Positions 1 through 64,000 of a DNA stretch of 64,000 bases are shown here, in pieces. The stretch covers positions 1 through 64,000 of the forward strand of contig JAAOMT010000334.1 of assembly GCA_016748015.1 (NCBI GenBank), in the 5' to 3' direction. The notes under the pieces are model-generated. The model was not told the DNA's origin. It made no database searches and worked only from the letters and a program-made list of their open reading frames with translations. This stretch comes from Geosiphon pyriformis. Its lineage: Eukaryota > Glomeromycota > Glomeromycetes > Archaeosporales > Geosiphonaceae. Position numbers and translations under genes: made by a program. The first letter of the stretch is position 1; the number at the start of each line of letters is the position of its first letter.

Positions 1-827
1 ATGGCGATTTCAGGATCTTGAAAAGACAATTTGTTGAGCTAGTTTTTTCACAAAGATTTAAGTGAAGGAAAAAAATAAAAGTTTTTGAACGTGATCTCAT
101 AATTTGATTATTCAAGCGAAAGGATAGGTCATATACACTTAAAAAGAGAAGTTTTTCTTGGAATTATTCGAAAATCTTGATGAGCAAGGTATTATTAAAA
201 ATTTTTAGTATAGTTTGATTAAATAAATAATTAACTTTAAATAAAATTTGAATTTTCAAGTCAATGAAAATCAAATGGGCTGTTCAAGCAATGAAAATTT
301 TTTGTGATTAATGATATGAATAAATAAAAGTAAAGATATTATTTTTTATTTGGATATTTCATGAGTCTTTATTAGTTTAATTATATTCACTACTATTAAA
401 GTTTAATATGTTTGGTTTTAAATTTCTATTTCCTGAAGAATTTACCATTACCAAAGTGATAAGTAGGTTACATGAATGAAGTGAATTACTTTAGAAAAAA
501 CATCTATAGACTATTATAGTTTCATAATAATTTTAGTGAGCTTCGAAACTTCAAGTTATTTAGTTATTCGATTTTACTGAAACCTAAACACTACCTTGAA
601 TGAAAACATTCGCTAATAAAAATAAAGAGATATGAAATGGAAGTATCTCAAGTGCTTTATCATAACTTAACGTGTCTAAAAATATGAAACTTTTAATCAT
701 ATTCTTAATTATTAATGTTCTTAAAGAATATTAGGGGAGATAAGAAGAAACTTTTAGATATTATCACGTTCATTATGAAAGTCATTAATCCTTGAAAGTA
801 GGTTATCAGATATGAAAGAGGGATAAA
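1..827. other. intergenic, no gene seen
   Basis: AT-rich sequence with stop codons in all frames. I see no coding stretch, RNA gene or repeat that I can support. Confidence 0.5.
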
Positions 828-1079
828 CTAAGGAATACTTGGCATATACGAAAAGTGAAATGTAGGCTCCATCAATTCCTCCTTTTTACTAAAATCAAGG
901 TTCTGCTCTTGAACAATTAAAATTTGTCCATTATTTAATTGGCCATTTGGTTGATTGTTTAATTGTTGATTCGGAGGTGTTACTTGAACAATTTCCGTTG
1001 CATCTCGAATTAATACGCTGTTTGTTGAAAGGGTATATGAACCTTGGGTAGAGCTCAGAAATTCACTGTTTTGAACCAT
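828..1079 (-). CDS. hypothetical protein, 83 aa, Q/N-rich
   Basis: An ATG-initiated ORF of 83 codons ending in TAG. The product is rich in Gln and Asn in its middle (PNQQLNNQPNGQLNNGQ, about residues 36-52) and has no predicted membrane segment or signal peptide. I do not recognise a family. Base composition is clearly less AT-rich than the flanks, which is the main reason for listing it. It may be a single-exon gene, the 5' exon of a longer gene, or a relic; no neighbouring exon with a convincing join is visible downstream on the minus strand. Confidence 0.3.
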   Translation of the reverse strand: MVQNSEFLSSTQGSYTLSTNSVLIRDATEIVQVTPPNQQLNNQPNGQLNNGQILIVQEQNLDFSKKEELMEPTFHFSYMPSIP

Positions 1080-1234
1080 TTTATAAAAAATGATTATATT
1101 TTTGATGTCTTTGGAGTTGTTCTTTTATAAAATTTTTAGTCATTTTCAAATTTGCATGAGGTTAAACTCCACTGTATGACTACAGTATCAACTACATTTA
1201 TTTCTGTATCTTAATAACATTGTAATTCGACTGG

Positions 1235-2380
1235 TGCTGAATTATTGAATACAATACACAAGGATGTTACGCAAAGACTTACTAAGTCCAAAACAGAACT
1301 TGATTCTGAGTTTTCTTAAAGATTATTCTTATCATCAAGATATATTGATTTTTTTTGCCCTTATTTAATGTGATAAATAATGAAAATTTAATTGTATCTC
1401 TTTTTTTTTACAGTGTCTGCAAAGAAAGAAAATGCTTGCAATTGACAGTGCCTATAAAAATAGACTATTATACAGGCTATTAAAAACATGTAAGATTAGG
1501 ATTCAGTTCTTAGCCCAATTTTTGGAGATCCTAATCGTGGTGTATTTTTGCGATGGTCCAATGAAAAGGTGCTGGACTCCAAGAATAGAAAGTCAACAGA
1601 GAGGGCCAAACAACCAGATGCCATCATTAGTGTCACTAATCAACTTTCTTGGGGCTCGAACAGAAGGCATGGTAAGATAAAAGTGCAAGAGAAATAAATA
1701 ATCTCTACAGCCTATGCATTAATCTTGTCTGGGTGATTGTGTTCAATAAAGATGCTATTGATATTATTAACATAAATTATATTCTTGGATTTCAAGTTAT
1801 TGATAAGGTTTTTAACATAAGTTTTTTTTATCAAAAATCATACTAATAAGAGCTTAATAGGACAACATATCACATTTTACCTCACTACTCTTTTATATGA
1901 TAGCATGTATATTATGATAGAGATTGGTCATCTTAATGTGCCAATGTCACTTGAACAGCTTCTGGCTTTTCTTACAAATCTCGACATACTTCTCATTATC
2001 TCCAATGCATTTTGGACCAAATTGTGCTATGTCCCATTCTGCTGCAGAAATGGAGCCAAAAAGCGTAGCACACTTGCAACACCAAATTTCAAAGAACTGG
2101 TTGCAAAAAACTGTGATCAATATCATTATTGTGAAATATGATGGGAAATTTACTTTAAAAATTCTAAGATCTTTTATTTCCACATATAATAAATGAAATA
2201 ATTTGAATTGTATGTACTCACAATTTGAAACAGAATAATAGCAATACAAATATTATTATTAGGGATGACAATATAACTTGCCCTTCATACTCTGATAATC
2301 AAATCACTTACTACTATTACTATCTTCTATACTTGAAAAGTGTAATAAAACAGTCAATAGTTTTATAAATCTATTGTTTT
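1235..2380 (+). pseudogene. decayed duplicate of the 61.4-63.5 kb locus
   Basis: This stretch aligns by eye with 61388-62650 and then, after a jump, with about 63413-63550. The first part matches the 3' half of the uncharacterised 569-aa gene (exon 7 to the last exon), including intron sequences, so it is a DNA-level duplication and not a retrocopy. An internal deletion removes the second part of exon 8, the following intron and the start of exon 9. Frameshifts and stops break the rest. The final 110 bases match the 3' end of the broken amino-acid permease, so one event copied both neighbours and about 770 bases between them were later lost. The ORFs of 78-90 codons found here are fragments of this relic. 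Confidence 0.85.
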
Positions 2381-2829
2381 TATAATTAAAGCTCAAAAAT
2401 ATATACAAACAGCTCCCTTAAATCAGAAAAAATTTCTGTTAAGGAATTCCTTAAGCTTATGAGAAAAGAAGAATTTATAGAGTCTTTTCTTATAAGCTTA
2501 GCTATTAACTAGCCCGTTTCAAGAAATAGCTTCATCTATGCACATAGGTGATAACCTTCTAAAATCTCATATCTTTTTACTACTGAACAAAGTTTATTAA
2601 TATATCTTTTTGGCTTTAACTTGATTAGATATGCAAATACTTTAAGAAAAAAACTAATAAATAACAATAAAGCATTATAATTAAAAAAATCTATCCAAAA
2701 GAAACAAAGATCAGAAACCTTACTTAAGATTTGCATAACAAAAATGGGAAATTTTGATAAGAAATTTCTACATGCTTGGAAAGCAATCATAAAATATTGT
2801 TCTTTAAGTAAAAAATTCAAATATTATAC

Positions 2830-4960
2830 TCTTTTACATAAGTGCAGGGTGCTTGACTTTCTTGGATTTCTGTGGTGTGTATAAAGTCTTAGAGATATCC
2901 CAAGGGCGAAGAAGGAAGCATTTAATTTCCCTTAAGTAAAAAGCACACCGATGACCGTGATAACTTCTCCAAGTTCTCCAGCATTTGGTTTACCCACAAC
3001 TGCATCAATACACTATATATTAGATTTAATGACTTAAATATAATTATTTATAATAGAATTAATCATCTTTTCTTTAAGGACAGAAGAATATGTATCATAT
3101 TTGGGATCCATAGCAGATCTGCAGGAGATTGCGGGATCTGGAAAGTCGCAACTTGCTCAAAATAATAAAGGTGCTTATGTGGAATATTCATTGCATAGAT
3201 ATAGGCTTTTCAGCTTAAAGATTTAAAGAAGTATCTGATTAGAATGAAAGCCCCAAAAAAGAAACTCGTAATAAAACTTAGTGAACACTTGAATTCTGAA
3301 CACCTTAAGTTTCTTGAAGATTTCACTGTTATCATGCTCATACTTCTTTGCCACAAAGTTGAGAATATCCTTAAGGTCTTTTTGTGTCTTAACTTTGTTA
3401 TCACCGAAGTGCTTCAGATTATTTTCATAAGATGGCCTACTAACCTCACACACTAATAACTCCTGATTGAGATGATTTTGTAAAGAGAAAATTGCATCTG
3501 TTCACTGCCTAGGCCTCTGGTGTATGTTAGATTCAACCTCTTAATTATGCCAAATTGAAGATGTCTTTAGGCCAATTTCACGTCATTTTATTTGATAATT
3601 TTCTTGGAAGAGATTCTTCAACATTGGAAAGACTGCTAGTGCAATGTGTGTATTCTCACTCATATTTTTGTCTAAAAGCAGGTTTGGATTTTGAGTCCAA
3701 AAATCTACACTATTAATTAAATAGCATTCATTTTAAGTATTTCTGTGTCTATAAACATAATTAGAGAATGCTTAGTTCCTACTTACAAGTTTAGATAGAG
3801 CTTATGAACATATCAAAGCTCATTTTGTAAAGGTGAAGTTGTTTTTAGTACATGTGCAAAGAACTAATGAAGTTCTTGATCAATATTCTCAAGAACATTA
3901 TTAATGAATTATGTTAACTATTAGCATACTAAAATTCAAAAAATAATTTTTTAAGATACTTTGTTATCCAAAACCATCAACCAAGTTTTAACTTCATTAT
4001 TTATCTTGACTATTTCTATGCTCACTGTACTACGTAGTGTTTTTTACACTTTTGGTAAAAATCAACTTTTGATTGAGTCAATTTCTTTTTTCTCACTTAA
4101 ATCAAGGATGTTGTAAAAGACAGCTCTGTTTAAATATAAGTATAATTAGTAAAAAATAATAATATCTAGCTTAAATACAAAATTTAGAATACTAACTCAT
4201 AATTATCCACTGCCTTCTGTTCAACCAACTTTCCTATAACATCAATTCCATCAAAGATTTAAAGGACATAATTCTATGGTCAATTAAATTTAAATATATG
4301 GTTTTTATTTTTTCAGAAAGCAAATCATTCATACTATTCTATTGACAAGATCATCATTTTCATTTGAGTTATTATTCTCATCTTTCAACGTCAAAATCTT
4401 GTATACTTGCTAAAATACACTTACTATGAACAGCAGTGCATTTTTTTATCAAAAATGCAATTTTCTTTTCCTTTGCATTAGTTTTATGGCTTTGAATAAC
4501 AGAGTCCCAAAAGGAAAATAGGCTGCTTTGGTTTAGCAGCTATATTTATTGATAAATAATCATGCTAGTTAATTTCTCCACCCATTTAAAAGCAAGGTAG
4601 ATGGCAATCACTTTAAAGAGAGAATAAAATTACTGCTTTTCACCCTCCTGAGATAGATAAAGATCTCTCTAAAAGGTTCTGCACCACTTATTAAAAAAAA
4701 CATAATAATCTTCAATATTGAATTATTTTATTGTGGCATTTCTTTAGCCTTGTTAAAATAACAGTTTATTCAAATACCATTAAGATCAATCTATTTATCT
4801 GAACAAAGTGGTATTGTGATAATTAAAGCCTCATTGGATCACAAAAAATGCAAATAGGACCATTTTTTAAAAGAGTTTTTCTTAAAATACTAGATAAAAA
4901 CTGTTATAAGTGCCAATAGAGAGTTATTAATACAGTTTTTTCTTTTGCAAAATAAGATTT
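2830..4960 (-). pseudogene. unassigned decayed coding relic
   Basis: Several minus-strand stretches read as degenerate protein in changing frames. They include AMDPKYDTYSSVLKEKM near 3060-3120, a segment containing GKPNAGELGEVITVIGV near 2930-3000, and one containing NNLKHFGDNKVKTQKDLKDI near 3350-3430. A further segment, FSFWDSVIQSHKTNA, lies near 4480-4530. The last resembles YSFWDHIIQSRKFDA encoded by exon 3 of the gene at 60080, which hints at a distant relative of that family. Stops and frameshifts are frequent and no intact exon chain can be built. The family is not recognised, and the outer limits are approximate. Confidence 0.3.
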
Positions 4961-5039
4961 TCTTCTTTGACACTTATTTTCTTTGCCAGAAAAGTTGTTA
5001 GTCATAATTGTGTTGTTAATAAAGACTTTGGGATTAATA

Positions 5040-5170
5040 ATTTCAAGATAGTGGATAAAATGCACGCTTAAAAAAATACATTCAAAAATAAAACAATCAA
5101 AAAAATACGTTCAAAAAAAAACACGTGAAAAAAAAACATGTGTAAAAACGTGAAAAAAACACATTCATGT
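5040..5170. repeat. A-rich degenerate short repeat with CACGTG-like cores
   Basis: Runs of A are punctuated by near-repeats such as ACACGTGA, ACATGTGT, AACGTGA and ACACATTCATG, at intervals of roughly 12-18 bases. It reads as decayed low-complexity tandem sequence. CACGTG is also an E-box core, but nothing here argues for a functional site. Confidence 0.4.
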
Positions 5171-8100
5171 TTACTTTGGTTCATCATAAATTATTTAATT
5201 AAAATTTTTACAATACTCAAGTCTTTTTTTGTCATCATATATATTGATTAATTAAGAAGTCACTATTTAAAATAAAATCTATAAAATATCTAGTTATTTG
5301 GGCTTCGCAAATTAGAGAAGTAATATTGTTATTGTCTGCTAAAGCTGTTTGATAGAAATATTCGTTGATTTTTAGCTTTTTTCTCAAAATTAAGAATTTT
5401 TATAAATTTATTATAAGCTATTTAAAAGTTATATAAGCTAAAATTTTTATTATTTCTTTGATTATTAAATAGAAATTTAACTTTTGTACAATTTTTGAAA
5501 AGTTTAATTATATAATTCTTAAGATTTTTATTTAACTATTTAAAGTTGTTTTCTTTAAAAGTTTCAAATTTTTTATAATTATATTTAAACATTTTTAAAG
5601 TTTAATTGTTTTTTATATAACAAGTTTCTATTAATAAACCAAAAAATTTTAAGTATTTTTCTAAGTGTATTAAAAAATAATATTAGTTTAATTATTATGT
5701 ATTTGATTATATATTATCTAATTTACTATTAGTTTGGTTATTTTAATAACTGTTTTTTGGTTTATTAACAATATATATATCTATTATATTAGTTATTGTG
5801 ATCTGATTTTTAATAGTTAATATAAAAAGTATTAAGAATATTTTAAATATATTAATTTATAAAATAATTGTTTATATTAATTAACTATATTTCAGTTTTA
5901 AAAATAATATATTTATTTATATTTTATTTTTGTTAATTATTAAAGCTATTATTACAACAGACAATTAATTAGATATTAAAAATACTATTTAATTATGTAT
6001 AACTTTTGTTTTTATTTATTTTATAAAATTGTTAGTGACTATAATAATATATTATATATTATTAAAAGTTACTATTAAAAATTTAATAATATTAATTTCA
6101 ATTCTGTTAAATAATTGGCCAATAAATATTGAATAAATTCTATTAAATTTTTTTAAGATTTTAATATACTTAACAATATATTTTATAAAATAAACTAATA
6201 ATAATAAGCTAATTTTTTGAATTTTTTAGTCATTTTAAAATTTTCAGTTAATAAATCAATTTTTGTATTATATATTACAATTTTTTTTAAAATCTAATAA
6301 CTTTTAAAGATTAATTGAAATTTTTTTATTTTTTTTTAAAGTTAATTTTAGTAAATTAAATAAAAATTGAATTGCTTAAACAAATGTTTTATTATTATTA
6401 AATATAGTCTAATAAATATTATTTTTTAAAAATCTAATAAATACAAAATATGTATTCAAGTTTATTTTTATGTTTAATATAAAAAAATAATTAATATTTA
6501 AATTAATTTATCAGTTAGTATTTATCTTATTAATGAGTAATTAATTTGAAAAAAATATTAATATTTTGATGATTAATTTTTTTATAATATCATATTTTAT
6601 AGTTATATTTATCTAAGTAAAATTTAATTAGTTATCTTTTTATGTTTTACTTTTTATTATAATATAGCCAAATTAATGTTTAATAATTTATTATTACCAA
6701 AAATTTGATATTTAAAAAAATAATTGTACCAAAATACAGTTAATTATATTATTATTATTACAAATTTAAATAACAAATTAATAATTAGCAAAAAAAAAGA
6801 CTATTAAAAATAATAAAAATAATAAAAAAGTAAATTGAATTTGTAAGAATATAATGTGCATAATTAGTCTAATTTTTTCTAAAAAAATCTAAAAATAAAA
6901 GAATAAATTGTAATTATTAACAATATAACACCAATGTCATTATTTTATGTTTTACTTGGGTTTTCTTAAATTAATAACAGATATTATTGTACTTTTTGAT
7001 TGTTTTTTTATTTAATAAATTACAAAAACAAGCAAATGTTTTTTTGGCTAATTCTAATAATACAAATTAGAAAAAGAAAAAGATGAAATATGTAAATGTC
7101 AACAAATGATAATTTAATTACAAATATTCAAATATTTAAGGATAAAATTGAGAAAAGAAAAGAAATAATATAAAAAAGAGTATTAAATATGTAATTTTTA
7201 TTTTTTTTATGTTTTTTTATCGTTAAAAAATTCATTGTTTATATAACTATTGAAAAGAATTAATAATTAGATCAATAATTAAGTTAATAATTAAATTAAT
7301 AATTAAATCAATAATTAAAGTAATAGTTAAATTAATAATCTGCTTATTTATTAAGTTAATAATTACTATTTAAAAATAGAGTGGTTAATTATATAATATT
7401 AATAAAAACTATGATTTTCAACCATAATATTATTAAATATTTTTATTTAATGTTATATAATTCTTTTCAGTTAAATTAAAAGTTTTATTGTTGTATATTA
7501 TAATATTTTTTTTGTTATTTTCATTTTTCTGGCATAAAATTATATTAAAATTATATTAATATATATTAGTGTAAAAAATAAATAATTTATTTAAGTCAAA
7601 CTATTTAAGAATCAATTTAGTAATATTTTTTTAGAGTTTTTAAGACTTTTTTCTAGTAACTATTCTAATAATATTTAAAAAAAATAAGATAATTTTAGAA
7701 AAGTTCTTAAGAAATTTTTGATAATAAGTAGTTAAACCAAAAAAAAACACAATTTATGTACATTTATTAATTTTTTAATTAATTAAACTTTTTTAATTTT
7801 GGTTGAATTAAAAACAATATCATCTTTTATAACAAGATATTCAAAAATTTGGTAGATTATTAATCAAAACAGGCATTTTGTTATTTTAAAAAGCATAAAT
7901 TTATAAAAAAACTCAAACTTATTTATGATATTTCTTTTATAAATGTCATTTATGCTACCAAAGAGTTAATTAAAAATTTAATGCCAAATATTCAAACCTT
8001 TATTTACTATTCAACACTCCCCAATCAAAAATATTGATGATAATTATTTGCTTTTAAGATCTAGAGATCAGTAATAAATTGTGGTTCAAATGATAAGATT

Positions 8101-8200
8101 GTGAAATCTTTTGTTTTACAAGCATATTTTCATGGCTTATTTAAGAATATTTTAATAGAACCATAGTATATTTGATAACTCGAAATGAGGTAAAACCTTT
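5171..8200. other. extremely AT-rich gene-free block
   Basis: About 3 kb of almost pure A/T sequence, visibly richer in A/T than the rest of the window, with stops in every frame and only scattered G or C. No gene, RNA or element is supported. A 12-bp tandem repeat sits inside it at 7262-7338. Confidence 0.7.
7262..7338. repeat. 12-bp tandem repeat, AATAATTAARTY
   Basis: About six imperfect copies of a 12-base unit (AATAATTAAGTT, AATAATTAAATT, AATAATTAAATC, AATAATTAAAGT, AATAGTTAAATT) follow one another without gaps. Confidence 0.75.
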
Positions 8201-9818
8201 TTATTTATTGTGTAAAAAAATTGGAAGGTCTTGAAATGTCTATTTTTAAGAGTTTGAATTCCTTGACTTTGAAAATTTATTTAAAACAAATTTTTTATAA
8301 TGCTTCCTTTCCTTTATCAAAACTTTGAACTGTTTTCATAGAGAAATACAATCAATTTCGTAGTAAATTTACAGCCTAGAAAGATACCAGTAGTAGGAAT
8401 GCAAGTTCGTTCGTTTGTTCCTGTCTAAATTTCTCTAAAAATTAATTATGAATGGATTTTATAAAATATTTAACTATGTAATTATATTTGAACATGAAAC
8501 TTTTTTTATCGGAAAATCAAATTAATCATTTTACATAATAAAAATTTTAGCTAATTTAATTAACAACAACACAAAAAGTTATTTTAATAATTTCATTATA
8601 AATTTTCAAAACCAAAACTAATTTAATGAATTAAATTTTCAAAAATAAATTATTAAAAGTTTTTTATATTCAATACTTAATGTTTATTTTAAAACCGCAC
8701 ATTTTTAAATAGATCTCATATTACTATAAAGAATTAGGTTTTAGCTAATCATTCTTAATAACATTTTTCTACTTTAAATTATAGATTACAACATCTTAAA
8801 TTACATTATTTTTCATTAATAAGCTGTATATACCATTTTTAATCTAATAAATACCTTTTTCTTGATTTATTTATTCTTATTTTTAGTTGAAATTTTTTTA
8901 GTCTATTCTAATAAACCTACACTGTAATATGTATGTTGTGAGTTAAATATTTACAAAAACAAAAATGTAATTAATTTCATATAGGTTAAGCAATCTTAAA
9001 AATCAATGTGTTTTTGTTCACATCTAATAATTTATTAAATGTGAAAATTTGAATAATATTATTATATAATAAACTTTGCAAAGCTATTTAAGTTAGCTTA
9101 TAATACCATTTTTTTCTTTTTTATGAATAATATTTTAATTTTTATTTCCAAATATATTATGCGCATTAATAAGACTCATCATCATAATGGTTTCAACAGA
9201 AATATCATGTGCCCATGTGTAGTTTGTTGAATTGTAATTATTTTTATAAGTTTTATATAAAGTTAAATAAATTGTCACATTATAATTGTAAATCAAATGA
9301 CACGAAAAGCATGGATTAATCGAAAACATTGTAACTGTATGTTTGTTAATTAAAAGATTATCCGCTAAAAAAACATGACGTTGATTTTTACTTTATCGGG
9401 AATCCTGTGTTTTATGGTAACAAAGAGAAATCAGAATGATAGTTTTTTAAGCATTGAATTTATATAAAATATATACAAAGTGTTCAAATAAAAGGTTTCG
9501 CATTTTTATACATTTTATTGAATAATACCGAATTTCTATCTTGACAAATTTACCCACGGAAAATAATTCTTTAAATTCCAAAAACAAAAACCACATCAAC
9601 TTTCAGGGGAGTCAGCACAAGAGACGAATATTGTGATCGATGTAAGCAAACGCCATTTCTGTGAAAGACGGTTATTATCTCGATTAAAACATTAGTGTTG
9701 CATATATTTTTACTTTTTGATATAGTCACAAAATGTCGATCTATCAAAAATATTTAGATTAACAGAAAAACTTCATGTATTTATACAAAGTTTAATCACA
9801 TATAGTTGGACCTTTTTC

Positions 9819-9855
<37 letters not shown>

Positions 9856-10692
9856 TAACCGATAAAATAATTTAAGATGCCAAGACTTGAATTAAATTCT
9901 AAACAAGCTTCAACTATTCACACATAGCAATTAACGAGTTCGAAGGAACTAATTTTAATCTTTCCCAATAACTAAATTGAAAATTTTCTTATCAAACATC
10001 CGAATTTTATATATAAGTTAAATCAGCCATGCAAAATTTTATATTGCTTATTTTTCAAAGAATATGTGTGTTGAAATTTTCAAGATCAATTTTCAGTTGC
10101 AATCAAGTTTCCCAAAAAATTCATAATTTAAAAAAATATTTTATAAAAATAGCGTCTAACTAAAAAGGAATTTTTTCAACCTCTGGTTCTTCAGTGAGAT
10201 CTCAATACCTACTCGATTTCTATAAATATATGTTGCTTTGTAGAGCTTTTAATCGTTTCGGAAACGTTCTTGGATCATTATCTAATAAAAATACATACCG
10301 GATGACAAACAAAAGATAATATTGTCCCTATTTACCTTTAATCCCAATAAATTTATCTCTGTATATACTGTATCTCCCCAAGTGAGAAATCCCAGTACTA
10401 GTTTTATTCGTGCCAAATTCTTGTTTAAAACAATCCCCATGTTTTATCTGAGGGTAAAAATCTTTTTCTTGTGCCTCTGTAAAATATTCAAACCCTGTTA
10501 AAATACCAAAAACTAAAGAATGATCATCTAATAGTGATCATCAATTTTCCTTTCGATTGAAAAATCTCCGATTTTATTATACTTGTATTGATTTCATAAT
10601 ATCCGGCGAATTTGTCGATAACAAAATATTCGAGTTAATATCTTTTATAGCGTTGAATAAAAAAGGCACATTCAAAAATATTTTTCAAAATA
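8201..10692. other. intergenic; one (TTA)n tract
   Basis: AT-rich non-coding sequence with no supported gene. A (TTA)n microsatellite occupies 9819-9856. The last 1.2 kb before 10693 is somewhat less AT-rich and should contain the promoter of the lipase-like gene, but no defined element can be read from it. Confidence 0.5.
9819..9856. repeat. (TTA)n microsatellite
   Basis: About twelve uninterrupted TTA units. Confidence 0.95.
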
Positions 10693-12221
10693 ATGGTCCT
10701 ATTCACGGTTCGACATATAAAACAAGTGGTTCGTTTTGAACATGTTCTTTGGAATAGCGTCTTCCTTTTTGGTTTATTTAGTATTCTCTGTATTTGGGTG
10801 CTCTTTGCAAAGAAATGGAATGAAAATGACGTATATTTTAAAATTCTAGACTCAAATCTTCATAGACACAGAGAGTTTAATTTATTTTATGAGAGGATAG
10901 AAAATATTTCATTTCAGCATGCTAACTTGTACAGTAAAAGATATTTCCAATTGAATCAAAAAGATAACAAAAATAGAAATAATTTTGGAAAAAAGAGAAA
11001 CTCTAACTCTTTGGCAAATGAGGCTTTTATAGATTGGTTTAATCGTCAACCACCACGCTATATCCCAAAAATTTTACGACAGACTTCTTCACAAGAATGG
11101 ATTTTCTTGGCACAAATGGCTCGCTTAGCTAATACGGCGTATTGTTCGCGGAAAAATAATGTTGGCTCGGTCATGAAGGATCCTAAAATAAGAGGTAGAT
11201 AAAGAATTTTGATTTTCAGCAAGACTAATTTCCTTTAAATATTATAAAAAGAGAGTTGAAATATTGTAACTTGCTCTTTGATTTAAATGTAAAATTTTTA
11301 TTAATTCTATTTGATACCTTAAGCCCATGTTTTTGTCCCTCCATTTTCTAAGGACATTCTTGGCTATTTCAGAGGACAAACCTATACGCCAGAAGAATGG
11401 AGAAAGCGCAAGGTGCGATTAACACCTTTTGAATTTGGCCCTCTGATACCTAATCGTAAGCAAATAGCTTCTGTTGAAAAAAGTTGGAATGATGATGTGA
11501 ATGTAATGATGTCAGGCCTTCTTCAAAAAGTATTGCTTTTTTTGACTCCTGAGCAAAATAATATTATACTGATTGGTCATGGTGTCGGTGGAGGTAAAAG
11601 TTTTTTGTAATTCGAAATTGACCTTAGTAAGCGTTTTGATTGGTCGATCATTAGATTCCTAAAAACGATCCTTTGATTTTTCGTTAGTTTACGCAGTTCT
11701 AGCATTATTGGCTTTAAAAAAAATCTTTGCAAGTCAACATGGTTGGTTTGAGGAGGTAAAAATATCTGCAGTAACATTTGGGGAACCTCGTTTTGGTGCA
11801 ATCAATTTCGCTCGATACCTCGCTCAAACTGAATCCAAAATTTTCCGAGTCACCCACGCAAATGATTATGTGGTTCGTGAACAACTTTCTAAAACTGGCT
11901 TTCTAAAGTTTGAGCATCACCACAGCGAGTTTTGGATTACTTATGATTGTGAATGTTCAGAAGCTCTGGATCCTAACCGCCCATGGGTTAATTTCAATTT
12001 GTATGAGTGTCCTTCCTATGGAGATCATCCGGTAATTTATTTCTTGGAATAAAGTAAATATGTAGTATCATTCATTTTTTTTCCCGCTACTGACTATATT
12101 TTAGGATTGCAGTGCTAGTCAGATAGGAGATGATAAATCTTATATTGAAGCACATTTTGGTCCATATTTCGGGATCACAATGGGAGACTGCATTACAAAT
12201 ATGGGGGAACTTTTACATTAA
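10693..12221 (+). CDS. membrane-anchored class 3 lipase-like protein, Ser-to-Gly elbow
   Basis: Four exons join cleanly: 10693-11194, 11324-11593, 11697-12031 and 12105-12221, giving 407 aa. A hydrophobic segment near residues 20-37 (WNSVFLFGLFSILCIWVLF) suggests a signal anchor with the catalytic domain on the lumenal or outer side. The class 3 (fungal) lipase fold is shown by YFRGQT, the nucleophile elbow GHGVGG (252-257), TFGEPRFG (284-291), RVTHANDYV (308-316) and AHFGPYFG (385-392). Asp314 and His386 fit the family triad, but the position of the nucleophilic Ser is Gly254. Cysteines near DCECS and YECPS may form disulfides. Exon 2 was started at 11324 because that acceptor restores the phase and gives a G-A junction matching the paralogue at 53 kb. 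Two paralogues in this window share the same change, so it is probably not a sequencing error. Lipase activity is unlikely; a binding or regulatory role is inference. Confidence 0.85.
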
Positions 12222-15128
12222 AATTAAAATTTCTTGTAATTTAATATAGTCATGATATTATATAATTTAAATCATTTTGGTAGAGAACAAAGTTTCATCG
12301 AAATTTATTCTTTTTGAAGGTGAAAACTTTTAAACTATTTTTTTTATTGAATTTCAAGATCTTATAAGGAGGCAATTTTTTTATCGAATTTCAGTTAGAA
12401 AATGTTACAGTCAAATCGCTCTAATATCAACTTTGTGAGACCAAATGCTGTCGTTGATATATAAAGAGTTGGATTAAGATAGAGTTAAGGATATTTTAAT
12501 TGACTTTAAAGAATGATATAAATTTAAAGTATTAATGATTAATTAATATTACACAACTTTTATATAGAAAAAATAATTTATATACAATAAATAAATTCTT
12601 TAAAATACATTTAACATTTGAATTTTAAAAATTGATATTTTGAAAATATAATTTCTTTATATTTCAAATTATTATTGGAGTTCAAATTTTGATTAATTTT
12701 AAAGTTCAGAATGAAAAACAATTTAAATATTATTTCAGCTAAAATATCTTGGCAATGATTCGCAAACTAAAGTAAAAATCATAATTTGTATCAAAAATAT
12801 ATAAAGTTTACAGAGAAAATAACAAACAAAATTAATCTATATATATTCTCTCATCAAAACAACATTATTTCTTTTGTTTAAAATATATAAAAAATGGCTA
12901 AATCTCATCACTTTGTACATTTTAAACTGTATATTTACCACAAATAATTACAAATATTGCAATATTGTTTTTTCATAAATAAATAAAAGTTTGATATTTC
13001 TTATTATATTTATTACTATTGTAATTATCTAAAATCATTGTAATTATATAATACAGATTTGTTTTTTGTATTAAAGATGACCAATAAAATTTTATGAAAT
13101 AATAATACTAGATAAAAAAAATAAAAGTAAGCTTAATAATATTCAATATTATTTAAATAAAAAAATTTCATATTAAAATATATATAATAATTTAAATTAG
13201 ATTGATATCAATATTGATAAAAGATCATATATTAGTTTATTTGTATCAAAAAATTTATTATTAAAGAGGTTGATAATAAAGAAGTGTAACTGCATAAACA
13301 AATAAAAATTTTAATGAATTTTTTGATCTAGATGGTATTTTTATTTGCTAATCAATTTATTATTTTATGAATGATCTTTTAAAATCAATAGATTTTTGTT
13401 AGAATTAATAATCCAGGAAGCTTGGTTTTTTGAAATTATTTCAATTTCATTGTATAAGAAGTCATTAATCTCAAAATAAAGCTAGATTTATAAAAAGAAG
13501 TAAATAATTGATTCCATTCATGATCAAATATTCAAACCAAATTATTTTGACTTCAGGTATCTACTTAAATTCAAACCATTAAGCAAATTTCATTGATGTG
13601 TTGTAATTGAATTTCGAAACTTTTAATAATATTCAAGGCTGAATTCCAAAATACATATTGAATCTGTGAAAATATTATGGTTGGATTTATGGCCACATTA
13701 TGGAGAATTTATTATTGAGATTACGTTAAATAGTTGAACTGTCCAAAGATTTCAAATTTAATTTTTAAGAAAAAGGGTAGAATTTATTATTTGAACGAGT
13801 AAATCTATAATTCGTTGTGTATCGGAGGATTCGGGATATTTCTTACAATCAGGTAAATTATTTTTAGTATTTCCTTTTAATAGCACATAGAAAAAAATCG
13901 AACTTAGAACATTATCCAATTTTAGTTTTGTCCTGTTAGCCATAAAATTAATTGGCATGTATAATTATTCACAATACTAGAGATAAGGTAATCACAGTGA
14001 ATCTAGATTTTAACGATACAATACATCACCTCCTCAAGGGTTTCAAAAATTGCACTATAGAGCAAAAGTGAAAAATCCAAAAATTTTAATTCAAAAGATT
14101 AGGATGAGAAGAATAATTGTTTTGTCCAAGGGTTGGGAATAAAGTTTAAAACTAGCACAAAATGCAAAAAGAATATATACATTAAAAATTCGTAAATAAC
14201 AAACATACTTTCATTTTCATTGATCATCCTGTAAGAAACGTTAAAAATAGAAGGCTCATTTTTAAAAGTTTTTCATAATTATGGAGCTCTAAACCCTTTT
14301 CGTAGGTTATGCCTAAATAAATATCGTAAAGGAAGAGAAATGAACGAAATTCAATAGATTAGTCATCTCTTATGATCAAAAACTATTATCCATCTTTACT
14401 TATTTGCTAGATCGACGAAACATGCTTCCCCTTCAATTATTAGAGGAAAAATAGTTGTCTCCAAGAGCAATTTTCATCATGACAAATCTAGTTGATATCA
14501 CTTTTGGTGATCATTTTTCTGCCGATACGGAAACCTAAAGCTAATAAAATGAAAATCATCATCCAATTTCATAATACTTGTAAATCTGATCTTGGGAAGC
14601 CCGATTTTCAAACAAAAAGGTTCGGATTAAACAGGATATTTTGATAGAAAGGATATCCATAAATATGGTTAGCCTAAATTTACATGTTGGCGAATTTGTA
14701 TTTGATTTTCAAAAAGTTAATTGATTCTGCATAAAGTCACTCTGGGATTAAAATGCACGTTACTATAAGATTTTTCGTATGATTGGATCTTGATCTCAAT
14801 ATGTCAAAGAGGGTTTTGTTTTACTCATCGTCAGATTCTTCTCATCTATTCTATATTTAGAAAAATTTTAGACGGGAAAGCTGATGAGGTAATATTCGCA
14901 CGAAATCTTTGAAGCTATTTTCTAATTAAATAAACATTGGAAACATCTAATATCAATTAATGATAGTATATTTAAAACAATGTAGATAGACTTCCGAACT
15001 TTTATTGCTCCCTACATAAAACAAGGGTAGCGTTTTTCCAACAGAAATTGCCAGAGAAGCGTAATTTTCTCTATCTTTTGATTTCCTATTATTCACCGTT
15101 AAAAAGTACTTTATCTCATATAAAAAAA
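12222..15128. other. intergenic, no gene seen
   Basis: AT-rich sequence between the lipase-like gene and the nickel/cobalt transporter. A 66-codon minus-strand ORF at 13758-13958 has no recognisable family and no supporting exon, so it is not called. From about 14000 the sequence is less AT-rich and should include the transporter promoter. Confidence 0.5.
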
Positions 15129-16304
15129 ATGTCGAGATCAATTGTTGAAATAGAAAATGGACCGACAATTTATACGCCATTACTTCCAAAAGGTCTCACT
15201 CGTTTCAGCACATCTTCAAATGTGACTCGAAACATAATAGTACTTGTTTCTTCACTAGTTGTGTTGAACATCGCAGCATGGTTTGGAGCAGCGGTTGCAT
15301 TTCAAGATTATCCCTCGCTTATGGGTACCGCTGCATTAGCCTACACACTCGGTTTACGTCATGCAGTTGATGCAGACCATTTGGCAGCAATCGATAATGT
15401 CACTCGTAAATTACTTCACTCAGGAAAACAACCAATATCAGTCGGACTCTATTTTTCGCTCGGACACTCAACTATTGTTATCTGTACTTCTGCAGCAATT
15501 GCCGCTACAGCAACCGCAGTTAAGGATAAATTGGATGAGTTCCAAGCAATCGGTGGTTTAATAGGTGCAATAGTATCAGCAACGTTCTTATTTGTGATAG
15601 GAATCATGAATTTGATCGTGTTCATATCAGTATTCCGTTCTTTCAAAAGAATGAAACAAACCGGATCTTTTGAAGAAGAAAGTATCGATGAAATTATGAA
15701 TAATTCTGGAATGCTTGGTAGATTTTTTGCACCCATGTTTCGATTCATCGATTCAAGTTGGAAAATGTATCCGCTTGGAGTTTTGTTTGGATTCGGTTTT
15801 GACACGAGTACCGCAGTTGGCTTATTGGGAATTGCGGCGTTTCAAGCCAATCAAGGGTTACCCATTTGGCTAATCATGATTTTTCCTATGTTGTTTACCG
15901 CTGGAATGGCATTGATTGATACGGCTGATGGAATTTTAATGCTAGGAACTTATACCTGGGCATACATCAATCCTATTCGAAAACTTTATTACAATCTTGT
16001 CATCACTCTATTGTCGGTATTGGTTGCATTTATTGTTGGTGGAATCGAATTCTTGAATATTATTGGCGAAAAACTACAACTTGAGGGTCCATTTTGGGAT
16101 TTCTTTTCAGGATTAGGTAAAAATTTTGGGACCATTGGATATTTGATTATTGGGTTGTTTGTTGGCACTTTTCTCTTGGCGAAAATTTTCTATCAATTTT
16201 CCGGCCTTGAAGATTTGGAGCATAAGTTCGATACTCCTGTTGAGGAAGATACTACAAATACGCATAAAATATATGCTGAAACAGATGATGGGATATCGGG
16301 CTAG
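15129..16304 (+). CDS. nickel/cobalt transporter, NiCoT family
   Basis: A single uninterrupted ORF encodes 391 aa. It is a polytopic membrane protein expected to carry Ni2+ and/or Co2+ across the plasma or an organellar membrane. The NiCoT signature RHAVDADHLAAIDN lies at residues 77-90 (His78, Asp83, His84). It is followed by LGHSTIV near 111-117, GFGFDTSTAVGLLG near residue 220, and FTAGMALIDTADG further on, all diagnostic for the family. About eight hydrophobic segments are visible, with a long acidic loop (EEESIDEI) after the fourth and a hydrophilic C-terminus. The ATG at 15129 was chosen because the frame upstream has no ATG, only a TTG at 15048. Length matches fungal and bacterial NiCoT proteins. 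Unlike its intron-rich neighbours it has no intron, which may reflect horizontal or retroposed origin. Nickel supply to urease is a likely role but is not shown here. Confidence 0.95.
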   Translation: MSRSIVEIENGPTIYTPLLPKGLTRFSTSSNVTRNIIVLVSSLVVLNIAAWFGAAVAFQDYPSLMGTAALAYTLGLRHAVDADHLAAIDNVTRKLLHSGKQPISVGLYFSLGHSTIVICTSAAIAATATAVKDKLDEFQAIGGLIGAIVSATFLFVIGIMNLIVFISVFRSFKRMKQTGSFEEESIDEIMNNSGMLGRFFAPMFRFIDSSWKMYPLGVLFGFGFDTSTAVGLLGIAAFQANQGLPIWLIMIFPMLFTAGMALIDTADGILMLGTYTWAYINPIRKLYYNLVITLLSVLVAFIVGGIEFLNIIGEKLQLEGPFWDFFSGLGKNFGTIGYLIIGLFVGTFLLAKIFYQFSGLEDLEHKFDTPVEEDTTNTHKIYAETDDGISG

Positions 16305-18533
16305 TTTTAGAAGAATCGATAATAAGAACGAATGTGCAAATAATTATAGGTTATTACAATTGTGTAAATAGCATTAGTTTTTGGTAAAATAGCTATTTCT
16401 TTTGAAAAAAGAAATTATGCTTGTAAAATTTTCAATTTTAACAAGATCTTTAACATTAAATGTTAAGAAATCCAAAAAATATCGAGTTAAAATGAAGCAA
16501 TGAAGTCACAAAAATCGAACCTATTTAAGTTTTCGTTACGCGTCAAAAAAATTTCTTACTGAAAAATCTCTATATATATTATCAAATGATGACATTCAAG
16601 CTTTAATAGCGGCCTAATTGATTTATATGAACAATTTCGTTGAGCCTAGTATTGGCTTTTCTTTCTTTTTTACTTTGTTTATCAAGGGAAAATAACATTT
16701 TCTAGGCTGATAAGTATAAAAAAAATAATAATCTCTTTGAAAAAAAAGTTGAATAAACAAATTTCAGCGTTTCCAATGTTAAAAGAAAAGTTTTTCCTAA
16801 GCTCAAAGCTGTAAGATTTGTTTCACCAAAATTCGAAGATTACTTTCAATCATTTGCTATCTTGGGCAATTACGCAATCACAACAATAGGGAAAAAAGAA
16901 ATATAACGCCGATTTTTTTGACAGACATAGTTTACCATACAATGTATATATAGATACATCAAAAATTTATAAAACTGGTTTTCGCGTTGGTATAACCTGC
17001 CCTTTTTTCCTTTATAATAAAAATTCATATAAGGTTAAATAATAAGACTTACAAAAAAGGTGATTTTATATAATGACATATTATTTGCAAATGAACTATT
17101 GTTTAAAACCTAAGGTCAAAGAACTATAATAAACTTTTTTTTCATTTGGTTTAAGTAATATTTTAGTTTGAAATTTAATAGCTTTTTATATTTGATGTTA
17201 AATTTGTCATTATAAAAGATAATTTCGAGAGTTTTTGTGACATATTTTATTTCGATTAATTAAGCTTTAATTTAAAACTTTTCCTTTAAAAAAAAATCCA
17301 AAAACGTAAAAATTCATTACGTCAAAGAATAAATAGAATAATAAAGATCTTAAATTTTAATAATTTAAAAATATGTTAAAAATTTTCATTTTTATATTTT
17401 TGCACATCTCAAAAGCGACAAATCTTGTTTGAGGATTGGAATTTTTTATACAATATAAATATTGTTTATGAAATACAATATCATAAAACCTTATAAAAAT
17501 GCTGTCTATTGAGACTTCTAAATATAATGCATAGCGAAAAAAAGTTTGAAAATGCGTATAAATTATTTTTTTCCTTCCTTCCTTCCTTTAAGGAACTAAA
17601 GCGAGCTCATTTAAAGGGACATTTATGTTCAAAAAATATATAAATCATTAACTTTTTCTCCTTCAAAACAACCCTGGGTGATGCAATTTTTTTCTAAATT
17701 CCTTTCCGAGTTTATTTGCTTCAACTCTCAACTTTGAGACTTATCATAATTCTATTTATTAAGCTCAAACAGTTTTCGGCGAACTTGTTTAGCAGCATCG
17801 ATGTTCGACAGAATGCTCTCCAAACACTTTTCTATTATTCAAAATAATAAGGTAGAATAAAGTAATTTGAAATATTCTTCATGAGGAGCCTGTCATGAGG
17901 CTAGTCGTGAAGAGATGACTAAATGTGTACAAATTATAATAATAGAGCGCTTTAACCCTCAATATAACGAGTTGTTGTCAACTTTCTTTTTAAAAATTTC
18001 TAGTGGATTAATAACCAATCCATTTTTAAATATCTTTATTGAACAATATTTCAAAGACATGATTCATTTTGTTTAATAAGAACTTTTAATTACTATGGTG
18101 AAAAGACAGTCATTAAAAACCCTGGTGCAGAGTTTGGTAAATTATTTAATATAAAATTATTAATGAAAAATGAAAATTCGAATTCAAGTAGCCCCTTTAC
18201 AATTTCAAAGAATCAGGCCTCTACCAAATTTTTACCAAGACTCGAATATTGTTTTGAGCTTACATTTCGAAGATTTTTAGATATTTAAAGTTTGCCTTAA
18301 TTAATTAATTTCTATTGTATTTTGAAAATCTATCGTATGAGTAATAACAAAGCCACATCTTGATAATGCTTAAATATACACTATTTGTAAAAGTCTTTCA
18401 AGAAAATTTTTTAATTTTGTTTCAAATCACAATTCAAATTTGTAAAATTCTAAACTACATATGAAGCAGCAAAATGCTAGAATTTTGTAACTTTATAAAA
18501 TAATTATTTGAGAATTTCATTATCAAATATCTA
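16305..18533. other. intergenic between convergent genes
   Basis: About 2.2 kb of AT-rich non-coding sequence lies between the 3' ends of the transporter and the second lipase-like gene. A short (TTCC)n run occupies 17571-17589. No gene is supported. Confidence 0.5.
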
Positions 18534-20152
18534 TCAAGTTAAATATGGGACTTCATCATCATTCGGTGCCATAATATATCCAAAATATGGACCCCAATGT
18601 GCGCTCGATTCTTCAGGAATATTTCGAGAGAACCTATTAATGCAATCCTAAAAAAAAAGTATATTTTCGAAAATAGGAATAGGAAGTTCTATTCACTAAA
18701 AAATAAATCAGACACCTTACCGGATGTTCACCTTCAAATCGCATGCCCTGACACACATATACAGTCTCGGAAATCTTTTTTGGATCTATATCAACACAAT
18801 CACAGTTAGACTTTCGAGGAATCCAAAATTCCATCATCTCATGTGCATGATCTCTAAAAAATAATGGGACATAATCGTCCGCATAAGTTACACGCCAAAC
18901 CTCTAGCCTTTTGTTAACGAATCGGGCGAATGCTTGATTTCCAATACGTGGTTCGCCGAATGTTACCACGAAAATCCTTAAGCGTGGCTTCCTTATACGA
19001 AGAGCCAGAGCTGAAAACACGGCAAAAACTGTGGGGGTTGAAAAGGAGGTATTTAAGTTGATAATTCACTTTTTAAATAATTTCTTTGCATTTTAGAGCA
19101 TATTTATTTGATAATCTAGATAATTAAAATTTCTAAAAATATAAATACATACCAGCACCTTCACCATGCCCAGTAAAGGCAAAGAAATGTCTCTTATAAA
19201 TATTAGCAACCCAAAATCCTAAACTTTCTAAAATCTTTTCTTTCACTTTTGCAAACCTTTTATGATAAAATTCATTATTAACTAATAGTGGTTCATCCGA
19301 GATTCCATCTGGGTATAAAATTAATTCTCTTGTTTGGGCGAGGCTTAACATTGTAGCATGGTCCAATGAACGACCTCGAAACGTAACAATTATAAATGGT
19401 CTTGACATAAAGGCTGGTTTTAATGGGTCTTGAACCCCATCGATTATTCCTGAAAATAAAGTTTTCCTTTTTTTCAGAAAATTTCAAAGATCACAGGATT
19501 AAATCCGAAACTTTGATGCTTTTTTAATTTTAAACCCACCCCAAACCTCAGGCATAATTAGAGATCTTCTTCGATTTTCTCTATAAGGCAATTGTGCATA
19601 CCGTGCCATTTCCGACAAAAATTGAATTGAATCTTCATGCGTTAACAGATAAGTTTTTGGTTCTGCAGGCTTAAATATGAGGTTCGTGACACTATGCCAA
19701 TAACCAGCAATTAGTCGCCATCCTCTTTTAATTTTCCCGATTAAAGGATCTCTATTATTTTTTTCATTCATTCTTTTTGTGAAATGAGTTTTTTGAGAAG
19801 TGATATTGTTTTTGGAAAGTGTATGTAAGGACGAATTATAATCACTGGATAGAGTAATTACTCGTGTTGAGGATGATAAATGTGATTTGGCACCTGGATA
19901 GAATTCTTGGAGACTTATCAATGGCGAATAATTAGAGTAATTTTTTTTTGATTTGTTAATGAGATTTTCTGTCAATGATAGTAATCTGGACTCTGGTTGT
20001 GATTTAAAAAAATCTTGTGATAAGGTTGATGAAATTTTGATAATTAAGCAAATATATAATATGGTGGTCACGATTGCCAAAAAAAATTTTATAGTTTGGT
20101 TCTCAGAACTTCTAAATAAGTGTTGAAACTTTAATGAGAATATTTGACCCAT
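18534..20152 (-). CDS. membrane-anchored class 3 lipase-like protein, Ser-to-Gly elbow
   Basis: Four minus-strand exons (20152-19540, 19449-19153, 19028-18721, 18647-18534) join in frame to 443 aa. The ATG at 20152 (MGQIFSLKF) was preferred to the upstream TTG. A hydrophobic segment near residues 22-40 (FFLAIVTTILYICLIIKIS) is a probable signal anchor, followed by a long Ser/Lys-rich stem to about residue 150. Family features are IIVTFRGRSLDH, the elbow GHGEGA (298-303), VVTFGEPRIGN (324-334), RVTYADDYVP (349-358) and AHWGPYFG (422-429). Asp355 and His423 are in place, while Gly300 occupies the nucleophile position. The introns inside the elbow (phase 1) and after the EHP motif (phase 0) match the other two paralogues. 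It is likely a catalytically dead or altered alpha/beta hydrolase; ligand and partner are unknown. Confidence 0.85.
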
Positions 20153-22064
20153 AACCAATTATTTTCGAACCCACCACAAAGATTAAAAAAAATTTGGTCA
20201 AAAGGAAATTTTAGATCAATTAAGATCGCTTTCTAAACTAGTCTCAAAGGTTTAAAAACTCTAAAATCAAAGAAGGTTTAATTGCCAAAAAATAGATTCA
20301 TGAGCAGACAGGGCTTTAAAAGTTCTCAAATAGTTTCTTGACTTACATAAACAAATTGATAAGCATGATCAGCTAATTGGCATTGAAAAGCTTAATTGAG
20401 AAACATTAAATATTGAATGATAAGAATTTCCGTAAAGTTTATAGAGACCTTTTTACTTTTTTTTGTGATTACTTTTTTGTGATTATAAAATTGAAAACTA
20501 GCAATATCTCAATTGCATCATATATTTTTACTAGTTGAAGTGACATTTATGACTATATATATTTTTTTAACTTGATTATAATTTATCAGAAAAAATTATT
20601 CTCTAATTCATTTTAAAACTTATTTATTATTTTTAACAAACTTGCTTTTTTTATTGTAATCAAATTAGAATTTTAATTATATTATTTTCAATATTAGAAT
20701 TTAATATATATAGTTAAAACTCTAAGAAGAAATATTCTAGTTAAATTTTTGAAAAAGCTTTTTAACTAAAGTGCTATTAAGTATTTGGTTTCACAAATAA
20801 TAGTCACGATTTAAAAAACCCAACACTTTTTGTATTGTGTGATTTAAAAGCTTTCTTTCAACTGAATAAAATAAAATAAAATAAAATAAAAATATGATTA
20901 GTGATCCTGGGTTTTCCTTATTCAACTTTGAAAAATACAAAAATCCGTAAAAAAATTATACATGCTTAGTAGCTGATAAGCTGTTTTATTTTCTTATCAA
21001 GAGTTTTGTATTAGGTTGAAATATGAATTTTTCGTATCAAGCATAATAACATACAGATATTATTCGTTACACAATTATGCCCCAAATTAGAATTGTCTTT
21101 GAAACAGTTTTTAAAAGACAAAATAGGACCTATTCTTAAGGAATACGAGAGAAGTTGATGTTTATATAGAAAATGAAATTTTATTTTAGAAAGATAGGTT
21201 CGTTATTATTAATATTAATATTAATATTAATATTATTAAGAAACTGAGTAAACAAAATCTTATCTTGCTGAGATTCGTCTACAATTATGACCTAAAGATA
21301 ATGGATAAAATTATCATTGGATTGAATCATTTTCATAAAAGGGTTTACCAATCGCTAATGTAGTTTCATTTGCATGCCACGAATATGTGCGATCATTTTT
21401 TTTTTAGTAGCACAAAAGTTTATTGTGGATATCAAAAATGAAAAGAATAAATTAAATTTAACACATTCTAATAAATTGCTATGCTGGAATTATCTCTTAT
21501 TTTAGAAAAAATATATATCTACTGTAACTTTGTTGAAATGAGAAAAGGTTGCATTTTAAAAAAGTATAAAAAATTAAATTTTCAATATTAATTTTTCTGA
21601 TTTAATGACAATTGTATTCAAATGTAAATATTACATAAAGGTGTTTTTCAAAAAAAGCTTTAGAAATTCACATGTTCCAAAAATTTTGCTAATAAGCTTA
21701 GAATAAGTCAAACCTAAATCTTCGTTTTTTTGTGTTGCTTTCTCCTGAATCGCTTTATCTCAATGAATAGAGTAATCCCGTTTAACAGACTGTACAGAAA
21801 AGTTTTTTCACTAGTTCATTTAAAGTTATCATTTTTTATTTCATTTATTAATCCCTAATTTCTCAATACATAAATCATCTGTTTACCGAATTAATCAAAT
21901 TTTGGCAACCATTTCCAAATGATTAACACTTTAAATTCAAATCTTTTACCATTTCATATTTGAAGAACATCTTATTAGCCAATATATAGGAAAATCTTAT
22001 GTTGAAAAAAGTTAAAGGTTAATAAAAATTCGAAAAGATATAAAAAACTCTTTTAAATGACGCT
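20153..22064. other. intergenic; short microsatellites
   Basis: AT-rich sequence upstream of the lipase-like gene. It contains an (AAAAT)n run at 20865-20891 and a (TTAATA)n run at 21207-21237. No gene is supported. Confidence 0.5.
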
Positions 22065-22262
22065 TCACGTAAGATGAATGGGAAAAATGTAAGCAGGCTT
22101 CTGAAACAAATGCCAGAGTATCTTAAAAACAAACATTCGGTGGCTAAAATTGGCAATTTTCACATTCTTGTGACCAAGTTCTTTCGCTGTAATTATGCCA
22201 CCTTTTTGTAAATTTGTGAGATCTTTCGGGCAACCTATTTTTTGGTAAATTTCAAAAAGCAT
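22065..22262 (-). pseudogene. possible Tc1-type transposase N-terminal relic
   Basis: A 65-codon ATG-initiated ORF reads DLTNLQKGGIITAKELGHKN followed by VKIANFSH at about residues 14-41. This resembles the first helix-turn-helix of Tc1-like transposases, where a conserved 'LT..Q+G.I+..+.LG....IA' pattern is common. No catalytic DDE region follows within the next kilobase, so it would be a 5' fragment. Resemblance is by eye only and chance is not excluded. Confidence 0.3.
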
Positions 22263-22403
22263 AATTTTGCCAACAATTATTAAATTGTCAATATGTAAAA
22301 AAAAACGCAGTAACCAATTAGGTACATGTATATGTAAGAATTATGGAAAAATATTAATAAATTATTTAAAAGAAAGTTTAAATTTTGTTTTAGTACTAAA
22401 TTG

Positions 22404-22461
22404 ATATTATATATTATATATTATATATTATTATATATTATTATATATTATTATTATTATA

Positions 22462-22510
<49 letters not shown>
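22404..22510. repeat. (TATATTA)n / (TTA)n compound microsatellite
   Basis: Several TATATTAT units pass into about twenty TTA units. Confidence 0.95.
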
Positions 22511-22514
<4 letters not shown>

Positions 22515-22690
22515 TTTATCACTTGATTTTAATTAATCTCAGTTAAATTTCATAAAATGCAATCTGAATTCACTTATATGGATAAATCATAGGCTAGCAT
22601 TTTTTGAAGTATTTACAAAGTTTCTTATAATCAAAATTCAATAATTATAACCTTAATTCAATAAATGTATTGAATCTAGCACAACTCACC

Positions 22691-24002
22691 CTAGATTAAA
22701 GTTATCGAAACAGAAACGAAACCTAAAATTACAAACCATCCAAAACTCACGACTATTTTAGAGGAAATTCCCGAATTTGTTTTAGGAGGTCCGGTGGGGA
22801 GTGGATGTTCAGAATCTGATGTTGAAAAACCCTGATCATTACTAATTGTGTTTTTTACAGATGTGTTATAAACTTGCGGTCCAGTGTAAAACCAATATTT
22901 GGCAACAAATGTTTGATTAATTCTTGCCCCTTGTGGTACACTTGGCCTTTGTGGTACACTTGGCTCTTGTGGTATGCTTGGATCGCTATTGAATAAAATT
23001 TTTTTGATGCGAAAAAGTATATCAAGATTAGTGTTCTAACTTTCAAAGAGAATTTTATCAAATATTTGATTAAAAACTTTTTGAAAAATTTAAATACCAA
23101 AGATAATTTGGTGGCAGTTGAACATTTTCAGTATCGACTCTTAACACATAGGTGACGTTTGTAAATATCCCTCCTGGCTTTTTCAGATAAAGAACTTTTG
23201 AATTTCTAATACCAAAGTTTTACTTGACATTTTGAATTTAATTAAAAATTGACTGACCTTATTAGCTGTAGCTCGAGAAATAAACCAATCAATGGTTTCT
23301 GAACCAATATTTACTTGTTTGGTGATATTTGTGACAACCTCTGACTTGTCATTGCCTTGCCACGTGGCTCTGCCACCGTTGACTCCAGGAAGCTAAAATT
23401 ATCAATTAGAAACTTTTTTTATGTTTCAATAATAAAATATTTTGATTTTTATATATTTCGAAAAAACTCACAGGTTGGAAAAAATGTTCTCCAATTATAT
23501 TTTTTTCTAACAACGTGGAGTTTTTCGAATATTTGTCGAATAAATATGCTCGTGGGCCGACTTTGAGGTAAATCAAAAAATTATTCATCATTTGGATAAA
23601 GTCAATAAATTTTTTTAAAAATTTCAAGTATTTTTTACCAAAAGTCCAGTTCCCTTCCTTCCCCACATTGCCAACATCGCACTGATAGGTCTGATACCCA
23701 ATTGCATATAAACCAAAAGATAATTTATGTGGTGCTGGTACAATTAAAGCTTCTGGAAGTATTCCGTCTATTGACAAAATATAAACGAGTTCGTTAGGTT
23801 GTTGTCCATTATTTAATATCTCTAATTATATTGTTAATAATTTTTTAATATTAAAAAACTCACTATTTTGAGTTAAAGTTAGAATGACACTTGACTCGGC
23901 ACTCTTCGAGCTTGGTAAAGTCAAAATACTATCTCCAACAAAGAATTTAAGAGCCAGAAGTAAAATTAGCATTTTTTTGAAGCTGGAATAATATGAGATC
24001 AT
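22691..24002 (-). CDS. DUF3455 protein, secreted and probably GPI-anchored
   Basis: Six minus-strand exons are proposed: 24002-23864, 23821-23639, 23560-23472, 23392-23258, 23205-23098 and 22985-22691, about 315 aa. An N-terminal signal peptide (KKMLILLLALKFFVG) is followed by a DUF3455 domain, seen in GYQTYQCDVG, NWTFVGPRAYLFD, HFFQPLPGVNGGRATWQGND, ETIDWFISRATA, GGIFTNVTYVLRVDT and VPQGARINQTFVAKYWFY. The C-terminus is Ser/Thr/Pro-rich and ends in a hydrophobic tail (VVSFGWFVILGFVSVSITLI) with a Ser/Gly-rich stretch before it, typical of GPI-anchor signals. It is therefore probably a cell-surface or wall protein; the biochemical role of DUF3455 is unknown. An 18-base tandem repeat encodes PSIPQE, PSVPQR and PSVPQG. 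The join between exons 4 and 5 is out of frame by one base with the canonical GT-AG sites visible, so a sequencing error, an unusual splice site or a recent frameshift is present. Confidence 0.75.
22929..22982. repeat. in-frame 18-bp tandem repeat
   Basis: Three near-identical 18-base units lie in the last exon of the DUF3455 gene, encoding PS(I/V)PQx hexapeptides. Being a multiple of three, copy-number change would alter protein length without a frameshift. Confidence 0.85.
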
Positions 24003-25200
24003 GTTTAGGGCCCTAAAACAATTTTTTGTTTTCAAAGGTCTTGAATAAAATTTTACGTAAAATAAATTTTAATTAAAAAATTAGGAATTTGCGTCTATGC
24101 CAATTCTTAATTTGTGAAATTGTGAAAATAAAATAATTTAGCAAAACACGATTAAAATAATAAAACATACAAGTTAATTTCTGGTATTTTTGTTGAAAAT
24201 TACTTTTCTCTTCTCTCTGCATTATATTTTTCTTGGTGAATTTAAATTTGATAGCATGGTTCCACACTAATGCCAATTTGGATTTTCAAGAATTGGAAAA
24301 ACCATGAAATTTGTTTACAAGACAAATAAAAATATATGTACCATGTAATAGCATATTGTTATCTTAGGAAGCAGAAATGAATATTTTATTTTGATTATAA
24401 CAAATTGTTTTTTTTCAACATTTGTAGTTTGAGCCAATCAAAAAGAAAAGAAAAAAGATTTAACTGATACTGTAAATTAAGGCACCAAATATTTGTGAAT
24501 TGTTTTGAACATCGAGATACATTTATATCTATGTTTTGAGAAATGAAAAACGTTAATATTTACTAATAAAGAATAAAGGATAAACCTTTTAAACCAAAAT
24601 ATTTTTCTTCTTTGAAAGTGTTTTTACGGATTCAATTTTCACACCAAATAATTAGCATTTTTTAAATGACTTGGTTTTTTTATTTACATTTTCAAGTTCG
24701 AAGAAATTAACTTAAAAACATCACGATATTTAATTATATTAATCAATCTTCATCAAAATTAATGCTTGAATTTGAACTCATATCCTTAATCCCTTGGTAA
24801 ATTTAAAGTTATTAGCAATCAGTGAAGCATCAAATTTTTTAAAGAAAACTTTGAAAGGAATGGACCAACTTGCCACTATCTTAAAGACTATTAATTAAAT
24901 GTAGCAACCATTAATTCTTTTGATTTAAGAGCCCTGAATGTCAGGTTGCAAATTACAAAATCCCAATCAAAAATATTTTAATTTTATGTGATCAAAACTC
25001 TTTAAAGTGAAACAAATTAACCTTTTATACTCCCAAAATTTTGAAATCTATTTTTGCTAAAAAGTTATGTTAATATATAAAACTTTATAGAAATTTCCAT
25101 TTCTGAATTACCAATGATAGATCATGTAAATATATTATATTATCAATTTATCAGCTCGGAAAATTCTTTTCGCACACAAATAACGTATATCCTTTTAACA

Positions 25201-25234
<34 letters not shown>

Positions 25235-25250
25235 ACTAATTCTTTTCCAT
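24003..25250. other. intergenic, no gene seen
   Basis: Upstream region of the DUF3455 gene. No coding signal is supported. A (TTA)n tract runs from 25199 to 25233. Confidence 0.5.
25199..25233. repeat. (TTA)n microsatellite
   Basis: About eleven TTA units. Confidence 0.95.
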
Positions 25251-25254
25251 CTAC

Positions 25255-27520
25255 CAAATGAAAACCATTATGCCGAAGCAAGGTGCTGTTCTGGATAGAA
25301 ATTTCTAAAAAAACATCGAAAATGTGGCGCCGGAAATCGAGGTATGCGTTTATTTGATGCATCACGAGGCACCATTCCGTTTTGCTTCGATTTATTAATT
25401 GAATTGGCACCTCATTTCATTGCTTGCCTAATGAAGGAACTACTGTGAAGACGAGCAAGAACTCGTAAGTGTGCCAAACATTAGAATAAGCAATTACAGA
25501 ACAGTTATTGATTAGTGTACTTGACGGTGCAATGTACAGGAGATTCTGGATGAAACTGTTCTCCCAGCGACACGAACGAAACGAAAATCTCGGCGAAGCT
25601 GACAAAGACGGCGAATACGACGAGGACGAAGATGTATATTTTCTAATTAAATTCTGAATTTTTTCAAATTATATTTAATCCCATTATTTCATGTTGGTTT
25701 GCCACCTGTCGAATAATTATGATGAATTTATCTCTTATTTCACGTTTTAGGAAGAGCAACAAGAAGATGAAGATCCTGTCATAAGTGGGGTTGTTACTGG
25801 TCACACAATTTGCTCTTCTACTGATAAAGTAAGTCTTCTCGATAGAGCTATGAAATTGTACTTTGATTCATGGAATGGCAATTTTAATCATTTTAATATA
25901 CGTGCAAAAGCCAGCTCAAGCAGACAATACACTTCTAACGTGGGAGCTTGATTCGTCTATGCCAAGTTGGCTAACCAAGCTTGCTCAGAGTCATTTCTCT
26001 CTCATATCCAGTGTAAATCAGTGAGAAGCAATGACAAAGTAAGCACTAATTGTTCACTTGCTCTCTGTATCTGTTCCTGGTGGACTTTATTGTAACTCTC
26101 TATTCCTATAACAGAGCTTTGTATTGGAAGATCGTCGATGGATCAAACCCTGCCGTGATCTCCGAGTTTTCACCAGAGGAGTTTGAAGAATTAAATGCCA
26201 TGTCTGCCTCCATATTCAAACGTGGGGGCTCGGAAAAAGAAAACTTGGAGCCATCTGCGGAAAGATGCCTCCAAATACTTGACAAAGTAAAATGATGACA
26301 TGAAAGAACCTCTCAATCTTGATAATATCTACTTTTCTCCAGCTTGACTGGAAGCAATTGAAATTTTTTGGTAACCTTGTCAAGATTAAAGGGATTCAAG
26401 GAGCAGTACAAGAGGTTCGGAAGTTATCGAAGGGTTTTGAAAAGAAATTTGATCATGATCAAGGTTTGTTTTAAGATGAAATAGTGATCTACAAGAGGAA
26501 GACTGTCTAGAGGATGATGTCGGCTATATTTTTGAATTGCTCCGCTATGCGTAAGTTAATTTTATCAGCGCATTATGTGCTCTTATTGATATGCAGAACT
26601 TTAGATTAATATTTTTCATTGCCACTTTGATAGATACGAGTGGATCAAGAAATCGATTCCTCAGCGTCATAACTCTGAGCGGGATGTAGATGTATTTGTC
26701 AAAACTCCCATCTTCTCTTGCTTGGATAGTGTTGCGGACCAACACTTGTGAGTGCTATTTCCCTCATTGTGTTTATCGATCTTGTAATTGATACTTATAT
26801 TTTATTTATTTTTTTGACCTGATTAGTGGGGAGATGGTCTCACGGGAATCCCAAAATCGCCGAGAAAGTTCTTTAGATTCCCCAGATAATGCTGAAGGAT
26901 AACATTTGGATTGGATGTTCACGGTATGTTCAATACTCAGAATTCTTTTATTTTCTGTGACATCCTGGTTGTTAAAAGAATTTCTTTGGCAGTGTCATGA
27001 TCTTTCAAATGAGTCTTGGGTCAAGAATTTTCCATGTGTGAAGTCGCAGGATCCAAACTCGAAAACAAACTAAAGATTTTGTCAGACACGCTCAGAGTTC
27101 AAAAAACCATGTGAGATATGCACAAGACTTTAATCAAGGATGTTTACACGGCTGAAAATGGAGCAGTCTCAAAATCAGTACTGAATACCTTCACGAAACT
27201 TTTGCTGCCAAGATTTGTTTCTTCCTATTTTTTATCCGCACAATCCTTGTTGTTTACATCGGTGCCGGATTTTACGCATCGATTCAACGGTCGGAATTCA
27301 ATATTCCTGCTACCTATGACCAACTTGGGTATATTGTCAAAATTGTACGTGAAATAACATTTCGTGGTTTTGTGATATACAGAAAATATTCGTTCTACAA
27401 TATCAGCGTTTAAGGCAATTAATGCAAGAGCGGAGGGAGAAAAATTTGAACCAGGAAGAATACAAATAATCAAATGTCCGCTATAATTTGGCACGCAGAG
27501 AAAAAAACGCATTGCTAGGA
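25255..27520 (+). pseudogene. decayed multi-exon gene of an uncharacterised family
   Basis: Base composition rises clearly above the flanks, and coding pieces follow one another with GT-AG-like borders. In order I read ENVAPEIE then EILDETVLPATRTKRKSR, an acidic stretch (EEQQEDEDPVISGVVTGHT), LTWELDSSMPSWLTKLAQS, SPEEFEELNAMSASIFKRGG, LDWKQLKFFGNLVKIKGIQG, DCLEDDVGYIFELLRYA, YEWIKKSIPQRHNSERDVDV, HDLSNESWVKNF, KLENKLKILSDTLRVQKTM and DMHKTLIKDVYTAENGAVSK. Frameshifts, including one just after KRKSRRS near 25590, and stops (near 26900 and 27115) interrupt it. I do not recognise a named domain; the style is that of the large species-specific families of Glomeromycotina. Function unknown. The 79-81 codon ORFs here are surviving exons. 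Confidence 0.65.
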
Positions 27521-28139
27521 AAGTAAGTTTATTATGTCTCATGTATATTGTAATGAATGCATCGAAAACGTTCTTAATTGTCTTTTACGAATTTTCCCAC
27601 GCTATCAACGAAAACAGTATCGAAGCCGGGCCTATCCGTAGATCTAGAGAATCCTTTTCTCTAAACAAGTTTGCAGGTGGAGTTGGGCACGCATTATTAG
27701 TACTACGTATTCTTGTAGGGAAGGAAATAGCTAGGTAGGGTTCACAGTGCCATAAAAGCAGGGCTTGGTAGATAGAACAAAGTGTCGGAAGCCATTTGCA
27801 ACCTATTTTATTGAATTACCTATGAAATTTACCAACAATTATATGCCACTTCTATTAGAAGAATAAATCCATCTTACTAAGAAGATATTTCAGGATAAAG
27901 CCAACAAGAATTAAATTATAAGAAACAAGAATTACCAAAACTACCTAAGAACCGAGGAAAAATTGAAAATATCAGAAGAGAAATATATATAAGCATTCCT
28001 TTATATTTTTAATGTGCTACGTAGAGGAAATTTTACAAAACAAGGCAAACTGAACATAAAATATATTGTGTGGTTATGAAAACTGAATACAAAAAAAAAC
28101 AATTGAGTTCTTGAAAATAGGCTGTAGTTTTGGTTGCTT
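27521..28139. other. non-coding or unrecognisable relic sequence
   Basis: It lies between two pseudogenes. A 65-codon ORF (27541-27738) has no recognisable family. Nothing else is supported. Confidence 0.4.
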
Positions 28140-28149
28140 TTCCAAAGTT

Positions 28150-29130
28150 CCAAAGGAAGCATTTGCCTAGATGCACAAGGCTTTTCAAGCTCTTTCCAGG
28201 GTAGAAGAAGACATCTTATTAATGGCCCAACTCAAAGCTATGGATGGTGGATCCATAAGTGCTAGTCGCTGTCTTAAGAAAAAAGCTCGTGTTAATAAAA
28301 GAATTTATACTGCTGAGACCGTAATACATCTCTTTGCCAAAAAACCTATTTGAATATGCTGGGAATTGGCCATGCCCATTTCGAAAATATCCGAAACCAT
28401 TTGCTAAAGAACGGCCTTCTTTCTCGAGTTTATGGCAATATAAAAAGAATGCTGCAATGAAAAACCAAGATGGTTATTAGCAATAATATGGCTATCATAG
28501 TAAAGAATTTTTTCTTAAATTATGCTAAAATCCATGGGTTACCTAGTCCAGTCAGAAACATCAATTGGATTAGACAAATAACAAAAATACAAAGTTGGTA
28601 TAAGAACAAAGAAAACTCGTCAATTTACACTCACTAGAAAATAATTAAATCCGATATTGCAGCATTGATGCTACCACTCATTACAGTTATGATTGAGTCC
28701 AAAATTTCCATGTGTCTCATTCAGATCAGCAAATTGGAAAAGTGTATTTATTTGGTATCCAAGATGAAGTGATGCGTGAGCAAATTTATTATGTTCTTGA
28801 TAAGAATGAGCTATTTGAAAATGGTTCGAAGCAATTAAATAGAGATAAAAAGTATTTGAAAATTACTTGTGACAATACAGGGAGACAAAACAAAAATAAC
28901 ATCACACTTTGATTTTACTTGTATTTGGTAATTTGCAGGTATTATAAAACTATTGAATTGAACTTTATGGTTTCAGACTATGCTAAATTTAAATGTGATG
29001 GTAGTTTGGTTTGATTAAAAGACTTTATTGTAAAACTACAGTGAACTGTATAGACTATGTCACAGAGGTGGTTAAAAGATCTAGCATCACTAATTGAAAA
29101 ACTTACTCTAATTAGAAAAAGTAGAATTGG
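28150..29130 (+). pseudogene. DUF7869-type element relic
   Basis: Pieces in alternating frames read FQALSRVEEDILLMAQLKAM, SISASRCLKKKARVNKRIY, YLNMLGIGHAHFENIRNHLL, FFLNYAKIHGLPSPVRNINW, HSDQQIGKVYLFGIQDEVMR, LKITCDNTGRQNKNNITL and IELNFMVSDYAKFKCDGSL. The block with 'CDN..GQNKNN' followed by 'LNFM..GHTKF..D' is the hallmark of DUF7869 proteins, dispersed in many fungal and animal genomes and widely regarded as transposon-derived. At least five frameshifts or stops make this copy inactive. The glycine expected in the GQNKN motif is Arg here. Ends of the element and any terminal repeats could not be found. Confidence 0.6.
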
Positions 29131-30060
29131 CAAAAGAGAAGTAAATATAGAAAATAATGAACAGCACTACTACTCTGTTGAAAGAATTGATATTATTGAT
29201 ATTTACAATACTGAAAGAGTAGATAATTGGTTACTGGATGAATTATATAAGTTAAATAATAAAAAATTATTGTGTTAATAAATAAAAAGTTTAATAAGAT
29301 AATGAGAAAAAGATATGCTCCTTATGAAGAACCAACCGGAAATATATAATTGTGGTTAATGCTCGAGAAGTAAAAAAAAAACTAATAATTATATGGAAGA
29401 TTATTTCTAGACCTTTTGCATATACCATTGAGATTTTTTTGTGAGCTTCTGTAGTTTTCTCTTCCACATGATTACATTCACATTCCTTTCTCTTCTCCCG
29501 AATATTTCATTCATTATATTTAACAAATTGATAGAAAAGAAGAAAACACAGGAGAAATAATAAATCACTAGCATAGAAGTTAAAAGCAATTTTTGTTCTA
29601 ATTATTATGGTAAAGACAATAAGGCTATTGATGAAATAATAACCTGTTATTAGAGGATTGTAGAGAGAAAATTTTAAATTACGAATTATACAAATGCAAG
29701 AGATGTGGATTTGCAAACCAAAATCGATTTAAATTTTTTAGTATACTTGTGGTTGGTGAAGAGGGAAATAGAAGAAAAAGATCATCTGCTTTATCTCATC
29801 TGGAGGAATGGTTGTTTTTATGAGATGTAATAAACGACTTATAAGAACAATTGCCGAAGAAAGAGAAAGATCATGGAAAGCCTGAAGAGTGAGGTAAAAG
29901 ACAAAAAACAAGAACTTTTAAATAGAATAAAAGAGTTAGAGAGATGTTGAATGACTAAAAAAACTAATTCCACAAAAATTAGTAAATAAAATAGAGATCA
30001 ATTCTCATAGAAGGTTTTAATCTAACAATATTTGAAATTACAGATTTTAATCAATTAGAT
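29131..30060. other. relic-rich sequence, unassigned
   Basis: Scattered fragments read as protein, for example YELYKCKRCGFANQNRFKFF near 29680-29740 and SLKSEVKDKKQELLNRIKEL near 29878-29940, but they form no gene. They may be the remains of another inserted element. Confidence 0.35.
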
Positions 30061-30067
30061 GCTTATG

Positions 30068-30205
30068 TGACGTCAGATGTTCATTTTGTTACAGTACGCC
30101 CTATTCTAAAAAAAGAAATGGTAAAAATGAAATCTTCGAGCTGATGCACCAAGTGACATCAAATGTTCACTTTGTCAGGTTTTGTTACAGCATGCCCCAT
30201 ATAAA
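30068..30205. repeat. imperfect direct repeat upstream of a Tc1 relic
   Basis: The stretch GTGACGTCAGATGTTCATTT, followed by TGTTACAGTACGCCC, at about 30068-30105 recurs as GTGACATCAAATGTTCACTT, followed by TGTTACAGCATGCCCC, at about 30151-30200. It may derive from the terminal region of the adjacent element. Confidence 0.5.
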
Positions 30206-30314
30206 ACTTTCATTTTTTATCCAATTCGAATCTAAATAAAAACTCATTTGATATGGTAAATTTATATTATTCCAAAGCAAAATTTATTTGCAGCTTTGTT
30301 TATAATTTATATTA

Positions 30315-31225
30315 GTATGAATCTGTTGGTCAAAGAATGTAGTAAGCAAAAGCTAATCTCCTTCTGGAGTGACGGTGAACGTTCTGGTCTAAAATTAAGT
30401 AAAATCACTAAACTACCTATGATACAATTTCAAAAATTGGAAAACTGAGTAAGATTTTAATAATAAAATTACAGAACATATGTTGAGAAAAGTTGTTCAA
30501 TATGTTCATAAGAATTCTTCTTTGTTTTGCAAAAAATTCTTAAACTAGATACAAAGGTGTAGACATTTCATATTACACAATTGGCAGACATTTGAAATCA
30601 CTTGAATAGATGAAAAGCTTGTCAATTATTACACTAATGCTCACCCAAGTTCAAAAGTAGGAACGTACTGAATGGGCCAATTTCATCTTAATTATAGCTG
30701 GAAAAAATCATATTTTCGGATGAAAAAGCATTTCAACTGTTCCCAAATACAATTTAACATCGGTACAAAAGAAAATTGTTAATTGTTCCAAGACCAAAAG
30801 ATTTGTACAAAACATTTGCATGGGAAGTTTTTGCATGAAGGGAAAACCCAGCTTATTTTGTTTTCAGCATGTCATGGATGCTAAATTTTATATTGAAAGT
30901 TTGCAACAACATGTCGGAGAAATTATTGAAAGAAGTGATGCTTTCAACAGAATAATGATCCCAAACATACGAGTCGAGTAGTTAAGGTGCTTATCGCGGA
31001 AAATGTCCCCAAAGATATTAATTGGCTGTCATATAGCCTGGATCTAAATCCTATTGAAAATCTATGGACAATGTTAAATATGAAGTAGGAAAACAAATGC
31101 TGCAAAATATGGATGATTTGAAGCAATATATAGTTGAAGAATGAAATTCTTTGCTAAAAGACTATGCTAATCAATTTAGTAAATTCAATTTCGCGGCGTT
31201 GCAAGTTGATTTCCGAGAGTAAAGA
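30315..31225 (+). mobile_element. Tc1/mariner transposase relic
   Basis: A decayed DDE transposase. The N-terminal helix-turn-helix region reads KLISFWSDGERSGLKLSKIT followed by KLPYDTISK. The C-terminal catalytic part reads NDPKHTSRVVKVLIAENVPK and then INWLSYSLDLNPIENLWTML, the classical Tc1 'DPKHTS...W...SPDLNPIENLW' block, with Ser in place of the usual Pro. Several frameshifts and stops, including TAG and TGA codons in the middle third, make it inactive. I could not identify the paired terminal inverted repeats. Confidence 0.8.
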
Positions 31226-32339
31226 CAAAAGAATTGCATATAAAATTTTGTATTAATAAAATCAGTGGCTTTTGGCCTTTCTAACAATTTATTAATTATA
31301 TTCGTTTGATATTCGTGGAACTGTGATCAATCAAAAGTTGGAAATTAATTAATTTACAAGTTAAAATAGAAATTATCACATATGACTGCAAAAAATAAAA
31401 AACTTCATTATTCTTCATTTTTCTTATAAAATCTAGAATTGTTGATATATCATGCAATTAAATTGATTTTCGTCCTAAAGAAATAGTATTAGAGATGATA
31501 TGCAATTTGATAAAAATCAAATGTTGTAAATTACATTATGCTTACTCAGGATTAATTTATAACCGAAAGCCTAGTCGGTGTATGAGTAAATAATAATTGG
31601 AGTAAACAATTTACTTTAATAATTGAATCAAGGTCATTTGCAATTTTCATATGATTTTAATTAGACTTATGATATTAGTACGATTTCTTTCAACTGGTTG
31701 TTAATTTTGTTGAAATCTAAGAAAATTGAATTCAGTCACAAAATTCAACAAACTAATTATGTATTTTAGTTAAAGAATTAGAATATTTACTATGTTTTAA
31801 ACAATGAGTATATATACAATATTTTCAAATTATTATTTTACTCTTATTTCAAAATCTTTTAGTTTATTGTTTTGAATACCGAATTAAGATGAAGAATAAA
31901 TCAACAACTTCAGAATAAGATCCTATATTCTTATTTTTAGTGTTATTGAAAATTTCAAAAGACCCTGAACCGTCATATGAAAACATAATATTTATTCTTA
32001 TTTATTTGATCAATGATGATAATATTGGTATATGAAAATGGCTTATAAGATTGAAGTTTACAGAAGTAATGTTTATTAGTTTATTCAAATATGTTTATAT
32101 ATATATAATTTTTGATACGGAAACGCTTTACAGCCAATTATCCTCACACTAAAAAATAGAAAATATATAGGATAGTCTATACTATATTTATAAAGAAACG
32201 ATTCTTCCCCCAAATTTTTCATCTGTTTCAAGTTAAAGTGCTAACTGATTTTTATCATTACTAACTTAACCAAACGCCAAATTCAAATCTTAAAAAAAAT
32301 AATTATATTAAAAGAATTCTCAAAGATTAAATAATAATA
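31226..32339. other. intergenic, no gene seen
   Basis: AT-rich sequence between the Tc1 relic and the broken kinase gene, with no supported coding stretch. Confidence 0.5.
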
Positions 32340-34951
32340 ATAAATGAAAAGCTCACCATTTGTAGAAAATGTAGGTTTCCAAATTATTTGACTTGTATAT
32401 CTTGTCATATCATGGACCACACCTTTTATCTCTTTGGAATCAAGTTTTTTTCGACGAACAGATTGGTTTAAGTTACAATTATCGCGAGCAGCAATAACTC
32501 TTTATTGAAGCGCTTCTACACTGTCACGGTAATGTAGATTCTGATTCTAATTTTTTTCCATTACTTCCTGAATACATTGAGGTGTATGCTTTTCGATTAT
32601 AGGGCTTCTCCCTGAATTATATTCAATTGAATGTACATACGATTTATAACATCATTCCACAGTCTGTCGCCTGAAATAATTTCCCAGGAAATGATAGCAC
32701 AACTATAAATATCGCTGTGCGTGGTATGTGGGGACAGGTTACAAACTTCAGGTACTAGGTATTGAACAACATCATAAATTTTGCTCGACTATGGAGCGTT
32801 ATCGGCAGGACGACAAAACCCAAGATCAGAAATGACAACTTTTAAGGGATTCATTTTCAAAACAAGGATATTTCCAGGATGTAAGTCCCCATGCACGAGT
32901 TTTGGGTCATGTATAAATCTTAGCCCACCAGCGATTTGAAAAAGAATATGAAGTAAAATGTCCCAAGTAAGAGTGGTTTCGTTCACTTTTAGAAAAGCTC
33001 TGAGGTTTTCATATTCTGCAAATGGTAAAACCATAACAAATTCTTTATTTGTAATGTCTTTTGTGATTCCGTAGCATTGAAGGATATATTTGCAAGAGGC
33101 ACAATTAAGATGGGCAATAAACTATTTTTATGCGTTTTTTAGTGTTTGAAAAAGAAAAAGAAAAGTGAATAATATAAATCAGAAAAATTGATTAAACGAA
33201 ATTGCCCCAATTGAATTGACATATTCTATGTTTTGGCTATTTTTAAGAGATTTCAACGCAACTCTGGTAACCCCACTTCTCTCATATTTTTGATTTTCCT
33301 TGTTCCAAAATAGAATCTTGCCTCTCTCCCATGTACCTTCTCTAACAACACCGAATCCTCCCGTTCCCACCTTTTCTAAAAATTTGATTTGTTCAGGAGA
33401 AATTCACTCTAGACATTCCCTGGAGCTTTCAGAAATATCCTGTGTATGGTATATATAATGACTAATATTTGATAATCGTGATGATTCACAAGAGTTACAC
33501 CAAACTGGATCTTTTAATGTGCGATAACATTCTGGACATTTCGGCAATACATTATTATTACTTTTATCAGGATCACAAAATGGACATATAAGAGATCCAG
33601 TAATAATTATACCCAAGTTGCCACATTTAAGACACCTGAATTCATCTGAAAGTTGGTCAAAGAAATCTTCAAAATCAAAGAACTCTCTTTTAGAAGTACA
33701 TGGGTATTTTAACCCTCGATTTTGCAATCCCAAAATGAAGCGTTCTAGGTCATTTTGATCCTGTAAAGTGAGTTTAAGGGCGTTCAAATCAGGAAATTAC
33801 TTTGATAACTTGAGCTATTTGTCTCTGCTGCTTTCGAATAGATTTCAAATGCTTTTTCTAAGTTTTTCGTGGTTCACCATTCATTTTGATAGCACCATTT
33901 AAGTTTGTATTTTAAATTTTGATTTCCCGCCTTTGCTGCTTTTAAATAGAATTCGAATGTTTCTTCTAGACTTTTTATTGTTCCCCATCCATTTCGATAA
34001 TACATTCGATTATTAGTTTGTGAACTCGAATTTCTCACTTTTTCCAGATCATTCACTGTTTCTAGTCCATTTGGATAATATTCTCTGAGACTGAGTTCTC
34101 CAAGTAAACCTCCCGCCTCTACTGCTTTTGAATAGAATTCAAATGCTTTTTCATCATTTTTCGTTGTTCCTCGTCCATTTTGATAACAACTTCCAAGAGC
34201 GTTTTGTGCACCTGAATGTCCCGCCTGGGCTACATTTGAATAGAGCTCATATGCTTTTTCTAAGTTTTTCGTCGTTCCCCATCCATTAGCATAAAATATT
34301 CCAAGATTTTATTTTGCCTTTGTATCTCCCGCCTCTGCTGCTTTTGAATAGAGCTCAGATGCTTTTTTCTAAGTTTTCCGTCGTTCCTTCTCCATATTCA
34401 TAACAATTTCCAAGAGCTGCTTTTGAATAGAGTTCAAATACTTTTTCTGAGTTTTTTGTTGTTGCTCCTCCATTTAGATAACAATGTGCAAGATTAAGTT
34501 GTGCATCTGAATGTCCCGCCTTTGCTGCTTTTGAATAAAGTTCAATTGCTTTTTCCTCATTTTTCGTTGTTCCTTCTCCATTTTGATAACAATATGCAAA
34601 ATTGTATTGTGCTTTTATATCTCCTACCTCTACTGCTTTTTAATAGAGTTCAAATGCTTTTACTCGATCTTTTAAAGCACCAATTCCATTGTTGTAACAA
34701 TGGCCTAAAAAGAATTACCCAAAAGAATTTTCTTCATTCGCTGCTTTCTGAATTTCTAAAAACACTTTTTTTAGATTAAGAATGGTTCCAATTCCATGTT
34801 CTAAAGAAAAGCCGAGCAAAATATTATCTATTCAACGCTTTGAATTTTTCTTATTCAAGAAATTGAACAATTTTTTTTTGATGACAATTAATGTTCCTTC
34901 AAGCCAGTCGAGGGGTAAAGTTGCGTTTTCAATTGAAGAAGTTGAAGACAT
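32340..34951 (-). pseudogene. broken Sel1-repeat / protein kinase gene
   Basis: Reading on the minus strand from an ATG at 34951, a short leader is followed by about nine Sel1-like units in shifting frames (for example KAIELYSKAAKAGHSDAQLN), each close to 108 bases. A Cys-rich segment (RCLKCG, CPFCD, KCPECY, WCNSCE; about 33480-33650) resembling paired zinc ribbons comes next, then a protein kinase domain. Kinase motifs are the glycine loop VGTGGFGVV, RVALKSLKN, the catalytic loop LVHGDLHPGNILV, DLGF in place of DFG, and VPE in place of APE. A TGA before the kinase domain (near 33405), a TAG after DNAP (near 32789) and many frameshifts in the Sel1 part show it is inactive. Kinases with HGDLHPGN joined to Sel1 repeats are strongly amplified in Rhizophagus; the class is likely involved in signalling through protein-protein contacts. 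Confidence 0.85.
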
Positions 34952-36419
34952 GATTTTCAAGCAACACAGAAGGATTATCAAACTTTGAAGATTTTAGATG
35001 GTTAAGTAAAGATTTTTAAAGAGTTCGTCTTGCTAATAAATAAGGATTTCAACCCATTATTTTGTCAGGTCTCAAACGCTAGAATATGAAAATATATATG
35101 CTACTTCATAAAGGTTAGGCTCACTCATTTAAATTGCTTAAATGACAAAATGCTTTTCATTATCCTATTGTTATTGTTAGTTTAAATTAAACCTTAAAAT
35201 TGAGTTTCAATAGCTCATTAGCAAAATTTTTTTATTTGCATAATTTAGTTCTAAGGTTGCAGATAGCCCTTAAATATTGGTGATAACTTTAGTAACAAGT
35301 TTAATATAATTTCCTTGACCCTCGTTTGCATAAGCTCTGATTTAGAAACTGCTTTATAAATTTTATAAATAATTAACATGAAAAATCCTAAACCTCGATA
35401 TTCATTAAAACTTTTAAAGGTTAGATTTCATAATTTATATTACTTAAAGGGGATAATGATCGGAATCAAACTTAAAATGACTGCGAAGATGTGACTCAAA
35501 GTATTATGACTTTGGATTTATGGATATAAACATAAATTCCTTATTTGGTTTACCTGTATGCTATGTGTATCTTTCAAAAAATTTATTTTCTCTCTTACTG
35601 TTAATATTAAAAAAATAACCACTTCTCCATTTAACAAGAATTCTTAAAGTTTGAATGTCTTATTCTTCGAAAGTGTAAACTGTTACTAACTCAAAGAAGC
35701 TTTTGGGACATCAAAACAGGGTATGAATAAATTGTTTTTTACCAACAATTCATTCACAACTATTTTAATTCAATATGTGAAAACTTCTTAGCAAGGAAAT
35801 AATAAAGTATTCAGTAATAATCAAAAAGTATTGTATTTTTATTATTTATATAAAATTAAACTTTAGGCTTAATTTTTCTGTTAAAAAATTAAAAGTCTAT
35901 ATAAAGTTGTAGCCATTGCATGCTGCATTTTATTTTTGAGTAGTATATTAGAAAGTTATTTTCAAGAAGCCAACTAGGAAGGTCATCATTTAATTGTTAT
36001 CTTTGACATTTTGCTGTAATCAAATTTTCATGTATAAATCAATGGAAGCCTTCCCTTCTTTTTAAAATCCTTACTTTTCCTTTGCCATAAATCACTTGCT
36101 TTAATGAAATCACGATAATTTAAAGTGGATATTATCCCACAATTTTTAGAGTATTAATTATTAAATTTCAAATTACGGGTTGAAGACAACAATCCAAAAC
36201 TTTTCTACTTTTAATTACTAATAAATAAGGTTGATTTACATTAAGAATTAAGTTTAATTTTGTTTACCTTCTTGAGTCTGGGTGAATAATCAGGGAGTAA
36301 ATGTTCAAATACCTCTAATAATGTTAATCGAAGAAAATCTATAAAACTCCGAAACTACTAAATTTTTGAATACTAAGAACACTTTTTGATGAATTATTGT
36401 AGTTTTTGATTTGCCAAGT
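34952..36419. other. intergenic; second half belongs to the 2658-bp repeat
   Basis: No gene is supported. From 35538 onward the sequence is repeated at 38216, see the repeat entries. This is the 3' flank of the Argonaute gene. Confidence 0.5.
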
Positions 36420-38195
36420 TTACATGAACCACATAACCTGTTGAATTGTAAGATAATTTTTATTTAATTCAATCAGTAAAAAGCAATGAAACCAAACATA
36501 CCTTAGCAAGATCAGGCATGACGGTACCAAATGTTCCACTAAATGTTGGCTCTTCTTCTGAAGAAAAAGATGCTGCCTCGCTCGAGGATGAATGTTGAGT
36601 ATAATATCTGAATTAATCTTATTAGTTGAATATTTTAAAAATGAGCAAGCAGCCAAAGTCAAGAATTTATTTAAAATTTACCTGGCCCTCCTACAAAGCA
36701 AATGTGCATATCCAACTGGTGTGACCTAAATGGAATTGAACAAAATAGAATAGAATAACATGTTGAAGAAGATGGGAAACGAAATTTGGTTTTCAAAGTT
36801 TACCAAAGAAACTGCTCGCGTGCACCTGTGCGAAATAGTGTGAATAAAGAGTTTCTTTTGAGAAATTTGAAGAGCTTTGCAAAAAATGATCTGGAAAAAA
36901 AATTAAAGTATTCACTCACCTCGCAAATGTATATGTTAAATAATATGTCAAGGTTTGAAGGCTGATAATATTATGAAATTAAGATGTTGGAAAAGTTTTT
37001 ACACACAAAAGTTTGAAATATTTGAATATGTGAAAATATTCTACCTATCTGGATCGAATTCATTCTCGTCCCAAAGAACATGGTAATGCGTTGGACGACT
37101 CGTGCCTTGTAAACCGGCATGACTTTGAAGATCTATAAGAAAACGAGTAGAATCAGCTACTCAAAATCTTTCATACAACCGTTAGAGATAAACTTACAAA
37201 AGTCGAATTCGAAGGGATGGATAATCATAGTCTCGACAACAGTCCCAGGTAAACAATTTCCTGTTCGATCAGCATCCTTCCCAATGATAGGGAAAAACCG
37301 AGTGTGATGTCTCTTTTGCACGATAACAAATGTAATTGTCGGACGATAAGTTATATCCAAGGATTGGCAGGCTACTGGTAAATTAAAAAAAATACAATTG
37401 TTATTTTTCTGTAGGAATGATCTCTTGAAACCACATTTACTCAAAGAAATTACCTTTTATCGCCTTAATTTCACCTTCCATAATTTGAGCAAACTGGCCT
37501 TCTGATACACCGTCACGATAAAATAAAATTCTTTCGGGCTTTCGGCCACAAGTCTGGTAAAAATTTTTCAATAATTCTCTGACCATATCTGCAAGATCAG
37601 AAATAATATCACTTTTCGCAGTTTGGCAGCGAATGGAAGCAGCGTAACGCGAGGCTTTGGCATCCATAGTTGCGCAAAGAGTAGCGATTGATGGACTTGC
37701 CGGGTTATCTATCAAGTTTTATTTTTGAAGTTAGTTGAAAGAAAGTGAAGCATTTTTTTCATTTCCGAACATTAAAGCTTACTTGGGTTAGAATGAGTGA
37801 CATCTGCTCCCATGACAATTGTCGGTCTATCGCTAATGAATGGAATATCATTCGATCCCAAAAACCAATTCATTCCACCGAGCTTCACATTCATTTTTAA
37901 ACCGACGTTGCCACAATACTGCTTTTTTGCCTGCATCATATGTCGCGCTTGTATACATTGGGTGGCTATCCCGATTACAGTATCGCTTACTCGTTTTATC
38001 TCTGCGTAAAGCTGCTCTCCAGTATTTGGCAGAACACAAATAATTAATTGTGGTTGAGCATTAGCAGCAGTCCCAGCACGAAGCCATGCCTGTTTAAGAA
38101 TCGCATCAATATTTCCTTGAGGATTAGCGTGCAAGATCGGAGGGGCCTTATTTGGTATATTCAAGCCAATTTCTATGGCGGTAATAACAAATTCC
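35538..38195. repeat. 2658-bp direct repeat, left copy, abutting an N gap
   Basis: Apparently identical, base for base in every line I compared, to 38216-40873 at an offset of 2678. It ends exactly at the gap. The five ORF pairs I compared carry identical translations. See the finding on an unmerged contig overlap. Confidence 0.95.
36420..38195 (-). pseudogene. partial second copy of the Argonaute 3' half
   Basis: It holds Argonaute exons 15 to 8 and about two thirds of exon 7, then stops at the N gap, so exons 1-6 are absent. All visible sequence equals the corresponding part of the complete gene at 39098-42778. It has no promoter or start of its own. The best explanation is an assembly overlap and not a real gene; if it were a true tandem duplicate it would be a 5'-truncated copy. 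Confidence 0.85.
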
Positions 38196-38215
38196 NNNNN
38201 NNNNNNNNNNNNNNN
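38196..38215. other. assembly gap of 20 N
   Basis: Twenty N bases. A round, fixed-size gap marks a scaffold join of unmeasured size. Confidence 0.99.
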
Positions 38216-40873
38216 TCCTTATTTGGTTTACCTGTATGCTATGTGTATCTTTCAAAAAATTTATTTTCTCTCTTACTGTTAATATTAAAAAAATAACCAC
38301 TTCTCCATTTAACAAGAATTCTTAAAGTTTGAATGTCTTATTCTTCGAAAGTGTAAACTGTTACTAACTCAAAGAAGCTTTTGGGACATCAAAACAGGGT
38401 ATGAATAAATTGTTTTTTACCAACAATTCATTCACAACTATTTTAATTCAATATGTGAAAACTTCTTAGCAAGGAAATAATAAAGTATTCAGTAATAATC
38501 AAAAAGTATTGTATTTTTATTATTTATATAAAATTAAACTTTAGGCTTAATTTTTCTGTTAAAAAATTAAAAGTCTATATAAAGTTGTAGCCATTGCATG
38601 CTGCATTTTATTTTTGAGTAGTATATTAGAAAGTTATTTTCAAGAAGCCAACTAGGAAGGTCATCATTTAATTGTTATCTTTGACATTTTGCTGTAATCA
38701 AATTTTCATGTATAAATCAATGGAAGCCTTCCCTTCTTTTTAAAATCCTTACTTTTCCTTTGCCATAAATCACTTGCTTTAATGAAATCACGATAATTTA
38801 AAGTGGATATTATCCCACAATTTTTAGAGTATTAATTATTAAATTTCAAATTACGGGTTGAAGACAACAATCCAAAACTTTTCTACTTTTAATTACTAAT
38901 AAATAAGGTTGATTTACATTAAGAATTAAGTTTAATTTTGTTTACCTTCTTGAGTCTGGGTGAATAATCAGGGAGTAAATGTTCAAATACCTCTAATAAT
39001 GTTAATCGAAGAAAATCTATAAAACTCCGAAACTACTAAATTTTTGAATACTAAGAACACTTTTTGATGAATTATTGTAGTTTTTGATTTGCCAAGTTTA
39101 CATGAACCACATAACCTGTTGAATTGTAAGATAATTTTTATTTAATTCAATCAGTAAAAAGCAATGAAACCAAACATACCTTAGCAAGATCAGGCATGAC
39201 GGTACCAAATGTTCCACTAAATGTTGGCTCTTCTTCTGAAGAAAAAGATGCTGCCTCGCTCGAGGATGAATGTTGAGTATAATATCTGAATTAATCTTAT
39301 TAGTTGAATATTTTAAAAATGAGCAAGCAGCCAAAGTCAAGAATTTATTTAAAATTTACCTGGCCCTCCTACAAAGCAAATGTGCATATCCAACTGGTGT
39401 GACCTAAATGGAATTGAACAAAATAGAATAGAATAACATGTTGAAGAAGATGGGAAACGAAATTTGGTTTTCAAAGTTTACCAAAGAAACTGCTCGCGTG
39501 CACCTGTGCGAAATAGTGTGAATAAAGAGTTTCTTTTGAGAAATTTGAAGAGCTTTGCAAAAAATGATCTGGAAAAAAAATTAAAGTATTCACTCACCTC
39601 GCAAATGTATATGTTAAATAATATGTCAAGGTTTGAAGGCTGATAATATTATGAAATTAAGATGTTGGAAAAGTTTTTACACACAAAAGTTTGAAATATT
39701 TGAATATGTGAAAATATTCTACCTATCTGGATCGAATTCATTCTCGTCCCAAAGAACATGGTAATGCGTTGGACGACTCGTGCCTTGTAAACCGGCATGA
39801 CTTTGAAGATCTATAAGAAAACGAGTAGAATCAGCTACTCAAAATCTTTCATACAACCGTTAGAGATAAACTTACAAAAGTCGAATTCGAAGGGATGGAT
39901 AATCATAGTCTCGACAACAGTCCCAGGTAAACAATTTCCTGTTCGATCAGCATCCTTCCCAATGATAGGGAAAAACCGAGTGTGATGTCTCTTTTGCACG
40001 ATAACAAATGTAATTGTCGGACGATAAGTTATATCCAAGGATTGGCAGGCTACTGGTAAATTAAAAAAAATACAATTGTTATTTTTCTGTAGGAATGATC
40101 TCTTGAAACCACATTTACTCAAAGAAATTACCTTTTATCGCCTTAATTTCACCTTCCATAATTTGAGCAAACTGGCCTTCTGATACACCGTCACGATAAA
40201 ATAAAATTCTTTCGGGCTTTCGGCCACAAGTCTGGTAAAAATTTTTCAATAATTCTCTGACCATATCTGCAAGATCAGAAATAATATCACTTTTCGCAGT
40301 TTGGCAGCGAATGGAAGCAGCGTAACGCGAGGCTTTGGCATCCATAGTTGCGCAAAGAGTAGCGATTGATGGACTTGCCGGGTTATCTATCAAGTTTTAT
40401 TTTTGAAGTTAGTTGAAAGAAAGTGAAGCATTTTTTTCATTTCCGAACATTAAAGCTTACTTGGGTTAGAATGAGTGACATCTGCTCCCATGACAATTGT
40501 CGGTCTATCGCTAATGAATGGAATATCATTCGATCCCAAAAACCAATTCATTCCACCGAGCTTCACATTCATTTTTAAACCGACGTTGCCACAATACTGC
40601 TTTTTTGCCTGCATCATATGTCGCGCTTGTATACATTGGGTGGCTATCCCGATTACAGTATCGCTTACTCGTTTTATCTCTGCGTAAAGCTGCTCTCCAG
40701 TATTTGGCAGAACACAAATAATTAATTGTGGTTGAGCATTAGCAGCAGTCCCAGCACGAAGCCATGCCTGTTTAAGAATCGCATCAATATTTCCTTGAGG
40801 ATTAGCGTGCAAGATCGGAGGGGCCTTATTTGGTATATTCAAGCCAATTTCTATGGCGGTAATAACAAATTCC
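38216..40873. repeat. 2658-bp direct repeat, right copy
   Basis: It begins immediately after the N gap and matches 35538-38195. After 40873 the sequence continues uninterrupted into the 5' half of the Argonaute gene, whereas the left copy ends at the gap. Confidence 0.95.
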
Positions 40874-42778
40874 CTAACAAAAGCTTGGATAGCCTGCATA
40901 GGGAAAGCATGCTCCGAACCAAACGCCACAATAACCCAAGATAAAAGTATAGCTCCGGTAGCCAGTTTTTTATCTCGAAGATTCCAGACGCCCTCACGCG
41001 GTTTGAAAACTGCTTCGCGTGAGCTTGGATTATTATTAATAGAGGGAGGGGGTAAGATTCTTGCTGGGATCTGAAATAAAACAAAAAATTGTAAATGTGT
41101 TTTAGGAAAAATGACTCGAGTTATACCAGAAAAGAAATAGGCAAGTTACCGAGACCATTTCATTTGATATTTTCATGTGGAAATTCTGCAAGTATTCATT
41201 ATCACGATAGTTCAATATTTCAACACCTTGCTTGATTTTGTTTGCACGCAGATGTGGAGGCTGACAAGTAAACATGATCATATCGGCGGTTTGTTTATCG
41301 TTAAGCTTACGAATATGTCTTTGGCCCTAAAGAACATATATTAATGTTTGAAAATATGTCTGAAAAAATATATCAAGTTAAAGGAACGAGTTTACCTCAA
41401 CAACTTCACATACTTCAACAGGAAGATACACATCTTTTCTCACAACCACACAGGGAAGATGGGGAAACTCGAGGGCCTTACCATAAACACGTTTAAAATA
41501 TGTGAAAACATCGATTTGTCCTTCATTTGTAGTGAATTTGGTGTTTATAGCCGGGGAATCAGTCAATTTGAAAACTTTGAATTGTCGTCTCGAGGTCACA
41601 TCTCCGCGATGAGTGACACGTATTTTTAAATTTTTAATGGCTTTTTCTATTTTTATTCGATCTCTGTCAGTCAAACCACGTCTAAGATCATCGTAGTTTC
41701 TAAGGCTGAGTAATTTGACAAACATTTGTAGTAAAGGACCACCCTCGTAAAAAGCCGTTGCACTAAGATCAATATTTATCATCATACGACCTATTGTAAA
41801 AATCGAAAAATGGATAAGCTCTTTGAAATCCGAAGCTTAATAAGAAAAGACATTAAGAATACCTGGAGTCGGTCGAGCAGATTGATAATAACCTTGCCTG
41901 ACTTCGGAACCGCCAAACAATGGTTGAGAACCTTGTGGTGTATAGAAAGAGCGACCAACGGTAGTGTATTTCATCGAAGGGAGATGTCTAATTAGCACAT
42001 CCAAAGCCATAATTCCTAAGAAAAAATGAGTGGTAGTGTCCAAGTAAAAAGTGTGATAAGAAAAATATATTAATTAGACAACTTGGAAATAAATTCAGAA
42101 ACTAAACACATACCAGTCAAACAGGCAGGTGTTAATGAACCTCTTGCGTTCAAGAAGAAATGCAGATCACGCATGCTAATTTCACCCGCTTTCTTTAACT
42201 TTACTCTGAAAGCACGTGGGGCACGCTTGGAAGGCGTGCCATCTTCTTCAGGAAGAGTAACCTAATTCTCGAGAAAATAATTCAAAGTCAAAAAGTTGGT
42301 CGAAAAGAAATATAGAATAAAAGAATTAAATGAAATTGAACAATTACATCAAACGTAGCGGCATCACCGAGAGGTAATGATTTTGAAGTAAACATATTTT
42401 TACGACCTTTTTTATTTCGATATCAAAAATTGAATGTAAAATTGTTGAGAATTTTTAGGTGGTAAATTTCTTTTAGAGCGTCACGATGTTTAAAAATTCT
42501 AAATTTGATGAATGAATTAACAAAAGCATAAATAAGAAAATACCATCATAAACAGGTCTAGTTCCACCAAGAGCACTATAATAATTTGCCCCTTCGAACA
42601 CTTTAAAAACTTTGCGATTTAATACTGGAGGCACATCAGGTGTGATTGTTATATCGTAGTGATGAATTGCTTCGGTGGGCAATTCAGTGACTTGGAAAAA
42701 ATTGGCGCGAACGCGAATCTCTCGCCCCACACGTCCTAAGCCAGGCCTTACGACGAAATCGGTTAGTCGACTTGCCAT
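39098..42778 (-). CDS. AGO: Argonaute, small-RNA effector protein
   Basis: Fifteen exons with GT-AG borders sum to 2529 bases, 842 aa: 42778-42544, 42406-42348, 42261-42114, 42015-41863, 41790-41396, 41326-41150, 41070-40461, 40386-40132, 40052-39876, 39810-39723, 39639-39598, 39503-39482, 39403-39360, 39285-39180, 39115-39098. Order is N domain (about 15-145), L1 linker ([14 protein letters not shown]), PAZ (about 210-345), MID with TQC and [12 protein letters not shown] for guide 5'-phosphate contacts, and PIWI. Active-site residues are Asp586 (GADVTH), Asp658 ([11 protein letters not shown]) and His795 ([11 protein letters not shown]). The residue aligned with the glutamate finger is Asp626 (AKSDIISDL), so the tetrad reads DDDH and not DEDH. 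The protein ends VMWFM, as Argonautes typically do. It acts in RNA silencing by guide-directed target binding or cleavage. Slicing ability is uncertain because of Asp626. Exon 12 is only 22 bases and exon 15 codes five residues. Confidence 0.95.
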
Positions 42779-43860
42779 GCGCGATTAAGATGAGGAAACT
42801 GACATGAAAAAATTAGGCTGCTTTTATTTTAGACTTCAAGAGAATTTGAATTTTTCTATTGACATTCGAATGACGATAGAACCTTGTAAATATGATAAAT
42901 TATACTTTGAACTAATTGATAATCATATCGTGGAAAAGTACCAAGACTACAGATCGGACTTGCAACTTTACCCTTTAAGATCTCGAAGACGATTTATTTA
43001 AAAATGAGGTTCAAAAGTTTAAGCTGTGAATTTTCAAAATTACAAGTCATGATGATTTAAACCTGTGAGTTAAAAGGTTGAAAATTTAGCCTCACCATTA
43101 GAAGGCGATTAAAAAAAACCCCATTTAGATTGTTATTTTACACGAATTGTATTTGTTTTTAGGCAAATTTTCAATTTAGAAGAATCCCTCTATATTTTTC
43201 GGTACTCTTTTGATGCTGTAACATGAGCTATTTACATTTGTAAAAGTTTCTCATAATATAAAGATAAGATGTGAAACTATAAGCTCAAAAATTAAAACTT
43301 CAAATAAAAGTCGTATATGAAGCTAAAAAATTTGACAGAAAATTCTTCTAATTTTTAATATATTCCAAGACAAAGTTTTATTAATTGTATCATAAAAATG
43401 GAAATTCACAACTTACGACTAAATTATATTTCTGGGAGCATGAAATGGGCAAATACAGTCATTTTGAAAAAGATATTTTTAGTACAATATTTAAAAACTT
43501 GAGATTTAAAATATAAAGGGGTAAATGATAGGCATAAGAAAGTAACAGCTAATGATTAGTCAGTATCAACGGACATCACAAACGGCTATTGTATTTCTCC
43601 ATCTGGAATCTATTTTAATCAGTATTTCAAATAAAGGAAGATTTTTAATTTGAAATGGTTTGCCAAGATACTTTATGGGTGTATATAAATTTTTTTTTAT
43701 AAAGCTTTACTGATTATTTTATTCATTTATTTAAGAAATGAAATATAATACTAAGAGGAAATGTACAGATCAAATTTGCTTTTATCTTGAGAATTTTTTT
43801 AAAATTTAATTATTATGCATTTCTTTTTTAATTCCAAGTTCTTTAAAACAGTTCACAGAG
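42779..43860. other. upstream region of Argonaute
   Basis: Non-coding sequence that should contain the Argonaute promoter. A 65-codon plus-strand ORF starts 26 bases from the Argonaute ATG (42804-43001) but has no recognisable family and is not called. Confidence 0.45.
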
Positions 43861-43869
43861 AATTACTAA

Positions 43870-44480
43870 ATTGATCAACATAGTTTTCGGTAAAGAATTT
43901 CTCACCAGATTTTCAATAGGATTTAGATTCGGACTACATGACCATCAGTCAATAACTTTGGGTCACGTTTTCTGCAAGAAACGCCTTGGCTACTCAACTT
44001 GTACCCTTGAGATCCGTTATCATGTTGAAATCGCCACTTATTTCCAAGTAGAAATATTTGTACGAATCTTCTAGCCTTTGAAGAATTGATGATTTTCCTT
44101 GTAACAATGATCAAATGTGTTTGGGAACAGTTCAAATGCTGTCTCATCCGAAAATAAATTTTTTTCCAGTTATCATTCAAGATAAAATTTGGCCCATTGA
44201 ACACCTTCTACTTTTGAACTTAAACGGGCTTATTAATTTGTAGGTTTTTCATATGTCCAAGGTGCTTTTAAATGTCTGCCAATTGCGGGCGATATAGAAT
44301 ATCTACTCCCCTCTGTACCTAGTTTAATAGCAGAGACAAAGAATAATTTTTATAAACATATTGTCCATGTATGTACCATAATTTTCATACAATGACATTC
44401 CCTTTTTTTCCGTTGTGTAGTACAGCAGGAGGACAGATTCATTTCTCATGTGATTTATAAGCAAAGCTGCAAATTTAATT
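43870..44480 (-). mobile_element. Tc1/mariner transposase relic
   Basis: On the minus strand, RFQHDNGSQG aligns with the Tc1 'QQDNDPKHTS' block. After a shift of frame, AFLAENVTQSYWLMV and a stretch around 43908-43925 encoding NPIENL give the C-terminal block. The reading frame is broken several times. It is the same type of element as the relic at 30.3-31.2 kb, in opposite orientation. Confidence 0.65.
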
Positions 44481-45464
44481 CCGCTTTTGAAATAAAATCT
44501 TTTATTTGATTGGGTGAAAAATGAAAAATTTTATATGAGCCTGTTGTTATTTCCACAAAATGTAAGTGGAAAGAGATACAGCATCTTAAAACTTGAATCA
44601 TTGTTAAATAGAAATCTTTAGCAGATTTGAGAATTAAGATTGCCATAAATATTAATCTTTCCGAAGCTTCTATTGTAAAATGGTTACATCGTGGAACTTT
44701 AGAGATAAGTTTAGTAATTTTTAGGTAACAATTGTGACACTAAAATTCTTATGCATGATAATAAATCAAAGTTTTTAGCGAACTTAATATTCCCAAAATA
44801 GGTTGTAATTCAGAAATCTAACGTTAAACCCGGGAAATGTTTTTCTCTTGAGTTTTTCGAAAATTCCTTTCTAGCCTTGAATATTAAAACCTCCTCAAAT
44901 TTGATTTAGAAGCCTCCTTCTATTTAACATTAATAATAATACAAATTTTTAAAAATAAATTTTATTCAGTAAATATGACGGAAATAACGTCTGATAAAAA
45001 TTTAGGGATGAAAGTATTTAGAAAAGCAAGAAACTATAAATACTCTTTTAATTAGATTCTTTTTGGATGCTAAGTTTATCAAAAAAAAATTATATATCTC
45101 GATCGATATCCTGGTGAGTAAAAGTAATCGAAAAATTACAATTATCATTATAATATATATATTTATATAATATAATTTTGATTATCTATAAAGTATTAAC
45201 GAATTATATGACTATTGAAAGAAAAGTCTCTTTAATAAATGGAATCGTTTTTAACCAAATTTCTGAATAGAAATTATGCATTTTCATATAATTTGTGTCC
45301 GCACAAATGTATTACTTTCTACGTTCTTCACATATATCAAACGCATTGAGAGGTTCTGGGAAATTTTTAAAAGATTTTCTGTGCTCTATAAAAATTTAAA
45401 TATTTTTTGATCAAAATTAAAATAAAAGTTTTTATTAAATAGTTTGTGAAAGAATTAATCAAAC
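44481..45464. other. intergenic, no gene seen
   Basis: AT-rich sequence with no supported feature. Confidence 0.45.
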
Positions 45465-45791
45465 TCATCCTACCATTTGAAAATAACTCGATTCATGATA
45501 ATTGAAAGTTTCTTGATTAGAAGAAAGGGATTGAAATTTTTTAGTTACTTGCTCAAGTTCTTTCAATTTTTCTTCAATGCGATTGAGACTTCCTTGTAAA
45601 CTTCTCGTATGTTCCGTATATTTTTGACAAGAGTTGCAAAAATAATTTTCAGTATTGATTGGTTTGTTTATTTTAACTATAGAGCATTGGTCATTAGAAA
45701 TTCGAAATTTATGGTTATAACCTGAGTTGGACCTAGTAAAGTATGGATTTATTTTATGACTTTGAATTAAGGTTGATTTACAAGAAGGCAT
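45465..45791 (-). CDS. hypothetical small coiled-coil protein, 108 aa
   Basis: A single-exon ORF from the ATG at 45791 (MPSCKST). Upstream in frame lies a run of AAC codons that would add poly-Asn but begins at a TTG, so it is treated as 5' UTR. The basic N-terminal half contains INPYFTRS; a CNSCQKYTEH motif follows. A charged helix likely to form a coiled coil (SLNRIEEKLKELEQVTKKFQ) lies near residues 70-90. I do not recognise a family. Two downstream-oriented neighbours on the same strand (47746-48174 and 48817-49272) have the same plan of basic N-terminus, coiled coil and acidic C-terminus, which suggests a diverged tandem family. Function unknown. Confidence 0.5.
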   Translation of the reverse strand: MPSCKSTLIQSHKINPYFTRSNSGYNHKFRISNDQCSIVKINKPINTENYFCNSCQKYTEHTRSLQGSLNRIEEKLKELEQVTKKFQSLSSNQETFNYHESSYFQMVG

Positions 45792-46223
45792 ATTGTTGTT
45801 GTTGTTGTTGTTGTTCAAGCTTAAAAGTTTTGAGATGAAAGGTATTTTATACTTTTGAAATAGAAATTACTTCTTTTAATATGAAAAATATTATGACGAA
45901 GAAAATTTTGAATTTTGAATCACTTTTTTTATACTTTTGAAAAAAACTTTGACCTTTTTCCTCTGGATTTTAAAGTCCTTTATAGAATTCAGAATATTCA
46001 AAAAATAGACAAAAGAGTAATGTACGGAGAAAACGGAGAATAGATTATCAGGTAAACACGGGATATCAAAACCGATTTTTAGATTAATTGTATCAATGAA
46101 AGAATCAATCTTGAAAGAGTTTCATAAAAAAAAAAAATGACATAGTGATTAATTTATTCGGACTTTGTTTAAGAAATAAAGTTATTAAATAAATGTATTC
46201 ATGAAATTATTTAAATTTTTTTA

Positions 46224-46224
<1 letters not shown>

Positions 46225-46271
<47 letters not shown>
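46225..46271. repeat. (ATA)n microsatellite
   Basis: About fifteen ATA/TAA units. Confidence 0.95.
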
Positions 46272-46272
<1 letters not shown>

Positions 46273-47745
46273 TCAAATTTTATTTAATTTACAACAGCAT
46301 TGAAAAACTTCAATAATCAGAAGATTCTTATCGAGTTTTTCTTTTCTCAAAATATTATTGTAATAAAAATTATTCATTGTTTCTTCTTTTTTGAGTGTAA
46401 AATTTTGTGAAAATTTGGGTTAAATGATTTCACAAATCTTTTGTTAAAAGAAATAATTTCGATCTGAAAATGAAAATTTCCGGAGACAATTGTCCATGAC
46501 GTGTGATTCTTAAAATTATTAGACAAATATTTAAATTCTTTTGTTGCATATAGAACTTCTTTTTTTTTTAGGAGGATAAAGAGCTTATAATCAATGGGAA
46601 GATACTTGTCTAGGATCACTATCAGAATTTATTATAATAGCAAAATAAATAATAAAGAGGTGATTATTTAAAAATCTTTGCTATTGTTTCCGTAGCATTT
46701 GATCCCCTTTTTAATGCAGTGTATAAAGCTGTAATAAAATAAATAATAATATGATAATTTTATTTTCCCCTTAAATGATTTGAAAATGGATAAATCGTTC
46801 GAAAAAAAAATTATTGTACATTTTAAAAAGATAAAATAATAAGATTTTTAACCATAGCTCTCAACTTTTATGAAAACACACTCAATAGAATCTATTTACT
46901 TAAAGAACACAAGTCCTCTAGATTTCTTATAATCGGACAAGAATGATGTCATATCACTCAGAAAATTTTCTCAGCAGCTTTCAAACGCACACCGCTTATG
47001 TTAATGATTTTATAAATTCTCGAGATATTTTTATTTAAAGAGAATTTTAGTAACCATATTAAAATAATAATTTTGACAGTGACCACTTACTACTATTCTA
47101 TAAAATGGTAACTCCTATTCAAACCATTACTAATTTTAGCAATTAATTTATTTAATAACAATTATATTATTGCAAATTCAAAAAAATTTAAATATATATT
47201 AATAGCTTTTATATTAAAAGGTTAGAACATAAAAAAGAATTTTATAGTAAAAGAAGTAATATATTGTGATCAAGAAATTTTGTGAAGAATTATACTTTAA
47301 AGAATATAATATTTTAAAAAAAATTTATTGTTAAAATGATTTTAAATGCCAATTTTGAAAAATTTCATTATTAATTCGTCTTCAATTAATTAATTGAAGC
47401 TGAAGCTAAAATCCAAAATTAATAGAGTAAAAAACTTTTTAAAAGTATATATATTATTATTATTATTATTATTAACTATTTTTCTACTCACTTTTCGAAA
47501 TCTTGTTCACATCAATTTTCATAATTTACATGTTTTAATAAATTTTTAGATTTAAATTTTTTCCTATATAGGTTTCATATCTTTCAAAGAAATTTTAACT
47601 TCTTGTTTCTTTTTTTACAATTTGGCTATAAAATTTTACCCATTACAACTATAGTAGTAGTAGAAATTAGAGAACTCTTTCTAAAATTAATATTAAATTA
47701 TAATGTTTGTTCTTAATTATAAAGTTTTAAACTTAATTTTTTAAC
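46272..47745. other. intergenic between small coiled-coil genes
   Basis: AT-rich sequence with a short (TTA)n run near 47453-47473. An 81-codon minus-strand ORF at 46374-46619 lacks an ATG at its start and has no recognisable family, so it is not called. Confidence 0.45.
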
Positions 47746-48174
47746 TTAATTTTGAAATTTTATGCTTCCAAGATCCTCTGTCATTTTTAACAGTTCATCT
47801 GTGGTTAAATGGTTAAAATCTAGTTCTTCAATTAAAAACTGACCACCATTCTTTGGAACGTTCGTATTAGATATTTCTATTATATTATTAAGTTTTTTTT
47901 GGGCTTCTTGAATTCGAAGTTGCATCTCGTCGATTATTTCTTCAGGTATATCTTCTTCTTTTTCTTCTTCTTCTTCTTCTTTTTCATCCTCATATACACA
48001 AGGATAACGTTCATTTATATAAGGATTTAATCGTTGAAAATTTGATTTAGGCATTTGATTTTTACGAGCCGTAAATGTTTGTTGATTATTATTATTATTA
48101 TTATTGGAGTTAATTGGTGATGCATTTCGTCTTTTAATCGAGAAAAATATTTTGATTGATTTAATTGGAGCCAT
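47746..48174 (-). CDS. hypothetical small coiled-coil protein, 142 aa
   Basis: A single-exon ORF with an ATG start. The N-terminus is basic (MAPIKSIKIFFSIKRR) and followed by an Asn run encoded by ATT/AAT-type repeats. NFQRLNPYINERYP follows, a Glu-rich stretch lies near residues 64-80 (EDEKEEEEEEKEED), then a helix (IIDEMQLRIQEAQKKLNNII) and the C-terminal motif HLTTDELLKMTEDLG. The last motif resembles DISIDELLKLS of the neighbour at 48817-49272, and NPYINER resembles NPYFTRS of the one at 45465-45791. No known domain is recognised. The codon pattern and the shared motifs support a real gene. Function unknown. Confidence 0.6.
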   Translation of the reverse strand: MAPIKSIKIFFSIKRRNASPINSNNNNNNNQQTFTARKNQMPKSNFQRLNPYINERYPCVYEDEKEEEEEEKEEDIPEEIIDEMQLRIQEAQKKLNNIIEISNTNVPKNGGQFLIEELDFNHLTTDELLKMTEDLGSIKFQN

Positions 48175-48816
48175 TGGTGATTATTGATTTACTTTCAAAT
48201 CTAAAGAAATTGATAGCTTTGAACTTTTGATATATTTATATATTTTTTTTTCCTATTAGTGTATATTAATAATAATTGGGATAAAAATAGGATCTCGGTT
48301 ATTATTATATCATCTGCAAAGATACGTTATACAAAGCTATTATTAAAAACTTTAGATTTACTACTAACGGAGATTGTCTAAATATAGATATATTTTTTTT
48401 AATTTTAGTGTGTGTTTCACGCTAGGTTTCTCCTAAAGAACTTTTATTCTAATTTTCATATCACTTTTTTTTAAAAGTAATTTATTATGAGCCGTCGTAT
48501 CAAAAAAGTAACAGAATTTTAGATTCCAATATCTTTTCCCCAAGTATTAAACAACTTTAGCCAATTTTTTATTTCCCAGTTTATTTTCATAAAATATAAT
48601 TTTTTATTATAAAATTCAAATTAATAAGATTACTCTATAATCGATTGCAATCCTCATAAATCTTAAAAGCTTAATATTTGATAAATAATCAAAAATTTTT
48701 TTTCATAAGAAAAGATCAATATACAGTCTATATATAGCCTGATTCTATGATATTTGAACGTATTTGAACTTAAAAGAAAGAAAGAAAGAAAGAAAGAAAG
48801 AAAAAATGTGTAGTTT
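48175..48816. other. intergenic; (AAAG)n run
   Basis: A short AT-rich spacer upstream of the 142-aa gene, with an (AAAG)n microsatellite at 48773-48803, just 3' of the next gene. Confidence 0.6.
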
Positions 48817-49272
48817 CTAAAGGGAATGAAAATCTTGGAAAAATGTTGGCATTTGTAATGATTCTAGCTTATAATCTTGATTATCCTTCTTATCAAGTTT
48901 ACCATATTCAATGTTTATTGATAGCTTTAATAATTCATCTATGCTAATATCTGATAAATTGACTTCTTTATTGGTAATTGGATCATTATTTACAAAACAT
49001 TGTAAATTCTTTGTCGAAAGCTCCGTCAAATAATTTAATTTTTGTTCAATCTTGTTAAAACCTTTCTCTAATGTGTTTATATATTGTTTGAACTCATCGT
49101 AATCACAGCAAATTTCCTCATTTTTTTTGACTTCTTTATTAAGTGAATCACGCTTAGAACGATAATTATCGCCTCTTACTTTAAAGATATGCTTCCGTCC
49201 AGTCATATCAAATAAAGTTGAATTGAGGGATTTCCGTGGAGTTTGCGATAGGACTGAGCTCACAGGTGGCAT
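48817..49272 (-). CDS. hypothetical small coiled-coil protein, 151 aa
   Basis: A single-exon ORF from ATG 49272. The N-terminus is Ser/Thr- and Arg-rich (MPPVSSVLSQTPRKSLNST), followed by a basic region (RKHIFKVRGDNYRSKRD). A helical, probably coiled-coil segment spans about residues 58-90 (TLEKGFNKIEQKLNYLTELS), and the C-terminal part contains EVNLSDISIDELLKLS. The helix resembles SLNRIEEKLKELEQVTK of the 108-aa neighbour and the last motif resembles that of the 142-aa neighbour. Unknown family; see the tandem-paralogue finding. Confidence 0.6.
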   Translation of the reverse strand: MPPVSSVLSQTPRKSLNSTLFDMTGRKHIFKVRGDNYRSKRDSLNKEVKKNEEICCDYDEFKQYINTLEKGFNKIEQKLNYLTELSTKNLQCFVNNDPITNKEVNLSDISIDELLKLSINIEYGKLDKKDNQDYKLESLQMPTFFQDFHSL

Positions 49273-49969
49273 TTCGTTTTAATTTAAAAAAAAATTTTTG
49301 GTGAACTTTTAAGAGTAGAATAATAGTAAACAGCTTTAGAATTATTTGTATATATATATATATATATATCAACTTTACACTGCGAAAGTTGAAAAAATTT
49401 CTCGCTCTATATATATAGAAAATAATAATAATAATAATACTTGGCTAGATATTCATAATCGCCAATTGTTTCCCGAAATTAATCATTTTCCTTGGCATAA
49501 AAATTATGAATTATCTTATTTTTTTCAATAAAATATAAAACAATATGTAATAGAACTCAAATATTTTGCCATGCAACGTCAATACTGCAATAGAAAATTT
49601 AATAATAGCTAATATTCTAAAAAAAAAATTTTTTTTTATTCTTCGGATTAGAAAATGGCTTTTTTTTTTCACTTGAGAGATAAAAAAGGGCCATTTGTAT
49701 TAGACTTATGATTAATTTCCTTTCCATCCAAATTTAATTAATAAGCTTTTATTAATACTCAATATGATACTTTTTTCTAAAATTCCAAAAAATCTTGTTT
49801 AAAAAAAAGATCTTTTTAAAAAACTAGTCTTGATTCAAAAAAGAAAATGTCCAAAGAACTTCTCAATACAATTATGAAATAATAAAAACTTGAAATTTAA
49901 TTAAAATCTTAAAAGAGTAATTAATATTTTAAAAATTAGAATAAACAAATTACGCATTTATAAATTGAA

Positions 49970-50000
<31 letters not shown>

Positions 50001-51565
50001 AAACCAATGGCAAAGACACTTTTAAACAAAAAATTATTGATTTATAGAATAAAGAATATATATATATATATGTGTGTGTTTCGATTTTTTTTAATTCCAA
50101 AATAAATTGAAAAGTTTTTCGTTGACTTGGTCAAAATGCTTAAAAGTCTGACTTTTTCACAGAGAAAAATTGACTGTACTTCAGAAACCGGAGAAGTATG
50201 TCAAATTGCAAGTAGAATTATCTAAAATTAACAAAGACTTTATCTATCACTTATTATAATTCTTCTTTTAAACGCTAAAGAAATCAAAATTTTGCTTATA
50301 TTTCAATAAAGAAGGTGAATGGATTATTTAAAATGTCTCTGTAGTTTCTAAAAACTTTATGGCCATAGCTATCGGAGAACTGATTGTTTCATGCGACGAC
50401 ACAGTATTTTTTGTAGAGTGTTAACTAAAAACAGGGTTTGAATAATATTATGTTCAAAAAATATCTAAACTAAAAAATATTTCTAAAGGTTTTTTAAACG
50501 AAAGAATAAGGCTCTTATTTCGTGTAATCCGCTTTATAGAATTTTAAATGAAACTCTTTTCTTCAAAATAATCAGCCATCTTGAAGTTATGAAATGTATT
50601 TTTTTTTTTTCGTTTGAAATTTATGTATTCAAAGAGATTTCTAAATGATCAGTGTACATTAGAGAAAAAGCGTATATTTTGATAAGTGCACATTTAGAGA
50701 ATAAGAATATATTTAATCAATAATGTTAAATTATAAGTCCGTCTCTTGATGTCCGTAACTCGTTAAACTGATGTAGTCAACAAAATAATAGAGTTAAAAA
50801 AAGATGATCTTATATTACAATCTTTTAAAAAGAACAATGGCTTTGGTTTCTTAAATAATGTTGTGCAATTTTTTCGGACTATTATGGATTTTGTTTGAAT
50901 CTTCAATAATCCAAAAATTGATTCTAAAACACTTAATATTCGTAAAGAAAAATATTACATGAACAGAAAGATTTATTAAAAAAAACTTTTACTTTGTTAA
51001 TTATATCAATATGACAAGATAACTTAATATTTAAAATATTAAAAGAAAGATTTTTATCTATTGAACATACTATAAACAAATTTAGGTTATTTTTTACCAT
51101 TTATAAAGTACTGGAAAAGTTAATTTACATAATTTTTTATAATGACTCTCGAAATAAAATGGCAAAATAGAGAATAAATTTGAATCTCGAAATTTAAAAT
51201 TGATCTTTTACAGATAATTGTAATTTATTGACTTTCTCGAACAAAATATTATCAGTTATCTCTTATAATAAGTATATTTTCAAAGATATTTTTTAAGATC
51301 ATAATTAATTAATTGAATTATTCTCAAAATGTGCAAAGTTTAAACTGTCAAAGAAAAATATCTATATTTAAATGAAAGATAGTTGTTTAAAATAAAACAA
51401 AGATCTTCAATAATCATTTTATTTGCTTTGTAGAGCGCAAACTAAAAATTTTTACACTTATGAAATTATAGCAAAAGAATTCCAATTTTACACAATATAA
51501 AGATCCTATGAAACTAAAAGACTGGCATTTTGGGTCAGAAAAAAAAAGACTAAACAACCAAAAAA

Positions 51566-51639
<74 letters not shown>

Positions 51640-52446
51640 CATCATCATTATTACCAAAAATTTCAACAAAATAATAAAATGGAATCCAAATATTTTTTCA
51701 TATTACAAAAATAAAACTTAAAATAAAAAATAAACTCATATTTAATAATTTCAAGAGATTTTGTAATCAAAAAAAAATATAAAAACAGTTTTAAAAACAT
51801 CTTTTAATATTAATAAATAATTAAAAGAAAAAACAGATAAAATAAACACCAAAAATATATATTAAATTTTTAATAATCTGATTTGTAATTAATGGAAACA
51901 AAAAAGTGATTTTAATAAAACAATAATTTAAAACATAAAAATAATATTTATTAAAGAATTTTTAGGAATAATAAAGAGAAATTTAGTTAATTCAATAAAA
52001 TATGAATGTGAATTAAGTATTGTAAATAATGGGAAATATATATATATATTATGAAATTTTCTTTAATAAATTTATTCTTTAATAATTCCCAGATAATAAT
52101 TAATTATTCAAAGACTAAATTATTTTCAAAAGATTGTAAACAATTATTAATTGCGTAATTGAAATCAGTCTTTTTATTGTATTGGTAATATTTTATCCCA
52201 ACTTTATAAACACTTTATTATTAACGTAAAATCAAAATGATATTATAGATCAAATATTTAGAACCTATTAATGCTCAATATACTTAAAATAAGATAAGGA
52301 AGCTTTTAAATGACAAGACTTGTAAAATTTGTTACCTTGAAAGTAAATCATCTTAAAAAAGTTATTTGGAAAAATAAGTTATTAAGAATTTCAATTAGAT
52401 TATATTGTGCTTTACTAATATTTTGCGTTGAAAAGTTCTTTTTGGA
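49273..52446. other. AT-rich gene-free region with microsatellites
   Basis: About 3.2 kb without a supported gene. It includes (TA)n near 49349-49369, poly-T at 49970-49996, (TA)n/(TG)n near 50055-50078, and a long (TTA)n tract at 51567-51639. The Tyr-rich ORF at 51508-51714 is simply that microsatellite. Confidence 0.65.
51567..51639. repeat. (TTA)n microsatellite, 73 bp
   Basis: About 24 uninterrupted TTA units, then a few ATC units. Confidence 0.95.
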
Positions 52447-53929
52447 TCAAAACTTACCACAATAACCCATTATGATCCCGAAATATGGACCAAAGTGATT
52501 AATTGTACTTGAGTCTGTAATTGATTGTCCAGAATTACATTCCTAAAATTATTTTCCATATAAATGTAATAATAATAATAATAATATAAGGTTTAATTAC
52601 CCTCATAAAAAATTTAAAAAAAAGGACAATTTATTTTCTGCACTAACCGTATTTTCTATAGCTTGATCATTACCAGGAATCCAAAACTTTTCCTGAATAA
52701 ATTCTTGCACTCTAATTAACTTTTTTTCTTCATTTTCTTTGAATCGTCCACAATCCCATATAATTTCATTAGAAAATATTGTATTTTGAGAGCAATCACA
52801 ATCATTTGGTCCAATCCATATTTCACTTTCATGATGTTTCATTATTGAGTTCTCATTTTCAATTGGAGGAAAATGTGGGAAGTAATCATTTTGATGAGTT
52901 ATTCTTGTGACCTTTACTAGTTCATTCATCATTCTAGCAAACATTATATTTCCAGTTCTTGGTTGACCAAAAGTAAGAATTGAAATTTCAATTGATTCGT
53001 TTAACAGATGGATTGGTGATATAAATACGCGTAAAAGATTCATTATTGCGTATGATAGGCCTGCTATCGCGGCATAAGCTGGGTTTTTTTTTCCGATTTA
53101 AAAAGAAAAGAGACTTAGAATTAGCAAAATAAATATATAATACTCTAACTCTTCATTATTTGAACTAACCACCACCAACACCATGTCCACAGAAAATTAT
53201 CTTTTTATATCCCGTACGCATAAACAGAAAATTCATTTTGTTTAAAATAGGTCTCATCATAATTGAAACATCAATAAACCATTCTTGATCCACTTTTACT
53301 AGTTCGTTTTTCTTCATTCCTTCCGTACTAAATGTTACAAGCTGGTTTTTTCTATCTTGCCACTGTGTTTTTGTGAAATGGGGACCTTTAAAGAATGCAA
53401 TGATTGATTTTTCATTTTTTTCCACTATCATATCAGCTATTAAATTCGTATAAACAAGTAGACAGTGAAAAAATTTTAAACGAGGTTACTTTATTTCAAA
53501 AAATTCCTGAAATTAAAATTGATTGAAAAATAGTTAATTTCACAAAATACCCTTGATTTTGGTCCCTTGTTTTACCCGTTCCCCAATTTGATTGTAAGGT
53601 AAGCAATAAGGAATATTAGAAGACTCAGCTATCAATTTTAATCGTTGGTATTCCTGGGAGCTGTTAAAGCTTAATACTCTTTTCTTTGGGTAGCCTTCTT
53701 CATTATTATCAACTGATCTTTTAAAAAAAAATTTAATGCTATCATTTTCAAATGATTTCACTGAAAGTGAAAATTGAGGGATTTCTTGAATTTCATTATA
53801 AATTTTTTGATTTCTATTAGTTAAAATATGCTGTGAAAAAGAATATATGTATTCTAAAGAGTTGAAATAATAAAATATTTTCGTTAGAAAAATAATTTTA
53901 AATATGAATATCAAAAAGAGCTGTTGCAT
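52447..53929 (-). CDS. membrane-anchored class 3 lipase-like protein, Ser-to-Gly elbow
   Basis: Four exons (53929-53551, 53436-53170, 53078-52648, 52542-52447) join in frame to 390 aa. The N-terminus (MQQLFLIFIFKIIFL) is hydrophobic, a signal peptide or signal anchor. Class 3 lipase motifs are IIAFFKGPHFTKTQW, the elbow GHGVGG (210-215), ILTFGQPRTGN (249-259), RITHQNDYFPHFPP (274-287) and NHFGPYFG (374-381). Asp280 and His375 match the triad, but Gly212 replaces the nucleophilic Ser. DCDCSQN and WDCGRF preserve the cysteine pattern of the other two copies. It has an insertion of about 25 residues (ENEEKKLIRVQEFIQEKFW) before the last intron. The ATG TGT GGT AAG TTT TGA end could hide a further GTAAGT donor, so the C-terminus is provisional. 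Confidence 0.8.
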
Positions 53930-54344
53930 TTTTAGTGTTATCTGTATATTCCTAAATCTACTTGAAAAGATTACCCTCCGATATCTTGAAAATGTATGCT
54001 ATGTTATTTAAGTGGGAAAAAACCTACTCACAAGGCAACGTTTTCCTAGGATTCGCTAATGGGCAGTGATGATTTGATCAAATAAAAGTATTTAAAAAAA
54101 ATTAGAAATTGAAAAAGAAATCCAACCTCGGTATGAACTTTCAATTTATTTGGTCAAATCCTGTTTTTATTACATATATTAGGTTTATAATAATCATTAT
54201 TTACTTTTTAGCCACATTGGGTTCCGGAATTTTTGTTGAATAATATTTATAATCAATAGGGTTGGATTAAACCGGGTAAATCCAATTCGTTAGAGACGTC
54301 GGATCTTTCATGTTTGTGTTTTTGATTCAGGTTAATGATTCGAC

Positions 54345-54473
54345 CTACTGTATATTTATTATTTTATGCGTTTTTTTGTACTGGTCACTTTCTATGTTTA
54401 TACCTAAAGATAATTTAACACAAATGATTATTGAAATAAAAACAAGTAACAATACGAGTATTTTATCCATCAT
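54345..54473 (-). CDS. possible small secreted peptide, 42 aa
   Basis: The ATG at 54473 opens MMDKILVLLLVFISIIICVK, a convincing signal-peptide-like sequence, followed by a short polar tail ending at a TAG. In another frame just downstream lies a stretch encoding RSDVSNELDLPGLIQPY and a stop, which could be a second exon, but I see no clean splice pair. It is upstream of the third lipase-like gene on the same strand. It could equally be a chance hydrophobic ORF in AT-rich DNA. Confidence 0.25.
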   Translation of the reverse strand: MMDKILVLLLVFISIIICVKLSLGINIESDQYKKTHKIINIQ

Positions 54474-57400
54474 AATTTTTGAAAGTAAAAGGTGAAGTAA
54501 CAAGCAATCTTTTAACCTTGAATAGTTTATTTGAAAAAGAGAGAAAATTTTGTTCATTACATGTTTTACTTTTAAGTTGAACTAAAATTTATAATTTTTA
54601 TAATATAAATTTTCTTTTAATTATAATAGAAAAAAGGGAAAATAAAAGAATAATGATTCATTATTAAAAAATAAATTTTGGCATCATTTACCCAAAAATT
54701 ATTTACAAAAAAGCATCAAAGAGAAACATACAAGTTTTTTATTAATAAAACATTAATTAAAATAATTTTAATATTATTTTAATTAAAATGCAATATTAAA
54801 CTTATTATTGGAAATTTTTATATTACAATTTTTTCATTATTATATTAAAAATTACATAATAATAAAATAATAATCAATCATTTACAATTATAAAAAATAA
54901 CTACTTTTAATAACTATCTTAAATGGTGATTTTATGCATCATATTAATGATCTTAAAATAAATTTAACCTTTCGAATTTTCATCTAAAAAATTTTGTTTT
55001 GATAATTAAACGTTGAAAAAAATTATATTTGTGCTTTCACTATTACAGTCTATTGAAAATACACATTTGGTTGACCACCTGATCCTGAGTTGATCGAATA
55101 ACATTCAATTCGATATTTTCACAAACAATGTCAAATATGCTGTTCCACCAAGTCGGGTGTGCAAGCTGCGTCATGAGCACGGAAAATACATATTAAGGAT
55201 CTATAAAGACGTTTAAATATAGTTTTGACAAGCATGTAACAAAAGTCAGTTCTGTGAGTTGAATTTTGAAAATGATTTGATGCGACGCTGTAATATGAAC
55301 AGCTGAAAAAGCAACTCAATATGGTTATCAATTGCTTTAACTCCTTTTGAGTCTTATGCATTACATAATAAAATTTCCAATTCAAACAATAATTTTTATA
55401 ACATATTCTTATCTTTCCCAATTCAGATGTTCCAAAAAGGACCAAAAAGTGGTTGCTGTATTCTTAATTGCAGACAGAACATCTGAAGCCTAAGTAATCG
55501 ATTGGTGTGTTGGTTCAATACCTTCCGGGAGGTTTTATAATAAGATTTTTTGCAAAAGCAGCTGGTAAGGCTGTTTTAAGGGAATTTTGGCTGCTGGAAT
55601 GTTAGATGGCAATGGAATTTGCCATAACATCTGGTACTTGCAATTGATTTTATTCTCAAAAAGCTTATTATAGCTAGGTAAAAGAAAATGCAAAAGGAAG
55701 GAGGAAAAGGCACAAGTTAGCCAACGCTTTAAACAGGATACCTTCAATATATATTTTTTCCTTCTGTTCTTAAAGAACTTATGTCAAAAAGCGGCTAATA
55801 TTTGGGTTACGTCGGCTTTTTCACACTGGTGCATGATTGGTGTGAAACAATAGCTGCCAAAAAGCTCGGACTTAATAAAACTTATGAGTGAAAACAGGCA
55901 GTACGATTATGACGTGAATGTACTCCCTATCAGAAAGTGTTCTTTAGATGTCGATATCAGCAAAGAATTGCATTTAAGCATTTTCCATTACTGGTAGAAA
56001 TGTTCGCCTGACAATTTTTACATTTCAAGCTTTAAAGAATGTGTAACATGAGAAATAGCAAATAATTAATGACTAGCATATGATTTGAAAAACAATAATT
56101 TTGCTTTTAAATAATTTCCATTAAAGAAATGAAATTTAACAATTTAAAACCTATAGATAATATTTTTAATTTATAAGAAAAATTTATATTGATAGATAAT
56201 TTTCTTATTTACTTGTTTTATTTATTTCATTTTTATTTAATTATAATTCAAGAATTTTCACTTAATTCATTCATAATAATTAATATTTATTATGAGTTAA
56301 GTGAATCCAAACTACCAATTTGTTCAATGCCCTACCCAATCTTAGATCTACTACACTCTCAACTCCAATTTTATTTTATTGACCAAAAAATTCTGCAGCT
56401 TTTAAATTGAAATAAATAAATTAATATTTAATAAGAAAACAAAAACATAGTGGTAACTAATCATTCTTAATTTTTAAATTTTAATTTCTTTTTATAATAA
56501 AACATCTTATAATCAATATACTAGATAAAAATTAGAGGTACAGCAATTTTTGTATAATTTTTGCTTGAAAAATATGTTTATGTTTTTTCTGTGGTGAAAT
56601 CTTCTGATTCAAAAATTATAGTTGAATTTTTATTAGCTATTTGGATAATTTAATTTGAGTAATTTTTGAATTAAAAAAGAATTTTTTCCAAAGAGGCTTT
56701 TTTTGTTCTTACACATTTGACCTAGATCAAAATTGCTTAGATAATCATAAATTTCTTTTTTAATCAAAAATTCAGGTTTAAAAACACTACATTATTAATA
56801 TATATAAATTATCATGACTATACTCTGCGGCCTTTTACTTTTAGCACACCATTTTGAGAAGCCTTTTATTTCTTTTATGGTTTTTTATTATGATCAACTA
56901 ATTCATGGACTTGCGAAAGTTTGAAATTTTCAGATTGTTATAAATAAAATAATAATAAGGAGTTGGATTATAAACTGGAAATCTTAAAGATATCTTGGAG
57001 CAAATTAATTTTATTAGGAATCATTTGCTAGTCAGGGTTAGTCTTGTATTTATTTGAAAAACTTTATTCTCAAAATGATATCAAAAATGCTAAAGCGAAC
57101 AAATATTGTCTGGTTGAGAACATTTACTTTTGAATTTAGTTTTGAGTAATTTTTTTAGTACCATAGACTCAATTTTGTAACGATTTAGACTTTATAAGGA
57201 TTAAGATTTGGAACTAAAGTCCTGGGAGAAGTTCTTAAATCAATAGGGATGAATTTTCTTATCGCATCTTGATTTGCATTTTCGATTTTGAAAGCTCAAA
57301 GTAGCGTACTTGAGAGACAAAGTAGCTTGACTTTAGCCTGGCAAGAGTTTTCATTAAAAAAAAGAAAAATTAGAAATGGTGAAACATTTTGTATTTATAA

Positions 57401-59243
57401 ATTGAACTCGATTGAAAATATCGGGATTTTCGTACCGATTCTCATCAAAAAATTCTAAACCCCAGGAGCCCAACGAGAAGTTTCTTTAACGAGCAATTGG
57501 ATATATAGAAGGTAAGTAAAGTCTGAAGTAGTTGGCAAATGTTCATGCCCTACTACTCTATCTAATTCTTCATAAGCTTTTTGCTAAAAATACCTCAGAA
57601 AAAAATTATTGAAAAGCAAAGATTCATTTACTAACCTAAAAGCATTATTTTTCTATACCATTCTTTATATTTTCAATACTGTATTAGCAATCTACATTAT
57701 AATTACTGATGTTTCATGGTTCATTATAGATTTTGAGGATGTGTTTCATACTTCCTCAAATATTCCAACAGACAGTTGCCTTGCGAAAATCATGCGCTAG
57801 AGATTTTTCAATCGGTTCACACAGAGAGTTTTAATATCTGGTCTGTCATATATCTGATTAAGACAGCTTCAGGTAGGAATTAATCAAATATAAAAGAATA
57901 AACTTGATAGTAAAAAATCATCTAGAAATACCATCGGCTGAAGTGACATTACAGTGGCTTTAGAGCAATTATGGAGATGTTCTCAGAGGACTGAATTATT
58001 ATTAGAATATAAAATAGCTATGTCCTTATTAATTTCTAAATTTTTATGCTAGAGCTTAAGCTACGACACAAGTAATTTGAGTTTTTCAATCCTATCTATT
58101 TTCAAGTTCATGACTATAAAAAATTAAGCCTTTTATTCTTATAACGAAAAAACACATATTTGGTTCAACGTCGAACCCAAGAAAATTATCATTCAATGTT
58201 ACTAAAAACACTCAATCCAGAACATTTAAAACTCTTATCATAATGAATACTCTTTTATTTAATAAAATATACTAAAATATTGAATAATGCATTGCAAAAA
58301 CTTTAGTTTTAAAACAATATAAAAGAATTATTGGATTTTACTAATATTATTTCCACAACTTTATTGAAATTCAGAAGAAACAGTAATATGTTTTTATTTA
58401 TAAAAATACACATCTTAAAGGTGAAAGATGCATAAAATGTATTTATTTTTACAAAAATTTCATATAAAGCAAGTTTCAAAGTAAAAACCAACTGATCAAT
58501 CTTTCATTTAAGTTTGAAATCCTCAATTAATAAAAGTATTATTGTCATTACTTGAATTAGCCTTGAATTTGCTAATGGTTTTTTATCCATTTGTTTCTTT
58601 TGGCCATTTTATTTGCAATAAATCGTTTAAGAATTGAAAAATTAAAGAGGAAGAATGTTAAATCTGTCTATCAAAGTGAGAGAATATACCAAAATATAAA
58701 ATTTTCCAGGCAGACCAAACTTGCTTACAACTTGGATTCCGAATTAATTTTGTTAACAAAGCTTATTATCTCAATTTTCTTGCTAAAATTTAATAATAAG
58801 ATGAAAATTGAGTTAAAGAATAATTGATTTAAATCAATCATTGCAAAGCAATTATCTAACAAACAACTAAATAGAATATGTGAACATATTCTTTTACCAA
58901 TACAAATCTATTGAGAGTCTTATGTTTTGTTGTCTTTCTTCTCAAGTAATGCTTTCCAATGAGCTAGCCAACCTGTTATCAATGAAATTGCTAGTTAAAC
59001 AATGAAATTTGTGTTATGAACAAAAACATAAGTTAAAACACTTACCAAATAAAACTGGAAACATATCCTATTGCTTTATGGATATATTCAGAGTAGAAAT
59101 TAATATTTGTATAAATCAGTAAAAAGATAGCTGCAGATGTATCAAAGACGTTTGCCCTTTTTTTAGTGTTGCATCGTTAGTTGCCAAAAAAAATTTCGTA
59201 CACAATCGAAAATTAATCGGTCCATCCGGTCAGGTCCCGTCCA

Positions 59244-59265
59244 GGATCATCCAAAAGGATGATCC
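59244..59265. repeat. perfect hairpin GGATCATCC-AAAA-GGATGATCC
   Basis: Two 9-base arms are exactly complementary across a 4-base loop. The G/C-rich flank (CCGGTCAGGTCCCGTCC) stands out from the surrounding AT-rich DNA, as the end of a mobile element or MITE might. Confidence 0.85.
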
Positions 59266-59347
59266 GAAAACAGAAGATTAGGCCATTAATTTTCATTAGA
59301 TTGCGTTTAAGACCTCCTTTGAACATTAGTGTTAATAGTTTGTCTAT

Positions 59348-59432
59348 TGTACAGTAGACACTAAAAGTAACGCCCACTTTTGTATAGTAATACATATAAA
59401 AATCGGACGTTACTTTCAGTGCCTATTGTACA
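59348..59432. repeat. imperfect inverted repeat, about 28-bp arms
   Basis: The arm at 59348-59376 (TGTACAGTAGACACTAAAAG then TAACG) is complementary to the arm at 59404-59432 with about four mismatches. The loop is 27 bases. It could be a small MITE, or the facing ends of two insertions. Confidence 0.7.
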
Positions 59433-60079
59433 TATATATTGACGAAACTCAAGCTACTTTATTATTATATGTGCGCAACAAATATTGCAATTGTATCGGA
59501 ACATGATACAACAGCATATTTTTTATTCATCAAAGACACCGAAGAGATCTGCTTTACCGAAGCCAATAGCTATGGGCACCGTCGTTGGTTAATTTCACTT
59601 GAGTTATGTTGATTTTCCGATTAGTACCTCTTATATTAACAGAAATGTCTTGTAATAATTTTCAAAGATGAAAACTCGATAAATATCGCATCGCACTAAA
59701 ATTATATTGCTCTAAACAATGAACAACTTTGTAATGAAAAAATGGTATGTTCGAAATTCATAACTAATTCTTTTTGTGTCACGATCGTTTATAGTATGTC
59801 GCGTTCATTTTTTTGTGTTCATGATAAAAATATCACCAACGCTGAACGTTAATCTTTGTATTACTAAATAATAACCTATAGAATCATCTGGTTTGTCACA
59901 TGACTAAAATTACTGCGGGACCGACGATTAACATCCCCTGTCAACTATCTGGGGATAACATATCTAATCAATGATATCAAGTTTGAGCTTAAAATATTTG
60001 GTTATTAATCAAACATCTGACGTCCTCAGATCATTTGATATTGAACGTGCTATTCCAAAGTCTTAATAACAACAAAATT

Positions 60080-62461
60080 ATGGACAACTTTTCTGGTGAA
60101 AATAGTAAGTATCAAAGAAGAAAACCTTATTTGGCAAGAGAAATAACTGAACTTGTAACTCTTTATTCCTACTTTTGACAGTTTTTATCGAGTACTTTAA
60201 GAAAACCTCCTCTGAAAAATGGTCATATTGGCATTTCTTGCGATCCAACCAGGCTGAAATCATCACATTGCCACCTTTTTCAGATGAATGGACCGGTCTT
60301 GATGGTGCTTGGCAAAGACGTTTTTTTTACAAGGCTAAAGAGATGCCACAATGGGAGGATTTAAACTGGAAGGTTATTATATTTGTTTCTTTGGTTGGGT
60401 GGGGAAATTAATTAGCACAAATATTAATCATTATGTTTCAATAATTATAGCTTCCAGAAAATAGCCAGCTATATTCTTTTTGGGATCACATTATTCAGAG
60501 CCGCAAATTCGATGCAATTGATTCGAAAATTTTCAGCCTAGGAAAACGTAGCGTTTTTAATGAGGTAAGTAAATTAGGGCAGTAAAATGGTTCACATTAT
60601 TGTACTATTTTTAATATAAGGAAATAGGAAAAGGAAATAAGACAAGATTTCTTAACACAGAAAAAGGTACAAATATAAATTTTCTAAGCGTATTATTCTA
60701 AATTAAAACAGATTCTTTTAACCAATTTTTTTAATCATTGTTTGTTGATTTGCAGTTAAAGACAAATGTTGATGGGAAAAAGAAATCTCAAATATATGAT
60801 AACGAGTTGTTTTCAAGACATAATAAAGAAGAAATGGTATTTAATTATTAAATATTTCTTCTCTTAAGTCAAATTAGCCTGTTTTTATTATCAGTTTTTT
60901 AGACACCCAATTCTCCTCCGACAAGAAAATATTCTACTTGTTTACCACAATTTTCATTACCTTCATCACACCAAAATATTGGAAACATTTCTGATGATGA
61001 AGCAGACTTTGATTCAGCTACTTCAAGTATACAAGTTAACTGTCCTATCATTATTAATGATATAGTGGAGTTGCAATTAGGATCCTTGCCTTGTGAAAAA
61101 TCTCGATGGATCATAAACAATTTGGATATTTCTAAAAAATGGCATATATTTAAGGGGGAATCCTTGAAATTAGCAAAGGATAATGGTCTTTTTTTTGAAA
61201 GCCATGTTCAGCAGATATTGTATGTTTTAATCTTTTCATTTTGCAATTGGTTTATACTTTTACTTTTTTATTCATTTCCTTCTACTATTTTCAAACTCTT
61301 CTCTAACTTTATATTATAGATCTTTATCACATATTCTTTTATTAAAGCCCAAACAACATTGCCCTTTAATGGTCAAAATATTTAGTGCTGAATTATTGGA
61401 TACGATGCACAAGGATGTTATGCAAAGGCTTACTAAGTGCAAAACAGAGTTTAATGCTGAAGTTTTCTTAAAGATTATTCCTATTGTCAAGGTATATTGT
61501 TTTTTTTTTTGCCCTTATTTAATGTGAAAAAAAGAGAAAATTTAATTTTATCTCTTTTTTGTTACAGTGCCTGCAAAGAGAAGAAATTACAAGAAAAAAT
61601 GCAGTTTTAAAACTACAAATGCTTGCAACTGACTGTGCCTATGGAGAGTGCGCTATTTTACAGGCTATTGAAAACATGTAAGATTGGGCTAAACTGTTGA
61701 GAAAGAGAAGTCATTTAATAGTATTAACACATTTTAATTAGTATTCAAAGAGTACCGACAATAACATTAAAATCCCCTATTGGCGAAGTAGAATTATGTA
61801 CTGCTTACATAGATCCCGTTCTTAGCCCAATTTTTGGGGATCCTGATCGTGGTGTATTCTTGCGATGGTCCAATAAAGAGGCGCCGGAATCCAAGAATAG
61901 GAAGTCAACAGGGAGGGCCAAGCAACCGGATGCCATCATTAGTGACATTAATCAACTTTCTTGGGGCTCGAGCAGAGGACATGGCGAGGTAAAAGCGCAA
62001 GAAGAAATCAATAATCTCTACAGCCTATGCACTGATCTTGTCCGAGTGGCTGTGCTCAATAAAGATGCTATTGATTTTTTTAACATGAATTGTATTCTCG
62101 GATTTCAAGTCGTTGGTAAGGTTTTTAACATTAGTTTTTTTTTATCAAAAATCATACTAATAAGAGCTTAATAGGGCAACATATCACATTTTACCTCACC
62201 ACTCTTTTATATGATGGCATGTATGTTATGGTGGAGGTTGGTCTTCTTAATGTGCCGATGTCACTTGAGGAGCTTCCGGCTTTTCTTACAAGTCTTGACA
62301 CACTTCTCGTTGTCTCCAATGCATTTTGGACCAATTGTGCTATGTCCCGTCCTGCTGCAGAAATGGAGCCAAACAAGCGCAGCACACTTGCAACACCAAA
62401 TTTCAAAGAACTGGTTGGGAAAAGCCGTGATCGATATCATTCTTGTGAAATACGATTCTAA
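60080..62461 (+). CDS. uncharacterised 569-aa protein of an amplified family
   Basis: Ten exons join cleanly: 60080-60104, 60182-60372, 60451-60564, 60628-60666, 60756-60836, 60903-61219, 61320-61491, 61568-61677, 61742-62115, 62175-62461. No signal peptide or membrane span is evident. An N-terminal region rich in Trp and aromatics (KWSYWHFLRSNQAEI, GLDGAWQRRFFYKAKEMPQW) is followed by a Ser/Thr/Pro-rich linker near residues 155-200. The C-terminal half is conserved (PIFGDPDRGVFLRWSNKEAP, AIISDINQLSWGSSRGHGEV, NNLYSLCTDLVRVAVLNKDA, TLLYDGMYVMVEVGLLNVPM). I do not recognise a named domain. A decayed partial copy at 1235-2380 keeps introns, and a weaker relative may lie at 2830-4960, so the family has spread in this genome. 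No nuclease or transposase motif is visible. Function unknown. Confidence 0.75.
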
Positions 62462-62825
62462 TAATAATGTTAACGAGTTAAAGGGAATGTTAGAAAATTT
62501 ATCTAAGCACAAAAACAAAATATTGTTTATAATATGCTGTGTATCAAATGGGTCAACCGCTTATTTGTTTTATTATATGATGGAAAAATTACTTTAAAAT
62601 TTCAAGGTTTACTCTAAGATCTTTTATTTCCACATATAACGGATGGAATAATTTCTTGTTTTCATTGAGAATGAAGTAAATTCAAAAACTAAATCCTTTT
62701 AATTTTTTAATTAGAAGTTACAGTGGATGAATTAGATCTGGAGCATATTATGTAAGAATAAATTTCGTTGAGGATTTCAATTTATTTAATTTGAGAGATT
62801 AATCTAAACTCTACTCAAAATTCTT

Positions 62826-63601
62826 TTGAATTCAGATATCCTAGTAAATATTACATATACAATTGTACCCTATGACCTTTTTGTACAATCTGGTTCAGGG
62901 CTGAACGAAATAATTGGTGGTCATTTGGCGTCCTCTCTTGGAGGGCAAAATGCCAGCTTGGATATTAGCGTTCTTTATCCCTTGTTTCGCTTTCGGTGCG
63001 CTAGCAGTCATGTTTTCTACAGGGGCACGAATCATTATAGCTGCGGTACATTGAGAATATATTCCTTTGTTTTCACCAATACTCAGGAAATGGAGTATAC
63101 GGACATATACTCCTGTAAATGCATTGGTAAGAAATCAAATGGTTTAATGTATGAAAATTTAAGTCTCTATAGCGAGATCTATAATTTTTTATTTTAGGCG
63201 GCCCAAGCTATATGGTGCTTGTTGATTTCATTCTTTGTTCCAACCAATGATCCTTTTAATCAAATACTATCTCAACTTTAAAAATTCTTTTGCAAGATAT
63301 TACGACGAAGAGGAGCGAATAAAAGGTAATTTGTGCCAAAAGCCGTGCTGATTAAATTTTTTCATTTTCACGAAATTTATTTTTTTCGCTGCCTTTGTTC
63401 CGGATAACAAAGGTCACAATTCGAAACAGAATAATAGCAATACGACTATTATTAGGGGCGACTATATATTGCCCTTCATACTCTGATAATCAAATCACTC
63501 ACTACCATTACTATCTTCCATACTTGAAGGGTGTGATAGTAATTGCTATTGGAGCAATTTTTTGGTACTTTTTGCCCAAATGCGAATCACTTGGAGTTTA
63601 A
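62826..63601 (+). pseudogene. broken amino-acid permease (APC superfamily, LAT-like), C-terminal part
   Basis: Segments in shifting frames read RNNWWSFGVLSWRAK, MPAWILAFFIPCFAFGALAV, MFSTGARIIIAAVH, a TGA, then EYIPLFSPILRKWSIRTYTP and VNALAAQAIWCLLISFFVPT. After an intron-like spacer come ARYYDEEERIK and, in the last ORF, HYHYYLPYLKGVIVIAIGAI followed by FWYFLPK. The pattern 'TPVNAL..Q.IW' and a C-terminal 'YYLPYL.GV..IA.GA..WYF' fit eukaryotic LAT/MUP1-type amino-acid permeases. Frameshifts and the internal stop make it inactive, and the N-terminal half is not visible between here and the preceding gene. Confidence 0.65.
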
Positions 63602-64000
63602 ATTTAAAAAATAGTAGCATATTTAGTTTATATTGGTACTTAACAAATAAATTCGGTTTTTAAAGACAGTTAATTATTAAAAAGAAGATTTTTGTCTCGA
63701 GTCGATAGTAATAATAAAATGAATGAAGCCTTTAATCAAAATTTTAAATTTTTTGGATAATATTGCATGTCAATTAATGATGAAAATATCGATTTCTAGC
63801 TTTTGTACAAGTTTAATTTTCAGATTTTTGCTTTTGAATAAAGTTTTAATAATTAAATTTAGTATTGTGATTGTGGAATCACAATGACAATTATTTTTTT
63901 CAACTTCTTGTAACTGTAAGATTTTTTGGGATAAACATAGAAAAGATGAAAAAATATTCAACATTGATGAAAAAGTAATAGAAAAATTTATATAAAGGAA
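63602..64000. other. intergenic to window end
   Basis: AT-rich sequence, no supported feature. Confidence 0.5.

Follow-up and report, generated by a model that had tools for sequence, protein, structure and literature searches.

Lipase-fold genes in the window

The window, that is, the whole 64,000-nucleotide stretch of DNA analysed here, has a G+C content of 28% and contains Argonaute and Sel1 genes together with three intact genes, of four exons each, for class 3 lipase-fold proteins. These are referred to as genes A, B and C, and their features are as follows.

10693 to 12221, plus strand: gene A, lipase-fold protein with elbow GHGVGG (sequence, spliced model, Pfam)
11195-11323, 11594-11687 and 12032-12104, plus strand: introns of gene A (spliced model)
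11575 to 11592, plus strand: gene A elbow G-H-G-V-G-G, Gly codon 11581-11583
18534 to 20152, minus strand: gene B, lipase-fold protein with elbow GHGEGA (sequence, spliced model, Pfam)
19401-19511 (placement uncertain), 19029-19152 and 18648-18720, minus strand: introns of gene B (spliced model)
19154 to 19171, minus strand: gene B elbow G-H-G-E-G-A, Gly codon 19165-19163
52447 to 53929, minus strand: gene C, lipase-fold protein with elbow GHGVGG (sequence, spliced model, Pfam)
53437-53550, 53079-53169 and last 52543-52710 (donor uncertain), minus strand: introns of gene C (spliced model)
53171 to 53188, minus strand: gene C elbow G-H-G-V-G-G, Gly codon 53182-53180

A previous sequence-only reading of this DNA had reported Gly elbows in three membrane-anchored lipase genes. 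The elbows GHGVGG, GHGEGA and GHGVGG were found at the genes named, the ATG and stop positions fit the sequence, and the Asp and His motifs were recovered in all three (ANDYV and HFGPYFG in gene A, ADDYV and HWGPYFG in gene B, QNDYF and HFGPYFG in gene C). The N-terminal hydrophobic segments were likewise confirmed, with 19-residue Kyte-Doolittle maxima of 2.19, 2.38 and 2.08. For gene C, the residue number given for Asp (280) was reproduced, whereas His falls at 348 in the re-made model rather than at 375 because the last intron was placed differently. In each gene, a phase-1 GT-AG intron directly follows the elbow.

Family membership was assigned from Pfam Lipase_3 (PF01764), which matched gene A at E 3.8e-14, gene B at 1.3e-16 (from a model with a different first-intron placement) and gene C at 8.6e-17; the three genes scored 53.2, 61.2 and 61.8 bits against a curated cut-off of 22. 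Gene C was also matched to 1dt3, which we take to be the Thermomyces lipase, at E 1.6e-6; in this alignment the elbow of gene C coincides with the catalytic one. Active class 3 lipases have Ser in the elbow (GHSxG), the triad Asp and His, and an oxyanion motif FRG[ST]. In genes A, B and C the elbow residue is Gly, the Asp and His are both present, and the oxyanion motif reads FRGQ, FRGR and FKGP, which places Pro at the oxyanion position of gene C. The earlier description of a loss of only the nucleophile is thus too narrow, as all three genes have in addition lost the oxyanion S/T, for which they have Q, R and P.

Several other features of the window were recorded. A long ORF at 14976-16304, between genes A and B, matches a NicO-type nickel transporter (PF03824, E 2e-93). 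In the Argonaute gene region, with Piwi, Mid and PAZ matches nearby, the 2,658-base block at 35538-38195 is repeated exactly at 38216-40873 across a gap of 20 N (38196-38215), and this repeat is probably an assembly artefact. Dispersed copies with pieces 87-89% identical occupy 1234-2347 and 61385-63538, and probably represent a repeated or duplicated gene. Small open frames were seen on the minus strand at 45465-45866, 47746-48180 and 48817-49278, two of them with Asn runs; the frame at 48817-49278 gave no Pfam match.

Size of the family in the genome

The Pfam scan of the same genome (124.7 Mb, 406 contigs) returned at least 163 exon-level Lipase_3 matches, a lower bound because 150 of the 748 candidates were scored. 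At the DNA level, the pattern GHGxG[GA] followed by G was found at 317 places (142 forward, 175 reverse), compared with 9 for the reversed-pattern control. The corresponding pattern with a Ser-like codon in the elbow was found at 61 places, compared with 16 for its reversed control, and these were counted by eye as 54 Ser, 5 Cys and 2 Arg. To score loci as genes, a spliced profile aligner was written and applied to genes A, B and C together with 112 loci fetched from the genome. Members of the family numbered 102 of these 115, and since L052 duplicates L009, 101 distinct models were retained; the non-members or fragments left out were L006, L020, L036, L039, L054, L061, L063-L067, L073 and L077. 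Loci L061, L066, L074 and L077 look partial or frame-broken.

The elbow residue in the 101 distinct models is Gly in 53, Ser in 42 and another residue in 6. When Gly-pattern loci were taken in contig order (L021-L050), 28 of 30 proved to be members with spliced models. Chance can be excluded as the source of the Gly elbow, because 317 places stand against 9 in the control and 28 of the 30 loci score as family members. Of the 54 Ser-codon places, 50 were examined and 42 were members, the frame-broken L074 counted in. Extrapolation gives approximately 296 copies with the Gly elbow and 42 to 46 with the Ser elbow, so that the "three copies" of the sequence-only reading greatly understated a family with some 300 Gly copies. 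Loci picked by Pfam score and not by elbow (L001-L020) contained 18 members in 20, of which 10 have Gly, 6 Ser, 1 Cys and 1 Ala. Other elbow residues observed were Cys (2), Ala (1) and Arg (2), among L003, L070, L011, L095 and L106; the two Cys-elbow members keep Asp and His and are possible thiol-esterase candidates.

Contig C252 carries 13 Gly and 2 Ser pattern matches within 64 kb, and contig C330 carries 13 Gly and 3 Ser matches within 123 kb. Judged from such pattern matches, part of which were checked as genes, many elbows appear to sit in tandem arrays. For Glomeromycotina, a 2025 paper puts the average number of lipases, all types counted, at 189 (PMC12574304). That mean is smaller than the copy number of this one family, which differences in annotation rules or between species could explain.

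Anatomy shared by Gly and Ser copies

Three intron positions, with their phases, are common to all three groups into which the main body of the family was divided: canonical copies (n=7, named by Ser plus FRGT, and found to form one clade), other-Ser copies (35) and Gly copies (53). The elbow intron is present in 100 of the 101 models. Since introns lie at the same positions and phases, the copies are deduced to be DNA-level duplicates of one gene.

The triad Asp was found in 53/53 Gly copies, 34/35 other-Ser copies and 7/7 canonical copies, and the His in 47/53 (the remainder being 4 Asn and 2 Phe), 28/35 and 7/7, respectively; the dyad has therefore decayed no further in Gly than in other-Ser copies. 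The oxyanion Ser/Thr has a very different distribution, being present in 7/7 canonical copies (a group defined by it), 1/35 other-Ser copies and 2/53 Gly copies. Pro occupies this position in 28 of the 49 Gly copies with a letter there (4 further models are gapped), in 6/35 other-Ser copies and in 0/7 canonical copies. The motif FRG[ST] is found in the canonical copies and in the R. miehei lipase. The complete hydrolytic set of Ser, Asp, His and oxyanion Ser/Thr was present in only 8 of 101 models (canonical 7/7, other-Ser 1/35, Gly 0/53, other 0/6), seven of them in one clade near the Rhizomucor miehei lipase. On viral contigs, 17 Lipase_3-like loci, some near-identical, were retrieved with a pattern that permitted Gly, and all 17 have an elbow Ser and FRG[ST].

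The stretch that follows the oxyanion residue is the lid position in known lipases. Its mean hydropathy over 15 residues was -1.04 in Gly copies, -0.91 in other-Ser copies, 0.17 in canonical copies and 0.63 in the R. miehei lipase. The putative lid segment is thus more polar on average than in the canonical copies, that of gene B only mildly so. An N-terminal hydrophobic stretch was found in 35/35 Gly, 15/16 other-Ser and 5/5 canonical copies with readable first exons (6 further Gly first exons were unreadable, and loci numbered L081 and higher, being too short, were excluded). This segment is family-wide and no mark of Gly copies, and it probably serves for secretory entry, as a predicted signal peptide or type II anchor.

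The sequence-only reading had also offered catalysis by another residue, and a substitute nucleophile was sought in the 20 columns with one polar residue in at least 80% of Gly copies. The suggestion received no positive support, as the CxC pair (51/51 each) was the only one to be invariant among Gly copies and missing from every canonical copy. By group, the CxC pair is present in 51/53 Gly, 21/35 other-Ser and 0/7 canonical copies. Weaker column differences were a Thr (Gly 53/53, canonical 4/7, other-Ser 29/35), an Asn (43/53, 0/7 and 17/35) and an N-terminal Lys (41/49, 0/2 and 18/27). Six cysteine columns and the Asp are nearly invariant in Gly copies.

These data bear on the main rival to a binding function, namely that the Gly elbow and the Asp-His dyad form a working site in which a His-activated water or substrate hydroxyl would bring about slow hydrolysis, transacylation or a lyase reaction. 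The Asp and His are kept nearly everywhere, more than a dead enzyme needs, which leaves room for another chemistry, and Gly copies have retained them at least as well as other-Ser copies have. Variation within clades is also low in the elbow and Asp stretches: in the clade of gene C, extra residues per site were 0.47 for the elbow and 0.67-0.87 for the Asp stretch against a clade mean of 1.47, with the lid stretch about average (1.27-1.40) and some outer stretches reaching 3.13. Such low variation is equally expected of a conserved fold core. Against this chemistry stand the lost oxyanion residue, with Pro in more than half of the Gly copies that have a letter there, the absence of any Gly-invariant polar residue missing from canonical copies other than the CxC pair, and the persistence of two or more Gly lineages in which His has given way to Asn (4) or Phe (2). 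We consider this explanation unlikely.

Order of loss and regain of the elbow serine

The changes of Gly label needed on the trees numbered 10 for 70 proteins and 15 for 101 proteins, of which at least 8 and at least 10, respectively, were forced by well-supported branches. For the order of events, a tree of 98 rows was used, consisting of 97 members (five rows left out) and the R. miehei lipase as root. The canonical Ser clade lies near the root. Along the spine, nodes with a Gly posterior of 0.01-0.04 have an oxyanion-lost posterior of 0.87-1.0, several of the spine branches being weakly supported (31 to 86). Gly first becomes the inferred state at the basal nodes of a clade of 73 rows (0.90, then 0.99). 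Loss of the oxyanion Ser/Thr thus seems to have preceded the change of the elbow from Ser to Gly. The 73-row clade holds genes A, B and C, whose common ancestor most likely had Gly (posterior 0.99); the three genes do not represent parallel losses.

Changes in the opposite direction are seen in several observations. Seven Ser tips have a Gly parent; L051, L053, L057, L096 and L099 have an oxyanion Pro, and the other two have Lys (L100) and Glu (L111). The clade containing genes A and C includes five nested Ser copies, all with an oxyanion Pro, and in the 101-row tree a mostly-Ser clade (14 Ser in 19 rows) is nested within the Gly clade. In the elbow 19-mer, a single base separates the Ser copy L051 from the neighbouring Gly copies L041-L044, AGT versus GGT. 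A model with regain gave lnL -42.1, compared with -59.0 without regain (17 log units worse); the sample is strongly Ser-biased, which inflates the regain rate, so that the rates are untrustworthy and only the existence of two-way changes stands. A single origin of Gly without reversal was rejected (AU p 3e-70; rooted quick tree, 50 Gly versus 43 Ser rows). On these trees, Ser was regained in places inside Gly clades.

The regained Ser raises the question of a mixed family, in which Ser-regained copies would be active esterases and Gly copies their regulators or decoys. The single-base difference of L051 from its Gly neighbours and the preference of the model for regain are in keeping with such an arrangement. 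It is opposed by the oxyanion Pro in 5 of the 7 Ser tips with a Gly parent, the other two having Lys and Glu, and by the strong Ser bias of locus sampling behind the inflated regain rate, and it was judged very improbable.

Selection

Selection was assessed in 19 non-overlapping gene pairs with a pairwise maximum-likelihood codon script. Omega was below 1 with neutrality rejected in 14 of 19 pairs (uncorrected 5% level). Among Gly-Gly pairs, neutrality was rejected in 9 of 12, with omega 0.16-0.62, and in 7 of 12 after correction for 19 tests. The claim of selection made for the window genes was upheld by gene C with L024 (omega 0.357) and gene B with L027 (omega 0.252), both of which reject 1; gene A has no omega because its best partner is only 37 to 39% identical. 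In the 5 pairs where neutrality was not rejected, omega was 0.68 to 2.5, and four of the five most alike pairs are included here. The L007/L008 pair had saturated dS, and the Gly/Ser pair L037/L096 gave omega 0.46 or 0.88 by two counting methods. Most pairs show purifying selection, and the youngest do not. The five near-neutral pairs together with L037/L096 suggest that constraint may be weak in some of the copies.

Neutral birth and death would account for the family as over-duplicated copies that have no selected role, Gly being simply a tolerated elbow residue. This is compatible with the very high copy number in tandem arrays, the 5 of 19 pairs that do not reject neutrality, the broken or partial loci, and an elbow that holds Ser, Cys, Ala and Arg as well as Gly. 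It is difficult to reconcile with the spliced family models obtained from 28 of 30 Gly-pattern loci with shared splice sites, with omega of 0.16-0.62 in the Gly-Gly pairs that reject neutrality, or with the near invariance of the Asp and six cysteine columns in Gly copies. Neutral birth and death was accordingly considered quite unlikely.

Proposed function

The most probable explanation, and one we hold with some confidence, is a large, tandemly duplicating lipase-fold family in which hydrolysis was lost in steps and the pocket was kept for binding. The best reading of the sequences is of a predicted secreted or membrane-anchored, non-hydrolytic family. The general interpretation of the sequence-only reading survives to this extent, in that hydrolysis was probably lost with the fold kept under selection.

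The steps themselves can be read from the sequences and the tree. Replacement of the oxyanion Ser/Thr came first, in many copies by Pro, a residue that lacks a backbone N-H, and the putative lid segment grew more polar on average. The elbow Ser changed to Gly later, in the ancestor of most copies, and Ser, Cys, Ala or Arg came back at the elbow site afterwards in a scatter of copies. Retained throughout were the core of the fold, four long-standing cysteines and a CxC pair, as well as the Asp and, in most copies, the His. The pocket is probably still in use, for binding instead of cutting. Gly may be favoured in the elbow because it is the residue that best tolerates the strained backbone turn at this site. 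The Asp-His pair may have been retained as a pocket floor or for ligand contact. The likeliest task, proposed with less assurance, would lie at the surface or in the secretory pathway, where these proteins would capture, recognise or present lipid-like ligands or protein partners.

The setting was examined through fatty acid synthesis. Since PF17951 matched no genome searched, PF08354 was taken as the marker of type I fatty acid synthase (FAS); it gave no candidate in this genome, and a Corynebacterium control was positive. The absence of a match to this domain suggests that the fungus may have to import lipids. Together with the low G+C content and the Argonaute and Sel1 genes of the window, it would agree with a member of the Glomeromycotina. 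Loss of the single FAS gene in Glomeromycotina is stated in one paper (PMC10234402). A more far-reaching and tentative proposal, which we regard as possible but doubtful, is that a lipid-auxotrophic symbiont turned one secreted lipase into approximately 300 diversified surface or secreted non-hydrolytic binders for lipid capture or self/partner recognition. The oxyanion hole would have been lost first and the nucleophile second, and the residue at the nucleophile site, no longer of importance for chemistry, could now alternate freely among Gly, Ser, Cys and Ala.

To our knowledge, pseudoenzyme families of such size are rare. One genome here holds the complete lipase, Ser copies that have lost the oxyanion residue, Gly copies and regained Ser, which makes the order of enzyme death and reuse directly testable. 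If the fungus is arbuscular mycorrhizal and dependent on plant lipid, a repertoire of non-cutting lipase folds would bear on lipid uptake or sensing. In genomes of this kind, the capacity for hydrolysis may be far smaller than a domain-based count of "lipases" implies. Within the titles, abstract openings and passages covered by the literature search, with subscription papers and preprints outside it, no description of this family or of Ser-less lipases was found.

Comparison with known systems

The closest known relatives are the class 3 lipases (PF01764), represented by 1dt3 and by 1tgl, presumably the Rhizomucor miehei lipase, to which the canonical copy L004 was matched at E 6.1e-40. The fold at the sequence level, the place of the elbow, the G-x-PR-x-G motif, the Asp and His motifs and the outer cysteines are the same. 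The present family differs in its Gly nucleophile, the loss of the oxyanion Ser/Thr, a lid segment that is polar on average, the extra CxC, and a long N-terminal region with a hydrophobic segment.

Plant EDS1, PAD4 and SAG101 use a Lipase-3 fold for signalling and not for hydrolysis, and the EDS1 family is defined by an EP domain after the lipase domain. No EP domain was detected in genes A, B and C by the Pfam scan at E<=1, and the proteins end soon after the His motif. The present family further differs in its N-terminal hydrophobic segment and its hundreds of copies, with no further domain detected after the lipase domain. The EDS1 parallel is therefore loose, and an EDS1-like signalling role for the window genes is a guess.

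Neuroligins have Gly in place of the catalytic Ser; they occur in few copies and belong to another hydrolase family, in both of which they differ from the proteins described here. PF00135, which we take to be the family of the neuroligin and type-B carboxylesterase fold, gave no match in the Pfam scan of the window genes. According to PMC12931606, neuroligins are membrane-bound proteins of a hydrolase fold that lack the catalytic Ser and work by binding; their type I anchor is a further difference. The resemblance is one of working only, that is, binding by a Ser-less hydrolase fold. The same paper describes the CEST proteins of C. elegans, which, like the present family, are a many-member hydrolase-fold family in a single genome, some of the members being membrane proteins (PMC12931606). 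They differ in that most CESTs retain the Ser-His-Glu triad and the oxyanion motif (PMC12931606).
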